Shown: piece by piece, positions 1 to 64,000 of the stretch | How the letters are laid out: the number at the start of each line of letters is the position of its first letter | Position numbering within the stretch: the stretch's first letter is position 1 | DNA from: Ruania alkalisoli | GTDB taxonomy: Bacteria; Actinomycetota; Actinomycetes; Actinomycetales; Beutenbergiaceae | Assembly: GCF_014960965.1 (NCBI RefSeq) | Contig: NZ_CP063169.1 | Span: forward strand, 653,581 to 717,580 | DNA length: 64,000 nucleotides | Direction: 5' to 3' | Translations under genes and position numbers: made by a program | The notes under the pieces: generated by a model | What the model saw: only the letters and a program-made list of their open reading frames with translations | What the model was told of the DNA's origin: nothing | Database searches by the model: none

Positions 1-32
1 TCCCCACCATCCCGAACCCGCCACCACCTGAG

Positions 33-89
33 CCGAACGCTGAGTTGATCGGCGTCCCGGGCCGATTCGCCGAAGAGCTCAGCGTTCGG
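33..89. repeat. nested inverted repeat at left edge
   Basis: The 12-base arm CCGAACGCTGAG (33-44) is repeated as its exact reverse complement at 78-89, and inside it a second stem ATCGGC (48-53) pairs with GCCGAT (61-66). It lies 17 bases beyond the stop of the DUF1801 gene, so it could end transcription of that minus-strand gene or of an unseen gene to the left. There is no T-run, so function is inferred from structure only. Confidence 0.5.
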
Positions 90-106
90 TGCGCGGAATG
101 TGAGCG

Positions 107-583
107 TCAGCTCACCGCGCGCTCGACCAGAGTGGCGAGCTGCTCCCACGCCGCTTCGGTGGGTTCGGTGAGGGCATAGGCCGTCGGCCACAGTCCGGAG
201 TTTTCGTCGAGGTTCGCGAGCGTGCTGACGCCGAAGGTGGAGTAGCGCTCCTTGTCCATCTGGCCGCTGCGGAAGAAGCAGACCACCTTGCCGTTGCGGG
301 CATAGCCGGGCTGCCCGTAGTAGAGCTTGGGTGCCAGCTCCGGCGCTGCGGTTGCGACGATCGCGTGCACCCGCTCGGCGAGCTGGCGATCCCCGTCAGG
401 CATCTCCGCGATCTTCGCGAGCACATCGGCCTCGTCGGCTGCTGCCTTGGCCTCGGCCTTCTCGGCGCGGCTGCCGCGCCGCGCCTGAGTCTTGAGTTCG
501 GCGGCGCGTTGCTTGATCGCCTCCCGCTCCTGCTCGGAGAATCCGTCGGCTGGGGCCGTGCTCTTCTTGGCGGATGTGGACAT
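107..583 (-). CDS. DUF1801 / YdhG-like small protein
   Basis: Protein of 158 residues. The C-terminal half carries the pattern of the DUF1801 (YdhG, sometimes called iron chaperone-like) family: an APKLYYGQPGYARNGKVV segment followed by FFRSG and FGVSTLANLDE. The N-terminal third is a charged Lys/Ala/Glu-rich helix that resembles extended actinobacterial members. An in-frame ATG lies 33 bases further upstream, but the ATG at 583 has an AAGGGA ribosome site at proper spacing and is preferred. The molecular role of this family is poorly known. It stands alone, and the 154 bases up to the next gene hold nothing I recognise. Confidence 0.7.
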   Translation of the reverse strand: MSTSAKKSTAPADGFSEQEREAIKQRAAELKTQARRGSRAEKAEAKAAADEADVLAKIAEMPDGDRQLAERVHAIVATAAPELAPKLYYGQPGYARNGKVVCFFRSGQMDKERYSTFGVSTLANLDENSGLWPTAYALTEPTEAAWEQLATLVERAVS

Positions 584-737
584 CGCCGATCCCTTCGTCT
601 GCGCTGGTGCCATCACCGTAGGCGGAGGTCGGGGCCGTGCACTTCTCGATTCCTGATCGATGGACAGGATGGGCGTCGAACGTTCCGACCGATGCGGCGC
701 GTGAAGGGGGAATTGCGTCCGTTGTCGAGTGTGGCTG

Positions 738-1475
738 TCAGGAGGCCTGGCTGGCGGCGAGCCATCCGGCGAGCCGATCCGGCCGGTCGGTGATGATGCC
801 GTCCACTCCTGCTGCCACCAACGGTGCCCACTCGGCTGCCTCGCTGGAGGTCCACGTATAGATCTGCATTCCCGCCTCGTGCACGCGGGTGGCGGCCGAC
901 GGGTCGGCGATCACACTTGCGGAGGACGGGTTGCACGCGACGGCGCCCAGCTCGGCGCAGGTCGCCAGTGCCTGGGTGTCTGCCTCCTGGACCAGCAGGG
1001 CCCGGCGCATGGCGGGCGCCAGGGTTTGCAGGGTGCGCAGCATCTCCACCTCGAAGGACTGCGCGAGCACCCGATCGGTGAGACCGGCTTCCTCAATCTG
1101 TGCCAGCAGCGCTTGTGTCGGCTCTGCGGGCCAGGATCCCTTGAGTTCCAGCAGCAGTTCGAGCTCGGGGTACCGCAGCAGCAGGGAGACGATATCCCCG
1201 AAGAACGGCAGCGCCGTGCCCTCGTAGGCAGGGTCGAACCACTCGCCTGCATCGAGGTGGCGCACATCCATGGCGCGCATCTCTGCGACGATCCCGGCGC
1301 CGTCGGTGGTGCGATCGACACTGGCGTCGTGGATGACCACGGCCGAGCCGTCGACGGCCACCTGGACGTCGATCTCGATCATGTGGGCGCCCGCGAGCGC
1401 GGCAGCGGCGAACGCGGGCAGGGTGTTCTCCGGTGCCACGGACGAGTTGCCCCGGTGGGCGATGATCTGGGTCAT
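738..1475 (-). CDS. glycerophosphodiester phosphodiesterase family protein
   Basis: Protein of 245 residues, the usual length of cytosolic GDPD enzymes, which split glycerophosphodiesters into glycerol-3-phosphate and an alcohol. The family signature is complete: catalytic HRG at residues 7-9, E16-N17 in PENT, metal ligands in EIDVQ (E34, D36) and the second histidine in IHD (H49). The C-terminal GIITDRPD strand closes the TIM barrel. No signal peptide is present, so it is probably cytoplasmic. Monocistronic; the 165 bases upstream separate it from the divergent ParA-like gene. Confidence 0.88.
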   Translation of the reverse strand: MTQIIAHRGNSSVAPENTLPAFAAAALAGAHMIEIDVQVAVDGSAVVIHDASVDRTTDGAGIVAEMRAMDVRHLDAGEWFDPAYEGTALPFFGDIVSLLLRYPELELLLELKGSWPAEPTQALLAQIEEAGLTDRVLAQSFEVEMLRTLQTLAPAMRRALLVQEADTQALATCAELGAVACNPSSASVIADPSAATRVHEAGMQIYTWTSSEAAEWAPLVAAGVDGIITDRPDRLAGWLAASQAS

Positions 1476-1640
1476 GCGGTGCTCCTGTCTCTCTCGGCAC
1501 CACGGTAGGCGAGGGCGGTGACAGGGGCAGACGGTGGAGCGAAGTGTCGCTGGTCGTTCAGCGAACGTTCATCTAGCTCGACCCTGATCGCCGCGGGGTC
1601 GGCAGTGACAGCGTGATCGACGTGCTTCTAGGGTGAGTGC

Positions 1641-2393
1641 ATGAAGGTCGTCGCGGTGTACTCCACCAAAGGTGGAGCGGGAAAGACGTCGGCAGCGCTC
1701 AACCTGGCCTGGGAGGCAAGTAAGTCCGGCCGGGTGCTGCTGTGGGATCTTGACGCTCAGGGAGCAAGCACGTACCTGACCGGCGTGAAGCCCAAGCTCA
1801 AGGGCGGGGTCGCGAAGCTCCTGACGGGGAGCAACGGGATCTCGGAGGTGGCTCGCAAGGCCGATCTGCCCAGCGTCGACGGTCATCACCGGATCGACGT
1901 CGTCCCCGCTGATGACTCCTACCGCGAGCTCGAGGTGAGGCTTGACGCCGCGAAGGGGTCCCGTCGGCGGCTGCAGAAGGTGCTCAAGGATGCTGCCGGT
2001 AGCTACGACACCGTCATCCTGGATTGCCCGCCCGGCGCCTCGCTGGTGGCCGAGAATGCGGTGCGCTCGGCTGACGTGATCGTGACGCCTGTGCCTCCCG
2101 CAGCGCTGTCGCTGCGCTCGCTGGAGCAGGTGCGCGAACTGGTGGCAGACTCCGCGAAGCCGGCTCCGATCCTGGCGTTCCTCTCCATGGTCGACCGGCG
2201 CAAACTCACCCACCGCCGGGCCGCCGAGGAGCTTCCCGCCGAGCACTCCGAGATCGTCGATGTGATCGTTCCGGCCAGCGTGGTGGTGGAGCGGATGGGT
2301 GACGAGCGCGCTCCGGTGGCGACGTTCGCGCCCCGGCACCACGTGGCGCAGGCGTACGCCGACTTGTGGAGGCTCGTCGCGCAGCATGCCTGA
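1641..2393 (+). CDS. ParA/MinD-like ATPase, orphan
   Basis: Protein of 250 residues with the deviant Walker A box of ParA/Soj/MinD ATPases (KGGAGKT, residues 10-16), the LWDLDAQG motif near 34 and a Walker B-like ILDCPPGAS near 130. These proteins dimerise on ATP and position DNA or cellular cargo. No ParB gene, parS-like site, or flagellar or pilus gene is next to it, so it is not the chromosomal parA (normally adjacent to parB) and its cargo cannot be told. The start ATG follows a GGGTGAG element. The length and simple ATPase fold match short orphan ParAs of actinobacteria. Confidence 0.82.
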   Translation: MKVVAVYSTKGGAGKTSAALNLAWEASKSGRVLLWDLDAQGASTYLTGVKPKLKGGVAKLLTGSNGISEVARKADLPSVDGHHRIDVVPADDSYRELEVRLDAAKGSRRRLQKVLKDAAGSYDTVILDCPPGASLVAENAVRSADVIVTPVPPAALSLRSLEQVRELVADSAKPAPILAFLSMVDRRKLTHRRAAEELPAEHSEIVDVIVPASVVVERMGDERAPVATFAPRHHVAQAYADLWRLVAQHA

Positions 2394-2478
2394 GCGGGAC
2401 GTCTGGGCGGCACGGGTACCGCTGTGATGTGCTCCTGACGTGTCGTGCGCGTCAAACGGACACCAGTTCGGCAGAGGA

Positions 2479-3426
2479 TCACCGGCAGTGTGGGCACTTG
2501 CGCAGAGAACCCTTCCACCCGCCGCGCCGCAGGACCTCCGCGACCCACGTGGCAGTGCGGCACGGGGTCCGGAACACCAGGCCGAACGTCAACCGCGCGG
2601 TGGCGGTACCAGCGGCGGCGAGTTCGGCCAGATCGCGTGCTGCGTCGTGGTCGCGACTGACCGAGGACGAGTGGAAAACGTAGCCGTCGAGCTCGACCAC
2701 GAGGCCATACTCTGCGTAAGCGACGTCCTGATGGGTGCGCCTGCCGGTTGCCTCGCTGGCGTGCTGGCGCCGCGCTCGGGGAAGACCGTGCGCGCGCTCG
2801 AGATCCCGGTAGCCACGCTCCAGCACTGAGCAGACACCGTCGCGTACGTCGGCCAGCATCGCCGCGATGAGCCGGCGCCCGGTCATGCGCTGCCGCTTGC
2901 CCAGTGCGTCGAGGATGCGCTCGACCGTGGTGTGACGGGACTGGATCACCTGCGCGAGCACCGCGAACGCCGCAGCGACATCACCACCGCGACAATGGCT
3001 CGCGACGACATCCAGCACAGCATGCTCGACACGCTGCCGCGGAGGCGATCGCTGCCACTGCACCTGCTCGCTCAGCTGACTCCGGCACGAGACATCGACC
3101 CACTCGGGCACGCGCACCCTCCGGCCACGTTCGATTGCGATGTGGACCCGACCCGGCGCTGGACTGGGAAGCGCGGATTCTCCGGCCAGGGCGGCTGGCC
3201 AGGCGGCGAGGACCGCCACCCACTCACGCTGACGTTGAGTCAGGGGCCCGGTGTGATCGGCGAACACACCGCGATGAATGCGCCGCAGTTCCCGGCGACG
3301 CAGCAGACGCTCCAGGTCATGGTGCCTCGCTCCGGCGGCGACGAGCTGGCGGCGGGAGATCACACCGTCCTGGGCCGTGAGTGTCTCGTGGACCGTGCCG
3401 ACCGCGAGGGTGAACCGAGGTGTCAT
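2479..3426 (-). CDS. DUF559-type endonuclease-like protein with AbiEi-like N terminus
   Basis: Protein of 315 residues. The N terminus (ISRRQLVAAG, then LERLLRRRELRRIHRGVF) is the winged-helix pattern of AbiEi-type antitoxin-like proteins that are very common in actinobacteria. The C-terminal part (VVELDGYVFHSS, then RDHDAARD) resembles the DUF559 / very-short-patch-repair-like nuclease fold, and the protein ends with a CPHC pair. An open frame runs 216 bases further upstream through a repeat tract, so I place the start at the ATG at 3426, where homology to the family begins. No toxin partner lies beside it. Function unknown; a regulatory or DNA-processing role is inferred from fold only. Confidence 0.7.
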   Translation of the reverse strand: MTPRFTLAVGTVHETLTAQDGVISRRQLVAAGARHHDLERLLRRRELRRIHRGVFADHTGPLTQRQREWVAVLAAWPAALAGESALPSPAPGRVHIAIERGRRVRVPEWVDVSCRSQLSEQVQWQRSPPRQRVEHAVLDVVASHCRGGDVAAAFAVLAQVIQSRHTTVERILDALGKRQRMTGRRLIAAMLADVRDGVCSVLERGYRDLERAHGLPRARRQHASEATGRRTHQDVAYAEYGLVVELDGYVFHSSSVSRDHDAARDLAELAAAGTATARLTFGLVFRTPCRTATWVAEVLRRGGWKGSLRKCPHCR

Positions 3427-3484
3427 CGCCGCACCGTGGCACGGAGGATGGCCGCGGTGGTGAGTCGACCGGTGGGGTTGTGGA

Positions 3485-3549
3485 CGACACGTCATGCGAA
3501 CCGCGTTGTGGTGTCGCATGGACGTGTCGAGTACGTCGAGTCGACACCA
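3485..3549. other. overlapping dyads between the DUF559 gene and recD
   Basis: Two imperfect stems are visible. CGACACGTC-ATGCG (3485-3498) pairs with CGCATG-GACGTGTCG (3515-3529), and TGGTGTCG (3509-3516) pairs exactly with CGACACCA (3542-3549). They share sequence, so only one can form at a time. They lie in the leader of the DUF559 gene and beyond the recD stop, and could be a terminator or an operator. Nothing else is recognised between 3427 and 3643. Confidence 0.4.
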
Positions 3550-3552
3550 TAC

Positions 3553-3587
3553 GTGCCGTGCCGTGCCGTGCCGTGCCGTGCCGTGCA
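3553..3587. repeat. pentanucleotide tandem repeat (GTGCC)6
   Basis: Six uninterrupted copies of GTGCC, then a seventh altered to GTGCA. The tract lies upstream of the DUF559 gene start at 3426 and 57 bases beyond the recD stop. Tracts of this type can change length by slippage; here it would alter leader length rather than a reading frame, unless translation starts further upstream than I chose. Confidence 0.85.
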
Positions 3588-3643
3588 GTGTCGAAGTCGG
3601 TGGCGGGTCCACTGAGCGACTCACATCGCCCCAGCGGCTCACA

Positions 3644-5635
3644 TCAACCCAACGGCACCCGCAGCCCGCTCGCCCGCCGCACCGGGTGCTCCACTGCCAC
3701 CCGCACGGCCTCCTCGCTGCCCACCACGCGCACGGACTCCTGCGCCCGCGTCACAGCCGTGTAGAGCAGCTCGCGCGAGAGCAGTGGCGACGTGGCCGGC
3801 GGCAGGATCAGCGACACCCGCTGGAACTGGCTGCCCTGCGCCCGGTGCACGGTCATCGCGTGCACCGTCTCCACCGGGGGCAGGCGGTAGGGGCGCACGA
3901 GCATCGGGCGGCGCGGGTCCCCGAACGCTGCCACCACGCTCTCCCCGTCGGCCACCAGCACCCCGGTGTCGCCGTTGTAGAGCCCCACGTCTTTGTCGTT
4001 GCTGGTCACCAGGATCGGCCGGCCCACCGTCCACGGGGAACCGGACAGTCGCGCCGGCATCGTGGGCGCGGTCGGCGCGGTCGGCGCGGTCGGCATGGTC
4101 CCCGCAGCCGCGCGTGCCCCCTCCTGCACCCAGATCTCCACCTGCGCCGCCCACCGGGCCACCCCGGCCGGCCCGCGCCGGTGGGCAAGCATCAGCCGGT
4201 GCTCATTCAGTGCGTTCAACGCCCCGGCCGCGTCCCCGGCCTCGGCCCGCGCCATCAGCTTCTCCCCAGCGGCCACCGCATCACGGCGCAGGTCCGCGAT
4301 CGCCTGCTCCTCCAGGTGCTCGACGTCAGCCGTCACCAGCTCCACCCCGTGCCTGCCGGCCCGCAACAGCTCCAGCACCCGATCGGCGTCCCCAGCCCGG
4401 ATCGCAGCCGCCAGCGGCAGGATCTCCGAGCCCTGCTCCTGCCGGTGCACCGTGGTCAGGCGAACGACACCGTTGCCGAGATCGGCCGCCGTCTCACCGC
4501 GCTCAGGCGCCGCCCCCACCGTCTCCAGCCCTACCGGCGCCTCCGCGACCGGTGGCCGTGCCACGAGGTCACCGAGCACCGCACCGGCCTCCACCGACGC
4601 CAGCTGATCCGGATCGCCCACGAGCACCAACCGGGCGTCCGGGCGCAACGCCTCCAGCAGCCGCGCCATCAGTGACAGCGGCACCATCGAGGTCTCGTCC
4701 ACCACCACCACGTCGTGCGGCAGGTGATGCGCGGCGTCGTGCGCGAAGCGAGTGCTGCTCCCCGGCTTGAAGCCGAGTAGCCGGTGCACCGTCGTCGCCT
4801 CCGGGATCCCCACCCGGTCCCGGTCGGAGTCCTCCAAGAACCCGACGACCTCGGCTGCCGCCTCCTGCAGTCGCGCCGCCGCCTTCCCCGTGGGTGCGGC
4901 CAGCGCCACTCGCACCGGCCCCGCGGCGTCCTGCAGCACCGCCAGCAGGCGCGCGACCGTGGTCGTCTTTCCCGTTCCCGGGCCCCCGGTGAGCACCGTC
5001 AGCCGCCTGCGCAGCGCGTGCGCGGCCGCCAGGCGCTGCCGGTCGTCCCCGGCCTCGGGGAACAACCGGTCCAGTGCTCCGCCGGCATCGCCGGGCACAT
5101 CCAGGTCCGGCGCCGTGAGCCGGGCGTCGATCAGCCGCCGCACGGTCAGTTCATCCCGCCAGTACCGGTCCAGGTATAACCGCCCGTTCACCCAGCGGGC
5201 GGGCCGCACGTCGGGCTGCGAAGGTCCCGCGCCATGGTGGCCGCTGTGCCCGCTGTGATCCTCACTCCCGACGGCGACCATCGGGCTGGCCTGCACCGCT
5301 GCCACCCATCCAGGGTGCTCGGGCCACGGCGGAGGCTCCGCTGCTTGCTCGCCCAGCACGGCGTCGTCGGGCAGCCGCAGCGCCTCCAGCTCCGCTTCGT
5401 CGCCTAGGTGCAAGCACACCGACCCCCCACGGAGCGCTCGCACGGTCAGCGCGACCGCGAGCAGTACCCGCTCGTCACCTTCCCCGGTGAGCGTGCCCAA
5501 CCGGGTCGCCACCTGGACATCCGTCGCGGTCACCAGCCCGGCGGCGTTGAAGCGCGCTAGCAGGGGAGGGGCCCCGACGGCGGTGCGCACGTCCCCGTCG
5601 ACGCTCGCCAGGGTGGAGGTGGTCACCGTGCTCAT
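3644..5635 (-). CDS. recD: exodeoxyribonuclease V alpha subunit RecD
   Basis: Protein of 663 residues, the fast 5'-3' helicase subunit of RecBCD. Walker A is GGPGTGKT at residues 217-224; a Walker B VVVDETSMV follows, and the C-terminal superfamily I motifs AMTVHRAQGSQF and LLYTAVTRAQE are intact. The start ATG at 5635 overlaps the recB stop by four bases (ATGA), so recC-recB-recD are translationally coupled. Two low-complexity inserts are visible, an HSGHSGHHG stretch near residue 130 and an APTAPTAPTAPT stretch in the C-terminal half; both are encoded by short tandem DNA repeats. The protein works with RecB and RecC in double-strand break repair and degradation of foreign DNA. Confidence 0.93.
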   Translation of the reverse strand: MSTVTTSTLASVDGDVRTAVGAPPLLARFNAAGLVTATDVQVATRLGTLTGEGDERVLLAVALTVRALRGGSVCLHLGDEAELEALRLPDDAVLGEQAAEPPPWPEHPGWVAAVQASPMVAVGSEDHSGHSGHHGAGPSQPDVRPARWVNGRLYLDRYWRDELTVRRLIDARLTAPDLDVPGDAGGALDRLFPEAGDDRQRLAAAHALRRRLTVLTGGPGTGKTTTVARLLAVLQDAAGPVRVALAAPTGKAAARLQEAAAEVVGFLEDSDRDRVGIPEATTVHRLLGFKPGSSTRFAHDAAHHLPHDVVVVDETSMVPLSLMARLLEALRPDARLVLVGDPDQLASVEAGAVLGDLVARPPVAEAPVGLETVGAAPERGETAADLGNGVVRLTTVHRQEQGSEILPLAAAIRAGDADRVLELLRAGRHGVELVTADVEHLEEQAIADLRRDAVAAGEKLMARAEAGDAAGALNALNEHRLMLAHRRGPAGVARWAAQVEIWVQEGARAAAGTMPTAPTAPTAPTMPARLSGSPWTVGRPILVTSNDKDVGLYNGDTGVLVADGESVVAAFGDPRRPMLVRPYRLPPVETVHAMTVHRAQGSQFQRVSLILPPATSPLLSRELLYTAVTRAQESVRVVGSEEAVRVAVEHPVRRASGLRVPLG

Positions 5636-8600
5636 ACAGTCCGCCTTGTTCCCTGAGTGCGTTGAGTGCCCACCCCATCGAGCACCTCCGACAATGCCGG
5701 CACCAGTCCGGTCGGGGGCTGCCACGCCAGCACCCCGAACGGCGAACCGTCCGGCCCGGCCGGGGTCTGCGGACCTGCCATGCCCCGGACGAAGAGGTAC
5801 AAGCCCCCGCCCAGATGCACGTCGGGGTCGTAGCCGCGCAACCGCCACCGCAGGTATCGGTGCAGGCCCACCAGATACAGCAGCAGCTGCAGCGGATAGT
5901 GCGCGTGCAGCATCGCCTCCACGACCGCCTCGGGTCGGTAGTCGTGCACTGTCAGGTCCGCGCCTGGCGTGCCCAGCCGGTTCGTCTTGTAGTCGCACAC
6001 CAGGAACTGCGTGCTCTCTCGCTGTGCCGGGCTACCCGCCGACGACCCGCTGCCGTCGGAGGGTGCCTCACGCACCCGCAGCACCGCATCGATCGATCCG
6101 GTCAGATACCCGCGCAGCTCCACCGGTCCCTGCGGGTCCGCGGCCAGGGCCCGGAGCATCTGCGGGTAGGGCGCGAAGGGGTCGCCCGCCTTGAGGTGGC
6201 CCTCGAGCACGTCTGCGATGTCCAGCAGTGTCGCCGCACGCAGGGGTGCCGCCGGAGCCGTCGCAGCCGCCGGAGCGGACGCAGCCGCCGCCCTGACCTG
6301 ACCGCCATCCTTACCACCATCCTCGCGCCCACCTGGCACATCACCACCAGCCAGGGGCAGTTCGAACTCCAGCTCGGAGAGCCGGTCCGCCGGATCGATC
6401 TGCGCCAACGTCCGCCCGCCGGCCAAGGGGCCCAGCGGGGTCCGCATCACCGTCCCGAGTGCATCGGCGAGCGACTCCACATCCAGTCCGTCCACCCGAG
6501 CGGACGAGGCCGCCCGGCACCGCGCCAGGAGCTCGGCGTCCAGGTCCGCGGCCGCGGTATCGGCGTACTCGAGCACCTCGTGCACCAAGGTGCCGAAGGC
6601 GGCCCCCGCGGGCTGGTCCGCCATCGGCGAGGGCAGGTCGAGCCCGGGAGCATCGCCGGCCACGGGTGCGACGTCAACCACGAATCCGTCCTCTGCGCTC
6701 GCCTCGCTCGCAGGTTCGTCCAGCACTCCCGCACCCTCCGGTTCGCTCACCACCCCCGCCGGCCGGGCTGTCTCACCGTGGCCCGCAGCGGCCGCTGGAC
6801 CTGCGTGGTGCGCCGCCGCCGTCAGGGCCGTGTACGACGCTCGCCGCCAGCTGACATCCGGCAGCCGGTCCAGGTGCGCCACAGAGAGCTCCGGGGCGTC
6901 CCGGGCCGGCGGCACCCACCGCTCCCGGCTCGCATCCGCCGGTGCCAGCTCCGCCGCGATCGCCGGGGACCGGGCAGCAAGCGCCTCGAACGCCTCCCGG
7001 GCCGCGTCGTCCCGCATCGCTGAGGTGTCGGCCGCCACCGCGGGGGCACCACCGAGCTCCCGCGCCCCGAGTAGCACTCGTGTGAGCGGTCCCTTCGCCG
7101 AGTTGCCACGGGTGGGCGCCCAGTGCGCCACCACCTGGTGCCGGGCGCGGGTCAGGGCGACGTACAGCAGTCGCAGATCCTCACCCCTGTCCTCACGCTG
7201 GTACCGCTCGCGCGCCTCCCGGTACAACCGTGAGCCCTGCCCGCCTACGTGCAGGATCCGGCGGCCGTCGTCGGCATGAAAGCCCAGCACCGACGGGGTG
7301 GCCGACTCGTAGCGGTCCCACGCGAACGGCACGTACACCACACCGAACTCGAGGCCTTTGCTCGCGTGCACGGTCACCACCTGCACGGCCGCCGCATCCG
7401 TTTCCAGCCGCCGGCTGCGTTCCTCCTCGAAGTCGCGCGTGGCCTCCCGGATCCGACGGCGCAGCCACCCCGTCAACGCCGCCGCACCCAGCCCCTCGGT
7501 CACCGCGACCGTGTGCAGCACTTCGCCCACGTGCCGCAGGTCGGTCAGGCGACGCTCCCCGGTTGTGGTCGCCATGAGCCGCTCGGCCACCCCACTGCGG
7601 GTGACGGCCTCGTGCAGTGCCGCCACCCCGCGGGAGGCGAGCAGGCGCGCCCAGGTGCGCACCGTCTCGGCGAGCCGGTCACGGTCACGGTCCTCCGCCG
7701 TCGCCAGCCGTGTGGCGTCCCAGCCGACGAATGGGGTGAGCGCCAGTGCCGACGCACGCTGCCGTGAGCCCGGTTGCTCGAGCGCATCGAGCAGGGTGAG
7801 CCACTCCCGGGCGGCCGGCGTGGCGAACACGCTGGACAGCCCCGAGACCACGGCCGGCACACCGCGGGCGTTGAGCTCGGCCCGTACCTGCTCCGCCTGC
7901 GCGTTCGTGCGGGTCAGCACGGCCACGTCCCCCGGCTGCAACGCCCGCCAGGCGCCACCCACCTCGTCCCGGATCCGCGCCTGCCCGAGCCGGGCCACGA
8001 TGTCCGCGGCCGTGTCGGCCGCGACGAACGATCGCGCCTCGCCCACGTAGGCGTCCTTGCCGGGGCGCACCCCCATCGCCTCCCTGGTGACCTGCCGGAT
8101 CCGCAGTGCCGGTCCGCCGTCGAAGCGTTCCTCGCTGTGGGCGGGGGTCACCGGTCCCACGGTGATCCGGTCGTCCCCGAGCGCCGCACCGCCGATCACC
8201 GTGTGCAACGCCTGCAGCAGCGGGGCGTCGCTGCGCCAGTTCGTACCCAGCGTCGCGGTCGCCGCCGCGTCGCGTTTGGCGTCCAGGTAGGCCACTACGT
8301 CTGCCCCCCGGAAGGCGTAGATCGCCTGCTTCGGGTCTCCGATCAGCACCAGCGTGCGATGGCCGTGGAAGGCGGTGCGCAGGATCTCCCACTGCACCGG
8401 GTCGGTGTCCTGGAACTCGTCCACCATCACCACCCGGTAGCGCTCACGCACCCGCTGCGCTGCCGCCGGGCCATGGACCGGATCCCGGAGCGCATCCCGC
8501 AGCAGCACCAGCAAGTCGTCGTAGTCCAGCAGGTGGCCCACGCGCTTGCGCCGTTCGGTCTCCTCGCGCACCGCTACGGCGAGCCGGTACCGCAGTGCAC

Positions 8601-9393
8601 CAGAGTCGGCACTGTCGGCACTGTCGGCACTGTCGGCACTGCCGGCAGTGCCCGCAGCACCCTTCGGCTCCAGCTCCGCGCCATGATCGCTGACGGCGGC
8701 CTTCCCCAGCGCGTAGAGCTCGTCCGGGGTCAGCTGGGGGTGCTTCTCGTCGGAGAACTCGCGTACGTACAGGTCGTCGGTGACCTCCCGTACGAGGTCC
8801 GCCACGTCTGCGACGAACGTCGCCGCCGGGTCCACGTCTGCGGCGATGCCCAGCGCCGTGAGCATCTGGTGGCAGAACCCGTGGGTGGTGGTGATCGTGG
8901 CCGCATCCAGTTGGGAGAGTGCCCTCGCCAACCGGGCACGACGGCGGTCCAGCTCGTCGGGATCCACATCCGCCAACATCGCCACCAGCGGGTCGTCGCT
9001 GCCGGCCGGGTCCGCGGCCCGCAGCGCCCGTTCGGTACCGACCAGCCGTTCGCGCACCCGGTCTCGCAGCTCGGAGGTGGCCTGACGTCCGAAGGTCACC
9101 AACATCAGGTCGCGCAGTTCGGCCACGCCCTCGGCCACGTAGCGGGCCGCCAGCGCCGCAATCGTGAACGTCTTCCCGGTGCCGGCGCTGGCCTCCAGCA
9201 CGGTGGTGCCCTCCGGCAGCGGGCCGTATACGTCGAAGGTGGCCGCGTCGATCGGTGCCCGCGAGGTGTCACGGTCGTGGGCGGGACCACGGGCGGCACC
9301 GTGGGCGGGCACGTGGTCGGGCCCGTGATCAGGCCCAGCGGTGTCGGCCGGATCGGTTGTCTCGGCCCGGCTGGTGTGCATCCGGTCGGTCAT
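5632..9393 (-). CDS. recB: exodeoxyribonuclease V beta subunit RecB
   Basis: Protein of 1253 residues, normal for RecB. The UvrD-like helicase begins after a 50-residue acidic/His-rich tail with Walker A ASAGTGKT at 68-75; motif II VDEFQDTD and motif V VHASKGLEF follow. The RecB-type nuclease at the C terminus keeps the catalytic VCDYKTNRL near residue 1150, so the nuclease should be active. The start overlaps the recC stop by four bases. An SAD-SAD-SAD-SAD repeat encoded at about 8610-8645 is an insert not needed for the fold. The presence of all three subunits argues for true RecBCD rather than the AddAB/AdnAB found in many actinobacteria. Confidence 0.93.
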   Translation of the reverse strand: MTDRMHTSRAETTDPADTAGPDHGPDHVPAHGAARGPAHDRDTSRAPIDAATFDVYGPLPEGTTVLEASAGTGKTFTIAALAARYVAEGVAELRDLMLVTFGRQATSELRDRVRERLVGTERALRAADPAGSDDPLVAMLADVDPDELDRRRARLARALSQLDAATITTTHGFCHQMLTALGIAADVDPAATFVADVADLVREVTDDLYVREFSDEKHPQLTPDELYALGKAAVSDHGAELEPKGAAGTAGSADSADSADSADSGALRYRLAVAVREETERRKRVGHLLDYDDLLVLLRDALRDPVHGPAAAQRVRERYRVVMVDEFQDTDPVQWEILRTAFHGHRTLVLIGDPKQAIYAFRGADVVAYLDAKRDAAATATLGTNWRSDAPLLQALHTVIGGAALGDDRITVGPVTPAHSEERFDGGPALRIRQVTREAMGVRPGKDAYVGEARSFVAADTAADIVARLGQARIRDEVGGAWRALQPGDVAVLTRTNAQAEQVRAELNARGVPAVVSGLSSVFATPAAREWLTLLDALEQPGSRQRASALALTPFVGWDATRLATAEDRDRDRLAETVRTWARLLASRGVAALHEAVTRSGVAERLMATTTGERRLTDLRHVGEVLHTVAVTEGLGAAALTGWLRRRIREATRDFEEERSRRLETDAAAVQVVTVHASKGLEFGVVYVPFAWDRYESATPSVLGFHADDGRRILHVGGQGSRLYREARERYQREDRGEDLRLLYVALTRARHQVVAHWAPTRGNSAKGPLTRVLLGARELGGAPAVAADTSAMRDDAAREAFEALAARSPAIAAELAPADASRERWVPPARDAPELSVAHLDRLPDVSWRRASYTALTAAAHHAGPAAAAGHGETARPAGVVSEPEGAGVLDEPASEASAEDGFVVDVAPVAGDAPGLDLPSPMADQPAGAAFGTLVHEVLEYADTAAADLDAELLARCRAASSARVDGLDVESLADALGTVMRTPLGPLAGGRTLAQIDPADRLSELEFELPLAGGDVPGGREDGGKDGGQVRAAAASAPAAATAPAAPLRAATLLDIADVLEGHLKAGDPFAPYPQMLRALAADPQGPVELRGYLTGSIDAVLRVREAPSDGSGSSAGSPAQRESTQFLVCDYKTNRLGTPGADLTVHDYRPEAVVEAMLHAHYPLQLLLYLVGLHRYLRWRLRGYDPDVHLGGGLYLFVRGMAGPQTPAGPDGSPFGVLAWQPPTGLVPALSEVLDGVGTQRTQGTRRTV

Positions 9394-12300
9394 GACGTGA
9401 TCCGCTCCTCACAGGCCAGCAGCGGGTCCCATACCCGCCGGGCCAGCGCCCCCAGGCGCGTCGTCTCCTCCGGGTAGCGGGCAAGATCCTGCTCCGACGG
9501 TGCGCCCGCCACCTGCTCCAGACTGGCCGCCTCACCGAAGCAGAGCACGTGGAACGGGTCGTCCGCCTGGTAGTCGTACCGCCACCCGCGGCGCACTTGT
9601 GCCAGTGCGGAGTCCGGGCTGGCCCCCTTGGAGCGGGCGGTGGCGTAGCGTTCGGCGATCTTCGGTGGGATCGGCACCGGTATGCGGGTGGCCTCGGCAT
9701 GCAGGGCCACCAGATCGGCGAGCACCGCGCCGGCATCTCCGGGCGGACGCAGCTGGCTCGCTGCCGCTGTCGGCACGTCCTCGCCGTATCGGTTGCTCTC
9801 CCCGCGGCCGATGGTCACGGTGTGCCAGGCCCGGTCGGGCTCGCTGACCGCCAGGGCAAGCAGCTGTACCCAGGCGCGCAGGCGGTGCTTGGCCCCGAGG
9901 CGCGAGTACTCCGCGCGGACGACCCGTTCCCCGTGCACGCCGGGAACAGTGCCCGCTATGAGCACCGTGCTGGATCCAGAGCCGGTCTCGGCCAGCACGT
10001 CCACCCCGGTCGAGGTGCCCACACGGGCGGCCTCGGTGGCCATCGCGTGGATCGGGCGGATCCGCTCCATCACTTCGAGCAGGGCGGCGTTTCCCAACTG
10101 CCGTGGCGGCATCTGCCCGCGGCGCCACTCCGCCTGAAACGCCTGCCGCGGTTCGGTTCCCTGGCGTACCGCGGCCAGGATGCGATCGCCGGCTGCCCAG
10201 GAGTCCAGACCTCCGGCCGTCAGGGGTAGCCGGTCGTCCACCTCGTCTTCGTCGCGCACCAGTTGCACGCCCAGCCGCCGCCGCACGAACCAGCGCGCCG
10301 GGTGCTCGAGCAGTTCCACGAGCTCGTCCAGGTCCAGCACGGGCGGAGCAGCACTCTCCCCGGCACGAGCCCCCGTACCGGCGGAACCACCGTGCAGGTG
10401 AGGGCCCGGCAGTGCGGAAGGGACGCCGTCGGGAGCCGGCAGGGGTTCGGTGACCAGCACCCCGGGGGTGACCCGTTCCCCCCGCCCGGCCACCGCACCG
10501 CGGAAGGCGGCCGCATCGAAACTGAACGGACCCGGGGCACCCAGGGTGCCCGGGGTGAAGGAGCGCTCGTCCACCGTCTGCAGCGGATGGTGCACCACCA
10601 CGTGGTCGCGAACCGGCCCGCCGCCTGGCGCGGTGGCCACCCGGTCGAGTGCGTCCACCAGCTCGGCCACCGGAACCGCCGGCGGCCGCGGTGCGCCGGT
10701 GCGCTCGTCCGCCCCGGTGTGCACCACCACCAGATGCTCTTCGGCGGCGGTGATCGCGTCCAGGAAGATCTGTCGGTCCTCGCTGCGCAGGTCCCGCTCA
10801 CCCAGGCAGGGATCGCGTGCAAGCAGGTCGTCGCCGCTCGGGGTGGGGGAGCGGGGGAAGGCGTTGTCGTCCATGCCCAGCAGGCACACCACCCGGTGGG
10901 GGACGGCGCGCATCGGCTCCAGCGAGCACACCGTCAGCGCCCCGGTGCGAAAACCCGAGCGGCTGGGGCGTCCCGCGAGCCGGTCCGCGAGCAGCGCCCG
11001 CACATCCGCCAGCAGCAGTGGCGACTCCTCACCAGACGCCGAGGTCCCGCCCGAACCGCCAGCTGTGCGCACGTCGGCCAGCACCCGGCGGGCATGGATC
11101 GTCTGCCACGGCTCCTCCGCCTCGGTCAGCAGCGTCACGGCGTCATCGAGAGTGTCCAGCCAGTGCCGTAGTGGATGCGCCCCATCCAGCCGCGCCAGCA
11201 GGCTCGTCAGGCGGTCCACGAACTCGGCGAACCGGCCCGCCACCTCCACGTCGGTGGAACCGACGTCGTCCACCGGGAGCGCGGCTCCCACGTAGCGGGA
11301 GTCCTCCTCGGCCATCGCCACTCCGAGCAGCACCCGGTCCAGCGCCGCCTCCCAGGTGCCCTGCCGTATGGAGGCGTCGATGCCGTAGCGGGTGCGGCGG
11401 GCACCGTTCTCACCCCAGCGCACACCCACCTCGACAGCCCAGGTGCGCCAGCGGTCCAGATCGTCCTCACTGAGGCGGAACCGGCGCCGCACCGGCGTCG
11501 TCGCCGCCAGGTCCAGCACCTCCGGCGCACTCACCCGGCTGTCGGCCAGGTGGAGCACCGTGTCCAGCGCTGCCAGCACTGGGTTCGTGTTTCGGGCGCC
11601 CCGGTCGGCCAGGCTCACCCGTAGCTGTTGCCCCGGGTGCGCCTGCCCGGCGTCGGGGGTTGTCTCCCCGGGAGCGGCGCCGAATGTCGCCGTGATCAGC
11701 GGGGCGAAGGCGTCCACATCCGGGCACATCACCACCACGTCCCGGGGTTCCAGGCTCGGATCGGCGGCGAACAACCCGGTGAGAACCTCCCGCAGCACCT
11801 CCACCTGCCGGGCCCGGCCGTGGCAGGCATGGACCTGCACGCTGCGGTCGCCTGCGGCCAGCGCTTCGTGGCCCAGTTCAGGCTCGTCTTCCCGCAACGA
11901 TCGCTGCAGGCGACCGAGCAGGGTGGCGGGCGGCTCCGGGGCCGGGTGATGGTGCGTGGCCGCACCCCGCTGCACGCGCTGCTGCAGCTCGCTTCCATCG
12001 GTTCCCATCGAGACCAGCAGCGGGTGACGTGCCACCGGTTCCTGATCCGCCCGACGGATCCCGGGCGGGGGCATGGTCGCGACGGCGTCCCACACCACCG
12101 TGGAGGGGTGCGGCAGCCACAGGTGCACCTCCCGGTGGGTGGCGAGACTGCGCAGCACGCGCAGCTGATCCTCCGGCAATCGGGTGGGCCCGAAGACCGA
12201 GAGCCTGCCCGGCAGCTCGACCACCTCCGGATCCGCTTCGATGGCGGTCAGCGCCGTCGTCAGTGTCTCCGCCGGACTGGGGGTGCCGATGTGCTCGCGC

Positions 12301-12902
12301 ACCCGCCGCCAGAGTTCCGGCTGCCAGTGCAGATCGTCCGGGACCGCGATGCCGTGGCCGTCGGCGTCGCTGCCTTCCCGCCACGCCGTGATCAGATCTG
12401 GACGTTGGTGAGCATAGGCAGAGAACAGGCCGGCGATGCGCTGGGCCAGCGCGACCCGGCGGGACCGGCGGATGGCGTCGCCCTGCCCGTCGTCTGCTCC
12501 GCCCACGAACCGAGACAACGGTGCGGCCCACTCCTCGTCCAGGCACGCGTCGACGGTCTCCAGGACCGGCCACACCAGCCGGGCCGAGCGCCACGGATCC
12601 TCATCCGGGTCCACCCCGGTGCTCGCGCACAGCACCGCCTGCACCAGCCGCCCGGGGGAGCGGAAGTCGACATTCGCGCATACGCCCGCGGAACCTGCGC
12701 CGTCGGGGACCCCCAGATAGTGGGAGAGGCGCTGGGCGAGCCACCGCTCGATCCCGCGCGTGGGCACGGCCACCACGTCCGGGGTGAAGGGATCCTCCGG
12801 TGCCTCGGCGAGCACCTCCGCGAGCGGCGCGACCAGGGCGTCGGTGCGCTCGGAGCGGTGGATGTGCAGCACGCCGGCCATGCTACGGGGGCGGTGTGAC
12901 AT
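9390..12902 (-). CDS. recC: exodeoxyribonuclease V gamma subunit RecC
   Basis: Protein of 1170 residues, the non-catalytic subunit that recognises Chi and holds RecB and RecD. It begins with the typical LHIHRSERTDALV segment and contains VAVPTRGIERWLAQRLS near residue 50 and LGMDDNAFPR in the central helicase-like part. An in-frame ATG at 12881 is an alternative start; neither candidate has a strong ribosome site. This is the first gene of the recCBD operon, and its promoter must lie in the 70 bases shared with the divergent toxin-antitoxin pair, which contain the palindrome at 12938-12961. Confidence 0.9.
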   Translation of the reverse strand: MSHRPRSMAGVLHIHRSERTDALVAPLAEVLAEAPEDPFTPDVVAVPTRGIERWLAQRLSHYLGVPDGAGSAGVCANVDFRSPGRLVQAVLCASTGVDPDEDPWRSARLVWPVLETVDACLDEEWAAPLSRFVGGADDGQGDAIRRSRRVALAQRIAGLFSAYAHQRPDLITAWREGSDADGHGIAVPDDLHWQPELWRRVREHIGTPSPAETLTTALTAIEADPEVVELPGRLSVFGPTRLPEDQLRVLRSLATHREVHLWLPHPSTVVWDAVATMPPPGIRRADQEPVARHPLLVSMGTDGSELQQRVQRGAATHHHPAPEPPATLLGRLQRSLREDEPELGHEALAAGDRSVQVHACHGRARQVEVLREVLTGLFAADPSLEPRDVVVMCPDVDAFAPLITATFGAAPGETTPDAGQAHPGQQLRVSLADRGARNTNPVLAALDTVLHLADSRVSAPEVLDLAATTPVRRRFRLSEDDLDRWRTWAVEVGVRWGENGARRTRYGIDASIRQGTWEAALDRVLLGVAMAEEDSRYVGAALPVDDVGSTDVEVAGRFAEFVDRLTSLLARLDGAHPLRHWLDTLDDAVTLLTEAEEPWQTIHARRVLADVRTAGGSGGTSASGEESPLLLADVRALLADRLAGRPSRSGFRTGALTVCSLEPMRAVPHRVVCLLGMDDNAFPRSPTPSGDDLLARDPCLGERDLRSEDRQIFLDAITAAEEHLVVVHTGADERTGAPRPPAVPVAELVDALDRVATAPGGGPVRDHVVVHHPLQTVDERSFTPGTLGAPGPFSFDAAAFRGAVAGRGERVTPGVLVTEPLPAPDGVPSALPGPHLHGGSAGTGARAGESAAPPVLDLDELVELLEHPARWFVRRRLGVQLVRDEDEVDDRLPLTAGGLDSWAAGDRILAAVRQGTEPRQAFQAEWRRGQMPPRQLGNAALLEVMERIRPIHAMATEAARVGTSTGVDVLAETGSGSSTVLIAGTVPGVHGERVVRAEYSRLGAKHRLRAWVQLLALAVSEPDRAWHTVTIGRGESNRYGEDVPTAAASQLRPPGDAGAVLADLVALHAEATRIPVPIPPKIAERYATARSKGASPDSALAQVRRGWRYDYQADDPFHVLCFGEAASLEQVAGAPSEQDLARYPEETTRLGALARRVWDPLLACEERITS

Positions 12903-12937
12903 CCGGGGCTAGGTCTGTGGACAGAGCACTTCACGGG

Positions 12938-12961
12938 CCGATATCATCGTGTTGATATCGG
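12938..12961. promoter_or_regulatory. palindromic operator of the FitAB-like pair
   Basis: CCGATATCA (12938-12946) is repeated as its exact reverse complement TGATATCGG (12953-12961) with a six-base spacer. It ends 11 bases before the antitoxin start and overlaps its ribosome-binding region. FitA and VapB antitoxins with ribbon-helix-helix folds bind such palindromes to repress their own operon. Because recC starts only 36 bases away on the other strand, binding here could also affect recCBD. Confidence 0.75.
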
Positions 12962-12972
12962 AGGCGGCCGCC

Positions 12973-13200
12973 ATGGAACAGATCGTGATTCGCAATCTTC
13001 CGGCAGGAACCAAGGCTGCCCTCAAGGCGAGGGCGCAGCAGCACCACAGGTCCAGCGAGGCCGAGGCGCGCGCCATCCTCGCCGAGGCGATGGACAGTGA
13101 GCCCGCCACGATGGTCGACCTGCTGAATACGGACGAGGGAGCGGATATCCAGTTCGAGCCAGAGCGCCTCGGACTGGCGGCGAGGACTCCCGATCTCTGA
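12973..13200 (+). CDS. FitA-like ribbon-helix-helix antitoxin
   Basis: Protein of 75 residues. The start [18 protein letters not shown] is the ribbon-helix-helix DNA-binding signature of FitA-type antitoxins, followed by the conserved [13 protein letters not shown] helix. The C-terminal tail would wrap the toxin. The ATG at 12973 follows GGAGG at good spacing; an in-frame codon at 12949 lies inside the operator and is rejected. The stop overlaps the toxin start by one base (TGATG). The complex with the toxin probably represses the operon through the palindrome just upstream. Confidence 0.88.
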
Positions 13201-13616
13201 TGTACGTCCTCGACACCGATGTCATCTCCGCGCTGCGCGTTCGGGGGCGTGAGCCAGCAGTCGCGGCGTGGGCGGCGTCGGTGCCGGTGGCCGACCAGTT
13301 CGTCACGGCACTGACCGTCGCCGAGGTCGAACGAGGTGTCGTGGCCAAGGAGCGTTCCGACCCGGAACAGGGCGCGGTGTTGCGCCGGTGGTTCTCGGGG
13401 CGGGTCCTCCCGGCCTTCGCGGACCGGGTCCTTCCGTTCGACCTGCGGGCAGCTCGAATTCTTGCCACCTACCGCGTTCCGGAGCACGCGCCGCTGGACG
13501 ATGCCCTCATCGCGGCCGTCGCGCAGGCGGCGGGGATGACGGTGGTGACGCGGAACATCAAGCACTTCGAGCCGCTCGGCGTTCGATGCTTCAATCCGTG
13601 GGAGTCGAACAGCTGA
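13200..13616 (+). CDS. FitB/VapC-like PIN-domain toxin
   Basis: Protein of 138 residues, typical for PIN-domain ribonuclease toxins. The acidic metal-binding residues are visible: D5 in VLDTD, E42 in AEVERG and D100/D101 in LDDALIAA, with N119 in TRNIKHF at the fourth position. It is coupled to the FitA-like gene by a one-base stop/start overlap, so the neutralising partner is made together with it. FitB family members cleave RNA when freed from the antitoxin; the RNA target cannot be predicted from sequence. Confidence 0.9.
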
Positions 13617-13688
13617 ACGAGTGACACCTGGCAACTCGGTGGCCGCAGGATGCGGTCGCGCCGGCCGTTTCTCTGCCAGGCTGTGTGC

Positions 13689-14585
13689 ATGGTCGAACTG
13701 TTCACTGAGCCGGGCGCCGAACTGCGCCGCCTCTACACCGGCAGCGTCTGGGCAGAAGGCCCGATCTGGCTGCCCGGCCCCGCGACCGCCGGACGCGTGC
13801 GCTGGAGCGACATCCCCAACAACCGGATCCTCGAGCACGAACTGACCTCCGGGCGCACCCGCGTCTACTCCTCCGGCGCCGAGTACACCAACGGCCGCAC
13901 CCGCGATCTGACCGGTGCTGTGGTGCAGTGCTCGCACGGACGGCGCGCGGTCGAACGCGACAGCATCGACGCGACCCCCGCCCCGGTCACCCTGGTGGAC
14001 TCCTGGCAGGGCCACCGGTTCAACTCCCCGAACGACGTGGTGGTCGCCTCCGATGGCGCGATCTGGTTCACCGACCCGCCGTACGGGATCCTCACCAACA
14101 AGGAAGGCCGCCAGGCGCCCCAGGAGTATGGCGGCTGCTACGTCTTCCGCCTGGACGAGAGCACCGGCGAGGCAACCGCCATGGTTACCGACATGATTCA
14201 CCCGAACGGGCTGGCCTTCTCACCGGACGAGTCGGTCCTGTATGTCTCCGACACCGGGGAGGGGGCGCGCCATATCCGCGCCTACGACGTGCAGATTCCC
14301 GACGGCGGATCTCCCGTGTGCGTGAACGGCCGGGTCCTGGCCACGGTCCGCCCGGGCGCCTCCGACGGATTCCGCATCGACACCGAGGGCCGCATCTGGA
14401 CCTCCGCCGGCGACGGCGTGCAGATCTACTCGACCGAGGGTAATCACCTCGCCACGATCGAGGTGCCGGAGACCGTCTCCAACGTCTGCTTCGGCGGCCC
14501 CGACGGGCGGGAGCTGTTCATCACGGCCACGACAAGCCTGTATACGATCCGGGTCACCGCGACCGAGGCGCCACGGCCGGCTTGA
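13689..14585 (+). CDS. SMP-30/gluconolactonase family beta-propeller
   Basis: Protein of 298 residues from the ATG at 13689; an upstream in-frame ATG at 13650 lacks family similarity. The SMP-30 metal-site pattern is present: WAEGPIW near the N terminus, RFNSPNDVVV in the middle and SDGFRID near the C terminus, which supply Glu, Asn and Asp ligands. Enzymes of this family hydrolyse sugar lactones, but many members act on other lactones or esters. It faces the cyclodeaminase-like gene convergently, so it may or may not belong to the nitrogen-compound regulon that follows. No signal peptide. Confidence 0.82.
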   Translation: MVELFTEPGAELRRLYTGSVWAEGPIWLPGPATAGRVRWSDIPNNRILEHELTSGRTRVYSSGAEYTNGRTRDLTGAVVQCSHGRRAVERDSIDATPAPVTLVDSWQGHRFNSPNDVVVASDGAIWFTDPPYGILTNKEGRQAPQEYGGCYVFRLDESTGEATAMVTDMIHPNGLAFSPDESVLYVSDTGEGARHIRAYDVQIPDGGSPVCVNGRVLATVRPGASDGFRIDTEGRIWTSAGDGVQIYSTEGNHLATIEVPETVSNVCFGGPDGRELFITATTSLYTIRVTATEAPRPA

Positions 14586-14675
14586 GACACCGTTGAGGAT
14601 GCGTTGATGTGGCACCCAGCGTTGATCGCGATGCAGCACTCACCCGGTGCGGCCGCGTTGAAGAGCGTGGACCTT

Positions 14676-15221
14676 TTAGTCGGCGCCGGCGCGCGCGACC
14701 GTCCCTGACTCCGCTGCTGCTCGCGCGCCTGAGCCCGCTGCCAGGGTCGCCGCCCCGGTGATCTCGCTGGCCCGGATCACCGCGCCGGTGAGCTCGGCCG
14801 CCACGGCGACGTCCGCCCGGACCGCGGCATTGCCGATCACCTCCAGGCGGTCCAGATCAGGCAGCAAGCGCCGCGCCGCCGCACGGCATTCGCTCACCCG
14901 CGCGTGGGCCACCTCCACGGCCAGCTCGATCGCGGCCTCCCGGTGCCGCCGTTCCACCCGGGTGGTCTCCGGCAGCCGGAACGCCTCCGCGAACCGGGCG
15001 GAGGCGCGGGCATCGGCATCGATCAACTCGGTCGCCTCCTCCTGCACGGCCTCCGCACGGGCGGCGATCGCGCGGCTCTCGTCACTGTCCGGCGCGTAGC
15101 GGGCGACCATGCCCGTCAGGGCGGCGGCCAGGGCGAGTGCGGCCGCCGTCGCGGCACCACCCCCGGGGTCGGGACGGGCGGCCCCCAGGTCCCCGAGCCA
15201 TTGCGGATCGAACACGGCCAT
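14676..15221 (-). CDS. formimidoyltetrahydrofolate cyclodeaminase-like protein
   Basis: Protein of 181 residues, all-helical, matching the stand-alone FTCD_C/FchA fold (cyclodeaminase or methenyl-THF cyclohydrolase). The DPGGGAATAAALALA segment near residue 20 corresponds to the conserved PGGGS-type turn that binds the folate. Enzymes of this kind convert 5-formimino-THF to 5,10-methenyl-THF and ammonia. The start ATG at 15221 lies five bases after the stop of the cysteine hydrolase, with CAGGAGCAGG as ribosome site inside that gene, so it is the third gene of the amidase operon. Its presence suggests that the pathway releases a formimino or other one-carbon unit (inference). Confidence 0.78.
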   Translation of the reverse strand: MAVFDPQWLGDLGAARPDPGGGAATAAALALAAALTGMVARYAPDSDESRAIAARAEAVQEEATELIDADARASARFAEAFRLPETTRVERRHREAAIELAVEVAHARVSECRAAARRLLPDLDRLEVIGNAAVRADVAVAAELTGAVIRASEITGAATLAAGSGARAAAESGTVARAGAD

Positions 15222-15226
15222 GTCGA

Positions 15227-16012
15227 TCAGCCCTGCTCCTGTGCCGCCAGTGCCGCCTCCAGGTCGGACCCGAGAGCCGTGAACCCGAAGCACTGTCGCA
15301 CGTTGTACACCGTTGCCTGCATGCAGAACTCCGGGCTCGTGGTGCCCACGCCGTCCTCCAGCATCACCACGTCATATCCCAGGTTCGCGGCATCGGTGAG
15401 CGTGGCCAGTACGCACTGGTCGGCGTTCACCCCTGCAAAGAGAAGCGTGTCCACCCGCAGATTCCGCAGGATCGAATCCAACGGTGAGTCCGGGAAGCCG
15501 CTCATCCGGTACTTGTCCACGCACACGTCCTCGGGTGCGATCTCGAGCTCGTCAACCACGGCCGCGGCCCAGGCGTCTGTGGTCAGCACCGGGCTCCCGG
15601 AGGGCGAAGCGGTCGAGCCGATGCCGCCGCCGGTGCCATCGCCGTCGTAGACGTGCCGCACCCCGGGTGGCAGGTTCGCCTGGTCGGGCCGGTTCCCCCA
15701 GTTCACCCACACCACCGGCACGCCGGCCTCGCGCAGCACCGGCAGCAGTCCGGCGATCGGCGCGATCGGCTCGCGGGCACCACTGATGTCCACGCCAATC
15801 CCAGCCAGCCACCCCTGCGGGTGGCAGAAGTCGTTCTGCATGTCCACCACCACGACGGCGGTCCTCGCCAGGTCCAGCACGAGCCGTTGCGGATGGGCCG
15901 CCACGGTGAGCGGCCGTTCCGGCCGCGGTGGGCGCCGCAGGTCGACGGCGTCCGGGGAGAGCCCCCACCGGTTGCGCTCGAGTGCCGGTGCAGGCGGTGC
16001 TGTCGTCGTCAT
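15227..16012 (-). CDS. isochorismatase-family cysteine amidohydrolase
   Basis: Protein of 261 residues with the Asp-Lys-Cys triad of the family: D57 in VVDMQND, K167 in DKYRMSGF and C200 in NADQCV. The N-terminal extension with PPRPERPLTV resembles the ureidoacrylate/biuret/N-carbamoylsarcosine hydrolase branch rather than true isochorismatases. These enzymes remove a carbamoyl or amide group and release ammonia and CO2. The gene follows the AtzH-amidase gene by ten bases with an AAGGA ribosome site and precedes the cyclodeaminase-like gene. The substrate is not fixed by sequence, but a ureido (N-carbamoyl) intermediate is the best guess. Confidence 0.8.
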   Translation of the reverse strand: MTTTAPPAPALERNRWGLSPDAVDLRRPPRPERPLTVAAHPQRLVLDLARTAVVVVDMQNDFCHPQGWLAGIGVDISGAREPIAPIAGLLPVLREAGVPVVWVNWGNRPDQANLPPGVRHVYDGDGTGGGIGSTASPSGSPVLTTDAWAAAVVDELEIAPEDVCVDKYRMSGFPDSPLDSILRNLRVDTLLFAGVNADQCVLATLTDAANLGYDVVMLEDGVGTTSPEFCMQATVYNVRQCFGFTALGSDLEAALAAQEQG

Positions 16013-16022
16013 CGTGTCCTTC

Positions 16023-17615
16023 TCATCGGTCCAGCATGTCGAGCAGGCTCAGGTCACTGCCGGGCGGCCCGATCAGGGAGAGCCCGGCAGGCAACGGCCC
16101 CACGCGCGGCGTCGGTGCGCTCACCTGGGGGAAGCCGGCCAGCGAGGCCAGGCACGTCAGCCGCAGCGTTCCGGCGCGGGCGGTGGCGATCTCCTCCTCG
16201 CTCGCATCCCGCACCGGAGCGGGAGCCGAGGTGGTGGGCAGCGCAAGAGCGGCGTCGTCGAGCAGGTCGCGCAACTGGTCGCGCGCGTGGTCGAGCACCG
16301 TGCGGGCGGAGGTGACGGCTTGGGCGCTCACCTGTGCACCGGTCCGGAAGCGTTCACGCACCGCCGGATCGAGCGATTCGCCATGGTGGGAGACGAACCC
16401 GCCGTGCATCGCCCAGGCCTCCGCCTGCTGCACGATACGGAAGGCGGTGAACCAGGTTTCCAGCTCCTCCGGGTCGAGATGCACCTGGCTGACGTCGGCG
16501 GGGATGGCCCGGAGTGCGGCGATCGTCGCGGTTTGCGTCTCCTGCTCGGCCAGGGCCAGGAGCGCCGGGGCGAAGATCAGGCGGGTCACGGCGGTGGGGG
16601 CGGAGGTGGGCAGCAGTGCGGCCGACGCGGCGCGCAGGGTGGCGATGTCACGGGTGAGCACGCCCACGGTGTCGAAGGACGGGGCGAGGCCGAGTAGGCC
16701 ACGGCGCGGGACGTCGTCGTGGGTGGTGCGCAGGCCGTACAGGCCGCAGTAGGCGGCCGGCACCCGGATCGAGCCGGCGGTGTCCGTGCCGAGCCCGATG
16801 GTGGCGGCGCCGGTGGCCACGGCGGCGGCCGGTCCGCTGGTGGAACCGCCGGGGATGCGGCCGGGAGCGGCGGGGTTGGGGGGCGTGCCGTAGTGGATGT
16901 TGGTGCCGGCGAGGGAGAACGCCAGCTCGTCGGTGTGGGCGATGCCGATCACGTCCGCCCCGGCTTGCGTGAGCAGCTCCACGGCCGCCGCATGGCGCTG
17001 TTCCGTCGGTGCCTGGGCGAGCCAGGCCGGCGTGCCGCCGCCGATCTGCTGCCCGGCGATGGCGAACAGATCCTTGACGGCGACGCTCGCCCCGGTCAGG
17101 GGTCCTCCGGGCCTGCCTGAGACGAGCGGGGACGATCCGGGTGGAACCCGCCAGATAGTCGAGTCGGAGCCGGAGAGCAGGCGGATCGTCGCAGCGCGCC
17201 ACTCTTCGCCTGGGCCGTCACTAGAGACGTGGGCGGCGGTGACCTGCCACCGGCCCTCCAGGAGCTCCCAGACCTGCGTCTGCACCCCGGTCGAACCCGT
17301 GGGGCGAATGGACTCGGCCACCACCAGCGTGCACCCGGGGCCGAGGTTGCGTAGGTGCACGCGTGTCAGTCGCCGTTGGGGTGCCCCGCCGCGGGCGGCG
17401 CGCATCCGGGCGATGTGCGCGTGACCGACCAGGGTGGCGCCGCCGGTGGAGCGCAGTGTGGTGGTGCTCGCGGCGAAGAGGTCGTCCAGTGCGGCGACGT
17501 CGTCGGCCATCAACGCAGTCTCGTAGCGCCAGAACGCGCGCTCCAGCTCCCGGTCGGGCCAGGCTGGGTTTGGTCCGAGGGGCTCCTCGAGGGGGCTGGG
17601 TGGGTCGGCAATCAT
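16023..17615 (-). CDS. AtzH-like domain fused to amidase-signature hydrolase
   Basis: Protein of 530 residues. Residues about 20-135 form an NTF2-like DUF3225/AtzH domain (RAFWRYETALMADDVAALDDLF, then WQVTAAHVS); from about 165 an amidase-signature domain follows, with the Ser-cisSer-Lys triad at K181 (VAVKDLF), S258 (PGGSTSG) and S282 (DTAGSIRVP). In cyanuric acid degraders AtzH is a separate small protein that assists the AtzE amidase on carboxybiuret, so the fusion points to ureide- or biuret-type substrates (inference). The ATG at 17615 is preferred; an in-frame GTG lies 12 bases upstream. It is first in a three-gene operon and has an operator-like dyad 32 bases upstream. Confidence 0.83.
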   Translation of the reverse strand: MIADPPSPLEEPLGPNPAWPDRELERAFWRYETALMADDVAALDDLFAASTTTLRSTGGATLVGHAHIARMRAARGGAPQRRLTRVHLRNLGPGCTLVVAESIRPTGSTGVQTQVWELLEGRWQVTAAHVSSDGPGEEWRAATIRLLSGSDSTIWRVPPGSSPLVSGRPGGPLTGASVAVKDLFAIAGQQIGGGTPAWLAQAPTEQRHAAAVELLTQAGADVIGIAHTDELAFSLAGTNIHYGTPPNPAAPGRIPGGSTSGPAAAVATGAATIGLGTDTAGSIRVPAAYCGLYGLRTTHDDVPRRGLLGLAPSFDTVGVLTRDIATLRAASAALLPTSAPTAVTRLIFAPALLALAEQETQTATIAALRAIPADVSQVHLDPEELETWFTAFRIVQQAEAWAMHGGFVSHHGESLDPAVRERFRTGAQVSAQAVTSARTVLDHARDQLRDLLDDAALALPTTSAPAPVRDASEEEIATARAGTLRLTCLASLAGFPQVSAPTPRVGPLPAGLSLIGPPGSDLSLLDMLDR

Positions 17616-17646
17616 GGTGGTGCTCACCTTCCCGACGCTAACCCCG

Positions 17647-17667
17647 GGTGTTGACCGGGCGAACATC
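17647..17667. promoter_or_regulatory. candidate operator 1 of the XRE-cupin regulon
   Basis: The site holds TGTT (17649-17652) and AACA (17662-17665) separated by exactly nine bases, in the form TGTTGA...GAACAT. The same spacing occurs in the sites at 19168-19188 and 29043-29063. It lies 32 bases upstream of the AtzH-amidase start, where a promoter would be expected. This is the weakest of the three copies. Confidence 0.5.
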
Positions 17668-17705
17668 GGATACGAAGTTCTTACCTGCGTGAAACACCCG
17701 GCGGC

Positions 17706-17780
17706 GCGACTGACACAGCTGCGTGGGGTGCGGGCTCATGCTGCCGCAGACCGACGGATCCGTGTCGAGCCGATCAGGGC
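17706..17780. repeat. intergenic repeat, copy A
   Basis: A 75-base stretch beginning GCGACTGACACAG and ending GTGTCGAGCCGATCAGGGC aligns with the stretch at 31625-31698 over its whole length with one gap; by eye about three quarters of positions agree. It overlaps the last bases of the PNPOx-like gene and lies downstream of that minus-strand gene. A role in ending transcription, or a dispersed repeat family, is possible. Confidence 0.55.
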
Positions 17781-18385
17781 AGGGTGTCCACGACGCGCCA
17801 GGCATCCGCGCCGTCCGGCCGGGTGAAGCGGGTCTTGGTCGGGGGTGTGTCCTCGGTGCCGGCCTGCCAGAAGTCGATCCGCCGGGGTGAGAGCTCCAGC
17901 GTGGTCCAACCGGCGGGCCGGGTCAGCGGTTCACGCGAGGCCGCCGCATCGAAGCGCTCCCGGATCCGGGTCTGATCGATTTCCCCGTCCGTTCCGGGCT
18001 CCTGGGTCGCGAGATCCTGATAGGCCCAGGCCACGAGCTGCAGTTGCCGGGGCCGGGTGGGGTAGGCAGCGTCGGAGACCTCGGCCGGGAGCTCGCGGGC
18101 GGTACCGGTCAGGATCACCTGCCGGCCGAGGGCCGGCCAGTGGAAGACGGCGCTGACGCGGGGGTTGGCGGCGATGTCCTCGGTCTTGCTGGTCGGGGTC
18201 GAGGAGTGGAACCGCAGGCCTTGGTGGCCGATCTGGGTCACCAGCACCGTCCTGGCGTGCGGGGCGCCCGCGGCATCGGCGGTCGCGAGCGTCATCGTGC
18301 TCGGAAGGGGAAGGCCGGCGGCATCGGCTTCGGCGACCCAGCGGTCGAGGATCGGTAGCGGGGCGCCGGTGAGGTTCTCGGGCAC
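17774..18385 (-). CDS. pyridoxamine 5'-phosphate oxidase family flavoprotein
   Basis: Protein of 203 residues resembling PdxH: MTLATADAAGAPHARTVLV, RFHSSTPTSKTEDIAANPRVSAVFHW and the C-terminal FWQ...R segment correspond to FMN- and PLP-contacting parts. The start is a GTG at 18385 with AAGGAGA five bases upstream. PdxH makes pyridoxal 5'-phosphate, but several residues of the PdxH C terminus appear altered, so another FMN-dependent oxidoreductase role is possible. It lies between the regulator and the amidase operon on the same strand, and may belong to the regulon. Confidence 0.72.
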   Translation of the reverse strand: MPENLTGAPLPILDRWVAEADAAGLPLPSTMTLATADAAGAPHARTVLVTQIGHQGLRFHSSTPTSKTEDIAANPRVSAVFHWPALGRQVILTGTARELPAEVSDAAYPTRPRQLQLVAWAYQDLATQEPGTDGEIDQTRIRERFDAAASREPLTRPAGWTTLELSPRRIDFWQAGTEDTPPTKTRFTRPDGADAWRVVDTLP

Positions 18386-18484
18386 GTGCTCTCCTTGGAT
18401 GCAGGGGGGTGAGGGAATGCTCAGGTGCAGGGGAGTGCCCCGCACGTGCCGGCGTGTGGTCCGGATGTGGGGCCAGGTCGTTCG

Positions 18485-19108
18485 TCAGGCGCTCTTGGGG
18501 CCGTCCGGTGTGTGCACCACCAGCACCACGCTCGGGTCCGGCCCGTGCCGGCGGAACCTGTGATCGGTCTCGCCGGCATAGCCGATCGAGTCCCGCGGGC
18601 CGAGGGTGGTGATGGTGGAGATGCCTTGATCGTCGAGGATCTCCACGTCGATCGAGCCGGAGACCACGTAGAGCAGCTCGTGGCGGGAGTGGCGGAAGAA
18701 GTCCTCGAACTGGGGCGGTGCGCCGAGGAACTCGGTGACCCCGGTGCCGCTGGGTGTCTGCATCAGCAGCCGTGCCCCTCCGGAGTCGACATCGACCAGC
18801 GGCGCCGCGCTGCCGCGTTGCACCTCGTCCGAGGGTGGCCGTGCGGCGGCCAGCAACTCCTGTTGCGTGGTGCCCAGCGCCTGCGCGATCTGGAACAGCG
18901 AACGCATCGACGGCCGGGCGCGGCCGTGCTCGAGCTGAGACAGAAACGGGTGGGAGAGGCCGCTGGCGGCGCCGACCTGCACGAGGGTCATCCCGCGCTC
19001 CTTCCGTGCGGTGCGGATGGCGGCACCGAGCAGCACGTCGGCTTCCGACTGTTTCGTCGGTTGTCTCCTGCGCGTTCTGCGCGGGCTCTTCGGCGCGGTG
19101 GTCGTCAT
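18485..19108 (-). CDS. XRE-family regulator with C-terminal cupin sensor
   Basis: Protein of 207 residues. After a basic tail, residues about 25-85 form an XRE helix-turn-helix (IRTARKERGMTLVQVGAASG, LSQLEHGRARPS), and residues about 105-190 a small cupin (HELLYVVSGSIDVEIL, GPRDSIGY, DHRFRRHG). Such HTH-cupin regulators bind a small metabolite in the barrel; relatives include PuuR-type regulators of amine catabolism. The ATG at 19108 is chosen over a GTG two codons earlier. The gene is divergent from the metallohydrolase operon, with the 21-base dyad at 19168-19188 between them, so it probably controls both itself and the surrounding catabolic genes. Confidence 0.85.
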   Translation of the reverse strand: MTTTAPKSPRRTRRRQPTKQSEADVLLGAAIRTARKERGMTLVQVGAASGLSHPFLSQLEHGRARPSMRSLFQIAQALGTTQQELLAAARPPSDEVQRGSAAPLVDVDSGGARLLMQTPSGTGVTEFLGAPPQFEDFFRHSRHELLYVVSGSIDVEILDDQGISTITTLGPRDSIGYAGETDHRFRRHGPDPSVVLVVHTPDGPKSA

Positions 19109-19167
19109 GTTCACACATCCGGTGCTGATCGGTTACGCCAGCGAAATAGTCGCTGCTTACGTTGCTC

Positions 19168-19188
19168 GATGTTACCCACATCAACATT
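19168..19188. promoter_or_regulatory. candidate operator 2 of the XRE-cupin regulon
   Basis: The right half ATCAACATT (19180-19188) is identical to the right half of the perfect dyad at 29055-29063; the left half GATGTTACC matches in ATGTT, and TGTT and AACA are again nine bases apart. The site lies between the divergent regulator gene (start 19108) and the metallohydrolase gene (start 19216), where it could control both promoters. Confidence 0.65.
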
Positions 19189-19215
19189 TCGAGTCGGAAG
19201 CACCCGGGAGGTGGC

Positions 19216-20283
19216 ATGCAGGTTCAGACAACCAGCTCGTGCGTCGAGGCGATGAGCGGCTGGTATCCGGCCGGCTCGGCGGACGTGTCGAGTTCAGGAG
19301 CCGGCACCCCTCGTGGCCACCGCACCCACCCCGCCGTGATCCCCGAGCCGGAGGACCAGATCGCGATGTCCCGACCTGCCGGCCACGCCCGTGCCGCCGA
19401 CTGGTTCGACGTCCGCGACCTCGGGGGCGGGCAGCTGATCGCCGAACCCGGCCACGTCAACAGCTATCTCCTCACCGGCCGCGAACGCGCCCTTCTCATC
19501 GACTCCGGGATGGGCATCGCGCCGATCAGCGAGATCGTCGCTGATCTGACGACGCTGCCGGTGCTGGTGGTCTCCACCCATGCGCACGCCGATCACCGCG
19601 GCGGCCACGCCGACCTCGCCCGCGCCCACCGGGAGGGCCGACTGGAGGTGGCGGGATTCGCCGCGCACCCTTCCTCCCAGCTCGTGGAGGTCGACGCCGC
19701 CTTCCTGGCCCGTTACGCCCGGGTCATGCGCGAGGTCGTGGCCGAGCACCACACGCTGCGCGAGATCGACGACCAGTCCTTCTTCGCTCTCGCCGGCCTG
19801 CCGCGCATGCGGGACCTACCCGACCTGCGTCGCTGGCAGATCCCCGCGACCCCAGCCAGCGTCCCCCTCGCTGACAGGCAGCGGATCGACCTCGGTGGCC
19901 GCATCGTGACGATCCTGCACACACCCGGCCACGCACCGGACGCCCTGAGCGTCTGGGAGGAAGCCACCGGCACCCTTGTCACCGGCGACACGGTCCTCAG
20001 TGCCGCTCATTGGTTGCACGGATCTGAGGCCGATCTGACGGCGTTCGCGGCCTCAACGGCCCGCCTCGCCGCCCTCGGGGCACAGCGGGCGCTGGTCGCG
20101 CACAATCTGCGTCCGGAGATGCCCGGTACTCACGTCCGGAACGTGGCCGCGGCCGCCGAGGCCGTTCTGGACGGCGTCACTCGCCCCGTGCCGGGGCGTG
20201 ACCTGCTCGGGGGTCGGGCCTGGCGGCACGAGCACGACGGCGTCGTGATCCTGACCGATGCGACGTCCGGAGGGCCACGATGA
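19216..20283 (+). CDS. metallo-beta-lactamase fold hydrolase
   Basis: Protein of 355 residues with the metal motif THAHADH (H122, H124, D126, H127) and the glyoxalase II-like HTPGHAPDALSVW and TGDTVLSAAHW segments, which supply further ligands. It would be a zinc- or iron-dependent hydrolase; lactone, thioester or ring-opening activities are all possible. The ATG at 19216 has GGGAGG four bases upstream. An ATG at 19366, with GGAGGA, is an alternative and would remove a low-complexity tail. The gene is first of a seven-gene plus-strand operon, and its stop overlaps the start of the amidohydrolase by four bases. Confidence 0.8.
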   Translation: MQVQTTSSCVEAMSGWYPAGSADVSSSGAGTPRGHRTHPAVIPEPEDQIAMSRPAGHARAADWFDVRDLGGGQLIAEPGHVNSYLLTGRERALLIDSGMGIAPISEIVADLTTLPVLVVSTHAHADHRGGHADLARAHREGRLEVAGFAAHPSSQLVEVDAAFLARYARVMREVVAEHHTLREIDDQSFFALAGLPRMRDLPDLRRWQIPATPASVPLADRQRIDLGGRIVTILHTPGHAPDALSVWEEATGTLVTGDTVLSAAHWLHGSEADLTAFAASTARLAALGAQRALVAHNLRPEMPGTHVRNVAAAAEAVLDGVTRPVPGRDLLGGRAWRHEHDGVVILTDATSGGPR

Positions 20284-21770
20284 CCGGCCCTGCAACCGGC
20301 CCAGTCTCGTTGGGTGCCCCCGACGCATGGGCGGACCTCACCGGCACCGTGGTCACAAGCCTGTGCGGAGTACGTCTGCTCGACGGCACGATCGCCGACC
20401 TCACCCTCGCTGGCGGCACGATCACCGCGGTCACACGTGCCGGCGCCGGGCCTGAGGCGACGACTGGGCGCGGTGCAGCCACAGCGGCCAGCGGCACGCG
20501 TGATGCCCCCGGTGCCCCCGGTGCCCCCGGTGCACTCGGTGCACTCGGAGCGGTCGAGTCGACCGGAGTTCTCGACGCCACCGGTTGGCGGTTCGTCCCG
20601 GCCGCGAGCGAACCCCACGCTCACCTCGACAAGGCGCTGACGGCGAACCGGATCCCGCCCGGGACCGGGCACGACCTGGTCGGGGCAATCGACGCCTGGC
20701 GGTCCATCACCCCGACCATTGACGCCGGTGACATCACTACCCGCGCACGGGCCACCGTCGGGCGCTATCTCGCCCGCGGCATCACCACGGTGCGCACGCA
20801 CGTGGACGTTCACATGACGGGCGACCCGCTGCGCGGGGTGGACGCCCTGGTGGCCCTGCGCGAACAGCTACGTGGGACGCTCACGCTGCAGGTGTGCCTG
20901 CTCGCGGGTGAGCATGCCCCGGACGCGGTGGTCGCCGAGGCTGTCGACCACGGCATCGACGTGATCGGTGGCTGCCCGCACCTGGCCAGCGACCCGCGGC
21001 ACGAGACCACCCGCATGCTCGACCTCGCCGAACGGACCGGCCTGCCCGTCGACCTGCACACCGACGAGCAGACCACCCTCGACGAAAGAAGCGGCGTTCC
21101 TGACATAGCCGACCTCGCCCAGCAGGTGCTCGCCCGAGGGCTGATCCAGCGCGTCACCGCCAGCCACTGCGTGCGCCTGGGCTCCCTGCCCCCGGCGGAT
21201 CTCGCCCCCGTGCTCGACGTGGTGGCGCGCGCGGGCCTGGGAATCGTCACCCTCCCGATCACCAACCTCTACCTCCAGGGCTGGCATGACACCCGCCTCA
21301 TACCCCGCGGGATCGCCCCGCTGCGGGCGATCCTCGATGCGGGCATCGACCTGGCCGCCGGGGCAGACAATCTGCGCGACCCGTTCAACCCGGTTGGGCG
21401 GGCCGACCCCTTCGAGACGACCTCGTTGCTTGTGAGCGCCGGGCACCTGCGCCCGGAGGAGGCGCTTGCGGCGGTCACCACGTCCGCCCGGACCGTGCTC
21501 GGTCTGCCGCCGGTGGGCGCCACACCCGGTGCGGCCGCCGACTTCCTGCTGGTGCCCGATGCCGACCTCGGGGAGGTGATCGCAGGCGGGACCACCGCGC
21601 GCGTCGTGGTCTCCGGAGGCCGGGTAGTCGCCGACACCCGGGTGCGCAGCTCCCTCGATCACCCTGCCCTCGACCCCACAGAGTCCAGACCTCGCGGTGC
21701 CACGGCCACGGCACCCACGACGACCCCGTCATCCACCCCCACTCGTCGCCCCACCCCGATCGGAAGGTGA
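20280..21770 (+). CDS. cytosine deaminase-like (CodA/AtzC type) amidohydrolase
   Basis: Protein of 496 residues. Metal-binding HAHLDK (H113, H115), VRTHVDV, the LHTDEQ motif (like HCDE in CodA), TASHC and the C-terminal GADNLRDPFNPVGRADP match cytosine deaminases, isocytosine deaminases and N-isopropylammelide hydrolase AtzC. It would hydrolytically deaminate a ring amino group. Between the first beta-strands and the metal site there is an Ala/Pro/Gly insert at residues 75-92 encoded by GGTGCCCCC-type tandem repeats, and the C terminus is a disordered Thr/Pro tail. It sits between the metallohydrolase and the ABC ATPase, so it is likely the first cytosolic step after uptake (inference). Confidence 0.82.
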   Translation: MTGPATGPVSLGAPDAWADLTGTVVTSLCGVRLLDGTIADLTLAGGTITAVTRAGAGPEATTGRGAATAASGTRDAPGAPGAPGALGALGAVESTGVLDATGWRFVPAASEPHAHLDKALTANRIPPGTGHDLVGAIDAWRSITPTIDAGDITTRARATVGRYLARGITTVRTHVDVHMTGDPLRGVDALVALREQLRGTLTLQVCLLAGEHAPDAVVAEAVDHGIDVIGGCPHLASDPRHETTRMLDLAERTGLPVDLHTDEQTTLDERSGVPDIADLAQQVLARGLIQRVTASHCVRLGSLPPADLAPVLDVVARAGLGIVTLPITNLYLQGWHDTRLIPRGIAPLRAILDAGIDLAAGADNLRDPFNPVGRADPFETTSLLVSAGHLRPEEALAAVTTSARTVLGLPPVGATPGAAADFLLVPDADLGEVIAGGTTARVVVSGGRVVADTRVRSSLDHPALDPTESRPRGATATAPTTTPSSTPTRRPTPIGR

Positions 21771-21773
21771 CCC

Positions 21774-22559
21774 ATGACTGCCCCGACCGCTTCCGCCCCC
21801 GCTCCCACCGCCTCACAACCGGACTCCATGACCCGCACCCTGGTGCTCGACGGCGTCTCCAAGCAGTTCGCCACCGGCACCGTGGCGCTCACCGACGTCG
21901 ACCTGCACCTGCGCTCCGGGGACTTCGTCTCGGTGGTCGGCCCCTCCGGCTGCGGCAAGTCCACGCTGCTACGACTGGCCTCCGGGCTTGACGACGTCAC
22001 CGAGGGCACCGTCGAGGTCAACGCCCACGCCACCAGCTACGTCTTCCAGGAAGCGACACTGCTGGAGTGGCGTACCGCCGCCAAGAACGTCGAACTGGCT
22101 GACGAACTGCGCGGACTGCCGACCTCCCAACGTCGCTCCAGAGCCCAGGAGGTCCTCGATCTCGTGGGCCTGACGGGCTTCGAGAAGCAGTTCCCCCGCC
22201 AGCTCTCCGGCGGTATGCGCATGCGCGTCTCCATCGCCCGGGCGCTGGTGACCGACCCTGATCTGGCGCTCTTCGACGAACCCTTCGGCGCACTCGACGA
22301 GATCACCCGGCTGCGCATGCAGACCGAACTCCAGCGGATCTTCCAGCTGAAGAAGTTCGCCGGCCTGTTCATCACCCACTCCGTCTCCGAAGCCGTGTAC
22401 CTGTCCACCCGCGTGATCGTGATGAGCGGACGGCCCGGTCAGGTCGTCGCCGATATCCCCATCCCCTGGGATTACCCCCGCCCGCCGGAGCTGCGCTACT
22501 CATCCGAGTTCGCCGCCCTCACCGGCGAGGTCTCCACCGCACTGGGAGAGCACTCATGA
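21774..22559 (+). CDS. NitT/TauT-type ABC transporter ATP-binding protein
   Basis: Protein of 261 residues, complete ABC ATPase: Walker A GPSGCGKST, Q-loop FQEA, signature LSGGMRMR, Walker B LALFDEPFGALDE and H-loop THSVSEA. The closest pattern is SsuB/TauB/ThiZ. It starts three bases after the amidohydrolase stop, and its stop overlaps the permease start by four bases. It energises uptake through the permease and lipoprotein that follow. Confidence 0.92.
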   Translation: MTAPTASAPAPTASQPDSMTRTLVLDGVSKQFATGTVALTDVDLHLRSGDFVSVVGPSGCGKSTLLRLASGLDDVTEGTVEVNAHATSYVFQEATLLEWRTAAKNVELADELRGLPTSQRRSRAQEVLDLVGLTGFEKQFPRQLSGGMRMRVSIARALVTDPDLALFDEPFGALDEITRLRMQTELQRIFQLKKFAGLFITHSVSEAVYLSTRVIVMSGRPGQVVADIPIPWDYPRPPELRYSSEFAALTGEVSTALGEHS

Positions 22560-23584
22560 CCGCCACCCACGCACGTACCCAGCACACCGCAGCCCAGCAT
22601 CCACCAGCCCAGCACGTACCAGCCACTCAGCCGGCCGACCGGCCGGAGCCGTCCACCGAGACCGGGCAGACAAGCCAGAGTCCGGCCAGCAACGATCGCC
22701 CCGTCGGCATTCCGGGCCCGGCCACGCGCCCCAGCGCTCCCGAGGTGGAGGCGCGCACTCTCGGCACGGCACCCGCGACCGCTGTCACCGGACCTCCCCG
22801 GTGGCGAGCCGCGCTCGGCAAGGCGGCTCCGATCCTGCTTGCCCTCGCCGGGATCGCGGCCATCTGGTACCTCGTCTCCTACCTGCTGCTGCCGGCCGAG
22901 CAGCGGTTCCTGCTCCCGCCTCCGCACGAGGCGTTCGGGAACACGGCCACGAACCCGGCGGTGATGACTCCGATGCTCGAGGCGCTCGGGCGCAGTGTGT
23001 CGGTGGCGATGGTCGGGCTGGTGATCGCGGTCGCCGTCGGGATCGCCTACGCCGTGCTGATGTCCTCGGCCGGGTGGGCCGAACGGATTCTCTATCCCTA
23101 CGCCGTCATCCTGCAGACCATCCCCATCCTCGCCCTGGTGCCGCTCATCGGCATCTGGTTCGGCTACGGCCTCGGTGCTCGGGTGATCGTGTGCGTGATC
23201 ATCGCGTTGTTCCCGATGATCTCCAACACCCTGTTCGGGCTGCAGTCGGCCAGTGCCGCCAGCCACGACCTGTTCACTCTGAACAAGGCCACGGCACTGC
23301 AGCGCCTGACCAAGCTGAAGTTCCCCGCCGCCCTGCCCGCCATCTTCACCGGGCTGCGCAATGCGGCCGGGCTGTCGGTGATCGGCGCACTGGTCGGCGA
23401 CTACTTCTTCCAGCAGGGCCCCGTGGGCATCGGCGGACTACTGCGCACCTACACGCTGCGGATCCAGATGGACGCCCTGTTCACCGCTATCGCGCTGACG
23501 GCCGTGTTCGGCGTGGCGGTCTTCACGCTCTTCGCCGTGCTGGACCGGCTCGTGATTGGCCGTTGGTACGGCCAGCGGCAGTAA
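22556..23584 (+). CDS. NitT/TauT-type ABC transporter permease
   Basis: Protein of 342 residues. The first 80 residues are a polar, Pro/Thr/Gln-rich cytoplasmic tail unusual for the family; the remaining 260 hold about six membrane segments and the EAA-like loop (ALQRLTKLKFPAALPAIFTGLRNA) that contacts the ATPase. The start overlaps the ATPase stop (ATGA). The fold is that of SsuC/TauC/ThiX permeases. Followed by a 125-base gap with a hairpin before the binding-protein gene. Confidence 0.9.
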   Translation: MTATHARTQHTAAQHPPAQHVPATQPADRPEPSTETGQTSQSPASNDRPVGIPGPATRPSAPEVEARTLGTAPATAVTGPPRWRAALGKAAPILLALAGIAAIWYLVSYLLLPAEQRFLLPPPHEAFGNTATNPAVMTPMLEALGRSVSVAMVGLVIAVAVGIAYAVLMSSAGWAERILYPYAVILQTIPILALVPLIGIWFGYGLGARVIVCVIIALFPMISNTLFGLQSASAASHDLFTLNKATALQRLTKLKFPAALPAIFTGLRNAAGLSVIGALVGDYFFQQGPVGIGGLLRTYTLRIQMDALFTAIALTAVFGVAVFTLFAVLDRLVIGRWYGQRQ

Positions 23585-23637
23585 CCAGCCGGCGACGGCG
23601 CAGCACGCGCCCCGCACCAGCCTCACCTGTTCCCGGC

Positions 23638-23664
23638 CTACCCGGGCGCGACCGCCCCGGGTAG
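23638..23664 (+). other. intercistronic hairpin before the binding-protein gene
   Basis: CTACCCGGG (23638-23646) pairs exactly with CCCGGGTAG (23656-23664) around a nine-base loop. It lies between the permease and the substrate-binding lipoprotein. No T-run follows, so it may protect the downstream message or partly end transcription rather than act as a full terminator. Confidence 0.55.
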
Positions 23665-23709
23665 CCGCACACCCCCAACCCCCGTCCCTCCTCCGAAAGA
23701 GAGATCCCC

Positions 23710-24903
23710 ATGAAGCGACACCTCCTCCTGTCTGCGACCACCGCGGCCGGCCTGCTCGTCCTCACCGCCTGCAGCGGCAGCAGCGACGCCACCGAACCCA
23801 GTGACACCGGTTCCGGGGACGTAGCCGCCGGCACCACCGCAGCCGAGGCGGGCAGTGCACTCGATCTGGCGGGCGTGTGCCCGGCCACCGTGGTCATGCA
23901 GCAGGACTGGCAGCCCGAGGCCGAGCACGGCGCCATGTATCAGCTGGTGGGGCCCGACTACGAGATCGACACCGACAACAAGTCAGTCAGCGGTTCACTC
24001 GTGGTCGACGGCACCGACACCGGGGTCGACATCGAGGTGCGGCCGGGCGGCCCGAACGTCGGATTCCAGCCCGTTCCGGCGTTGATGTACCTGGATGAAG
24101 ACATCACCTTCGGTGCGGTCAACACCGATGCGGCCATCGCCGCGCACGAGGCGCAACCCACCGTGGCGGTCACCTCGCAGATGACCCATAGCCCCCAGAT
24201 CCTCATGTGGGACCCCGAGACCTATCCGGGTGCGACCACCATCGAAGAGGTCACCAGTCAGGGAGCTGTGGTGGTCACCTCCGGCGACGTGATCCCGGCG
24301 CTGCTCGCCGAGACCGTCGGTTTCGACCTGGCTCAGTCCGACACCAGCTACGAGGGCACCCCGGCTCGGTTCGTCTCCGACACCACGATCATGCAGCAGG
24401 GCTTCGCCACCGCCGAGCCCTACATCTACGAGAACGAGATCGCCGAATGGGGCCGCCCGGTGGGCTACCAGCTGATGAGCGAGGTCGGGTTCTCGATCTA
24501 CCCCGAGCCGCTGGCCGTGCGCGCCGACAAGCTGGAGGAGCTCTCGCCCTGCCTGGAGCTGCTGGTGCCGATCATGCAGCAGTCACAGATCGACTATCTG
24601 GCCGACCCGGAGCCCACGAACGAGCTGATCGTCGAGCTCGTGGAGGCCTACGACCTCTCCTGGACCTACTCCGCCGGGGTCGCGGCCTTCTCCGCGCAGG
24701 CTCAGCTGGACGAAGGGATCGTCACCGACGATCCGGCATCCGGCGTCTTCGGTCAGCTCGACCCCGACCGGATGGCGGAGATCGTCGACACCTTCGCCCC
24801 GTTGCTGGAGGCGCAGGGCACCATCACCGACGCCGGAGCGGTGGACCCCGAGGCGTTGTACACGAACGAGTTCATCGACACCTCGATCTCGATGGGGGAG
24901 TGA
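23710..24903 (+). CDS. NMT1/THI5-like substrate-binding lipoprotein
   Basis: Protein of 397 residues with a lipoprotein signal (basic MKRH, hydrophobic core, lipobox LTAC) followed by a Ser/Thr/Asp linker. The mature part resembles NMT1/THI5 periplasmic-type binding proteins used for pyrimidines, taurine, nitrate or aromatic sulfonates. A strong AAAGAGAGA ribosome site precedes the ATG. It delivers the ligand to the permease and ATPase upstream. Ligand unknown; the surrounding deaminases point to a nitrogen-rich heterocycle. Confidence 0.85.
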   Translation: MKRHLLLSATTAAGLLVLTACSGSSDATEPSDTGSGDVAAGTTAAEAGSALDLAGVCPATVVMQQDWQPEAEHGAMYQLVGPDYEIDTDNKSVSGSLVVDGTDTGVDIEVRPGGPNVGFQPVPALMYLDEDITFGAVNTDAAIAAHEAQPTVAVTSQMTHSPQILMWDPETYPGATTIEEVTSQGAVVVTSGDVIPALLAETVGFDLAQSDTSYEGTPARFVSDTTIMQQGFATAEPYIYENEIAEWGRPVGYQLMSEVGFSIYPEPLAVRADKLEELSPCLELLVPIMQQSQIDYLADPEPTNELIVELVEAYDLSWTYSAGVAAFSAQAQLDEGIVTDDPASGVFGQLDPDRMAEIVDTFAPLLEAQGTITDAGAVDPEALYTNEFIDTSISMGE

Positions 24904-24906
24904 CAC

Positions 24907-26259
24907 ATGACGGAGCGCACCATCGCCGAGCGCACCGCACGACTCGCCGGCCTCCTCGCCCTCGAGCTGGGACCGGACGCCGTTTCCACCGATCCCGAAC
25001 TGGTCCGGAAGGTCTCCTCGGACTGGTCGAAGATGTCGCCGATCCTGGCCGAGAAGGTGCCCGCCGGGCGCTACCTGGCTGACCTGGTGGTCCGGCCCAG
25101 CACACCGGAGGAGGTGCCGGTCATCCTGGCGCTCGCCTACGACGCCCGTGTTCCGGTCACCCCCCGGGGTGCCGGGACCGGGAACTACGGGCAACTGACC
25201 CCCTTCGACGGCGGGATCACCCTCGACCTGCGGGGGCTGGACCACATCGCCGTGGAGGGCGACCTGGTCCGGGCCGGAGCGGGTGCCAAGCTCACTGCCA
25301 TCGACGTCGCGGGCCGGGCGGCCGGGCGCGATATCTGGATGTTCCCCTCCACCAAGGGCTCCACCATCGGCGGCTTCCTCGGTGGCGGCAGCGCCGGCAC
25401 CGGCACGATCGCCCGGGGGACCACCGGCGATGGCTGGGTGGAGTCACTGACCGTGGCGCCGATGGACGGCAGCGGACGCTCCGTCGTCGTGACGGGCGAC
25501 GAAACCCAGGCCTATATTCACGCCTACGGGGTGACGGGTGTGATCACCGAGGCGGTCGTGCGCACCGACCCTGCCCGGGAGTGGGTGGCGATATACGCAG
25601 CGCTGCCCACCTATGAGGCTCTGGTCTCGGTGCACCGGTCCCTCCTGGACCTGCCGGTCCTGCCGCGGCTGGCTTCCGGGGACGAACCGGCTTTGGTGGC
25701 CACGCTGCCCGCGGACGTCGAGCTGGATCCGGCCTCCTACAGTCTGCGGGTGATCGCCGAGGTCTCCACGGTCTCGGAGATCAGCCGCCGTGTCGGGGCC
25801 GCCGGGGGAGAGGTGGTCGGTGTGCTGGAGGACTATGCCGCGACCGACAAGCTCTCCTCCCAGTCCTACAACCACCCGATCTACTACTGGCAGCAGGCTG
25901 TGGGTGAACCCACCTGCTTCCACCTGGAGACCGGGGGGACGGTCCTGTGGGACGACCCGGACGCCGTCCGGGCGGTCTACGGGCCGAGCACCAGGCTGCA
26001 CCTGGAACTCATGGGCAGCCAGCCGCTGGCGATGGTGGTGGCCGACTACGAGAGCGAGGAGCAGGTGCTCGCTGGTATCCCGCGGCTGGAGGCGGCGGGA
26101 CTCGGGGTGCACTCCCCGCACCAGTGGTACGTCGACCGCAACGTGGAGTTGGTGCTCGAGACGGTGAAGCGCACCGACCCGCGTGGCCTGCTCAATCCCG
26201 GCAAGCTGGACACCTCGCTCGCCCGGCCCGACACACGCACCACGATCGGAGCCCGCTGA
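24907..26259 (+). CDS. FAD-linked oxidase (PCMH/FAD_binding_4 family)
   Basis: Protein of 450 residues. Residues about 60-230 form the PCMH-type FAD-binding domain: VVRPSTPEEVPVILALA, TPRGAGTGNYGQ and the STKGSTIGGFLGGGSAG flavin loop. The C terminus ends with the usual RTDPRGLLNPGKL. The family oxidises alcohols, hydroxy acids or C-H bonds next to heteroatoms. It starts three bases after the binding-protein stop and overlaps the creatininase start, so it belongs to the same operon. A likely role is an oxidation step on the imported compound or an intermediate (inference). Confidence 0.82.
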   Translation: MTERTIAERTARLAGLLALELGPDAVSTDPELVRKVSSDWSKMSPILAEKVPAGRYLADLVVRPSTPEEVPVILALAYDARVPVTPRGAGTGNYGQLTPFDGGITLDLRGLDHIAVEGDLVRAGAGAKLTAIDVAGRAAGRDIWMFPSTKGSTIGGFLGGGSAGTGTIARGTTGDGWVESLTVAPMDGSGRSVVVTGDETQAYIHAYGVTGVITEAVVRTDPAREWVAIYAALPTYEALVSVHRSLLDLPVLPRLASGDEPALVATLPADVELDPASYSLRVIAEVSTVSEISRRVGAAGGEVVGVLEDYAATDKLSSQSYNHPIYYWQQAVGEPTCFHLETGGTVLWDDPDAVRAVYGPSTRLHLELMGSQPLAMVVADYESEEQVLAGIPRLEAAGLGVHSPHQWYVDRNVELVLETVKRTDPRGLLNPGKLDTSLARPDTRTTIGAR

Positions 26260-27035
26260 TGCCGGCACCCCGCTTCGTCGACCTGACGTTCCCCGAGGTC
26301 GCCGAGCTGCCCGAGGGCACGGTCGCGGTCCTCCCGCTCGGGGCGATCGAGCAGCACGGCCCGCACTTGCCGGTTTCGACCGACTACGTCACCGCCACCT
26401 CGGCCGCTGAAGCAGCGGTGGCCGAGGTGGCCGAGGCCGGCGCGGCGCCGGTGGTGCTGCTGGAGGGCCTGGCCTACACCAAGTCCGATGAGCACCACTG
26501 GGCGCCGGGCACGATCTGGCTCTCGTGGGACACGCTCATGCGCACTCTGGTGGACATCGGGCGCTCGCTGCAGACCTCCGGGATCACCCGGTTGGTGTTC
26601 GTCAACGGGCACGGCGGGAACTCAGCACTGGGGCAGGTGACGTGCCGGGAACTGCGGCGCCAGTTCGGGCTGGCGACGTTCTTCGCGCACCTGTCCGTGC
26701 CGGGGGACCAGGTGCGGGACGTGTCGAACCCGCACGAGCTGGGCCTGGGCATCCATGGCGGGCACAGCGAGACGTCCCTGATGCTGCACCTGCGCCCGGA
26801 CCTGGTGAAGATGGACCGCGCCGTGCGGCGGGTGCCCGAACAGTTGACCGCCTATGAGCAGATCGGGTTCGGCAAGCCCGTCAGCTTCGGGTGGCTCTCG
26901 GACGATTTCGGGCCCGACGGGCACATCGGCGACCCGACTACGGCTACTGCCGACGCCGGCAAGGTGCTGTTCGAGGCCGGAGTGCAGCGATTGGCTGCCG
27001 CGATCGTCGAGGCGAGTACCTTCCGGGTGCGGTGA
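26259..27035 (+). CDS. creatininase-family amidohydrolase
   Basis: Protein of 258 residues with the metal-site signatures of the family: LGAIEQHGPHLP with STDYV, HHWAPGTIWLS, NGHGGN and GIHGGHSETS. Members include creatininase, the FAPy deformylase ArfB and MftE, all of which cut an amide or formamide using two metals. The start overlaps the oxidase stop (TGATG), and it is the last gene of the seven-gene operon. Neither creatinase nor sarcosine oxidase genes are nearby, so creatinine is not assured as the substrate. A long hairpin follows 66 bases later. Confidence 0.85.
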   Translation: MPAPRFVDLTFPEVAELPEGTVAVLPLGAIEQHGPHLPVSTDYVTATSAAEAAVAEVAEAGAAPVVLLEGLAYTKSDEHHWAPGTIWLSWDTLMRTLVDIGRSLQTSGITRLVFVNGHGGNSALGQVTCRELRRQFGLATFFAHLSVPGDQVRDVSNPHELGLGIHGGHSETSLMLHLRPDLVKMDRAVRRVPEQLTAYEQIGFGKPVSFGWLSDDFGPDGHIGDPTTATADAGKVLFEAGVQRLAAAIVEASTFRVR

Positions 27036-27101
27036 GGGGCGGGCCGGACCGCACCGTGGGCGAGAACGCGAGCCCCTGCCAGAGCCTCGCCCCTGAACCG
27101 A

Positions 27102-27144
27102 ACACCGACCGGAACCTCGCCCCGGGTGAGGTTCCGGTCGGTGT
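27102..27144. terminator. bidirectional terminator hairpin between convergent operons
   Basis: A 17-base arm starting ACACCGACC and ending ACCTC (27102-27118) pairs perfectly with 27128-27144 around a nine-base loop. It lies between the creatininase gene (plus) and the formamidase gene (minus), in a 251-base gap with no open gene. No T-run, as is common in high-GC actinobacteria. Nothing else is recognised in this gap. Confidence 0.8.
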
Positions 27145-27286
27145 GGGGCCGTTCACAGCGGCACCGCCTCGCTCCGTGCTCGCTCGACGACAGGGCTCCC
27201 CGTCTCACGTGCCTGGATGACGGTCGCCGCCGGCCCGCTGCTGTGGTCAACCCTCGTGGGTGTGCGATCCCGAGTGGTCCAGGGCC

Positions 27287-28414
27287 TCAGAGCTCGGCCA
27301 GATCGGCCTTCCGGATCTTTCCGTGCACGCCGCACACCCGGTCCACCACCTGCGAGACGGCGAAGTCCCCTGCCGCCGAGAGGTAGGCGTAGGCGTGCGC
27401 GGTATCCATCCCGCGGCCAGTCAACAACGTCAGCGCCGAGCGCACGCACGCCCGCATCGCCTCGTCCAGATCGGCATCCAGCCCCACGGGCACCAGCAGC
27501 TCCGGCGTCTCGGCCCAGATCATCGGCGGGTGCGGCAAGGACTCAGCCGGGATCACCTCGAAGCGGAGCCGTGCACGCAACGGCGCCTCGAACGCCGTCA
27601 GTGCCACCTCGCCGTCCCCCTGCGCGAAGTGTGGATCGCCCACGTATGCCAGCGCGCCGGGCACCTGCACCGGCAGGTAGAGCGTCGACCCGGCCGTGAG
27701 CAGGGAGATGTCCAGGTTGCCGCCGTGCGGTCCAGGCGGCACTGAATGCGCGCGCTCCGACCCGGCCGTCGCTACCCCCATCGTGCCGAGGAACGGGCGG
27801 AGAGGGAAGCGCACCGTGGCCTCGCTCCGGGCGCTGGCTGCCATATGGCCGTACGCCGTCGTCGTCGCGTCGCCTGAACCCCCGGGGCCCGTCCAGCACG
27901 GCACCGAGACGACGTCCTCACCCCCGGCCGGGAGTTCCTCCGGCAGCGCACCGCGCCCGTGCCGGTTGGAGACCAGCCCGTAGTCGCAGCGCAGCGCCAG
28001 ATCCAGCACGGTGATCGCCAGCACGTCCCCGGGCCGGGCTCCCCGCACGTGTACCGGACCGGTCACCACGTGCGGACCCTGGGTCGCAGGGTCGTGCGGC
28101 ACCATCGCCGCGATCTCGACCGCATCGGTCAGCACCCGCTCCGCCGGCACGCCCAGGCCTGCGAAGTAGGCGAGCGGGTCGCGCCCCTGATCCTCCAGGA
28201 TTCCCTCGTGCGAGACGGTATCGATCACCAGCTCCTCGCCCCGGTTGACCTCGACGACGGCCCTGTCAGTCCCGCACGGCAACTCGCCCCACAGCACGGT
28301 CGCCGGGGTTGCCGGCAGGTAGCCCGGGCGTGGTGAGTCCGGTTGCAGGACGGGAGGGCCGCCGTCGGGAATCCGGATGGACGGGGTGGTCATGGCGGGT
28401 GGGGAGGCGGGCAT
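27287..28414 (-). CDS. acetamidase/formamidase family protein
   Basis: Protein of 375 residues matching FmdA/AmdA: ELVIDTVSHEG, HVVTGPVHVRGARPGDVLAITVLD, then the mid-protein GPHGGNLDI and GDPHFAQGDGEVALTAFE segments. These enzymes hydrolyse formamide or short amides to the acid and ammonia. Start at 28414 with a GGAGAG element; an ATG seven codons later is also possible. It follows the flavin reductase gene by 24 bases on the same strand. In this setting it would recover ammonia and formate from formamide released by ring opening (inference). Confidence 0.85.
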   Translation of the reverse strand: MPASPPAMTTPSIRIPDGGPPVLQPDSPRPGYLPATPATVLWGELPCGTDRAVVEVNRGEELVIDTVSHEGILEDQGRDPLAYFAGLGVPAERVLTDAVEIAAMVPHDPATQGPHVVTGPVHVRGARPGDVLAITVLDLALRCDYGLVSNRHGRGALPEELPAGGEDVVSVPCWTGPGGSGDATTTAYGHMAASARSEATVRFPLRPFLGTMGVATAGSERAHSVPPGPHGGNLDISLLTAGSTLYLPVQVPGALAYVGDPHFAQGDGEVALTAFEAPLRARLRFEVIPAESLPHPPMIWAETPELLVPVGLDADLDEAMRACVRSALTLLTGRGMDTAHAYAYLSAAGDFAVSQVVDRVCGVHGKIRKADLAEL

Positions 28415-28438
28415 CCGCGTTCTCTCCGTCAGACTGGG

Positions 28439-28996
28439 TCAGGGTAGACGAGGCAGGCGGTGGAATGCCCGGTCGCCGTAGGCAAGCATGGACTGCGCGG
28501 TCCCGGGGGTACCTGCGCTGCCCGGGCTGGCGTGCACGGCCCCGACGGCGCCCACAATCAGCAGGTGGTCACCGGCCTCGGTGGTGGAGTTGATCGTGCA
28601 CTCCACGGCATGCGCGGCGTGCCGGTCCAGCCACGGCAGCCCCGTCCCAGTGCGGGTGTAGCCGGTGCGGTCGAACTTGTCGATGGCGCGCGAGGCGAAG
28701 ACGGCGGCGGCCTCCTCGGCGTCGCCGTGCAGGATGTTCGCCACGAACGCGCCGCGTTGCAGTAGCACCGGTAGCGTGCGGGCGCGCAGATCGATGCAGA
28801 GCCCGAACATCGGAGGGGTCACCGAGACCGAGAATCCGGTGCTGACCGTCAGCCCGCTGGGGGTGCCCTCGGAGTCTGCGGTGGTGATCACGCAGACTCC
28901 GGCCGGGAGGGTGGACATCGCCCGGCGGAACTGGGCGCTCCGCTCCTGAGTCTCGTGGCTGTCTACGTGGTGTGCCGGCCGGGCTGTCACGGTCAT
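28439..28996 (-). CDS. flavin reductase-like FMN-binding protein
   Basis: Protein of 185 residues of the HpaC/RutF split-barrel family: FRRAMSTLPAGVCVITT, GLTVSTGFSVSVTPPMFGLCI and FVANILHGDAEE are conserved flavin-contacting parts. It would supply reduced FMN or FAD to a two-component monooxygenase. No such monooxygenase is present in the window, so either the partner is elsewhere or the reductase serves the FAD-linked oxidase or another enzyme. A GAGGAC ribosome site precedes the ATG. First gene of a two-gene operon that starts at the perfect dyad at 29043-29063. Confidence 0.83.
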   Translation of the reverse strand: MTVTARPAHHVDSHETQERSAQFRRAMSTLPAGVCVITTADSEGTPSGLTVSTGFSVSVTPPMFGLCIDLRARTLPVLLQRGAFVANILHGDAEEAAAVFASRAIDKFDRTGYTRTGTGLPWLDRHAAHAVECTINSTTEAGDHLLIVGAVGAVHASPGSAGTPGTAQSMLAYGDRAFHRLPRLP

Positions 28997-29042
28997 ATCC
29001 CGTCCTCTCTGTCACTGACTCATCGTCGATGCGACGATCGCG

Positions 29043-29063
29043 AATGTTGATGTGATCAACATT
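29043..29063. promoter_or_regulatory. candidate operator 3 of the XRE-cupin regulon (perfect dyad)
   Basis: AATGTTGAT (29043-29051), spacer GTG, and ATCAACATT (29055-29063) form a perfect 9-3-9 inverted repeat. It lies between the divergent flavin reductase (start 28996) and amidohydrolase (start 29133) genes. TTGATG inside it and TAGGGA 16 bases later could be a plus-strand promoter covered by the dyad. It is the best copy of the TGTT-N9-AACA motif shared with 17647-17667 and 19168-19188. Confidence 0.75.
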
Positions 29064-29132
29064 GAGACTAGGGACCGGATGTTTCGCCCGCGTGACGGCA
29101 GCGCAATCTTCCGGTGACACGCGCGGCGGACG

Positions 29133-30572
29133 ATGACGCTCATGACCTCCTCCCGCCCGCTCCTGCTCACCCACGCGTTGCTGCTCCCGATGGCCGACGA
29201 TCCGCATGGCCTACCCGACTGGTTCCATGGCTGGATGCGCGTCGGCACCGACGGCCGCATCGAGTCTCTCGGCGAGGGTGATCCACCGGCCGACGCGCTC
29301 GTGGCCGGTGACGGCGGCCCGGTGGAGATCCTCAACGCCGCCGGTGCCATCGTCGCCCCGGGTTTCGTCTCCGCCCACTCGCACCTGTTCACCTCCGGGC
29401 TGCGCGGGATCGCCTCCGGATCGACCCTCTACCCCTGGGTGGGGGCCATGATGGAGGTCTTCGCGCAGACCGGCGCGGAGGACATGTACTGGTCCACCTT
29501 CCACGGCAGCCTCGACTTCCTTGCCAACGGCATCACCTCCGCCTACAACTTCACCCAGTCGCGGGTGACCTGGCGCTACGACGCGGCCGCGGCCCGGAAC
29601 GAGCTCGTCGGGGTCCACCCGCCCGAGTACCTCACCCGGCAGTTCGACGGTGCCCGTGACGCCGGCCTGCGCACCGTCCACGCCATCCGGCTCGATGACG
29701 AAGCGGCTCCCGAGTCCCAGGTCCGGGCGACGTTCGCGGACATGGTCGGCGCCGCGGCGGAGCACACGGGGCTTGAGCTGTACCTCGGCTCCTCGGTGAT
29801 GGGCGCCGTCCAGTGGGCTGCAGGCCCGCGTACCGCCGAGCTCGAGGCCGAGATGATGGCCGAGCACGGCATCACCAACCAGGCCCACTTCGTCGAGACC
29901 GCCGAGGGGATCGACGTGCAGCGCTCGAAGTTCGATTGGTACGTGCAGGCGGGCGCACTCGGGCCGGAGTTCCTCTTCGGTCACTTCATCCACCCGACGG
30001 ACGAGATGGTCGCCCAAGCCGCCCGCGCGGGCGCGCGAATGGTGTGGCAGCCGACCTCGAACGGCCGCCTCGGTTCCGGGGTGGCCGATGTGGTCCGCTA
30101 CCAGCGAGAAGGGATCGAGGTCGGCATGGGGTTGGATGATCAGTCCTGTACCGACATCTCCGACCCGTTCGCGAACATGCGTCTCGGGATGTACTCCCAG
30201 CGTGCCCTACACCACGAGGCGGCTGTGATGATGCCGCGGGAGGTGCTGCGCCTGCACACGCTGGGATCGGCGGAGGTGCTCGGGGTCGCCGACCGGGTGG
30301 GAAGCCTGGAGGTGGGCAAGTACGCCGACTTCGTGGTGGTCGATCCCCGGCGCCCGGACACCGGCCCGATCTGGGATGTGTATGCCACCTACGTGCTCGC
30401 GTGCGGACTGCGGAACCTGGCCCAGGTGTACGTCGGCGGGCGGCTCGTCAGCGAAGGTGGTGTGGCCACCGCTCCCGGTGCGGCCGACGCCCCCGCTGAA
30501 CTGGCCGAGCGCGTCACCGTGGCGGCGCACCGGGCCGGGATGCGGCTCGCCCTGGACGAGTCCACGCCATGA
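29133..30572 (+). CDS. AtzA/TrzN/8-oxoguanine deaminase-type amidohydrolase
   Basis: Protein of 479 residues of the metal-dependent aminohydrolase group that includes guanine and 8-oxoguanine deaminases, isoxanthopterin deaminase, AtzA and TrzN. Metal ligands are seen in APGFVSAHSH (H82, H84), the FGHFIHPTDEM segment and GLDDQS near the C terminus; a closing VADRVGSLEVGKYADFVVVD is typical. It would deaminate or dehalogenate a purine-, pterin- or triazine-like ring. It is divergent from the flavin reductase across operator 3, and its stop overlaps the next start by four bases. Second deaminase of the regulon, so the substrate may carry two exchangeable ring substituents (inference). Confidence 0.83.
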   Translation: MTLMTSSRPLLLTHALLLPMADDPHGLPDWFHGWMRVGTDGRIESLGEGDPPADALVAGDGGPVEILNAAGAIVAPGFVSAHSHLFTSGLRGIASGSTLYPWVGAMMEVFAQTGAEDMYWSTFHGSLDFLANGITSAYNFTQSRVTWRYDAAAARNELVGVHPPEYLTRQFDGARDAGLRTVHAIRLDDEAAPESQVRATFADMVGAAAEHTGLELYLGSSVMGAVQWAAGPRTAELEAEMMAEHGITNQAHFVETAEGIDVQRSKFDWYVQAGALGPEFLFGHFIHPTDEMVAQAARAGARMVWQPTSNGRLGSGVADVVRYQREGIEVGMGLDDQSCTDISDPFANMRLGMYSQRALHHEAAVMMPREVLRLHTLGSAEVLGVADRVGSLEVGKYADFVVVDPRRPDTGPIWDVYATYVLACGLRNLAQVYVGGRLVSEGGVATAPGAADAPAELAERVTVAAHRAGMRLALDESTP

Positions 30573-31606
30573 CGACCTCCCTGGCTCTCTCTACCGTCGG
30601 GGGTTGCCCCAAGCGTATGACCTACGGACCGTGCGGGGGAGTGGCCGCGGACGGAACCTGTGAGGTGACGCCCGAGCCCTGCCCGTTTGTGACTGAGGCG
30701 ACCGTGCCCTGGCCAGGACCGGGCCCGGCGACCACACCCCCGACGGCGGAGGGTCTTCAGATCCTCGACCTGCTGCAGCGCCGTCCGATCGTGGTGGCGG
30801 GGATGCCCGCCCGGGCCATGGACGTCGCCTCGGTTGAGGCGTGCGGGCGGCAGCTGGCGGGGCGGGTCGACGCCGTGCTCGCCGGTGACTCCGGGCGGGC
30901 GCGGGTGCAGTTCCCGCCCACCTACCGGGCCGAGCTGATCCGGCGGGCTGGATTGCGGGCGTGGCCGGGACTGAACTGCCGGGACCGCAACCGGGTGGCA
31001 TTGGAGGGAGAGCTGGCCGGGCTGGCTGCTGTGGGTGCGGCGGGAGTGCACTGCGTGACCGGCGATCACCCGGCCGGTGGGCACCGGCCGGACGCGCAGC
31101 CGGTCTTCGACCTGGAGTCGACCGAGCTGGTGGGGCTGGCACGTAAGCACGGGTTGCTGGTCTCGGTGGCCGAGTCCCCGGCGTCGCCCCCGGTGCATCG
31201 CCGGGCCGAGCGGCTGGCCGAGAAGGTGCGGGCCGGGGCGCAGCTGTGCTTGACCCAGTACTGCGGGGGAGCCGACGAGGTGAGGGCCTTCGTGGCAGCG
31301 ATGCGGCAGGCCGGGGCTGACGTGCCGCTGTTGCCCGGGGTTCCGGTGGTGCTGGACGTGCCCAGTGCTGAGCTGCTGGCCTCGTTCGCGGCCGCGGTGC
31401 TGCCGGCTGGCTATGTGGAGAGCGTGCTGACGGCGTCCGATCCGTTCCGCGCCGGCGTGGAAGCCGCCATCCGGTACGGGGAGGAACTGCTGGCCGTCGC
31501 CGGCGTGGCGGGTGTGGTGGTGGCTGGAGCCGCCGAGCACGGGACCGAGGAGGAGACCTCCGCCGCGATCGGGCAGATCAGCGCGGCGCTGGGTGGGGGG
31601 AGTTGA
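30569..31606 (+). CDS. MetV-like zinc module joined to MetF-like methylene-THF reductase barrel
   Basis: Protein of 345 residues. Residues 13-40 carry the Cys motif of the methylenetetrahydrofolate reductase C-terminal (MetV) domain: CPKRMTYGPCGG with C13 and C22, then CEV (C31) and CPF (C38). From about residue 60 a MetF-like TIM barrel follows (HCVTGDHPAGG, then LCLTQYCGGADEV). In most fused proteins the MetV part is at the C terminus; here it leads the barrel. The protein is coupled to the amidohydrolase by an ATGA overlap, so a folate-linked one-carbon or methyl transfer accompanies the deamination (inference). The exact reaction is not certain. Confidence 0.75.
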   Translation: MTTSLALSTVGGCPKRMTYGPCGGVAADGTCEVTPEPCPFVTEATVPWPGPGPATTPPTAEGLQILDLLQRRPIVVAGMPARAMDVASVEACGRQLAGRVDAVLAGDSGRARVQFPPTYRAELIRRAGLRAWPGLNCRDRNRVALEGELAGLAAVGAAGVHCVTGDHPAGGHRPDAQPVFDLESTELVGLARKHGLLVSVAESPASPPVHRRAERLAEKVRAGAQLCLTQYCGGADEVRAFVAAMRQAGADVPLLPGVPVVLDVPSAELLASFAAAVLPAGYVESVLTASDPFRAGVEAAIRYGEELLAVAGVAGVVVAGAAEHGTEEETSAAIGQISAALGGGS

Positions 31607-31624
31607 GCCCGTCCTCCGGCTGAC

Positions 31625-31698
31625 GCAACTGACACAGATGCGTCGGGCTCCGCAGCATGGTGCGCACCCAGACGCGGGCGTGTCGATCCGGTCAGGGC
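31625..31698. repeat. intergenic repeat, copy B
   Basis: This 74-base stretch aligns with 17706-17780 along its length: both have ACTGACACAG, TGCGT, GCATG or TCATG, GTGTCGA and TCAGGGC in the same order and spacing. Copy B also contains GACGCA and TGCGTC around ACTGACACAGA, a short stem. It lies between convergent genes, downstream of the LacI gene on the minus strand, as copy A is downstream of the PNPOx-like gene. Confidence 0.55.
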
Positions 31699-31724
31699 TA
31701 TCGGCCGAGCTGGGCCAAGGAGGG

Positions 31725-32726
31725 CTACGCAGTCCCGCCCTCGACCAGGTATGGGCTGAGCACCTGCGGCCCGGCGGGTGCGGGGGCACCGTCCACCATG
31801 TCCAGGAGCGTGGCGGTCGCGGCTGCCACCATCTCCACCAGTGGGTTGTAGACGGTGGTCAGGCGCGGGGTGGTGCGCTCGGCGACCCCGAGGTTGTCGT
31901 ACCCCATCACGGCGATGTCCTCCGGTACCCGCACTCCGCGTTCGGTCAGCACCTGCATCGCCCCCAGGGCCATCAGGTCCGAGGCCACGAAGATCCCGTC
32001 CAGGTCGGGGTGAGCCTCCACCAGCTCGACCGTGGCCCGGGCTCCACCCTCGACCGTGAAGTCGCCATGCGTGACCGCATCGGTGGCCCGTCCCGCGCGG
32101 GTCATCTCCTGCTCCCAGCCGGCCAGCCGGTCCAGGCCGCCGGGCATGGTCATCGGACCGGTCACGGTGCCGATCCGGCGGCACCCCCGTTCCAGCAGCC
32201 GCCGGGCCGCGATCGCCCCACCGGCGACGTTGTCGGCGTCGACGTAGTGCAGTCCTGAATCCGACAGCGGTCGCCCGACGAACACCACCGGGAGCGCGGC
32301 ATCGGCGAGTTGGTCGTCGAGGTGGTCCTGCTCGTGATGGGAGGCCACGATCGCACCGTCCACATGCCCACCGCGCAGGTACCGGGCGGTGCGTCCGGGG
32401 CGCTCGCCCTGCCGCGAGATCAGCAGCACCAACTGCAGATCGGTACCGGTCAGCCCGTCGCTGACTCCGCGCAGCAGTCCCGCCAGGAACGGGTCCGAGA
32501 GGATCCGGGCGTCCGGCTCGGGTACGACCAGCGCGATCGAGCCGGTCCGCCGCGTCACCAGCGTGCGAGCCGCCGGGTTGGGTGAGTACCCCAGCATCGC
32601 CACCGCGTCGTCGACCGCCCGCTGCGCCTCCGGGGAGACCTTCCGGCCGCCGTTGATCGCCCGCGAGGCGGTCGATCGGGACACGCCCGCAGCGCGGGCG
32701 ACGTCGTCCAGCGTGACGGTGGGCAT
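31725..32726 (-). CDS. cebR: CebR/CelR-like LacI-family regulator
   Basis: Protein of 333 residues. LacI-type helix-turn-helix at the N terminus (VTLDDVARAAGVSRSTASRAI) is followed by the NGGRKVSPEAQRAV hinge-helix region and a periplasmic-binding-protein-like sensor domain. The start is placed at 32726, where the family begins; an ATG ten codons earlier is possible. It is the last gene of the cello-oligosaccharide operon, 26 bases after the beta-glucosidase. The two CebR boxes before the binding-protein gene suggest autorepression, relieved by cellobiose or cellotriose as known for Streptomyces CebR and Thermobifida CelR. Confidence 0.82.
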   Translation of the reverse strand: MPTVTLDDVARAAGVSRSTASRAINGGRKVSPEAQRAVDDAVAMLGYSPNPAARTLVTRRTGSIALVVPEPDARILSDPFLAGLLRGVSDGLTGTDLQLVLLISRQGERPGRTARYLRGGHVDGAIVASHHEQDHLDDQLADAALPVVFVGRPLSDSGLHYVDADNVAGGAIAARRLLERGCRRIGTVTGPMTMPGGLDRLAGWEQEMTRAGRATDAVTHGDFTVEGGARATVELVEAHPDLDGIFVASDLMALGAMQVLTERGVRVPEDIAVMGYDNLGVAERTTPRLTTVYNPLVEMVAAATATLLDMVDGAPAPAGPQVLSPYLVEGGTA

Positions 32727-32752
32727 GGACCCGGAGCCTAGTCGCGTCAGCG

Positions 32753-34330
32753 TCATCGTGGCTGACCGTCAGGTGATTCGCGCGGCCCGGCGGGCGTCGC
32801 GGCCGGACCTGCGTCCACTGCGTCCACTGCGTTGGCTGCGGCCACCTGCGCATACCAGCGCCCCGAGGCCTTCACGGTGCGCCGCTGAGTCTCGTAGTCC
32901 ACCCGCACGATCCCGAACCGTTTGCTGTAGCCCAGCGCCCACTCGAAGTTGTCCAGCAGCGACCACACGAAGTATCCCCGCACGTCCGCCCCATCCTCGA
33001 TCGCGGCGTGTACGGCCCGCAGGTGCGCATCCAGGTAGGCGATCCGGTCAGGGTCGTCCACCGAGCCGTCCGGCTCCACCACATCGGGATAGGCCGCCCC
33101 GTTCTCGGTGACGTACATCGCAACCCCACGGGGCCCGGCGTAGTCGGCCTGCAACCGCTGCAGCAGCCGCGTCAGGCCCTCCGGCTGCACCTCCCAGCCC
33201 ATATCGGTCGTGGGCAGGCCCCGGCTGCGCGGGTGCACTGGCCCCACCGGCTGTGGCGGCGACACCTCACGGTGAGGTCCCTCGCTCACGGAACGGACGC
33301 CGTCGGGACGGTTCTGGCCCTGAGGAACTCCTTGCTCCGGGCGGGCCGAGACGGCCGCCCCGTTGTAGTAGTTCACGCCCAGCACGTCGATCGGTGCCGA
33401 GATGAGGTCCAGGTCCCCGTCCTGCACGTGATCGGCCAGCCCCAGATGGGCCACGTCGTCGACGATGTCCGCCGGGTAGGCGCCGCAGAAGATCGGGTCC
33501 AGGAACATCCGGTTGAAGAACCCGTCCTCAAGCCGGGCTGCGTTCACGTCCGCCGGATCGGAGGGGTCGAAGGGGTCAGCCACGGTGAAGTTCAGCGTGA
33601 TCCCCAGGCTCGCCTCAGCGTCCCGACGGCGCAACTCGCCCAGGGCCAGACCGTGCCCCAGCAGCAGGTGGTGGACCGCCGCCACCCCGTCCGCCGGGGA
33701 CTGGCGGCCGGGAGCGTGCACCCCCGCCGTGTACCCGAGGAACGCCGAGCACCACGGTTCGTTGAGCGTGGTCCACGTTCGGACCCGGTCCCCGAGCGCA
33801 TCGTGCATCACCGCGGCGTACTCGGCGAACCGGTAGGCGGTGTCGCGGGCGGGCCAGCCGCCGGAATCCTCCAGGGCCTGCGGCAGGTCCCAGTGGTAGA
33901 GGGTCAGCCACGGCGCGATACCGGACGCCAGCAGTTCGTCCACGAGCCGGGAGTAGTAGTCCAGACCGGCCCGGTTCACGGTGCGCCCATCCGGCATCAC
34001 CCGCGCCCACGAGGTAGAGAACCGGTAGGAATCCACACCCAGATCACGGAGCAGCGCCACGTCCTCGCGGTAGCGGTGGTACTGGTCGCACGCCACTGCG
34101 CCGTCATGGCCGCCGTGCACGGCTCCTGGGACCCGGCAGAAGGTGTCCCAGATCGAGGGCCCGCGGCCGCCGATGGCAGCCGCGCCCTCCACCTGGTAGG
34201 CGGCGGTGGCCGCACCCCATGTGAAGCCCTCCGGGAACCGGGCCGCGGCCGGTCCGGCAGCGGGCAGGGGAGTGGTCGGCGTGAACGGAACCTGTGGGCT
34301 CAGGGCGCGGGTCGTCGGCTGTGTGGTCAT
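32753..34330 (-). CDS. bglC: GH1 beta-glucosidase
   Basis: Protein of 525 residues, cytoplasmic (no signal). GH1 features: FPEGFTWGAATAAYQVEGA, acid/base E191 in TLNEPW and nucleophile E409 in YVTENG, with the C-terminal DNFEWALGYSKRFGIVRVDY closing the active site. A loop of about 50 residues (330-375) rich in Pro/Gly/Arg before TDMGWEV is longer than usual. It cleaves imported cello-oligosaccharides to glucose. Strong GGGAGGATC ribosome site ten bases after the upstream permease stop. Confidence 0.92.
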   Translation of the reverse strand: MTTQPTTRALSPQVPFTPTTPLPAAGPAAARFPEGFTWGAATAAYQVEGAAAIGGRGPSIWDTFCRVPGAVHGGHDGAVACDQYHRYREDVALLRDLGVDSYRFSTSWARVMPDGRTVNRAGLDYYSRLVDELLASGIAPWLTLYHWDLPQALEDSGGWPARDTAYRFAEYAAVMHDALGDRVRTWTTLNEPWCSAFLGYTAGVHAPGRQSPADGVAAVHHLLLGHGLALGELRRRDAEASLGITLNFTVADPFDPSDPADVNAARLEDGFFNRMFLDPIFCGAYPADIVDDVAHLGLADHVQDGDLDLISAPIDVLGVNYYNGAAVSARPEQGVPQGQNRPDGVRSVSEGPHREVSPPQPVGPVHPRSRGLPTTDMGWEVQPEGLTRLLQRLQADYAGPRGVAMYVTENGAAYPDVVEPDGSVDDPDRIAYLDAHLRAVHAAIEDGADVRGYFVWSLLDNFEWALGYSKRFGIVRVDYETQRRTVKASGRWYAQVAAANAVDAVDAGPAATPAGPRESPDGQPR

Positions 34331-34339
34331 GATCCTCCC

Positions 34340-35263
34340 TCAGCCCTTGACCGCACCGGTCATGATCCCGGCCACGAGCTGCTTGCCGACGATCGCGAAG
34401 ATCACCAGCAGCGGGAACGTGACGAGGAAGATCCCGGCCATCACGAGCGAGTAGTCGGTGAAGTACTGGCCCTGGAGTGACTGCACCACCAGTGGCAGCG
34501 TCGGGTTCTGCGAGTTGAGCACGATCGAGGGCCAGAAGAACATCGTCCACTGCATCACGAACCAGAACAGGAACAGCATCGCCGCTGCCGGGGCTGCCGC
34601 AGGCAGCGCCACCGAACGGAACGTGCGCAGCATCGACGCCCCGTCCACACGGGCGGCCTCGATCAGCTCGAACGGTAGTGCCGAGGAGAGGTACTGGGTC
34701 ATCCAGAACACCCCGAACGGGCACAGCATCGCCGGCACGATGACCGCCTGCAGCTTGCCCACCCAGTCCAGGTCGGTCATCAGGATGTAGAGCGGGATCA
34801 CGCCGAGCTGGGTGGGCACCGCCATCGTGGCGATCACGAACACGAGCAGACCCCGCCGCCAGGCGAACCGCAGCTTCGCGAACGCGAATCCGGCGAGGGT
34901 GGAGAACAGCACGACCGCGAGCGAGGCGGTGACCGAGATGATCACCGAGTTCGTCAGCGCCTTCCAGAAGTTGATCTGGCTGGCGTTGACCACCGTGGCG
35001 AAGCGGTCGAACAGGCTCAGGTCCGGTAGCCACTGCGGCACCGCGTTCTGGGAGACCTCCTGTTGCGTGGACGAGCCCAGCAGCAGCGTGTAGTAGAGCG
35101 GGAAGATCGAGATCAGCAGGGCGATCCCGAGCAGGGCGTAGGTGACCCAGCCGGGGCGGCGCTGGGCCACACGGGTGGCGCGCGATCCCCGGTTGCGTCG
35201 GCGCACGGCCGCCCGGGCGGCCGCCTTGCCGGCGGTCTGTGCGGTGACAGGTACCGAGCTCAT
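34340..35263 (-). CDS. cebG: ABC sugar transporter permease, CebG/MalG type
   Basis: Protein of 307 residues with a basic N-terminal tail, about six membrane segments and the EAA loop FELIEAARVDGASMLRTFRSVALP. MalG-type permeases end with a conserved tail like GIMTGAVKG, seen here. The start overlaps the cebF stop by four bases, and GGGAGGG is its ribosome site. It pairs with the other permease to form the channel; no ATPase gene accompanies it. Confidence 0.9.
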   Translation of the reverse strand: MSSVPVTAQTAGKAAARAAVRRRNRGSRATRVAQRRPGWVTYALLGIALLISIFPLYYTLLLGSSTQQEVSQNAVPQWLPDLSLFDRFATVVNASQINFWKALTNSVIISVTASLAVVLFSTLAGFAFAKLRFAWRRGLLVFVIATMAVPTQLGVIPLYILMTDLDWVGKLQAVIVPAMLCPFGVFWMTQYLSSALPFELIEAARVDGASMLRTFRSVALPAAAPAAAMLFLFWFVMQWTMFFWPSIVLNSQNPTLPLVVQSLQGQYFTDYSLVMAGIFLVTFPLLVIFAIVGKQLVAGIMTGAVKG

Positions 35264-36432
35264 CGTTGCCCTCCCGAATCCCTCGTCGATCTGGTGGTGC
35301 GCCCCGGCGGAGCCTGGCCTGGCGGGCCGTCGTCCGGTAGCGCAGCGGCGTGAGCGGGCAGGGGTGCCGTGGGCGCCTCGGCCCGCGAACCTGCGCGTGC
35401 CTTGGCCTGTGCCTGGGCGATGAGCGCCTGGGTGCGGCGCCGGCTCACGGCCGACCGGTCGCCGTCAGCGGCTGCGATACGAGAGGTGAGATAGAAGTTG
35501 ATCAAGCCGATACACACGATCAGCAGGAACAGCAGCCAGGCGACGGCCGCCGCGCGCCCGAAGTTCTTCTGGTTCCCCCAGGCCACGTCGTACAGGTAGA
35601 GCACGGTGGTCATCCAGTTGCGGCTCGGCCCGCCCAAGCCGATCGGGTCGTACATGCGGACCTCGTCGAAGATCTGCATCCCGCCGATGGTGGCGGTGAT
35701 GACCACGAACACCATGGTGGAGCGGATCTGCGGGATGGTGACGGAGAAGAACTGGCGGAACCGGCCGGCGCCGTCGATCACGGCCGCCTCGTACAGCTCG
35801 CGTGGTACGGCCTGCATCGCCGCGAGAAGGATGAGGGCGTTGTACCCCGTCCAGCGGAAGTTCACGATCGTCGCGATCGCCACATGGCTGGCGAACCGGT
35901 CGCTGTGCCAGCCGACCGGGTCCAGGCCGATCCCGCCGAGGATGGCGTTGATGAGGCCGTACTGGTCGGCGAACATCCGCCCGAAGATCAGCGAGACCGC
36001 TACCGGGGCCACCACGTAGGGCACCAGGACGCCCATCCGCCAGAACGTGGCCGCGCGCAGGTTCTGGTCCAGCAGCGCCGCGATCGTGATGGCCAGTGCC
36101 AGTTGTGGGGCTGCGGAGAGCACGAAGATCGAGAAGGTGTTCCCCACGGACTTCCAGAAGATCGCCTGCCCGAGCACGTCGGCAAAGTTCTGCAGGCCCA
36201 CGAACTCGCCCTGCCCGCCGAGCAGGTTCCACTCATGCACCGAGACGTAGGCGGTGTAGACGAGCGGGAAGGCGCCGACGAGGGCGAACAGCAGGAAGAA
36301 CGGGGAGATGTACAGGTACGGGGAGAGCTTGACGTCCCAGCGGCTGAGCCGTTGAGTGAAGCCGACCCGGCGGGGTGCCGGATCAGGGTTGCCGCGCGCA
36401 GGTGCGGGCGCGGGAGTGTGCAGGGCAGTCAT
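35260..36432 (-). CDS. cebF: ABC sugar transporter permease, CebF/MalF type
   Basis: Protein of 390 residues: Pro-rich tail, about six membrane segments starting with LSPYLYISPFFLLFALVGAFPLVYT, and the EAA loop ELYEAAVIDGAGRFRQFFSVTIPQI. The C-terminal 60 residues are a soluble Ala/Arg-rich extension not found in short family members. It follows the binding-protein gene after a 136-base gap that contains a strong hairpin. Part of the cellodextrin uptake system with CebE and CebG. Confidence 0.9.
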   Translation of the reverse strand: MTALHTPAPAPARGNPDPAPRRVGFTQRLSRWDVKLSPYLYISPFFLLFALVGAFPLVYTAYVSVHEWNLLGGQGEFVGLQNFADVLGQAIFWKSVGNTFSIFVLSAAPQLALAITIAALLDQNLRAATFWRMGVLVPYVVAPVAVSLIFGRMFADQYGLINAILGGIGLDPVGWHSDRFASHVAIATIVNFRWTGYNALILLAAMQAVPRELYEAAVIDGAGRFRQFFSVTIPQIRSTMVFVVITATIGGMQIFDEVRMYDPIGLGGPSRNWMTTVLYLYDVAWGNQKNFGRAAAVAWLLFLLIVCIGLINFYLTSRIAAADGDRSAVSRRRTQALIAQAQAKARAGSRAEAPTAPLPAHAAALPDDGPPGQAPPGRTTRSTRDSGGQR

Positions 36433-36521
36433 CGGTGGCTCCAGGGCTGCGGAGTGCGGCGGCGTGGGGCGCCGTGGGTGCGAGTGGGCGGTGCGAGCAT
36501 GCGGTGCGGTGAGGCACCGGC

Positions 36522-36561
36522 GGGCCGTGCCGGTCGGAGATCTTCCCGATCGGCACGGCCC
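36522..36561 (-). other. hairpin after the cellodextrin-binding protein gene
   Basis: A 16-base stem starting GGGCCGTGCCG (36522-36537) pairs with 36546-36561 with one G-T wobble and an eight-base loop. On the transcript it forms seven bases after the cebE stop. Such structures commonly keep the binding-protein message abundant while reducing expression of the permease genes. No T-run. Confidence 0.75.
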
Positions 36562-36568
36562 GCGCGCG

Positions 36569-37900
36569 TCACATCAGGCCGAGGCCGTTGAACTCCTCGA
36601 CCGCACTCTCCCAGCTGGAATCGGCGTCCTGCTCACCGGTCACGTCCACTCGCAGCACCGCGTTCTGCACGGCCTGGTGGATGGAGAAGTAGTTCGCTCC
36701 CTTGAACGGCACCACCTCGATCGCCTCGGCGCGGGAGGTGAAGATCTCCCCGATCGGGGCGTCGTTGAAGAAGTCGTTCGTCGCGGACTGGACCTCCTCG
36801 GAGGTCTGGGCCTCGATCTGGGAGGGGAAGGTTCCGGCGTTGCCGAACGCTTCGGTCTGCTGCTCCGGGTGAGTAAGCCAGGCAGCAAGCTCGGTCGCGG
36901 CCTCGGTGTTCGCACCCGAGGCGGGCACGGTCAGGAACGATCCGCCCCAGTTGCCACCGCCACCGGGGAAGACGTCGGCGAGGTTCCATCCGTCCACACC
37001 ACCGGCGCGCTCCTCGACCGGACCGGTCATCCACGCCGGGCAGAGCATGGTGGCGAAGCCGTCGTTCTGGAATGCCGCGTCCCAGTCGGCACTCCACTGC
37101 TCCAGGCCGGCCGAGAGACCGTCGTCGACGGATGCGGAGAGGACCTGGTCGTAGAGGTCGCGGACTGCGGTGTTGGTGGACAGATCGAGAGCGTCACCGG
37201 TACCGGCGTCCTCATAGGCGGACTCGAGCTGGTTGACCATGCCCTGGTAAGTGGCCTGGGCGCCGTCGAACCAGGCCGCGTCGGAGTTGGCGACGAACTC
37301 GCGCCCCGCTGCGAAGTAGTCCTCCCAGGTGGCGTCGTCGCCACCGAGCAGCTCGGCCACCTCGGCCGGGTCGGTGGGCAGGCCTGCGGCTTCGAAGAGA
37401 TCCTGCCGGTAGCAGATGCCCTCCGGGCCGATGTCGGTGCCGTAGCCGAGCAGGCGGCCGTCCGCCGTGGTGGCCTGGGCGACCTTCCAGTCGACCCACC
37501 GGCCCTCGAGCTCGGGGTCGGAAAGATCGGTGAACAGGTCGGGGTACTGCATCAGTTCGGGCAACCAGTCGACCTCGATGCCCTCGATATCGGCCAGGCC
37601 CTCGCCGCCGGCGGCGATCTTGGTGGTGAGGTTGGTGCGGGCGTCCTCGGAGGAGTCGGCGGTGATCAGCTCCACGGTGATCCCGGGGTGCTCCTCCTCG
37701 TAGCGGTCGAGCATCTCGTCGGTGTAGCCGAACTGGTTGAAGGTGGCGACGGTCAGAGTGATCTCGTCCCCGCCGTCCCCGGAGCCGGTGGTGCCGGGGT
37801 CCTCGGAGTCGCTCCCGCTGTCACCTCCTCCGCAGGCGGCAAGCGCGGTCATGGCCGCGATGCTGGTGGCTGCCAGGGTGATTCTCGTGCGTGTCGTCAT
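36569..37900 (-). CDS. cebE: ABC sugar-binding lipoprotein, CebE-like
   Basis: Protein of 443 residues with a lipoprotein signal (MTTRTRITL, hydrophobic stretch, lipobox LAAC) and a Gly/Ser/Asp-rich linker, then a COG1653-type solute-binding fold (EITLTVATFNQFGYTDEMLDRYEEEHPGI, YFSIHQAVQNAV at the end). The ATG at 37900 is preceded by AAGGA at good spacing. First gene of the cello-oligosaccharide operon; two CebR boxes lie 37-74 bases upstream of the start. Ligand assignment as cellodextrin rests on those boxes, the GH1 gene and the regulator. Confidence 0.85.
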   Translation of the reverse strand: MTTRTRITLAATSIAAMTALAACGGGDSGSDSEDPGTTGSGDGGDEITLTVATFNQFGYTDEMLDRYEEEHPGITVELITADSSEDARTNLTTKIAAGGEGLADIEGIEVDWLPELMQYPDLFTDLSDPELEGRWVDWKVAQATTADGRLLGYGTDIGPEGICYRQDLFEAAGLPTDPAEVAELLGGDDATWEDYFAAGREFVANSDAAWFDGAQATYQGMVNQLESAYEDAGTGDALDLSTNTAVRDLYDQVLSASVDDGLSAGLEQWSADWDAAFQNDGFATMLCPAWMTGPVEERAGGVDGWNLADVFPGGGGNWGGSFLTVPASGANTEAATELAAWLTHPEQQTEAFGNAGTFPSQIEAQTSEEVQSATNDFFNDAPIGEIFTSRAEAIEVVPFKGANYFSIHQAVQNAVLRVDVTGEQDADSSWESAVEEFNGLGLM

Positions 37901-37936
37901 GATGACGTCCTTGTCTGTGAGGGTCTTCGGTGACCG

Positions 37937-37950
37937 TGGTAGCGCTCCCA
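37937..37950. promoter_or_regulatory. CebR box 1
   Basis: TGGTAGCGCTCCCA differs from the known CebR/CelR consensus TGGGAGCGCTCCCA at one base. It lies upstream of cebE and forms a pair with box 2, 24 bases apart start to start. Confidence 0.85.
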
Positions 37951-37960
37951 CCCCCAAACG

Positions 37961-37974
37961 TGGAAGCGCTCCCA
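37961..37974. promoter_or_regulatory. CebR box 2
   Basis: TGGAAGCGCTCCCA also differs from the CebR consensus at one base, at the same position of the left half as box 1. Spacing of about two helical turns from box 1 allows two repressor dimers to bind on one face of the DNA. Confidence 0.85.
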
Positions 37975-38053
37975 CACGTAAGTCATCGTGCGGTGATCGA
38001 CGGGAGATCGTCAACCCTGCGGTGTCGTGCCCAGGGTCGTTGATAGGCATCGC

Positions 38054-38074
38054 TGCAGGTCAGCGACCTGCAGC
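38054..38074 (-). terminator. hairpin terminator after the TRIC-like gene
   Basis: CTGCAGGTC (38054-38062) and GACCTGCAG (38066-38074) form a perfect nine-base stem with a three-base loop. It lies 27 bases beyond the stop of the TRIC-family gene on the minus strand and between that gene and the cebE promoter region. Confidence 0.65.
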
Positions 38075-38100
38075 CGGTGACAATGTGTCCTGATTGTTAT

Positions 38101-38787
38101 CTACTCGTGCCGTCGCCGGGCCGCCCGGCGGGCGAGTTTGCGCAGGCGGCGGAAGCTGGGTCGCGGTGGTTTCCACCCGACCGACTCCGGGAGCACCCAG
38201 CCGCGCCACTGTGCGAGCAGGCACAGCACGGCGCCGAGCGCGGCCCCGGCGAGGCTGCCGAACGTGCTCGCACCCAGCAGGGTGAGACCTGTCGCCAGGA
38301 CGGCGGCGGCGAGTGCGCACGTGGCGTACAGGGTGGAGCGCCCCAGGATGCGGGGAACCTGGCGCATCACCACGTCCCGCACGAACCCTCCCCCGACGGC
38401 GGTGACGACCCCGAGCATCACAGCAGCCAGCGGGCCCAGGCCGACCGCGAGTGTCTTCTGCGCGCCCACGGCTGCCCACAGGCCCAGGGCGAGGGCGTCG
38501 ATCGGCGCGAACGCCCGGTCCCAGATGCGGCCTTCGAGCCGCACGGCGAACGCGATCACGGCACCGGCGAGGGCGGTCAGGACGTAGGCGTTGTCCGTCA
38601 GCGCCACCGGTGGACCGGCCTGCAGCAACGTGTCCCGGATGAGCCCGCCGCCGAGGCCGGAGAGAATGGCCAGCACCGCGAATCCGATCGGATCGAGCCG
38701 GTGCGCCCGGGCGACGACACCGCCGAGGATCGCGTTGAACAGGACCCCGGTCAGGTCCAGCCAGCGGATGAGCGCCTCAGGGTCCAC
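38101..38787 (-). CDS. TRIC-family cation channel-like membrane protein (UPF0126)
   Basis: Protein of 228 residues, two tandem three-helix repeats plus a seventh segment. Each repeat carries the family motif: SGLGGGLIRDTLL in the first and TAVGGGFVRDVVM in the second, with the kinked Gly-rich helices of prokaryotic TRIC channels. These form trimeric cation pores; some relatives have been linked to amino acid transport. The start is a GTG one base after the upstream stop, so it is coupled to the DUF1266 gene. The C terminus is strongly basic. Confidence 0.85.
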   Translation of the reverse strand: MDPEALIRWLDLTGVLFNAILGGVVARAHRLDPIGFAVLAILSGLGGGLIRDTLLQAGPPVALTDNAYVLTALAGAVIAFAVRLEGRIWDRAFAPIDALALGLWAAVGAQKTLAVGLGPLAAVMLGVVTAVGGGFVRDVVMRQVPRILGRSTLYATCALAAAVLATGLTLLGASTFGSLAGAALGAVLCLLAQWRGWVLPESVGWKPPRPSFRRLRKLARRAARRRHE

Positions 38788-38788
38788 G

Positions 38789-39748
38789 TCACCCCGAAGT
38801 CAGACGCGCCTGGACGGCCGCCCGGAGCTCGGCCTGCCACGGCTGGCCCAGGTGCTGCTCGGCGAGGAAAGCCACCATCTGCGGTGGCAGGCTGTCGAGT
38901 GCGGCGAAGGTGGGCGCCGGCAGTGCTGCCTCCCACGGCACCAGATTCCACATCGGCGCAGCCGCCCGGGTGAACTGGCGGTCATGCTCGGCTGCGGAGG
39001 CTTCCTCCACGCCGTCCATGCTGCGCCAGTACCAGCGGCCGCGGGTGAAGGACGCGTTCAGCTCATCCCAGCCCCGGTAGCGCGAGCGCAGGCCGGCCGC
39101 GGCTGCGAGCGCCAGGTCGCGTCCTTCGGGCTCGCTGAGATACCCGGCTCCGACCCCGGCGCGAGCGAGCAGAATGACCCGGTCCAGGTCCCAGGCGAGG
39201 AAGTCGATCGACCGCGCCCCCTGCGCATCGGTGCGGATCCGCTCGAAGCGCAGGTACTCCTCGCGGGCGGTGGGCGAGGCCTTGGCCGCCCTGGCGAGAT
39301 CCTTGCGGAGCTGGCGCTGCCCGGCCTGATCGAGGGAGAGCCAGTGCGCACGTTCGGCGTCGAAGGAGTTGCGGTGCCCGGAGACCAGCAGGCTGAGCAT
39401 CTGCGCCACCAGGTCGGTGCGGGAGTGCACGTCCCACGACTCGGCGAGGATCCGTGCGCCCTCGCCAGGTGCGGGATAGCCGAAGACGTCCAACGGCTGG
39501 TTCGCCGCCACCGCATGGTGCCCACTGGCCACCAGTAGCCAGCCGGTGGGGTCCTGAGCGATCGTCTCTGGACCCCACTGGAAGGTCACGGTGTGTGCGC
39601 CGTTCTTGAACTCCTTGACCACCGCACGCTCGGCCCGTCGACGTTCACCGCGCTCACCGGCGCGGCGGTACAGCAGGGATATCCCGAACCAGCTGGCTCC
39701 GACGAACAGGATGACGGCGGCCCAGGCAGCAATCGTGATGAGGTCCAC
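38789..39748 (-). CDS. membrane-anchored DUF1266 protein
   Basis: Protein of 319 residues. One N-terminal membrane segment (ITIAAWAAVILFVGASWFGI) is followed by a basic stretch and a soluble domain with the DUF1266 pattern: LAWDLDRVILLARAGVGAGYLSEPEG, RYRGWDELNASFTRGRWYW. DUF1266 proteins have no known activity. It starts with a GTG and is coupled to the TRIC-family gene, which suggests a joint membrane role. Confidence 0.7.
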   Translation of the reverse strand: MDLITIAAWAAVILFVGASWFGISLLYRRAGERGERRRAERAVVKEFKNGAHTVTFQWGPETIAQDPTGWLLVASGHHAVAANQPLDVFGYPAPGEGARILAESWDVHSRTDLVAQMLSLLVSGHRNSFDAERAHWLSLDQAGQRQLRKDLARAAKASPTAREEYLRFERIRTDAQGARSIDFLAWDLDRVILLARAGVGAGYLSEPEGRDLALAAAAGLRSRYRGWDELNASFTRGRWYWRSMDGVEEASAAEHDRQFTRAAAPMWNLVPWEAALPAPTFAALDSLPPQMVAFLAEQHLGQPWQAELRAAVQARLTSG

Positions 39749-39790
39749 GGGAGATATCCCACCACAGACGCAGGATCTGCGGGTGAAAGG

Positions 39791-40117
39791 TCAGTTGCCG
39801 GCGGCGCGGAACTGCTCGATGACCGTGGCCGGAACGCGCTTCTTCGCGGGCACCTCGATGCCGCGCGCACGGGCCCATTCCCGGACGGCGCGGGTATCGA
39901 CGGGCGTCTCATCACGGACGGATCCGCCGTCTGCCACACCGCCGCGCACCCGGCGTGCCGCGGCGGCGAACGGGGCCAGAGCGCGAACCAGCTTGTCACG
40001 GTTGGCGCCGTTGAGGTCGATCTCGTACACGGCGTCCTCGAGAGAGAACCGCACCGTGTGCTGTGCCTCGGTGCCGTCGAGGTCGTCGGTCAGGTCGATG
40101 ATCGTCCTGGTGGCCAC
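39791..40117 (-). CDS. lsr2: Lsr2-like nucleoid-associated protein
   Basis: Protein of 108 residues from the GTG at 40117 (AGGAGACCAA upstream); the start is chosen because Lsr2 proteins begin with a short strand followed by DDLDG. The N-terminal oligomerisation domain (LTDDLDGTEA, VRFSLEDAVYEIDL) and the C-terminal DNA-binding domain (REWARARGIEVP, then ATVIEQFRAA) are both present. The usual RGR AT-hook-like turn is replaced by AKKRVP, so DNA affinity may differ. Lsr2 silences AT-rich foreign DNA in actinobacteria. It is divergent from the three-gene anchored set. Confidence 0.87.
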   Translation of the reverse strand: MATRTIIDLTDDLDGTEAQHTVRFSLEDAVYEIDLNGANRDKLVRALAPFAAAARRVRGGVADGGSVRDETPVDTRAVREWARARGIEVPAKKRVPATVIEQFRAAGN

Positions 40118-40160
40118 TTGGTCTCCTGAGTTGGGGGTCATCACTATCGTAGGTGGTGCC

Positions 40161-40838
40161 ATGGCACGTTCCACCGACGGCGGTCGCTACTCTGACGCCA
40201 TGACTTCCCGCCGGTCCGTGCGCACCGCTCTCAGGCGCGCGTGGGTGTGGGTCACTGCCGGCCGGTGGCGGCAGATCGGAGCGGGGGTAGCCGTAGGCAT
40301 GCTGCTGGCACCGGTGGCCGTCGCTGTGGTGGGCGGATTCGCCGCCGCCGATGACGTGCAGGCGCAACGCTACGCCGTCGGGCAGCGGCTCGACCTGGGG
40401 CAGGTGGAGGTGGAGGTGCGATCGACGTTCGTCTCCGCCGACGTCCAGACCCACGCGCTTCCCGAGGAGGCGTCGGCATGGCTCGGCGTGGTGGTCGAGG
40501 TGGTCAACCGGGGGGATGAGGAGGTGATCCTCAGCCGCGACCTGCTCCGGGTGCCGGGAATGGACCCGCTGCAGGAGCATCCCCGGACCACGGTGGTGGT
40601 CAGCGACGAGTCGTTCTTGGTCACGCTTTCCCCGGATGTGCCGCACGAGGTCGCGATGCTGTGGCCGCTTGCGGGCACACCCGCCGCCCAGTCGGTGGAG
40701 GTCGAGCTCTATCCCGTGCTGGCGCAGGAGAGCATGCTCGACCCTGGCAACATCTTGTGGCAGGTCGAGCCGCTGCTGGGCGTGGTCGAGGTGCCCGTCA
40801 CCGATGTGCCGCCCACGCTCGTGGATGAGGAGGAGTGA
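40161..40838 (+). CDS. anchored exported protein, first of a three-gene set
   Basis: Protein of 225 residues with a basic N terminus, one membrane segment (GVAVGMLLAPVAVAVVGGFA) and an extracytoplasmic part rich in beta-strands (VEVRSTFVSADVQTHALPEEASAWLGVVVEVVNRG), which looks like an immunoglobulin-like DUF4352-type domain. AGGTGG precedes the ATG at 40161; the ATG at 40200 is an alternative. It overlaps the next gene. Function unknown. Confidence 0.68.
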   Translation: MARSTDGGRYSDAMTSRRSVRTALRRAWVWVTAGRWRQIGAGVAVGMLLAPVAVAVVGGFAAADDVQAQRYAVGQRLDLGQVEVEVRSTFVSADVQTHALPEEASAWLGVVVEVVNRGDEEVILSRDLLRVPGMDPLQEHPRTTVVVSDESFLVTLSPDVPHEVAMLWPLAGTPAAQSVEVELYPVLAQESMLDPGNILWQVEPLLGVVEVPVTDVPPTLVDEEE

Positions 40839-41398
40839 TGCGACCGCGGCTCTCGCTGTTGCTCGGCGTCCTCCTCGTGCTTGCCGCCGGGGTGGGGGTC
40901 AACGCCGTGACCGCCGGGACCGAACCGTCCGGATCGGTGTCGACGCGTTTTGCACTCGGGGAGGATGTGCGTATCGGCGAGTTCCAGGTGCACGTGCACG
41001 ACGTGCGCGCGGCTCAGACCCTCGACGATGACGGCGTGCCGCTGCAGACCAGCGGGATGTGGGTGATCGTCGACTACTCGGCCGCCACCACACGCGAGCC
41101 GGCCTACTCGCCCGGCCTCGGGCTCCGGGACTCCGAGGGTCGTACCTATGCGATCTCGAGCCGCTCTCCCGTGTCCGACTGGCGGGTCGCTCCGGACACG
41201 TGGACACGCGGTGAGGTCGCGTTCGAGGTGGCAGCCGATGCGCTCGGGGACCTCACGCTGTTCGTGTGGGCCTACCCGCGCACGGTGGCCGAGGACGTTC
41301 CCGTGGGCTACGGCGTCACGACGATCTCGCTCGAGGAGATCTCGGCCGATCGCGTGATCCTCGCCGAGCCCGAGCTGCTCGGTGAGGGGGAACGGTGA
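40838..41398 (+). CDS. anchored exported protein, second of the set
   Basis: Protein of 186 residues: short basic start, membrane or signal segment (LSLLLGVLLVLAAGVGVNAVTAG) and a beta-rich exterior part (DVRIGEFQVHVHDVRAAQ, GMWVIVDYSAATTREP). The layout and the order of predicted strands parallel the first and third genes, so the three look like diverged paralogues. It starts by TGATG overlap with the first gene and ends by GTGA overlap with the third. No recognised domain; a sensory or accessory role at the cell surface is possible. Confidence 0.68.
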   Translation: MRPRLSLLLGVLLVLAAGVGVNAVTAGTEPSGSVSTRFALGEDVRIGEFQVHVHDVRAAQTLDDDGVPLQTSGMWVIVDYSAATTREPAYSPGLGLRDSEGRTYAISSRSPVSDWRVAPDTWTRGEVAFEVAADALGDLTLFVWAYPRTVAEDVPVGYGVTTISLEEISADRVILAEPELLGEGER

Positions 41399-41949
41399 GC
41401 GGCGCATCCGCCGGCACAGCCGGTCCGCGTGGGAGGCGCCGCACCCTGGTGCTGACGCTCGTCGCCCTGATCTCGCTCATTGCACTCGGGTGGCAGGTGA
41501 CCCGGGACGCGCGCGAGTCATGGTGGCCCAGCGGTCCACATGCGGCGCTCGGTGCGGGGGAGTCCCTTGACGGCGTCCAGGTGGAGCTGGTGGCGATCGA
41601 ACCCGCCGCTCGCGTGCTCGAGTGGGACACGGTCTGGTCTCCGCCCGAGGGGTTCCAGCCGTGGCGGATCTCGTTGGCGGTGACTACGACGCAGGATGAG
41701 TACTCCTTCGTCACCACGCTCGTGGAGTCGGCCGACGGCAGGTTGTTCGAGGCGGGTCAGAACGTGCCGCTCAGCAGCGACGACTACGAGTGGTCACTGT
41801 CTGTATCTGCACCGGAGCCGGGGGAGGACCCGATCCCCGAGGTTCAGCACCTGCTGGTGCTGCTGCCCGAGGATGCCGAACCCGCAGCAGTCCGGATCGA
41901 GGAAGTCGTCCGCTACCCGGAGTACATCCGGCTCGAGGTGGAGCAGTAA
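41395..41949 (+). CDS. anchored exported protein, third of the set
   Basis: Protein of 184 residues from a GTG overlapping the previous stop by four bases. One membrane segment (RTLVLTLVALISLIALGWQV) precedes an acidic beta-rich domain (LDGVQVELVAIEPA, WRISLAVTTTQDEYSFVTTLVES). It parallels its two upstream neighbours. Its stop faces the polytopic membrane protein gene only eight bases away, convergently. Function unknown. Confidence 0.68.
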   Translation: MSGASAGTAGPRGRRRTLVLTLVALISLIALGWQVTRDARESWWPSGPHAALGAGESLDGVQVELVAIEPAARVLEWDTVWSPPEGFQPWRISLAVTTTQDEYSFVTTLVESADGRLFEAGQNVPLSSDDYEWSLSVSAPEPGEDPIPEVQHLLVLLPEDAEPAAVRIEEVVRYPEYIRLEVEQ

Positions 41950-41957
41950 CTCGCCGC

Positions 41958-43274
41958 TCAGCGGACCGGGCGTTCTCGCAAGCGCAACGCAGTCGGTGCC
42001 CCCAGTCGCGCCAGCAGCCGGTCGGCCGTCGCCGCCAGCAGCGTGGCCGTGAGCACCATGACCAGGATGTCGGAGGCGGCCGTCAGCGGCGCCCACCATG
42101 CGTTCCACGCGAGGGCGTCGAGCCATGGCGTGATTGCCCGGAACGCGCCCCATACGAGGTAGGGGACGAATGTCAGCAGCAGGTACAGCAGGCAGTACGC
42201 CGCCAGGGGTGCCCATCCGGAGCGGACCATGAGGCCGAGGCCGCCGATGAGCATCCCGAACCGCCCCTGCGGCTGACTGATCCTCGTCCATGCTCGCACC
42301 ACCCTCGGGTCCTCCACCCGGGAAGCGATCCGCTGTGCGAACGGCGCTTTCGCTGAGACGTCCGCCATGCTGACCAGCTCGTTGGTGCGGATGCCGTAGA
42401 TCACCAGGCCGATCGTCAGCCACGCCAACGGGACCACGACGGCGGTGATCGCCCCGGTGAAGAGCACTCCTCCGGCCGCCACGAGCCAGGAGACCGCGCT
42501 GCCCAGGCCAGGCAGTGACAGAGCGACAGAGTCCCACCAGGCGGCCAGCGCCCGCGCGATCACCCGTGCGTGCCACCAGCCGCGTGCTTCGCCCATCGCG
42601 TAGGTGACCACGGAGGCGCCGAGCACGATCCAGACGAGCTCGAAGTACCCGACGATGACCCGCAATCCCATCCGGACCGGAGCGTCCTGGTCCGGCCAGA
42701 GCGAATCGCGTTCGACCACCTGCGAGCCGACACGTCGCAGTACCAAAGCGACAGCCACGATGGCGAGTACGAGCGGCGAGGTGGCTTCCGCCAGGCGGGT
42801 CGTCCCGTCGACGTCGTCGATGTCCATCCGGCCGATGTCGTCCCACACGCCCGCCAGGGCGTACACGCGGCGATCCTCGGTGAGCCCGCCGCCGCTCTCG
42901 TACACCACCAGGAATGGCACGAGCACGCTGCCGAGTGCCGCGATGAGGTCCCGCGCCATGCTGCGAGAACGGGCCCGGCGGCGGAGCACCAGGAGGATCG
43001 CGACCGTCGTCAGTAACGTGGCGAACGGCACCAGCGTCAGGGTGAGGAGTCCCGGGACCGCACCGAGTCGTCCGGCCAGGATGGACAGGTCCTGCAGGTA
43101 CAGGTGCGCGGTCACGCCGACCAGGGCCAGTACCAGGACGGCGAACCAGTGTGTGCGCAGCAGGCGCGCGGTGGTGACCAGCAGGGCGATCAGCTCCACC
43201 GCGAGTGCGCGGAACGAGAACGGGTCACCAGCGTGGGCGACCGCGGCTGACTCCTCCTGCGGCGGGTTGCTCAT
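41958..43274 (-). CDS. polytopic membrane protein of unknown function
   Basis: Protein of 438 residues from the ATG at 43274. About ten hydrophobic segments are visible (for example WFAVLVLALVGVTAHLYL, LTLVPFATLLTTVAILLVL, WLVAAGGVLFTGAITAVV, ILVMVLTATLLAATADRLL), with a soluble loop around residues 110-160. No transporter or enzyme motif is recognised. It faces the three-gene anchored set and may work with it, since both are otherwise isolated membrane genes (inference). Confidence 0.65.
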   Translation of the reverse strand: MSNPPQEESAAVAHAGDPFSFRALAVELIALLVTTARLLRTHWFAVLVLALVGVTAHLYLQDLSILAGRLGAVPGLLTLTLVPFATLLTTVAILLVLRRRARSRSMARDLIAALGSVLVPFLVVYESGGGLTEDRRVYALAGVWDDIGRMDIDDVDGTTRLAEATSPLVLAIVAVALVLRRVGSQVVERDSLWPDQDAPVRMGLRVIVGYFELVWIVLGASVVTYAMGEARGWWHARVIARALAAWWDSVALSLPGLGSAVSWLVAAGGVLFTGAITAVVVPLAWLTIGLVIYGIRTNELVSMADVSAKAPFAQRIASRVEDPRVVRAWTRISQPQGRFGMLIGGLGLMVRSGWAPLAAYCLLYLLLTFVPYLVWGAFRAITPWLDALAWNAWWAPLTAASDILVMVLTATLLAATADRLLARLGAPTALRLRERPVR

Positions 43275-43308
43275 GGGGGTGACGATAGCGAGTCGGTGAC
43301 CTGCGCCG

Positions 43309-44274
43309 TCAGCGGGCCATCCGGGTGGCGAGCCAGGACATGACCTCCTGCGCATAGGCGTGGCGGACGCGGGATGAGGAGAGCGCCAGATCGTGCCGGC
43401 CGCCCTCGAAGCGGCGTACGGTCACATCGGCTCCGAGCCTGGGCGCACGCGTCCACGTGTGCGCCACGTTCAGCACGCAGTCGGCGCCGGTGAGATCCTC
43501 CGGAGACGGGTGGTTTGGGTGCCCGCTGCGCCCCGAGGTGCACACCAGAACCGGCACCTGGATGTCCAGGCCGCGCGCGACCCGGGCGTGCCCGCGCCGC
43601 ACCGCCCGCAACCAGCCGGCGTGAACCGGGACGTCCTCGATTGGCTTCCAAGCCAGGTCGTAGTCCCAGTCGCCGCCGGTGGAGGTGTGCAGGCTGCGCC
43701 CGTACGGCTCACCCAGGGTGCCCACCCGCAGTAACGGGAAGCAGGTACCGAGCACGTCGATGAAACGGGTGGTGATCACCCGGTTCACCCAGGAGGAGTT
43801 GAGATCGAACCACGGGCTGTTGAGCACCAGGGCGTCCACGGCTCCAGGGTGGTCGGAGACGTACAGGGAGGTGATCAACCCGCCGGTGGAATGCCCGAGC
43901 AGCACCACCTGCTGCGCGCCGGCCGCGCGGACCCGGGCGAGTGCGAGACCGATCTCCTCGTCGTAGGTGGCCAGGTCCGCCACGAAGCTCGGCGTGCGGC
44001 CGGGACGGATCGACCGGCCGCAGTCGCGCAGGTCCAGAGCGTAGAAGTCGTAGCCGGCATCCAGCCACGCCTGGGCATGCTCGGTCTGGAAGAAGTAGTC
44101 GGTGAAGCCGTGCACATAGAGCACGGCCCGTGAGGGTGTCGCTGCTTCGGCTGGATCAGCAACGCCGAGGGGTGCCCTGGCGCTGACCAGGGTCGCGACG
44201 GGTTCGCCCGCCGCCTCGGGTCGCAGCCGCAGCGTCTCCTGCTGCCAGGGGTGTCCCAGAACGTCCGTCGTCAT
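43309..44274 (-). CDS. alpha/beta hydrolase (lysophospholipase-like)
   Basis: Protein of 321 residues. YVHGFTDYFFQTEHAQAW supplies the oxyanion region, the nucleophile elbow is GHSTGG (S129), and the C-terminal FEGGRHDLALSS supplies the catalytic histidine. The family covers monoacylglycerol lipase and lysophospholipase-type serine esterases. No signal peptide, so it acts in the cytoplasm or on the inner face of the membrane. Monocistronic, 53 bases beyond the cysteine-desulfurase-like gene on the same strand, so it may share the SAM-responsive transcript. Confidence 0.85.
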   Translation of the reverse strand: MTTDVLGHPWQQETLRLRPEAAGEPVATLVSARAPLGVADPAEAATPSRAVLYVHGFTDYFFQTEHAQAWLDAGYDFYALDLRDCGRSIRPGRTPSFVADLATYDEEIGLALARVRAAGAQQVVLLGHSTGGLITSLYVSDHPGAVDALVLNSPWFDLNSSWVNRVITTRFIDVLGTCFPLLRVGTLGEPYGRSLHTSTGGDWDYDLAWKPIEDVPVHAGWLRAVRRGHARVARGLDIQVPVLVCTSGRSGHPNHPSPEDLTGADCVLNVAHTWTRAPRLGADVTVRRFEGGRHDLALSSSRVRHAYAQEVMSWLATRMAR

Positions 44275-44327
44275 GCACCGAGACTACGGGTGACGTTCGA
44301 GTCCGGGCGCTGCTGCTCGGGCTGGGC

Positions 44328-45737
44328 TCAGTGCGTGCCGGCCAGTACCTGCGCCACCGTCGGCACGGTGCTGGCAGCCGGGCCGCACCCTGCGCCGGCT
44401 GCCGCGGTCGCGAGCACCGACGGTGCATCCGCCTCCGCATGCAGATCCTGCAGCAGCCCGATCGCCTCCGGCAGTTCACGCTGGTCGTCCTGCGGCTGCC
44501 ACCGGCCGCCGACCACCTCATAGGAGGCGCGGGAACCAGTGGTCAGGTACTGCTCGATCCCGGCGATGAGCCGGTCCACGTGCTCGGAGGTGGTGCCGAG
44601 CCCGATGCTGGCGCGGAGCCCGGCTTCCAGCCCGCGCGCGGCGAGCAGCGGATGGGCACAGAACCGGCCGTCGCGCACTCCGATGCCATGTTCGGCGGAG
44701 AGATAGGCGGCCACCAGGCCGGCATCATGACCAGGCAGGCTGAACGAGACCACGGCTGTCGGCTCGGCCGAGTCCGCCCACAAGCGCAGCACCTGCACGC
44801 CCTCGATCCCCTCCAGCCCGTCGATCAGCCGTGCGCGCAGCGCAGCATCGTGCTGGGCCAGACGCGCGGCCACCGCCTCCAGCTGGGTGCAGGCCACCCC
44901 GAGTGCGATGGCCCCGATCACGTTCGGGCTGCCGGCCTCGTGCCGTTGCGGTGCGGGTTCCCACACGGTCTCCTCGACCGCGACGTTCGTGACCGCACCA
45001 CCGCCGGCGAGGTACGGCGTGCCCACATCCAGCCAGTCCCGGCGCCCGATCAGCGCACCGGCGCCGTAGGGCGCGTACAGCTTGTGCCCCGAGACGGCCA
45101 CGTAGTCGGCACCGGTGGCTTGCAGCGAGAACAGCCGGTGTGGGGCCAGCTGGGCGGCGTCGACCACCACGCGGGTTCCGGCCTCGTGCGCGGCGGCCAC
45201 CACCTCGGCCACCGGCAACGACTCACCGGTCACATTTGAGGCCCCGGTGATCGCTACCAGGGCGTAGTCGCCGGCAGTCAGAGCCTCCCGCAGTGCCGTC
45301 ACCGTCTCGGCCACGGATGCGCGCGCGGCGAGCACGTCGGCGCCGCGACGCTGCCACGGCAGCAGGTTCGCGTGGTGCTCGATGTCGAGCACCAGCACCC
45401 GTCCGGGTACGCACCCGCCGAGCAGGTTCAGCGAATCGGTGGTGTTGCGGGTGATGACCACCACGTCATCGGCCCTCGCCCCCACGAAGCGCCCGACCGC
45501 GGTGCGAGCCTGTTCGTACAGGGCCGTCGAGACCTGCGAGAGGTACCCCGCCCCACGATGCACGCTCGCATACAGCGGCAACGCCCGCGCGACGGCGTCC
45601 GCCACAGCCGCCAGTGCCGGTGCGCTCGCGGCATAGTCGAGGTTCGCGTAGCCGATCGACGAGGCGCCATCCCGCGGGACCGTCAGCGGGACCGTGGTCT
45701 CGGCGCCGACGAGCGGGAGAAGTGTGTGCTGCGACAT
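44328..45737 (-). CDS. cysteine desulfurase-like class V aminotransferase
   Basis: Protein of 469 residues of the PLP-dependent NifS/Csd fold. PLP lysine is K219 in SGHKLYAP, with D193 in VVVDAAQLAPH and HH at 121-122 positioned as in SufS/CsdA. A catalytic loop Cys equivalent may lie in FCAHPLL. The C-terminal 60 residues, ending in an Ala/Gly-rich CGPAAST stretch, exceed standard SufS. SufS normally sits in the suf operon; this stand-alone copy is instead preceded by a SAM-IV riboswitch, which ties it to methionine and cysteine economy. Strong GGAGGATC ribosome site. Confidence 0.82.
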   Translation of the reverse strand: MSQHTLLPLVGAETTVPLTVPRDGASSIGYANLDYAASAPALAAVADAVARALPLYASVHRGAGYLSQVSTALYEQARTAVGRFVGARADDVVVITRNTTDSLNLLGGCVPGRVLVLDIEHHANLLPWQRRGADVLAARASVAETVTALREALTAGDYALVAITGASNVTGESLPVAEVVAAAHEAGTRVVVDAAQLAPHRLFSLQATGADYVAVSGHKLYAPYGAGALIGRRDWLDVGTPYLAGGGAVTNVAVEETVWEPAPQRHEAGSPNVIGAIALGVACTQLEAVAARLAQHDAALRARLIDGLEGIEGVQVLRLWADSAEPTAVVSFSLPGHDAGLVAAYLSAEHGIGVRDGRFCAHPLLAARGLEAGLRASIGLGTTSEHVDRLIAGIEQYLTTGSRASYEVVGGRWQPQDDQRELPEAIGLLQDLHAEADAPSVLATAAAGAGCGPAASTVPTVAQVLAGTH

Positions 45738-45759
45738 GTGATCCTCCGGAAGGTCCGTC

Positions 45760-45775
45760 GGACCCCGAGGGGTCC
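45760..45775 (-). promoter_or_regulatory. expression-platform hairpin of the SAM-IV leader
   Basis: GGACCC and GGGTCC around CGAG form a compact stem between the aptamer and the ribosome site. On the transcript a second stem, GGTCC-GAC-GGACC, overlaps it and leads into TTCCGGAGG, so the two folds exclude each other. One of them may switch access to the ribosome site. Confidence 0.5.
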
Positions 45776-45796
45776 GCGCTTGCCGGGCGCCACCGC

Positions 45797-45888
45797 GACG
45801 CCGGCCTGGTCGTCACCCGGGGCACCCCACCGCGGTTGGAGGGTTGCCGGCCAGCTAGCCGGGGCTGTTCGCTGGCGCTCATGACCTG
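45797..45888 (-). ncRNA. SAM-IV riboswitch
   Basis: The minus strand reads GGTCATGAG, CCAGCG, GCTAGCTGGCCGGCAACC, then CTCCAACCGCGG, TGGGGTGCCCCGGGTGA and GACCAGG, in the order and spacing of SAM-IV aptamers (Weinberg and co-workers class). GGTCATGAG and GACC close the basal stem, and the GGCAACC core is shared with SAM-I. It lies 60 bases before the cysteine-desulfurase-like start. High SAM would be expected to lower expression. Confidence 0.88.
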
Positions 45889-46004
45889 ACACCTAGGATG
45901 CCATAGCCGCCGATGGGGCGGTCCGGGTGTCTCAGTACGCGTACTGCTCGCTGCGTCGACCGTTCGATAATGACGGCGTGGCTGCTCCCGCGGGACCTGT
46001 CCTG

Positions 46005-46712
46005 TCAGGCCTGGTGGAAGCTCCCCTTCACCTGACCGAGGCGGCCCCGATCGTCGAGCGTGCAGATGGCAGTCCCATCCGGTGCGGCCAGGGTGAGGCC
46101 CTCGGGCGCCTCACCCAGGGTGAAACCCCGCCATTGGGCGTAGCCGCGGATCGCCCGGTCCCAGTTGCGGACCTGCCCGGCCTGGGCCACTTCCGCGAGC
46201 ACCCGTGCCGCACGGATCGCGCTCGGTGGGGTGGGAGCCAGCTCGGGAGACTCGAGCAGAAGTGCCGCGACGGTGCCGCGGCCGGCATCGAGCGTGTAGT
46301 GCGTCAGCCCGCCGCAGATCAGACCGGCAGCGGCGCAGATGTGCCCGGCCACCTGGCGCGGTTCAGCGTCCAGGGGGACCTCGGCGTCCCGTAGTTGCGG
46401 GATCGCGTACTGCTCGCCGAACCCGCGTACCTGTTCGGCGCGTGCGACCAGGGGACCGGCGTACTGCGGGTTGGCCCACGCCCACAGCCACGACCGGGGG
46501 CCAGGTGCGGCGCTGCCCAGCAGGTGCGCCGTGGCGGTGAAGGTTCCCGCAGGGCCGGTGAACGTTGCGGTGCGGGTGTCGAGGTCGACGCCCCACGTGC
46601 GCTCTTCCTCGGGCCCGCACGCCTCCAAGCGGCCCAGGAGGTCGGACTGCCGGTCGTGAGCGGTGAGCAATGAGTCGTCGAGGACGTCCTGGAAGGAGCT
46701 GATCTGAGTCAC
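46005..46712 (-). CDS. DUF6882-like protein of unknown function
   Basis: Protein of 235 residues, soluble. A Trp-rich turn SWLWAWANPQY in the middle, followed by LVARAEQVRGFGEQYAIPQL, and an N-terminal helical part fit the recently named DUF6882 group; I recognise it by those features only. No catalytic motif is evident. The gene is monocistronic. The 116 bases downstream and the divergent 301-base region upstream hold no other gene on this strand. Confidence 0.55.
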   Translation of the reverse strand: MTQISSFQDVLDDSLLTAHDRQSDLLGRLEACGPEEERTWGVDLDTRTATFTGPAGTFTATAHLLGSAAPGPRSWLWAWANPQYAGPLVARAEQVRGFGEQYAIPQLRDAEVPLDAEPRQVAGHICAAAGLICGGLTHYTLDAGRGTVAALLLESPELAPTPPSAIRAARVLAEVAQAGQVRNWDRAIRGYAQWRGFTLGEAPEGLTLAAPDGTAICTLDDRGRLGQVKGSFHQA

Positions 46713-46771
46713 GCCTTGAGATTACGACAGCAGCACCGACGATGACCCCGGTCTCGATTCACACACCGTGT

Positions 46772-46923
46772 GCAGACTGACGCATCTCCGGCGCGACATG
46801 GCTGTGTGTCAGTCTGCCGATCCTGGTTCAGACGGTGAGGTGCACGCCCCCTTACCCCCAGGAAGTGGCGACCACCACAGGCCTTACCCGGCCTGCGCCG
46901 TCGTGGGGCACGGGGTAAGGGGG
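46772..46923. repeat. two inverted repeats in the divergent region before the small-protein/LAL genes
   Basis: GCAGACTGAC (46772-46781) pairs exactly with GTCAGTCTGC (46808-46817), and CCCCCTTACCCC (46847-46858) pairs exactly with GGGGTAAGGGGG (46912-46923). They occupy most of the 301-base gap between divergent genes. The first stem shares ACTGACACA and GACGCATC words with the repeats at 17706 and 31625. They may be operators, a leader structure or relics of repeats. Confidence 0.55.
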
Positions 46924-47013
46924 CCGGGCGCAGACGGGACGTGACCACCCCATCCCCCGATGTCAGACCTCAGGAGCACAGTGAGGCTCATGCCGAGCAC
47001 CGAGGAGCACACC

Positions 47014-47202
47014 ATGAACACCCACGACGACCTGTTCCGAGCGGAGATGGCCGACCGTCGGGAGCGGCTGCTCACCCAGCTCGTCGTACCCCGCACCCGC
47101 CGGCGGCTGAACATCCGCCGGCTCATCGCTCAGCGTGCCGCCGCACAGACGGTACGAGCTCAGCCCAGCCTCGCTCACCAGGACCTGGAGCGGCGAGCCT
47201 GA
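47014..47202 (+). CDS. small basic protein upstream of the LAL regulator
   Basis: Protein of 62 residues: an acidic first third (NTHDDLFRAEMADRRERLL) and a strongly basic Arg/Ala-rich rest ending LAHQDLERRA, all likely helical. The ATG at 47014 follows GAGGAG seven bases upstream, which supports translation. It ends 19 bases before the LAL regulator start, so both are probably cotranscribed. No family recognised. Confidence 0.55.
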   Translation: MNTHDDLFRAEMADRRERLLTQLVVPRTRRRLNIRRLIAQRAAAQTVRAQPSLAHQDLERRA

Positions 47203-47221
47203 CAGCGCGGTGCATGACACG

Positions 47222-50194
47222 ATGACCTCCGTGGCACGGGTCGGGTCTGAGATCGCGCTGGTCGCGCGCACTGCGGAACTCGCCCGCCTGGACGCCGTGT
47301 GGCGGGAGGCGGTCGGCGGGTCCGCAGCTGCCGTACTGCTGCCCGGGGAAGCCGGCGTGGGCAAGACCCGCCTGGTGGGCGAGGTCGCCGGCATCGCCGA
47401 ACGCACCGGCGGGGTCGTCCTCATCGGGCATTGCGTCGGCCTCGGTGACGCTGCCCCGCCGTATCTGCCGGTGGTCGAGGTGCTCGAGCAGATGCGCGAC
47501 ATCGACGCCTCGTTGGTGGCGGACGCGCCGGCCCTGGCGACCCTGGTGGCGCGCGGTGGCACCGGGCGGACTTCAGAGCAGCTCCAGGTCTTCGACTCCT
47601 TCTTCTCGGCTCTGACCACCCTGGCCGAAAGGGCACCGGTCCTGCTGGTGATCGAGGACCTGCACTGGGCTGACGCCTCCACCCGCGATCTGCTGACCTT
47701 CCTGCTCGCCCGCGTCTCCGGGGAGGCGCTCGCGGTGGTGCTGACCTACCGTTCCGACGAGATGCACCGCCGCCATCCGCTGCGCCCGATGCTCCTCGAG
47801 ATCGCGCGGATGCGGCGGGTGGAACGGCTTGATCTGGAGCCCTTCTCCGAGGCTGACGCACGCGAGTTCGCCCGGGCAGTGGCGGCCAGGGACGAGCTCG
47901 TGCCCCGAGACGTCGAGGTGGAGCAGATCGCGGCCCGATCCGGAGGTAACGCCTTCTTCGTGGAGGAGCTGCTCGCCGCACCTGGGAGCAGGTTGGCCGG
48001 ACCTCTCGCTGACGTGCTCCTGGGTCGGATCGAGCAGCTCGACCCCGACGCGCAGCGCCTCGTGCGGGTCGCCTCGGTGGCCGGGCAACGTCGGGTGCGG
48101 CGCGCCACACTGCTGGCGGTCACCGAGTTCGACGAAGACAGGCTTGAACTGGCGCTGCGCGAATGCCTGGCCCGCTACGTGCTGGTGCTCGGCGAGGACG
48201 ACACGGTCGAGTTCCGGCACGCGCTGCTCCGGGAGGCCGTCTACGCCGACCTGCTCCCCGGGGAACGGACCCGGACGCACGCGGCCTTCGTGCGCCTGCT
48301 GCAGGAACGACGCTATCCCGGCTGGCGGGGGGCGCAAGCGCATCACGCCACCCAGTCCGGCGACCTGCCCACTGCCCTCACGTCGCACATCGGTGCCGCA
48401 CAGGAGGCCGAGGATGTCGCCGCCACCGCCGACGTACTCGCCCACCTGGAGCAGGCGCTGGCGCTGTGGGACGCGGTGCCCGACGCGGCCGAGGTCACGG
48501 GAACCGACGAGTTCACGCTGATGATCCGGGCCGCGGATGCCGCCGTCGCAGCCGGGCGCACCGAACGGTGCACGGCATTCCTGAGGTCCGCTCTCCGGCT
48601 CGCCGACGCCGGCGGTGACCCGATCGCCCGCGCCGGGGTGCGCCGTCGGCTGGCGAAGGTGCGCTATGCCGAGGACGACTGGGCTGAGGGGCGGCGGATC
48701 ATCGGCGAAGCGTGGGAGCTGGTGAGGGACCAGCCACCGAGCGGAGAGCGGGCGTGGGTGCTGTCCACCCTCGCGTTCGGCGGACCGTCCGCCCAGCATC
48801 GTTCCTGGGTCACCGAGGCAGTCAGTGATGCCCGGCAGGCGGGTGCCGGGGACGCCGAGGCCGACGCCCTGATCTCCCTGTCCTACCTGCTGCTGCACGA
48901 GGGGCAGGAGAAGGAGGCGATGGCGGTCCTTGACCAAGCGCGCGCCCGTGCCGCTCAGGTGCGCGCCTACGAGGTGGAGCTGCGTGCCCACTTCAACCTC
49001 ACCGTCGGTGAGTTCGAGCGCGGGAACCTGGCGCTCGCCGTGGAACACGCCCGTCGCGGGCTCGCCCGGGCCCGGCAGGAGGGGCTCGTCTGGGCGACCT
49101 ATGGCCGGGAACTGGTGTGGTTGGCCATCCAGGTGTTCTATGCGGCCGGCGCATGGGATGAGGCGGAAGAACTCGCCTCGCCGCCGGGCGAGCAGGCGCC
49201 GGACTGGCTCTCGGCGGTCATCGGCTGCTCGGCCGCGCTCTTGGCCGCCGGCCGGGGGCGGTGGGAGGAGGCCGACGCTCGACTTGCGCGGGCGCGCACC
49301 TGCGGAATCTCCGATGAGGAAGTGCTCAAGATCGCGGCCTATGCGACGGCGGAACTGGGCCTGTGGCGTCACCGTCCCCACGAGGTGGTCGCCGACCTGG
49401 AGAGTCTGGTCGAGCGCAGCCTGGCTGAACACGCGGTGTCCGCAGCCACCGGCCACCACGGGCCACCGCTGCACCTGCTGCGGATCGGTGCTCTCGGGAT
49501 CGCGGCGGCAGCGGACGCGGCTGCCCAGTCACGCTCCCACCATCACGACGATGCCGCCCAGGATGCTGTGGCCGCCGGCGAGAGATTCGCAGCTGTGGTC
49601 GCCCGGACGGAGCAGGAGGGTGCACCGCGTGGGGCGACGCTGGGACCGGAAGGGAAGGCGTGGCTGGCGCGAGCGGAGGCCGAGAGCGCTCGTCTGCGCG
49701 GCCAGGCAGCGCTGGGAGCGTGGGCACGCGTCATCGCCGCCTTCGACTACGGCGATGTGTACCAGCAGGCGGTCGTCCGATGGCGCTACGCCGAGGCACT
49801 GCTGACCGAACAGCGCACTGCGCCAACGCAGGAGGTCGAGCACGGCGAGGGTGCGCGGGAGCGGGCGTGCTCGGAGCTTCTGCAGGCGTTGCAGGTGGCG
49901 CAGGAACTCGGCGCCGCGCCGCTGAAGGCGGAGCTGGAATCCCTCGCGCGGAGGCACCGGCTCTCCGTGCCGGGCGTGCGGCTCGCCTCCACCGACCTGC
50001 TCACGCCGCGGGAGCGGTCGGTGCTGGAGCTCGTTGCCCAGGGTCTGACCAACAAGGCGATCGGCGCCCAGCTCTACATCAGCGAGAAGACCGTGAGCGT
50101 GCACCTGACGCGCGTCATGGCCAAACTCGGGGCGCACAGCCGCACCGACGCCGTCGCCCGTGCGTTGAGCCAGGGCCTGATCGAGGGGTTCTGA
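47222..50194 (+). CDS. LAL-type large ATP-binding LuxR-family regulator
   Basis: Protein of 990 residues. An AAA/STAND ATPase at the N terminus has Walker A GEAGVGKT at 42-49 and a Walker B VLLVIEDLHWAD about 100 residues later. A long helical-repeat region (TPR-like) follows, and the C terminus is a LuxR helix-turn-helix (LTPRERSVLELVAQGLTNKAIG, EKTVSVHLTRVMAKLGA). Related MalT- and LAL-type proteins activate transcription on binding a small inducer. The ATG at 47222 is chosen because family similarity begins at VGSEIALVARTAEL; its ribosome site is weak. Targets unknown; convergent to the lipoprotein gene, 21 bases away. Confidence 0.88.
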   Translation: MTSVARVGSEIALVARTAELARLDAVWREAVGGSAAAVLLPGEAGVGKTRLVGEVAGIAERTGGVVLIGHCVGLGDAAPPYLPVVEVLEQMRDIDASLVADAPALATLVARGGTGRTSEQLQVFDSFFSALTTLAERAPVLLVIEDLHWADASTRDLLTFLLARVSGEALAVVLTYRSDEMHRRHPLRPMLLEIARMRRVERLDLEPFSEADAREFARAVAARDELVPRDVEVEQIAARSGGNAFFVEELLAAPGSRLAGPLADVLLGRIEQLDPDAQRLVRVASVAGQRRVRRATLLAVTEFDEDRLELALRECLARYVLVLGEDDTVEFRHALLREAVYADLLPGERTRTHAAFVRLLQERRYPGWRGAQAHHATQSGDLPTALTSHIGAAQEAEDVAATADVLAHLEQALALWDAVPDAAEVTGTDEFTLMIRAADAAVAAGRTERCTAFLRSALRLADAGGDPIARAGVRRRLAKVRYAEDDWAEGRRIIGEAWELVRDQPPSGERAWVLSTLAFGGPSAQHRSWVTEAVSDARQAGAGDAEADALISLSYLLLHEGQEKEAMAVLDQARARAAQVRAYEVELRAHFNLTVGEFERGNLALAVEHARRGLARARQEGLVWATYGRELVWLAIQVFYAAGAWDEAEELASPPGEQAPDWLSAVIGCSAALLAAGRGRWEEADARLARARTCGISDEEVLKIAAYATAELGLWRHRPHEVVADLESLVERSLAEHAVSAATGHHGPPLHLLRIGALGIAAAADAAAQSRSHHHDDAAQDAVAAGERFAAVVARTEQEGAPRGATLGPEGKAWLARAEAESARLRGQAALGAWARVIAAFDYGDVYQQAVVRWRYAEALLTEQRTAPTQEVEHGEGARERACSELLQALQVAQELGAAPLKAELESLARRHRLSVPGVRLASTDLLTPRERSVLELVAQGLTNKAIGAQLYISEKTVSVHLTRVMAKLGAHSRTDAVARALSQGLIEGF

Positions 50195-50215
50195 GCGGCA
50201 GGTCCCGACGGCGGC

Positions 50216-51589
50216 TCAGCAGGTGGCTGGGTCCGTGGAGCGTTCCGGCCGGTACTCCACCGAGACGTCCTCGGCACTTGCCGTCAGCGTCGGCCCGGCG
50301 TCGTCGGTTCCTTCGGCGAGTAGCACCTCCACCACGAGCGCACCCTCCTCGACCAACGGTTCCCACGCCGTCGGGAGCGTGGTCTCCTCGGTGATCCAGG
50401 TGACGTCGTTGAGACGTCCGAGCCGCCAGATGCCGCAGGCGTCGTCCACCGTGAGCCGGTAGGTCCACGGGATTCCGGGCTCGATCACCGCGCCGCTGGT
50501 GACCGGCTGCGGATCGGTGGATGCGTCCACCAGATCGGGGTCGAGGCCGATCTCACGGTCGGTTGCCGTGCTGCCCGGCTCGGACAGGTCCACAGCCACC
50601 ACGGTGCGCTCCTCCGGGGCGCCGGCGGGCGGATCGTCGGCGCCGAGCTGCACGTGGAACGGGCCTTCCGGGAGCGCCTCGCGCTCGACCGCCACCACGT
50701 AGGCGTGCGGGTTCGCATCCTCGGTGCATGCTTGGGGTGAGCCCGGGATCACGATGTCAGCGTGCAGCACCCGGCCGGTGACCACGACATCATCGAGCCG
50801 GACCGGGCAGCTGGAGCCGTACAGGGCACCGAACCACACCACGATCTCGGTCTCCAGATCGACCTCCGGGGGCGCTCCCGCGACCCCGGCGCGTTCCCAC
50901 AGGTCCGCGTACTGGTCGGCCGTCGTGGCCACCCCGGTGCGGAAGGTCTCGCCGGTCAAGTCCTCCCCGAGCAGACGCCACTGCTCGCCGGCGGTGGGCT
51001 GCTCCCCGGGCTCGACGACGTCCTGCTCCTCAGGTCCCGAGACGCAGATCGGCTCCCCGGCGAACTGATCCATGGCCTGCAGGTTCTCCTCGGAGAGCAC
51101 CGTCAGATCCACCGTGACCACGCCACGGTCGGGGGCCGTGCCGATCCCGGCGATCACACCCTCGGGGGTCTCCTCCTGCACCCGCGCGGCGAGCTCGGCC
51201 AGCTGGTCCTGGGTGTGCAGCGCCTCGACGACGGCGATTCCCTCGCCGGGGAACTCGGTCTCGATCTCCGCGCGGAGCTCGGCGACGTCCTGCGTGAATG
51301 CCACGGCCACCCAGCCGTTGTGCTCCCGGTCGATCCAGATCCCCGCGTACCCGGGCTGTTGCTGCGCCCAGGTCTGCACGTCCTCCACCGGCTGATCGTT
51401 GCCCACGTACACCGGCTCGTCCCGGTAGGTCTCATCAGGCGCGCGCAGCGTGGTGACGTCTGCGCACGCGATGATGCTGTCGTCGACCGGCGGCGCACCG
51501 GGCGCGGACGGCTCAGCCGTGCCGCAGGCGGCCAGACCGGCGATGGTCACGATCGTCAGTCCGATTCCGAGACGCTTCGGGTTGCGCAT
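50216..51589 (-). CDS. lipoprotein of unknown function
   Basis: Protein of 457 residues from the ATG at 51589. Lipoprotein signal MRNPKRLGIGLTIVTIAGL with lipobox LAAC, then an acidic extracytoplasmic part of several beta-rich modules. One module (ETEFPGEGIAVVEALHTQDQLAEL) resembles short alpha/beta sensor repeats; none is a named domain to my eye. The last Cys of the chain is the penultimate coding residue region (TDPATC). It may bind a ligand or an exported protein. It ends 21 bases from the LAL regulator stop. Confidence 0.7.
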   Translation of the reverse strand: MRNPKRLGIGLTIVTIAGLAACGTAEPSAPGAPPVDDSIIACADVTTLRAPDETYRDEPVYVGNDQPVEDVQTWAQQQPGYAGIWIDREHNGWVAVAFTQDVAELRAEIETEFPGEGIAVVEALHTQDQLAELAARVQEETPEGVIAGIGTAPDRGVVTVDLTVLSEENLQAMDQFAGEPICVSGPEEQDVVEPGEQPTAGEQWRLLGEDLTGETFRTGVATTADQYADLWERAGVAGAPPEVDLETEIVVWFGALYGSSCPVRLDDVVVTGRVLHADIVIPGSPQACTEDANPHAYVVAVEREALPEGPFHVQLGADDPPAGAPEERTVVAVDLSEPGSTATDREIGLDPDLVDASTDPQPVTSGAVIEPGIPWTYRLTVDDACGIWRLGRLNDVTWITEETTLPTAWEPLVEEGALVVEVLLAEGTDDAGPTLTASAEDVSVEYRPERSTDPATC

Positions 51590-51737
51590 CTGCCCCCACT
51601 TTCCGGGTTCACCACGATCATGTCCCGCGAACCGCTCGTGTTGCACCCGGCTCCAGCCTAGCCGCGATGTCCGAGGCGTGGGCAGGGACCACCAGTGACA
51701 TGACAGCCCAGGCTCTGCGGTCCTACGATGCACGAGA

Positions 51738-51818
51738 CCATCCAGAGCAGCTGAGAGATCTGGCTCGACGACGCTGCAGCAACCTCGCCCACGAAGGTGC
51801 TACCGCCAGAACCGATGG
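51738..51818 (+). ncRNA. SAM-I (S-box) riboswitch
   Basis: CCATCCAGAG, CTGAGAGATCTGGCTCGACGA, CGCTGCAGCAACC, AAGGTGCTACCGCCAGAACC and GATGG follow the S-box order. The closing stem is CCATC (51738-51742) with GATGG (51814-51818). Its 3' strand runs into the ribosome site GGAGGAG (51817-51823) of the DUF1737 gene, so SAM binding should hide that site and block translation of the DUF1737-rhodanese-metZ operon. No separate terminator is needed. Confidence 0.9.
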
Positions 51819-51826
51819 AGGAGTGC

Positions 51827-52063
51827 ATGTCCGAGCAACTGTCCCACCCGGCCACCGCGGGCCCACCCGGTCACCGCTACCGATTGCTCACCGGCCCCGA
51901 CGACGCCGCCTTCTGCGAGCGGGTCAGTGCGGCACTCGCCGAGGGTTACCTGCTGCACGGGTCGCCATCGGTGACCTTCGACGGCTCCCGTGTGATCGCG
52001 GCCCAGGCGGTGCTGTGGCCCTCTGACCCCGAAAGCCCGACCGTGGAGGTGCGGCCCCTATGA
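51827..52063 (+). CDS. DUF1737 small protein
   Basis: Protein of 78 residues. After a short tail, YRLLTGPDDAAFCERVSAALAEGYLLHGSPSVTFDG fits DUF1737, a small domain of unknown function often found near rhodanese or metabolic genes. The ATG at 51827 follows GGAGGAG, which overlaps the SAM-I closing stem. The stop overlaps the rhodanese start by four bases. First gene of the sulfur operon. Confidence 0.75.
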   Translation: MSEQLSHPATAGPPGHRYRLLTGPDDAAFCERVSAALAEGYLLHGSPSVTFDGSRVIAAQAVLWPSDPESPTVEVRPL

Positions 52064-52479
52064 GTTATGCAGGTGACCTGAACCCGAAGGACGCGTGGGC
52101 GTTCCTGGCCGAGCACGCCGACGCCGCCCTGGTGGACGTGCGCACCCAGGCCGAGTGGTCCTTCGTCGGGGTTCCCCGGACCGACGAGATCGACCGCCCG
52201 ACCCTGCTGATCGAGTGGAACACCTTCCCGAACGGCTCGCGCAACCCTGCCTTCCTCGACCAGCTGCGTCAGGCCGGGTACGAGGCCGGCGACGGCAAGC
52301 CGCTGGTGTTCATCTGCCGCAGCGGGCAGCGTTCGATCGCCGCCGCGGAGGCGGCCACGGCGGCCGGGTACGGGCCCGCGTACAACGTCAGCGACGGGTT
52401 CGAGGGGCCGACGGACACCGAGGGCCACCGCGGTCAGGTCGGGTGGCGCGCGGACGGCCTGCCGTGGACGCAGAGCTGA
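52060..52479 (+). CDS. rhodanese-like sulfurtransferase
   Basis: Protein of 139 residues, one rhodanese domain. Active-site loop CRSGQRS holds the catalytic Cys followed by the six-residue loop of sulfur-specific rhodaneses; AALVDVRTQAEW supplies the conserved Asp-Val-Arg. It would carry persulfide sulfur or detoxify thiosulfate. It overlaps DUF1737 and precedes metZ by 16 bases, so it may pass sulfide to MetZ (inference). Confidence 0.9.
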   Translation: MSYAGDLNPKDAWAFLAEHADAALVDVRTQAEWSFVGVPRTDEIDRPTLLIEWNTFPNGSRNPAFLDQLRQAGYEAGDGKPLVFICRSGQRSIAAAEAATAAGYGPAYNVSDGFEGPTDTEGHRGQVGWRADGLPWTQS

Positions 52480-52495
52480 ATAGGTTCGTCGACCA

Positions 52496-53719
52496 GTGAG
52501 CGATCCGCGTCCCCAGTCCAGCCTGCCCGACGGCCTCGGCCCGGCCACGCTCGCCGTGCGCGGCGGGCAGCAGCGCACCGAGTTCCGCGAGACCTCCGAG
52601 CCGCTGTTCCTCACCCAGGGCTACACCTACGACCGTGCCGCCGACGCCGAGGCCGCCTTCAAGGGTGAGGCCGACCGGTTCATCTACTCCCGCTACGGAA
52701 ATCCCACGGTTTCGGCCTTCGAGGAGCGGCTGCGGTTGCTCGAGGGTTCCGAGGCGTGCTTCTCGACGGCGACCGGTATGTCTGCGGTGTTCACCTCCTT
52801 GGCTGCTCTGGTCGCCTCGGGTAGCCGGATCGTGGCCGGCAACGCGCTCTTCGGCTCCACCTTCGTGGTGCTGGACGACATCCTCGGCAAGTGGGGCGTG
52901 CAGGTCGACTACGTCAACGCCCACCGGATCTCCGAATGGGAGGAGGCGCTCGCCACCCCGGCCGACGTGGTGCTCTTCGAGACGCCCTCGAACCCGATGC
53001 AGGACATCGTCGATGTGCGCGCTGTCTGCGAGTTGGCGCATCGGGCCGGTGCGACGGTCATTCTCGACAACGTCTTCGCCACGCCGATCCTGCAGAAGCC
53101 GCATGAGCTGGGTGTGGATGTGGTGGTGTACTCGGCTACCAAGCACATCGACGGCCAGGGCCGGGTTCTCGGCGGGGCGATCCTCGGCAGCCGGGATTAC
53201 ATCGAGGGCCCGGTCAAGCAGATGATCCGCAACACCGGTCCGAGCCTGAGCCCGTTCAACGCCTGGGTGCTGCTCAAGGGCCTGGAGACGCTGGCGGTGC
53301 GGGTACGGGCGCAGACCGCCGCAGCACTGGAGCTGGCGACCTGGCTGGAGTCGCAGCAGGGAGTGCGAGGGGTGCGCTACCCGTTCCTGGACTCCCACCC
53401 GCAGGCTGAGCTGGCGCGAGCCCAGATGACCGGTGGGGGCACGGTGGTGACGATCGACCTGGACGTCGACGGCTCCCCGGAACAGATCAAGGAGCGCACC
53501 TTCGCGTTCCTGGACTCCCTGCAGCTGGTGGACATCTCCAACAACCTCGGTGATGCGAAATCGCTCATCACCCACCCGGCCACCACGACCCACTCGAAGA
53601 TCGCACGGGAGAAGCGCTACGCCGTCGGGATCACCGACTCCACCGTGCGCCTCTCGGTGGGCCTGGAGGACGTCGCGGACCTGCAGGCCGATCTCACCCG
53701 GGCGCTTCGCACCCTCTGA
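52496..53719 (+). CDS. metZ: O-succinylhomoserine sulfhydrylase MetZ
   Basis: Protein of 407 residues, PLP-dependent Cys/Met metabolism family. PLP lysine K216 in SATKHIDG and the phosphate-binding SRYGNPT are present; LGDAKSLITHPATTTH near the C terminus is typical of sulfhydrylases that use free sulfide. The length of about 400 fits MetZ better than the longer MetY. It makes homocysteine from O-succinyl- (or O-acetyl-) homoserine. Start codon GTG. Third gene of the SAM-I-controlled operon; a hairpin shared with upp follows the stop. Confidence 0.9.
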   Translation: MSDPRPQSSLPDGLGPATLAVRGGQQRTEFRETSEPLFLTQGYTYDRAADAEAAFKGEADRFIYSRYGNPTVSAFEERLRLLEGSEACFSTATGMSAVFTSLAALVASGSRIVAGNALFGSTFVVLDDILGKWGVQVDYVNAHRISEWEEALATPADVVLFETPSNPMQDIVDVRAVCELAHRAGATVILDNVFATPILQKPHELGVDVVVYSATKHIDGQGRVLGGAILGSRDYIEGPVKQMIRNTGPSLSPFNAWVLLKGLETLAVRVRAQTAAALELATWLESQQGVRGVRYPFLDSHPQAELARAQMTGGGTVVTIDLDVDGSPEQIKERTFAFLDSLQLVDISNNLGDAKSLITHPATTTHSKIAREKRYAVGITDSTVRLSVGLEDVADLQADLTRALRTL

Positions 53720-53779
53720 AATCACACGTCGATCTGGCGGCTGTGGCGGCGGTGCGAGCAGCCAATTCGACGTGTGATT
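53720..53779. terminator. bidirectional hairpin between metZ and upp
   Basis: AATCACACGTCGA (53720-53732) pairs exactly with TCGACGTGTGATT (53767-53779) around a 34-base loop. It starts one base after the metZ stop, and lies 14 bases beyond the upp stop on the other strand, so it can end both transcripts. Confidence 0.75.
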
Positions 53780-53792
53780 GTGGTGGTGGGTG

Positions 53793-54431
53793 TCAGTCGA
53801 CGACGCCGTAGAGCCGGTCGCCTGCGTCACCGAGTCCGGGGATGATGTAGCCCTTCTCGTTGAGGTGATCGTCGACGGCGGCTGTCACGATGGTCACGTC
53901 CGCCCGGTCCCCGATGGCGTCCTGGACAGTGCGCAAGCCCTCGGGGGCGGCGAGCAGGGTCACGCAGATCACGTCACGGGCGCCGCGCTCGAACAGGTAC
54001 TCGATGCTCGCCACGAGCGTGCCACCGGTCGCGAGCATCGGGTCGATCACGAAGCACTGCCGGCCGGTGAGGTCGTCCGGAAGCCGGTTGGCGTAGGTGA
54101 TCGCCTCCAGGGTCTCCTCGTTGCGTTGCAGCCCCAGGAACCCGACTTCCGCGGTCGGGAGCAGGCGCGTCATCCCCTCGAGCATTCCGAGTCCGGCGCG
54201 CAGGATCGGCACCACGATCGGGCGCGGTTCGGCGAGCGCGGTGCCCATCGCGTGGGCGACGGGGGTGTCGATCTCCACCGACTCGGTGCGGATGTCCCGG
54301 GTGGCCTCGTAGGCCAGCAGCGTCACGAGCTCCTCGGTGAGCTGGCGGAAGATGGGAGAGGGAGTCCGCACGTCCCGCAGGACGGTCAGTTTGTGGGCGA
54401 TGAGCGGGTGGTCGGCGACGTGCAGGCGCAT
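53793..54431 (-). CDS. upp: uracil phosphoribosyltransferase
   Basis: Protein of 212 residues, standard length. PRPP loop [17 protein letters not shown] and the uracil loop near [15 protein letters not shown] are intact. It converts uracil and PRPP to UMP (salvage). The start ATG at 54431 gives the usual [19 protein letters not shown] terminus; upstream extensions in frame have no similarity. Convergent with metZ, divergent from tadA. Confidence 0.95.
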
Positions 54432-54552
54432 GGGTGCCAATCTACGCGGTGGGATCGGTTGGGGGACACACGTTCCCGGTGCCGACGCCTGTCGCCGACC
54501 TAGGCTCCGGGCCCGGAGGTTGTGTCGCCGCCGGAGCGGGCACACTGGTGTC

Positions 54553-55026
54553 ATGACGGAGAGCAGCCCGGAGCGCACGCTCATCATGGACGCGATGGGC
54601 CTCGCGCTCGACGAAGCCCGTACGGCGGGGGAGGCCGGAGATGTGCCGGTGGGCGCCGTCGTGCTCTCCCCGACGGGGGACGTGATCGGGGTGGGCCGTA
54701 ATCGCAGGGAGGCCGACGGCGATCCCACGGCTCATGCGGAGATCCTCGCCCTGCGAGAAGCGGGCCAGCATCTGGGCGGGTGGCGCCTGACCGGCTGCAC
54801 GCTGGTGGTGACGTTGGAGCCGTGCACGATGTGCGCCGGCGCGATCGTGCTGGCGCGGGTGCCGCAGCTGGTGCTGGGGGCGTGGGACGAGAAGGCGGGG
54901 GCGTGCGGGTCCACACGGGACGTCGTCCGGGACTCCCGGCTCAACCACCAGGTGCGGGTGACCGGGGGTGTGCGCGGTCAGGAGGCGGTGACGATGCTGC
55001 GGGAGTTCTTCGACCAGCGTCGCTGA
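54553..55026 (+). CDS. tadA: tRNA-specific adenosine deaminase TadA
   Basis: Protein of 157 residues with the zinc site H61-E63 (HAE) and C91-C94 (PCTMC) of the CDA fold. It turns A34 into inosine in tRNA-Arg(ACG). The ATG at 54553 starts a tail of about ten residues before the family proper; an ATG eleven codons later is also usable. Divergent from upp, convergent with the sirtuin gene. Confidence 0.9.
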
Positions 55027-55052
55027 GTCATCGGCCCACACTCGAGGAAGCG

Positions 55053-55883
55053 TCAGAGGGCGGCGTCGAGCGCCTGGAGGGTCTCGGAGGTGCCCGTGTG
55101 CAGGTGGAGGGTGGCCAACTCGTCGCCGCGAGTGGTGCCGCGGTTGACGATCGCCACCGGCATACCGTTCTTATGGGCGTGGCGAACGAAACGCAGACCG
55201 GACATCACAGCCAGGGACGAGCCCGCCACCAGCAGCGCCTCGCCGGAATCGACCATCGCGAATGCTCGCGCGACCCGTTCCTTGGGCACGTTCTCCCCGA
55301 AGTAGACGATGTACGGCTTGAGCATCCCGCCGCAGACGGTGCAGGCAGGGACGCGGAAGCCAGCAGTGGAGTCGATGACGGCGTCCGCGTCCGGGGCGAT
55401 CTCCACGTCACCGACCTCACGGCTGAAGTCCGGGTTCAGTGCTTCGAGCCGCTCGTGCATCTGCGTGCGGGAGATTACCGTGCCGCACTGTAGACAGATG
55501 ACCTCGTTGTAGTGGCCGTGCAGATCGATGACGCGTTCAGAGCCGGCGGCCTGGTGCAGCAGGTCCACGTTCTGCGTGATCACGCCGGTGACGAGACCAC
55601 GCTGCTCCATCCGCGCCAGCGCGCGGTGTCCGTCGTTGGGTTCGGTGCGGCGCATGTGCCGCCAGCCGACATGGTTACGAGCCCAGTAATGACGGCGGAA
55701 ACCCTCGTCTCCCACGAACTGCTGGTAGGTCATGGGGTTCCGAGGAGGCGAATCCGGGCCGCGGTAGTCCGGGATACCGGAGTCGGTGGAGACTCCAGCG
55801 CCGGTCAGCACGGTGAAGGTCCGGCCACGGAGGAGGTCGACGAGCCTGTCGACCTCGGCCTGTGAAGTGGTGGCGGTGGTCAC
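55053..55883 (-). CDS. Sir2-family NAD-dependent protein deacylase
   Basis: Protein of 276 residues, complete sirtuin: GAGVSTDSGIPDYRG (residues 28-42) for NAD, TQNVDLLH, catalytic H122 in DLHG, and four zinc Cys (C130, C133, C181, C184). It removes acyl groups from protein lysines with NAD. The actinobacterial subclass with PDYRGPDSPPR is recognised. Ends 26 bases from the tadA stop. Confidence 0.92.
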   Translation of the reverse strand: MTTATTSQAEVDRLVDLLRGRTFTVLTGAGVSTDSGIPDYRGPDSPPRNPMTYQQFVGDEGFRRHYWARNHVGWRHMRRTEPNDGHRALARMEQRGLVTGVITQNVDLLHQAAGSERVIDLHGHYNEVICLQCGTVISRTQMHERLEALNPDFSREVGDVEIAPDADAVIDSTAGFRVPACTVCGGMLKPYIVYFGENVPKERVARAFAMVDSGEALLVAGSSLAVMSGLRFVRHAHKNGMPVAIVNRGTTRGDELATLHLHTGTSETLQALDAAL

Positions 55884-55949
55884 TCCCCGAGCCTACGACC
55901 CGTCTCGGTTTGGGTGTACCGGTGGTGTCCGGGTACTCTGGCTCGCCGA

Positions 55950-56038
55950 GGTAGCGTGTCCGAGCGGCCGAAGGTGCAGCACTCGAAATGCTGTGTGGTT
56001 CATAGCCACCGTGGGTTCAAATCCCACCGCTACCGCCA
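55950..56038 (+). tRNA. tRNA-Ser (CGA)
   Basis: Acceptor arm GGTAGCG (55950-55956) pairs with CGCTACC (56028-56034); discriminator G and encoded CCA follow to 56038. The anticodon loop is CTCGAAA with anticodon CGA at 55984-55986, closed by CAGCA/TGCTG. The long variable arm (TGTGGTTCATAGCCAC) and the T-loop GTTCAAATC are typical of tRNA-Ser. Confidence 0.95.
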
Positions 56039-56039
56039 T
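56022..56039 (+). repeat. attachment-site-like repeat, copy in tRNA-Ser
   Basis: The 18 bases TCCCACCGCTACCGCCAT at the 3' end of the tRNA recur without change at 56130-56147. Integrative elements usually insert into tRNA 3' ends and leave such direct repeats at their borders. Confidence 0.75.
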
Positions 56040-56082
56040 GTGAGTAGAGCCCCGCCACGTCTTTCGGCGGGGCTCTACTCAC
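56040..56082 (+). terminator. strong terminator after tRNA-Ser
   Basis: GTGAGTAGAGCCCCGCC (56040-56056) and GGCGGGGCTCTACTCAC (56066-56082) form a perfect 17-base stem with a nine-base loop directly after the tRNA CCA. Confidence 0.9.
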
Positions 56083-56129
56083 ATATCAGATGGGGGATTT
56101 GGGAGGAGCTCGCGCTAGCGAGGGACGGC

Positions 56130-56147
56130 TCCCACCGCTACCGCCAT
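56130..56147 (+). repeat. attachment-site-like repeat, second copy
   Basis: Exact copy of the last 18 bases of the tRNA-Ser region, 108 bases away and immediately before the terminal repeat of an IS481-type remnant. It fits a second border (att site) left after insertion or loss of an element. Confidence 0.75.
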
Positions 56148-56171
56148 TGTGATGTCTCGCGACATCGTGAA

Positions 56172-56211
56172 CGGGTGAACCCCCACCAGGGTGGGGGTTC
56201 ACCCGTTTTTT
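56172..56211 (+). terminator. hairpin with T-run inside the IS remnant
   Basis: CGGGTGAACCCCCACC (56172-56187) pairs with GGTGGGGGTTCACCCG (56190-56205), followed by six T residues to 56211. It is the most classical intrinsic terminator in the window, reading on the plus strand, and overlaps the transposase stop codon at 56199-56201. Confidence 0.85.
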
Positions 56212-56327
56212 GGTTGGTAGGTGCGGGTGGGGTCGAGGGTGAGTTCGCTGAGGATCTCGCCGGTGGTGGCGTTGATGACGGTGGCGTGGTCGTTGTGGAC
56301 GAGGCAGGTGATCTCAGTGCGGGCGAG
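56199..56327 (-). pseudogene. IS481-family transposase, C-terminal fragment
   Basis: Read on the minus strand, 42 codons give LARTEITCLVHNDHATV, then INATTGEILSELTLDPTRTYQP and KNG before the stop. This is the usual end of IS481-type integrases, after the DDE domain. The coding part is broken upstream by a stop at the junction near 56328. The protein must be inactive. Confidence 0.8.
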
Positions 56328-56533
56328 TCAATGCCGAGCACGCATGTGCCCGGAGCGGTTGTTGTCGTAGCGAACGCACCGAATCCACCCCGCGTCGTTG
56401 CGGGCCCCGTAATCGCTACTGCTACTGGCGATGCAGGCAGACGTTCACAGACGTCCACCCAGTTGACGGAGAGTCCATCTGCTCTCGGTCACGTCGCGGG
56501 CTTGACACCGGGTCTGTCGGGTTGGTTCTATGG
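56328..56533. other. gap with nothing recognised
   Basis: About 200 bases between the IS remnant and the arabinan operon leader. I see no credible gene, repeat or RNA here; it probably holds part of the promoter region of the ABC operon. Confidence 0.5.
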
Positions 56534-56549
56534 CCGATAACGATTTCGG
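56534..56549. promoter_or_regulatory. candidate LacI-type operator before the arabinan operon
   Basis: CCGATAACGATTTCGG has CCGA and TCGG ends and a central CG, as LacI-family sites do. Its right ten bases ACGATTTCGG recur before the LacI gene at 61818-61827. It lies 110 bases upstream of the binding-protein start. Confidence 0.55.
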
Positions 56550-56658
56550 GACGTTTCGGTGTCGTGTTGATTCTTGTCGATCAGCACGCTCGGCGCGGTC
56601 CGATGGCGGCTGTGGGCGGGTTGGCAGTCGCGACTTCAGCTCAAGGAGGAGACTTTCG

Positions 56659-57972
56659 ATGACTAGGTCCACGAGATTGCGTACCGGTGTGGCTGCGCTT
56701 GCGGCTGCCGGGGTATTCGCTCTCACCGCTTGTTCCGATGGTGGTGACGGAACCGACCCCGGCGGTGAGCCTGCCGAAGAGGTGTCCGGTGAGGGCATCG
56801 ACGATGGCACCACGTTGACGATGTGGACCCGTGCTCCGCTCGAACGCCAGGCGGTCAATGCTGTGGAGGCGTACAACTCCTCGCACGAGAATCAGGTCGA
56901 GCTCGAGATCCTGCCGAACGACGACGTCGAAGGGCGCGTCGGCGCCGCAGCGCAGACCGATGCTCTGCCCGACCTTCTGGCCGGCGACGTGGTGCGCATC
57001 CCGTACTGGACCAGCCAGGGCATCTTTCAGGACCTGAGCGAACAGATCCAAGGGCTCGACACCCTTGACGATCTGCAGGTCGGGCACATCGATGCGGGCA
57101 CCATCGACGGCGCGCAGCACACGCTGCCGTTCGTCACGGACATCTCCGTGATGGTGTGGAACAAGGACTTGTACGAGCAGGCCGGACTGGACCCGGAGGC
57201 CGGGCCCACCACCATCGCCGAGTTCACCGAGCACGCCGAAGCAGTCGCAGGCCTGGGTACCGACGGCGTGGCCGGGAGCTACCTCTCCGGTCAGTCCGGC
57301 GGCGCGCTCGTGTTCACCCTGCTGCCGTCGATCTGGGCTTCGGGAGACGAGCCGCTCAGCGAGGATGGCACCTCGGCCAACCTCGACAGCGGTTCTGCGC
57401 TCGATGTCTACGAGGCCTATCGCGGGCTGGCGGAGACCGAGAACGGGCTGGGTGCAGGATCGCAGCAGGAGACTGGCGCGACCTGGACTGCTCCCTTCCA
57501 GGAGGGCAATGTCGGCGTGATGCCCTACCCGTACACCGCCGTGACCGGCCTCTTCGAGACGGCGGACTTCGAGATCGGAGTCGGTCCGATCCCGGGCGTC
57601 GACGGCGGTGAGTCGACATTCCTGGGCGGTGACGCCATCGGCATCTCCTCCGACTCGGAGAACGCACCCCAGGCGTGGAACTTCATGCAGTGGCTGATGT
57701 CCGAGGATGCACAGCAGGAGGTCTTCGCCGACAACAACGATACGGCCGCGAACCTCGCGGTGCTCGAGTCGGGCTACGAGGGTGCGGATCCGCGCACCGC
57801 GATCGCCAATGCCACGGTTGAGCACGGGCGCACACCGGTGGCCGTGCACTTCAATGAGGCGTTCAACGCTGCTGGCAGCCCGTGGCAACTGCTCATCCAG
57901 GACGCGGTGTGGGGCGATGCCTCCACGATCAGCTCTCACAACGAGGCGATCAACACGATTCTGGCCCAGTAA
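56659..57972 (+). CDS. ABC sugar-binding lipoprotein (arabinan island)
   Basis: Protein of 437 residues: lipoprotein signal MTRSTRLRTGVAALAAAGVF with lipobox LTAC, an acidic linker, then a COG1653 solute-binding fold (TTLTMWTRAPLERQAVNAVEAYN, GGDAIGISSDSENAPQAWNFMQW). The ATG at 56659 has AAGGAGG upstream. Its ligand is probably an arabino-oligosaccharide, inferred from the GH127 gene in the operon. A strong hairpin follows 20 bases after the stop. Confidence 0.87.
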   Translation: MTRSTRLRTGVAALAAAGVFALTACSDGGDGTDPGGEPAEEVSGEGIDDGTTLTMWTRAPLERQAVNAVEAYNSSHENQVELEILPNDDVEGRVGAAAQTDALPDLLAGDVVRIPYWTSQGIFQDLSEQIQGLDTLDDLQVGHIDAGTIDGAQHTLPFVTDISVMVWNKDLYEQAGLDPEAGPTTIAEFTEHAEAVAGLGTDGVAGSYLSGQSGGALVFTLLPSIWASGDEPLSEDGTSANLDSGSALDVYEAYRGLAETENGLGAGSQQETGATWTAPFQEGNVGVMPYPYTAVTGLFETADFEIGVGPIPGVDGGESTFLGGDAIGISSDSENAPQAWNFMQWLMSEDAQQEVFADNNDTAANLAVLESGYEGADPRTAIANATVEHGRTPVAVHFNEAFNAAGSPWQLLIQDAVWGDASTISSHNEAINTILAQ

Positions 57973-57992
57973 CCACCCCGCTTCCGCACGGA

Positions 57993-58031
57993 CGATCGGG
58001 CCGGCCGGTGCCACACGGGCCGGCCCGATCG
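57993..58031 (+). other. hairpin after the arabinan binding-protein gene
   Basis: CGATCGGGCCGGCC (57993-58006) pairs perfectly with GGCCGGCCCGATCG (58018-58031) around an 11-base loop. Its place just behind the binding-protein stop parallels the hairpin after cebE. Confidence 0.75.
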
Positions 58032-58056
58032 CGGGGTCGACGTCAAGGAGTCCGTC

Positions 58057-58998
58057 ATGGCCGTCATGGCCGATACCGATGAACGCCAGGTCGTTCCGCA
58101 CAGGCGTTCGCGATGGTCGCGCACCGACACGTTGCGTGGTTGGGCCTTTCTGGCACCGGCGTTGGCGTTGGTGGTTGTCTTCTTCATCGTGCCGGTCGGG
58201 CTCGTGGTGTACATGTCGGCCACGGACTGGACGTTGTTCGGCGGATTCACCGCCATGAACTTCCCCCAGAACTTCGTCGATATCGCCAGCGACCCGATGT
58301 TCGCGAAGTCGCTGGAGTTCACCCTCAAGTACACGGTGCTGACCACCGTGATCCTGATGCCCCTCGCGTTCTTCCTCGCCCTGCTCGTGCAAGAGGCTCG
58401 CCAGTGGAACAAGTTCCTGCGGACGGCGATCCTCCTTCCCTCCGCTCTGGGCATCGCCTCCTCCTCGTTGCTGTTCTACGCGCTGTACTCCCCGCAGGTG
58501 GGCCCCCTCAACCCGATCCTGGACTCACTCGGATTGATGGACGCCCAGCAGACGATCCTGGGCACCGCGGACGGGGCGCTGTGGGCCACCGTGGTGCTGG
58601 TGGTCTGGCGATTCACGGGCTACTTCATGCTGCTCACGCTGATCGGGGTTCAAGCGATCCCGGGCGACATCTACGAGGCCGCGAACCTCGACGGGGCGGG
58701 CCGCCTCAGGAAACTGCGCAGTATCACGCTGCCCATGCTCAAACCCACGATCGCGATGACGATGATCCTCTCGGTCACCGGATCGTTGCTCGCCTTCGAC
58801 CAGTTCTTCATCCTGACCAAGGGTGGGCCGAACAACGAGACGTTGACGACGGTGCTGCTGATCTACAAGTACGCCTTCGAGACCAAGAAGGACCTCGGTA
58901 TGGCTGCTGCGCTGTCCGTGGTTGTGCTCCTCGCCCTGGTGATCATCAACGTGCTCCAGCTGCGCGCCCTGGGCGTGGGCCGGTCCGAGGAGAAGTGA
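58057..58998 (+). CDS. ABC sugar permease, MalF type
   Basis: Protein of 313 residues: polar N terminus, six membrane segments (GWAFLAPALALVVVFFIVPVG first) and the EAA loop DIYEAANLDGAGRLRKLRSITLP. AAGGAG lies seven bases before the ATG at 58057. It overlaps the next permease start by one base (TGATG). Works with the binding protein and MalG-type permease of this operon. Confidence 0.92.
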   Translation: MAVMADTDERQVVPHRRSRWSRTDTLRGWAFLAPALALVVVFFIVPVGLVVYMSATDWTLFGGFTAMNFPQNFVDIASDPMFAKSLEFTLKYTVLTTVILMPLAFFLALLVQEARQWNKFLRTAILLPSALGIASSSLLFYALYSPQVGPLNPILDSLGLMDAQQTILGTADGALWATVVLVVWRFTGYFMLLTLIGVQAIPGDIYEAANLDGAGRLRKLRSITLPMLKPTIAMTMILSVTGSLLAFDQFFILTKGGPNNETLTTVLLIYKYAFETKKDLGMAAALSVVVLLALVIINVLQLRALGVGRSEEK

Positions 58999-59816
58999 TG
59001 GCGAACCTGCTCACCAAGCGCGTCGTCTACTACCTCCTGACGGCGCTGATTGCGATCACCTTCATCCTCCCGCTGGCCTGGGCCGTGGTGAACTCGATCG
59101 CGCCGAACTCCGCGACCTCTCAGTCAGACGGCTACGGCCTCGGCAACTACGGCGCTCTCGCCGTGTACGGCGAAGGTCTCACCACGTACCTCTCCAACTC
59201 GGTGATCCTCACCTTTGTTGCCGTTGCCGCGTGCCTGATCGCCGCCACGATGGCCGGATACGCCATCGCCCGCTTCACCTTCGCCGGCAAGGGTCTGATG
59301 TTCGTTCTGGTGCTCTCCATCCTGATGGTGCCCTATGCGGCGTTGCTGATCCCGCTGGTGGTATGGATGAGCGAACTCGGCCTGGACAACACGCTCGTCG
59401 GCGTCGGGTTCGTGCTCGCGTTGTTCCAATTGCCGTTCGGCACCTTCGTGATGCGAAACGCCTTCGAGAGCATTCCCAGCGAGCTTGAGGAAGCGGCCAA
59501 GCTGGATGGCTGCGGGACGTTCGCCACGTTCATGCGGGTGATGGTGCCGTCCGTCAAAGCCCCGATGGTCACGGTAGGCCTTTTCGTCTTCCTGAACGCG
59601 TGGAACGACTTCATGGTCCCGCTCTACCTCCTCGGTCCGCAGAACGCACCTCTGCCACTCGCCATGGTCAACATGCGACAGCAGGTGATGGGCGTGATCG
59701 ACTACGGCCTCACCACCGCTGGCGTGGTCGTGCTCGCGATCCCGGCGGTCATTCTCTTCCTCGCATTACAGAAGTACTACATCAAGGGCCTCATCAGCGG
59801 GGCAGTCAAAGGTTGA
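58998..59816 (+). CDS. ABC sugar permease, MalG type
   Basis: Protein of 272 residues with six membrane segments, EAA loop ELEEAAKLDGCGTFATFMRVMVP and the closing YYIKGLISGAVKG typical of MalG-type permeases. The start overlaps the previous stop. The operon has no ATPase; MsiK-like shared ATPases serve such systems in actinobacteria. Confidence 0.92.
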   Translation: MANLLTKRVVYYLLTALIAITFILPLAWAVVNSIAPNSATSQSDGYGLGNYGALAVYGEGLTTYLSNSVILTFVAVAACLIAATMAGYAIARFTFAGKGLMFVLVLSILMVPYAALLIPLVVWMSELGLDNTLVGVGFVLALFQLPFGTFVMRNAFESIPSELEEAAKLDGCGTFATFMRVMVPSVKAPMVTVGLFVFLNAWNDFMVPLYLLGPQNAPLPLAMVNMRQQVMGVIDYGLTTAGVVVLAIPAVILFLALQKYYIKGLISGAVKG

Positions 59817-59824
59817 TACACGTC

Positions 59825-61768
59825 ATGACGATCACTGACCGCACGTCTACGTCCACCTCTCGCGCACCGGTGGTGCCGTTGGCGCCCACGGCGCTGCGCC
59901 CGCTCGGGATCGATCAGGTGCGGCTCGACGATGGATTCTGGGGACGCCGCCAGGTGCTCAACGCGGCGGCCACCATCCCGCACTGCCTGCACTGGGAAGG
60001 TGAGGCCGGATGGATCGCGAACTTCGATGCCGTGCTTGAGGGCACGATCGCTGCCACCCGCACCGGTCGACAGTTCGCCGATTCCGACGTCTACAAACTG
60101 CTCGAGGCGATGGCATGGGAGATCGGACGGAGCGCGGATGCGTCACTGCAGCACCGGTTCGACGAGATTGTCGCCACGATCGAGCGCGTGCAGGGCGAGG
60201 ACGGATATCTGAGCACCTGCTTCGGCAATCCCGGTCAGGCCGACCGCTACACGGATTTCGAGTGGGGTCACGAGCTGTACAACGCCGGCCACCTCATCCA
60301 GGCAGCGGTGGCTCGGCTGCGAACCGGTTTCGGCCGGGACGACGACCTGGTGCGGATTGCGTTGAGGGCGGCCGATCACGTATGTGAGACGTTCGGCACT
60401 GACGGGCTCCAGCGCGTGGGAGGCCACCCCGAGATCGAGGTCGCGCTGGTGGAGTTGTATCGCGCCACCGGAGAACAGCGCTACCTGGACCAGGCTCGCG
60501 TGTTCCTGGAACGACGGGGGCACCACACGCTGGCGGACATCGAGTTCGGCCGGGCGTATTTCCAGGACGACGTACCAGTCCGCGAGGCCGAGGTGCTGCG
60601 CGGCCACGCCGTGCGCGCGCTCTACCTCGCCGCGGGTGGCATCGATGCGGCGCTCGAGTCGGGCGATGACCAGCTGTTGGCGGCGGTCACTGCGCAGTAC
60701 CGCCGGGCGCTCGCGCGCCGCACGTACATCACCGGCGGGATGGGTTCACACCATCAGGATGAGGCCTTCGGCGCCGACTACGAACTTCCGGCTGATCGCG
60801 CCTACTGTGAGACGTGTGCCGGCATCGGCTCGATCATGGTGGCCTGGCGTCTGCTGCTGATCACCGGCGATCTCACCTACGGTGACGTGATCGAACGCAC
60901 GCTCTACAACGTGCTAGCCACGAGTGTGGCAGAGGACGGCCGTGCCTTCTTCTACACGAATACGTTGCACCAGCGCACCGCCGGGCACGCCGCCAGCGCG
61001 GACCGCATCTCCCCTCGCGCCCTCGATATCGGGCGCGCGGCGTGGTTCGAGGTGTCCTGCTGCCCCACGAACGTGGCCCGCACCCTGGCACAGTTCGGCA
61101 CCTATGTGGCCACCACCTCCAGTGACGGCGTGACGCTCGTGCAGTACGCATCAGGCGATATCTCGGCCACGCTCGGCGATGGCCGCGATGTCCGTCTGCG
61201 AGTGACCACGGATTACCCGCACGAGGGCCGCGTGCGGATCGAGGTGCTGGATGCGCCCACGGATGCGTGGGAGCTGACGATCCGGATTCCCGGCTGGGCT
61301 GATGGAGCGACGGTCGATCTCGGCGACGGACGCGGACCTCGCAGCGCGCCGGCTCCGGCGTTCACCCACTCCGGCGTGCTGAGGCCGGGCACTGTGGTGC
61401 AGCTCGATCTCCCGCTCACGCCGCGGTGGGCGCATCCGGACCCGCGTGTGGACGCGGTGCGGGGCTGTGTAGCGGTCGAGCGTGGGCCACTGGTCCTGTG
61501 TGCCGAGTCCCTCGATCAGGTCGGCGCTGCGGATGTGTCCAGACTTGTTGTGGACTCCTCGGCCCCGATCAGGCCGATGAACGGTTCTGGTGCGGTGGCC
61601 TCCGGAGGGTTGCTCGACGTCGGTCATGCACCGCTCTTGTACGGACCCGAACCGCATGTGCCGACGATCGAGGCGGCACCGATCCGGTTGGTGCCCTATC
61701 ACTCGTGGGGCAACCGAGGGCCGAGCACGATGCGGGTCTGGCTTCCGGCCATCGGAGACCTGCCATGA
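59825..61768 (+). CDS. GH127 beta-L-arabinofuranosidase
   Basis: Protein of 647 residues, cytoplasmic, matching Bifidobacterium HypBA1 (658 residues). The Cys-based site is visible: acid/base E313 (HHQDEAFGADYE), zinc ligands E329 and C331 (CETCAG), and C412-C413 (EVSCCPTNVART), where C412 matches the nucleophile. It removes beta-1,2-linked L-arabinofuranose from oligosaccharides, as found on hydroxyproline-rich plant glycoproteins. It follows the permease by eight bases; the ribosome site is weak, so translation may depend on coupling. Substrate fits uptake of an arabinose-containing oligosaccharide. Confidence 0.88.
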   Translation: MTITDRTSTSTSRAPVVPLAPTALRPLGIDQVRLDDGFWGRRQVLNAAATIPHCLHWEGEAGWIANFDAVLEGTIAATRTGRQFADSDVYKLLEAMAWEIGRSADASLQHRFDEIVATIERVQGEDGYLSTCFGNPGQADRYTDFEWGHELYNAGHLIQAAVARLRTGFGRDDDLVRIALRAADHVCETFGTDGLQRVGGHPEIEVALVELYRATGEQRYLDQARVFLERRGHHTLADIEFGRAYFQDDVPVREAEVLRGHAVRALYLAAGGIDAALESGDDQLLAAVTAQYRRALARRTYITGGMGSHHQDEAFGADYELPADRAYCETCAGIGSIMVAWRLLLITGDLTYGDVIERTLYNVLATSVAEDGRAFFYTNTLHQRTAGHAASADRISPRALDIGRAAWFEVSCCPTNVARTLAQFGTYVATTSSDGVTLVQYASGDISATLGDGRDVRLRVTTDYPHEGRVRIEVLDAPTDAWELTIRIPGWADGATVDLGDGRGPRSAPAPAFTHSGVLRPGTVVQLDLPLTPRWAHPDPRVDAVRGCVAVERGPLVLCAESLDQVGAADVSRLVVDSSAPIRPMNGSGAVASGGLLDVGHAPLLYGPEPHVPTIEAAPIRLVPYHSWGNRGPSTMRVWLPAIGDLP

Positions 61769-61811
61769 GCCGGGGGCCTGACAGCCCGGAGAGCGCCCAA
61801 GCCTGATACCT

Positions 61812-61827
61812 TTCGACGACGATTTCG
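61812..61827. promoter_or_regulatory. candidate LacI-type operator before the arabinan regulator
   Basis: TCGACGACGATTTCGG shares 12 of 16 positions, including the run ACGATTTCGG, with the site at 56534-56549. It lies 45 bases upstream of the regulator start at 61872 and suggests autoregulation. Confidence 0.5.
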
Positions 61828-61871
61828 GACGCGGTGGGCCATACGGCGAGATGCAGAGGACGGGGGTGACG

Positions 61872-62897
61872 ATGGCGGAGAAGAGCCCCCAGCGGCGAGC
61901 CACGTTGCGCGACGTCGCCCGTGATGCCGGTGTCTCGGTCGCGACGGCCTCCAAGGCGCTGAACGGCCGCAAGGAAGTCGCCGAGGACACGCGACAGCGG
62001 GTGCGGGAGGCAGCCGAGGCGCTCCGGTTCACACCGAACTCCGTGGCTCGTAGTCTGCTGACGCGCCGCACCGGGACCGTGGGACTGCTGACGGGAGACC
62101 TCGAGGGCCGGTTCGTCATCCCGATCCTCATGGGCGCCGAGGATGCGTTCGGCGCCGGCCGCAACAACGTCTTCCTGTGTGACGCCCGCGGTGACTCGAT
62201 CCGCGAGCGGTACCATCTCAATGCCCTGCTCGAGCGGCGCGTCGACGGGATCATCGTGGTGGGGCGCCAGACAGATCCGCGGCCGTCCCTGGGGCAGGAT
62301 CTCCCGGTCCCTGTGGTGTACGCCTATGCCCCTTCGGACGATCCGCGCGATCTCTCCTTGACGCCGGACAACGAGTCGGGTGGGAAGATCGCCACCGAAC
62401 ATCTGCTCTCCCTCGGCCGCATGCGGATCGCGCACATCACCGGCGATCCTCAGTACGTGGCAGCACGGGATCGGGCGCGCGGATTCATCGGCGCGATGCG
62501 GGCCGCCGGCCTCGAGCCCTGCGGTCAGCCGATGTTCGCGGCCTGGACCGAGCAGTGGGGTCGCGATGCCGCTGCAGCTCTGTTCGAGCAATACCCGAAC
62601 GTCGACGGAGTGGTGTGCGGGTCCGACCAGATCGCACGCGGCGTGATCGACACGCTGCGAGATCTCGGCAGGTCGGTTCCGGACGACGTTGCGATCGTCA
62701 GTCACGACAACTGGGAAGTCCTCGCGACCGGCTCGCGTCCGACCCTGACCAGCGTCGATGCGAATCTGCAGGATCTGGGCCGGCTGGCGGCGCGCAAGCT
62801 GTTCGACGCACTCAGTGGTGAGGACGTGGGCAGCGGCGTCCACCGGCTACCGGTGACGCTCGTGACCCGCGGTTCGTCGGTGCGCTCGCGCGCGTAG
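61872..62897 (+). CDS. LacI-family regulator of the arabinan island
   Basis: Protein of 341 residues. LacI helix-turn-helix (TLRDVARDAGVSVATASKAL), hinge region NSVARSLLTRRT and a sugar-sensor domain (LDAFGAG, VVGRQTD, HLLSLGRMRIAHITGD, GVVCGSDQIARGV). GGGGG before the ATG at 61872 favours this start; another ATG seven codons upstream is possible. It is the last gene of the operon and probably represses it through the shared ACGATTTCGG sites. Confidence 0.88.
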   Translation: MAEKSPQRRATLRDVARDAGVSVATASKALNGRKEVAEDTRQRVREAAEALRFTPNSVARSLLTRRTGTVGLLTGDLEGRFVIPILMGAEDAFGAGRNNVFLCDARGDSIRERYHLNALLERRVDGIIVVGRQTDPRPSLGQDLPVPVVYAYAPSDDPRDLSLTPDNESGGKIATEHLLSLGRMRIAHITGDPQYVAARDRARGFIGAMRAAGLEPCGQPMFAAWTEQWGRDAAAALFEQYPNVDGVVCGSDQIARGVIDTLRDLGRSVPDDVAIVSHDNWEVLATGSRPTLTSVDANLQDLGRLAARKLFDALSGEDVGSGVHRLPVTLVTRGSSVRSRA

Positions 62898-62950
62898 CAC
62901 CGCGCTCACGGCATTTCCCCGCCCCGGCCGACCAGGCGTCCTGGCCGGAC

Positions 62951-62984
62951 CTGGCGCTCGCCTCCCCGAGAAGGCTCGCGCCAG
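62951..62984 (+). terminator. hairpin after the LacI gene
   Basis: CTGGCGC (62951-62957) pairs with GCGCCAG (62978-62984), and inside it GCC pairs with GGC beyond a TC/TC mismatch. It lies 54 bases after the LacI stop. No T-run. Confidence 0.55.
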
Positions 62985-63008
62985 ACAGCTGGGTGGAGGC
63001 CACTCAGT

Positions 63009-63058
63009 CCGAAACTTTCCGAAACCCTTTGACATTGGTTTCATCGGATCGGTACGGT
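63009..63058 (+). promoter_or_regulatory. promoter with overlapping dyads before the secreted-protein gene
   Basis: TTGACA (63029-63034) and TACGGT (63053-63058) are 18 bases apart and resemble a sigma-70-type promoter. Just upstream, CCGAAAC is repeated (63009-63015 and 63019-63025) so that GAAA-C-TTTC (63011-63019) and TTTC-C-GAAA (63016-63024) are both dyads; GAAACC/GGTTTC (63020-63042) spans the -35. Such GAAA/TTTC dyads are common sites of LacI-family sugar regulators. Confidence 0.6.
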
Positions 63059-63103
63059 CTCGTCAGCCGCTTCATCGACTCAACGACGAGAGGTATGCCG
63101 ACC

Positions 63104-64000
63104 ATGGCTGATGGAACCCGCCCGGGGAGTCTGCGCGCCGCAGTGGCCAGCGCGATCACCCTGGCCCTCGCAGTAACGACCCTGATGCTCGGCAGCGCAC
63201 CGGCCAGTGCGGTGCCGAATTCCGACATCCCCTATCCCGAGTTCAGCGGATCCGAGAACCCCGTACCGGAAACGGGTGTGGACTACGCGCCGGGAGGCTA
63301 TCTGCAGGAGGTCTTCGACGCCGATCTCGCGGCCGGCGCCGGCTCGAGTCCGGCCCAGGACTACTGGATCGACGGCATGCTCGCCCGGTACGGAACCGCT
63401 GGCGAGGCCGGGGACAACAATCAGTGGCTCTTCTCCCGCGGTCGCGCCGTGTTCATGAAGTCCCACTCACCCGCCCAGCTCGGCTTCGGTGGCCAGGTGG
63501 CCTATTGGGAGTCCATCGACGACCGCAGCGCCTACACGATCGCCGTCGAGCAGGGTGGTGAGCCCGTCTCCGTGTCCGAGACCACGTCCGAGCGCAAGCA
63601 GACGCCGAGCTACTGGCACTCCACCCACACCGCAGCCGGCCTCGAGCTCGAGCAGACGAAGTTCATCACGGACGGCAATGTCGCCATCACCGTGCTCGAG
63701 CTGAGCAACTCCGGTGGCAGCGACATCGACGTGACGCTCGCGGCGAGCTCGCCGTACGCCACAGTGGCCGGCGACGACGAGCTCACCGGCGTCGTGGACG
63801 CCTACAACGACCTCACGACCCTCTTCCCGCGCCTCTCCGGCGACGGCTTCGCCGTGGACGGCGATCGGCTCACCCGGGAGATCACCGTTCCGGCGGGTGA
63901 GGCGGTGACGACGAAGGTGCAGCTCGGTTTCGTGGCCGACGAGATCGACGCCTCCCGGGCGGAATACGACCACTACTCCGCGCTCGCCCCGTGGGAGGCC
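63104..64000 (+). CDS. large secreted protein, carbohydrate-active enzyme-like, cut by window edge
   Basis: The reading frame stays open from the ATG at 63104 (GAGAGG nine bases upstream) to the end, giving at least 299 residues. A signal peptide is clear: SLRAAVASAITLALAVTTL then a GSAPASA cleavage site. The mature part is acidic and rich in Trp and Tyr, with alternating beta-strands (AYTIAVEQGG, VAITVLELSNSGGSDIDVTLAAS) as in the N-terminal beta-sandwich of large glycoside hydrolases. I do not recognise the family. The position after the GH127 operon and the sugar-type dyads at its promoter suggest that it acts on plant arabinan or glycoprotein outside the cell (inference). Confidence 0.65.
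   Translation, partial: MADGTRPGSLRAAVASAITLALAVTTLMLGSAPASAVPNSDIPYPEFSGSENPVPETGVDYAPGGYLQEVFDADLAAGAGSSPAQDYWIDGMLARYGTAGEAGDNNQWLFSRGRAVFMKSHSPAQLGFGGQVAYWESIDDRSAYTIAVEQGGEPVSVSETTSERKQTPSYWHSTHTAAGLELEQTKFITDGNVAITVLELSNSGGSDIDVTLAASSPYATVAGDDELTGVVDAYNDLTTLFPRLSGDGFAVDGDRLTREITVPAGEAVTTKVQLGFVADEIDASRAEYDHYSALAPWEA

Follow-up and report, generated by a model that had tools for sequence, protein, structure and literature searches.

Almost all organisms make folate, a vitamin whose ring part is a pterin, and other pterins; of a route for using these rings only the first steps have been studied, in other bacteria. The pterin deaminases Arad3529 and PDA of Variovorax sp. F1 are amidohydrolases acting on a cyclic amidine; the Variovorax enzyme is 399 aa long, its counterparts in V. 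paradoxus reportedly have endoribonuclease genes downstream, and folate has been traced to deaminopteroate (PMC9513972). The entry title of PDB 6v42 describes a flavin oxygenase "involved in folate catabolism"; we found no paper on it among the literature matches listed, and the folate link is that of the title. Two further systems invite comparison, the Rut uracil pathway (RutA-F) and the biuret/triuret/cyanurate module (BiuH, AtzH, AtzE/F).

We analyzed a 64,000-nucleotide window of the Ruania alkalisoli genome (NZ_CP063169.1, positions 653,581 to 717,580), in which an earlier note, made from the sequence alone, had proposed a catabolic island for an imported N-heterocycle. Gene families were assigned by Pfam and NCBIfam profile search of the window, and every family named in the note was found at about the place given, the substrate-binding protein having no Pfam match and being recognized by its modeled fold. 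The 16 genes at 14.7–31.6 kb form four tight transcription units. The range of 13,689–31,606 proposed for the island is right for these genes but not at its start, which falls inside an SMP-30/gluconolactonase gene (13,650–14,585, + strand); that gene was left out because a copy near the island was found only in one congener, G251. A PIN gene (13,200–13,616) was also rejected as a part of the island.

The core lies on the forward strand. Its operon is opened by a metallo-beta-lactamase-fold (MBL) hydrolase (19,366–20,283; PF00753, 65.9 bits; start inferred, frame open from 19,162), followed by a cytosine-deaminase-like amidohydrolase, CDA (20,280–21,770; PF01979, 48.2 bits), a NitT/TauT-type ABC ATPase (21,774–22,559; PF00005, 99.8 bits), an ABC permease (22,556–23,584; PF00528, 66.4 bits), a substrate-binding lipoprotein, SBP (23,710–24,903), a 6v42-like flavoenzyme of the FAD_binding_4 (VAO) type, FADox (24,907–26,259; PF01565, 70.7 bits), and a creatininase-family hydrolase, CREAT (26,259–27,035; PF02633, 228.9 bits against a cut-off of 31.3). 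Neighbors within MBL-CDA-ATPase-permease and within SBP-FADox-CREAT overlap by 1–4 bases or are 3 bases apart, figures that use an inferred CREAT start in a frame open from 25,947.

On the reverse strand to the left lie an HTH-XRE/cupin regulator (18,485–19,114; PF01381 and PF07883) and a PNPOx-fold protein, a candidate flavin-binding partner (17,774–18,445; PF01243, 64 bits), both absent from the earlier note's list. They are followed by an AtzH-like domain fused to an amidase, AMD_H (16,023–17,666; PF11533, 69.6 bits, and PF01425, 181.3 bits; NF006169, 394.1 bits against a cut-off of 391), and an isochorismatase-superfamily cysteine hydrolase resembling RutB and BiuH, ISOCH (15,227–16,012; PF00857, 125.8 bits); an FTCD_C-type protein of the cyclodeaminase/cyclohydrolase fold closes the leftward operon (14,676–15,221; PF04961, 80.3 bits against a cut-off of 24.5; start inferred). 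To the right of the core are a formamidase/acetamidase-family protein, FMDA (27,287–28,414; PF03069, 104.4 bits), and a flavin reductase, FLRED (28,439–28,996; PF01613, 111.1 bits), on the reverse strand, and then, on the forward strand, a second amidohydrolase of the 8-oxoguanine/chlorohydrolase deaminase type, AHYD2 (29,133–30,572; PF01979, 116.5 bits), and an MTHFR-like protein with an N-terminal CPK-M-GPCGG motif (30,569–31,606; PF02219, 53.3 bits, and PF12225, 26.9 bits).

The kinship of FADox with 6v42 is the best lead to the substrate. In a profile search, 6v42 was the closest solved relative (E 1.6e-76, 261 bits; the next scored 80 bits), and it also ranked first among the fold matches (E 5e-30, TM 0.83; next E 1.6e-23); the RG-GTGNYGQ, NH, HLE and PH motifs are common to both. 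Rhizobial relatives of 6v42 (about 66% identity) are encoded in a core-type operon of creatininase, SBP-ATPase-permease, deaminase, FADox, NAD(P)H oxidoreductase and RidA genes, and the same set was found in Palleronia, Alloyangia and Mameliella. Among 24 loci from a draw of 299 Pseudomonadota genomes, CREAT was present in 22, CDA in 19, SBP in 21, an FMN reductase in 18 and RidA in 19. A plasmid search with the window FADox at E 1e-30 gave no match, and one with the 6v42 stretch gave 141 records. The window island shares with 6v42/6v43 and the rhizobial operons the flavoenzyme subfamily and the core of creatininase family, NitT/TauT-type ABC importer, CDA-type amidohydrolase and FAD enzyme; a reductase gene is present in both as well, but its occurrence varies from locus to locus. 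It differs in having no RidA that we could find, in an HTH-cupin rather than a LysR or TetR regulator, and in the added tail of ISOCH, AMD_H, FMDA, MTHFR-like and FTCD_C genes. At about 31% identity to the rhizobial enzyme, FADox is divergent enough that its substrate could have changed. The statement that no described pathway has this combination was therefore only partly right: among the papers listed by our literature searches none described the gene combination, but the core is that of the operons around the 6v42 relatives, and work on a pterin deaminase has characterized an enzyme whose gene has a similar downstream neighbor (PMC9513972).

The gene set is real and more than a chance cluster. 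CDA, importer, FADox and CREAT occur together in Actinomycetota, Paenibacillaceae and Pseudomonadota, placing the core in at least three bacterial phyla, and this conservation lends good support to the earlier proposal that these genes act as a single catabolic unit on an imported N-heterocycle. The congener G251 has the full island, at 88–100% identity over the aligned parts, and two further members of the family, G262 and G265, have all of it except the MTHFR-like gene. A class-wide draw of 246 genomes gave 19 with the FADox gene. Counting up to 10 kb from that gene, in stretches no longer than 20 kb (with G251 substituted for the window genome and all matches in its 40 kb counted), we found CDA and the ATPase in 17 loci each, the permease and SBP in 18 each and CREAT in 15. 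Of the four loci lacking CREAT, three are on short contigs (L041 and L190, about 4 kb each, and L189, 10.7 kb), and the fourth is that of G093, whose sole creatininase-family gene lies 10.6 kb away, outside the counted stretch. By genome-wide search, the island CREAT is the only creatininase-family gene of the window genome. An estimate of about 10^-32 for chance adjacency of the creatininase in 15 genomes is no test and was set aside, because the pair had already been seen in most of those genomes; the FADox-drawn counts were used instead.

The earlier note had staked its reading on the genes being kept together in related genomes; those of the core are, across phyla, whereas the tail genes are patchy: in the 19 class-sample loci, ISOCH and AMD_H were each found in 5, FMDA in 4, FLRED in 2, AHYD2 in 3 and the MTHFR-like gene in 12. 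ISOCH was also present in 3 of the 24 Pseudomonadota and 8 of 80 named loci, and outside the genus its homologues in loci from four phyla show 50–76% identity. A reductase was seen in 18/24 Pseudomonadota, 5/19 class-sample and 44/80 named loci; no FLRED, FMNR or VanB-type reductase was found in the other 14 class-sample loci. RidA was found in none of the 19 and in 5 of the 80. Of 38 actinobacterial loci flanked by 6 kb or more on each side, 29 had a homologue of the PNPOx-fold protein and 31 one of the HTH-cupin regulator. The FTCD_C gene follows the ISOCH gene in G251, G262 and G265 as well and had no match in the remaining loci searched.

We consider the island an actinobacterial system for the import and degradation of pteridines (pterins and folate breakdown products), with a probability of about 0.58 for this substrate. 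Of the rings the earlier note had offered, pyrimidine, pterin, creatinine-like or triazine-like, the evidence favors pterin and makes the last two less likely. A purine or pteridine setting also fits the genes found within 10 kb in the 80 named loci: 8-oxoguanine-deaminase-like genes in 38, uricase in 11, XdhC in 9 and MoCoBD in 6. The importer would take up the ring compound. Its ATPase best matches taurine/sulfonate/nitrate-type ATPases in NCBIfam, under their cut-offs. The AlphaFold model of SBP (pLDDT 89.1) is nearest in fold to thiamin-, FAMP- and Thi5-type proteins (4nmy, 3ix1, 4esx), followed by taurine and sulfonate binders; the matches are distant, with 14–16% identity and, for the best two, TM 0.56–0.57 by query length.

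CDA is a candidate deaminase of a pterin- or lumazine-type ring. In alignment it keeps the amidohydrolase metal ligands (HxH, HxDE, H, D) and has replaced FPQ, whose Gln is the substrate-binding residue of cytosine deaminase; it scores 172 bits against the cytosine deaminase NCBIfam, below the cut-off of 403. In a tree that held no proven pterin deaminase, the window CDA, with a frame of 496 aa, fell in a separate actinobacterial group. The Variovorax enzyme is shorter, at 399 aa. Operons of Pantoea (399 aa), Klebsiella (427 aa) and locus L177 have an amidohydrolase followed by RidA, and this deaminase-RidA order of the gammaproteobacterial versions resembles the one reported for the Variovorax genes. 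AHYD2 scores about 140 bits against PRK08204 and PRK08203, under their cut-offs. Either CDA or, for a differently oxidized pterin, AHYD2 would strip the 2-amino group to give a lumazine. FADox, a candidate pterin oxygenase to judge from its relatives, would then oxygenate the pteridine, with reduced flavin from FLRED as the candidate supplier and possibly also from the PNPOx protein.

The key step, we infer, is the opening of the lumazine lactam followed by a RutB-like cut. CREAT would hydrolyze the cyclic amide, with N3-C4 as the proposed bond, to a (hydroxylated) 3-ureidopyrazine-2-carboxylate, from which ISOCH would cleave the ureido group as NH3 and CO2. RutB makes the corresponding cut in (Z)-3-ureidoacrylate, a structure contained in that compound. 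The best PDB match of ISOCH is RutB 8bkd (106 bits), and Asp-Lys-Cys, the catalytic residues of RutB, are aligned; two further RutB chains are altered at the Asp or Cys position. At 127.5 bits ISOCH is nearer RutB than BiuH (114.4 bits) but below the TIGR03614 cut-off of 377.95, and we therefore call it RutB-like, not RutB. Its absence from most fetched loci means that the ureido cut is not universal or is encoded elsewhere. AMD_H and FMDA would hydrolyze amide or formamide pieces of the remaining pyrazine. The bond given for each enzyme is a putative assignment, and the exact order of the steps is tentative and rather doubtful. We recognized no gene in the island whose product would split folate into pterin and p-aminobenzoyl-glutamate. 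An excerpt of PMC4617892, set apart from our evidence, lists a formamidase, a uricase and a creatininase-subfamily gene among those induced by nitrogen limitation in M. smegmatis.

The island probably works by a Rut-like logic, dividing labor among a flavin oxygenase, a flavin reductase and a ureidoacrylate-hydrolase-like enzyme, with a RidA-family protein in Pseudomonadota. It departs from Rut in having a VAO-fold FAD enzyme where Rut has the luciferase-type RutA, in an ISOCH far under the RutB cut-off and a rhizobial RidA far under that of RutC, and in its added creatininase, deaminase and ABC importer. With the biuret/triuret/cyanurate module it shares an isochorismatase-type hydrolase adjoining an AtzH-amidase, but AtzH and amidase are fused, ISOCH is closer to RutB and no AtzD-type gene was recognized in the island.

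The earlier note had two tetrahydrofolate proteins feeding one-carbon folate. The FTCD_C and MTHFR families are there, but the case for such feeding is weak, since FTCD_C was found near the island only in close kin and the MTHFR-like protein lacks Glu at the expected catalytic place. The latter has the fold family of methylenetetrahydrofolate reductase (PF02219, profile positions 66–240 only) and a MetV-like cysteine motif, but in 10 of 10 island-type rows the matching V-x-A-x-x-P-A stretch has no Glu, the catalytic residue of MTHFR (Glu28 in E. coli); we located this position visually by comparison with the MetF of the genome, at whose SFELYP MAFFT placed a gap, and L043 and L044, with N-termini cut or misread, were excluded. 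The TQ-motif Gln is kept in 2 of the 10.

A purine-derived ring is an unlikely alternative, though the best placed. A deaminase would act on 8-oxoguanine, a hydantoin such as glycocyamidine or another urate-pathway side product, FADox would oxidize a ring carbon to the trione, CREAT would open it to oxalurate, and ISOCH and the HpxZ/AtzE-like AtzH-amidase would finish. Scanning one representative per cluster, genes for 8-oxoguanine-deaminase-like and XDH-type enzymes, uricase, HIU hydrolase, OHCU decarboxylase and allantoinase adjoin the island in Microbacteriaceae or Paenibacillus; a motif scan gave GuaD-type zinc motifs in eight actinobacterial loci, and one Verrucomicrobiota locus has a Pfam-confirmed GuaD-fold enzyme directly upstream of FADox-CREAT. 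The AtzH domain scores 65.8 bits against HpxZ (cut-off 135), and an excerpt of PMC12625717 discusses as purine breakdown biuH-like genes adjoining amidases, one near a creatininase-like gene. Against this, the 6v42 title says folate, of 28 genomes examined 19 yielded a uricase and 9 did not, and in the whole window genome we found neither uricase, as the earlier note had said of its stretch, nor a MoCoBD protein (xanthine dehydrogenase type), on which grounds the urate route was set aside.

Still less probable is another pyrimidine-type or creatinine-like compound, such as the pyrimidine of thiamine (releasing acetamide or formamide for FMDA), a cytosine derivative or creatinine. The fold neighbors of SBP bind thiamin and FAMP, CDA resembles cytosine deaminase (120 bits) and CREAT belongs to PF02633; yet CDA lacks the FPQ Gln, CREAT scores 107.8 bits against the creatininase equivalog TIGR04448 (cut-off 235), and no thiaminase-, creatinase- or sarcosine-type gene was recognized in the island. 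The creatinine and uracil routes were set aside on the creatininase and RutB scores. That at least two separate nitrogen-scavenging operons lie side by side, core and tail (ISOCH, AMD_H, FMDA, FLRED, AHYD2, MTHFR) serving different compounds, is improbable: most tail genes are patchy (the MTHFR-like gene excepted) and stand in their own operons, and the 40 kb fetched from G256 contain homologues of FMDA, AMD_H and AHYD2 but no FADox. On the other side, Streptomyces, Frankia-type genomes and Paenibacillus again have tail genes next to the core, and in one cyanobacterial locus and two Pseudomonadota genomes ISOCH is a neighbor of FADox-CREAT.

Within the pteridine reading, a bolder and rather doubtful version is a complete aerobic mineralization of the ring, a "Rut pathway for pterins": after deamination and oxygenation, CREAT would open the pyrimidine lactam to 3-ureidopyrazine-2-carboxylate for the RutB-like hydrolase, and the MTHFR-like protein would now serve as a flavin enzyme whose substrate is a pteridine or pyrazine intermediate instead of folate one-carbon units. 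For the breakdown of the pterin ring in soil, the island offers concrete candidates for the genes of uptake, oxygenation, ring opening and ureido removal, and it brings the pterin question within reach of tests on a few purified proteins.

In our reading, the island at 14.7–31.6 kb of the window most likely serves to degrade the pterin/folate ring. Genes were called from codon-position GC and scanned with Pfam and NCBIfam, which resolved the island into sixteen genes in four transcription units. The first runs leftward from 19114 (– strand) and encodes an HTH-cupin regulator, a PNPOx-fold protein, an AtzH-amidase (AMD_H), a RutB-like hydrolase of isochorismatase type (ISOCH), and an FTCD_C protein. 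The second, rightward from ~19366 (+), holds a metallo-beta-lactamase-fold (MBL) hydrolase, a cytosine-deaminase-like amidohydrolase (CDA), the ATPase, permease, and binding protein of an ABC importer, a VAO-type FAD enzyme (FADox), and a creatininase-family hydrolase (CREAT). A flavin reductase (FLRED) and a formamidase-family protein (FMDA) are encoded leftward from 28996 (–), and a second amidohydrolase (AHYD2) and an MTHFR-like protein rightward from 29133 (+).

Directly after the island, a LacI regulator, a GH1 beta-glucosidase, and two sugar-type ABC permeases (31725–36432) look like a separate beta-glucoside cluster; beginning right of 31606, it was judged unrelated to the island. At the left border, a PIN-domain gene adjoins an SMP-30/gluconolactonase gene (13200–14585), and two adjacent, very long leftward frames at 5632–12902 (1253 aa, UvrD-helicase-like, and 1170 aa) are, at a guess, an AddAB/AdnAB-like pair.

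The island is real, and its core of CDA, importer, FADox, and CREAT is conserved. The congener retains the entire gene set, and the fetched stretches of two further genomes of the same family retain everything but the MTHFR-like gene, including the order AMD_H–ISOCH–FTCD_C. In an even draw from the class, 19 of the 246 genomes contained FADox. At 19 class-sample loci, searched to 10 kb from FADox, with the congener substituted for the window and three loci being short contigs, we counted CDA at 17, the ATPase at 17, the permease and the binding protein at 18 each, and CREAT at 15, followed by the MTHFR-like gene (12), HTH-cupin (8), MBL (7), and PNPOx (6), and by ISOCH (5), AMD_H (5), FMDA (4), AHYD2 (3), and FLRED (2). 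A scan of genome contigs confirmed at least 493 FADox relatives; at the 80 named loci retained from these, CREAT (65), the binding protein (63), CDA (60), and a PDR/VanB-type reductase (36) lay within the same distance. In the 38 actinobacterial loci that had 6 kb or more on either side, the binding protein was found at all 38, CDA, the ATPase, and the permease at 37 each, and CREAT at 34.

Outside the class, a relative of the rhizobial FADox occurred at 26 places in 22 genomes of a 299-genome Pseudomonadota draw, its centre genome included. The 24 loci counted, covering 25 of the 26 places, held CREAT (22), the binding protein (21), the ATPase (20), the permease (20), CDA (19), RidA (19), an FMN reductase (18), ISOCH (3), and AMD_H (2). 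FADox also adjoins CREAT in one Verrucomicrobiota locus, L123, in one Chloroflexota locus, L110, and in one of six cyanobacterial loci, L103. The earlier note had proposed an N-heterocycle catabolic island and regarded scattering of its genes in relatives as a refutation of it; the core withstands this test. Counting against the pterin reading, most tail genes are patchy, and no reductase was found in 14 of the 19 class-sample loci or in 36 of the 80 retained loci.

A profile of 15 island FADox sequences matched 6v42 in the PDB at 261 bits (E 1.6e-76), with the runner-up at 80 bits, and 6v42 was again the first fold match of the FADox AlphaFold model (pLDDT 87.7; E 5e-30, TM 0.83). The motifs RG-GTGNYGQ, NH, HLE, and PH are common to both proteins. 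The folate link of 6v42 is its entry title, "Crystal structure of the flavin oxygenase with cofactor bound involved in folate catabolism," no paper on it being among the literature matches listed. The identity between FADox and the rhizobial enzyme is 31%, which counts against the pterin reading.

Relatives of 6v42 were present in 141 plasmid records, 109 of them from Rhizobium. The order in R. brockwellii is creatininase, LysR (opposite strand), binding protein, ATPase, permease, "cytosine deaminase," FAD oxidoreductase, NAD(P)H oxidoreductase, and RidA (opposite strand), with XdhC/PaoABC adjoining the stretch, and the same gene set occurs in Palleronia, Alloyangia, and Mameliella. Pantoea and Klebsiella combine a PDR/VanB reductase, an amidohydrolase, RidA, creatininase, binding protein, ABC proteins, and the FAD enzyme. 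The 120-kb Klebsiella pneumoniae plasmid p2B30155 carries a core-type operon with creatininase, ABC, FAD enzyme, amidohydrolase, RidA, and PDR/VanB reductase genes. No creatininase was seen in the Haematobacter stretch and no amidohydrolase in the Agrobacterium plasmid stretch.

RidA proteins were formerly annotated as "endoribonuclease," and the Pantoea amidohydrolase, 399 aa long, is encoded by a gene overlapping that of RidA. In Variovorax sp. F1, folate and pteroate are deaminated by a 399-aa amidohydrolase, whose gene was cloned with the 3' primer set in endoribonuclease genes that are conserved downstream of the pterin deaminase genes predicted for V. paradoxus (PMC9513972). The Rhizobium deaminase passed the cut-off of model NF005759 (703 bits against 403); the model was also the best for the Pantoea enzyme (220 bits) and the window CDA (172 bits), both below the cut-off. 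Pterin deaminase activity was reportedly assigned to Arad3529 by Fan et al. in 2013, who are said to have suggested an undescribed pterin degradation pathway. Counting against the pterin reading, the Pseudomonadota, Paenibacillaceae, and actinobacterial enzymes fall apart in the CDA tree, where cytosine deaminases group (100/100) with second copies from two Paenibacillaceae loci. These second CDA-type copies are those of Paenibacillus piri (L096) and Cohnella (L104). The tree is unrooted; if the root is placed on the cytosine-deaminase branch, the other island enzymes form one group.

In the route that we propose, C2 deamination would convert pterin to lumazine, FADox and a reductase would oxygenate the lumazine, CREAT would hydrolyse a cyclic amide, ISOCH would take off a ureido group, and amidases would complete the breakdown. 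Hydrolysis of the N3–C4 lactam of lumazine would give 3-ureidopyrazine-2-carboxylate, in which the H2N-CO-NH-C=C-COO- unit of ureidoacrylate, the substrate of RutB, is embedded. RutB is the best solved relative of ISOCH, and the two proteins align at the Asp, Lys, and Cys positions. This match is the one observation behind the proposed chemistry, which is inferred. At 127.5 bits, ISOCH falls far below the cut-off of the NCBIfam RutB model (377.95) and is therefore RutB-like, not RutB. At L095, L103, L123, and L176, the RutB-like gene or CREAT has a neighbour encoding an S15 X-Pro-peptidase-like hydrolase, a small cupin, or both. No AtzH-amidase was seen at the first three, so the amidase may have a substitute there.

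The binding protein had no Pfam match and no sequence match in the PDB. The closest fold matches of its model (pLDDT 89.1), at 11–16% identity, were thiamin-binding 4nmy, FAMP-binding 3ix1, and Thi5 proteins, with taurine and sulfonate binders lower in the fold list. Purine-breakdown genes neighbour the core in Microbacteriaceae or Paenibacillus, namely those for 8-oxoguanine-deaminase-like and XDH-type proteins, uricase, HIU hydrolase, OHCU decarboxylase, and allantoinase. GuaD-type zinc motifs occur in eight actinobacterial loci, and a Verrucomicrobiota locus has a GuaD-fold deaminase immediately upstream of FADox–CREAT. Neither a uricase nor a MoCoBD protein was found in the window genome, and its island must therefore function without them. 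A luciferase-type (LLM) monooxygenase gene lies within five loci (L044, L069, L093, L187, and L191) of Frankia-type, Klenkia, and Trebonia genomes.

The one-carbon folate end previously envisaged for the route is not supported, because the MTHFR-like protein is, judging from its sequence, unlikely to be a methylenetetrahydrofolate reductase, and FTCD_C was found in close kin only. The expected Glu of the MetF SFE motif, a position matched by eye where the aligner had put a gap, was present in none of 10 island-type rows (two rows having been dropped beforehand), and two of the 10 kept Gln in the TQ motif. A separate, regular MetF is encoded elsewhere in the genome (237 bits versus 53 bits for the island protein), and the MTHFR-like protein may still bind flavin.

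Our literature search, which covered few subscription papers, found no description of the full pathway. The island is most likely an actinobacterial variant of the core, with parts partly known in Pseudomonadota.
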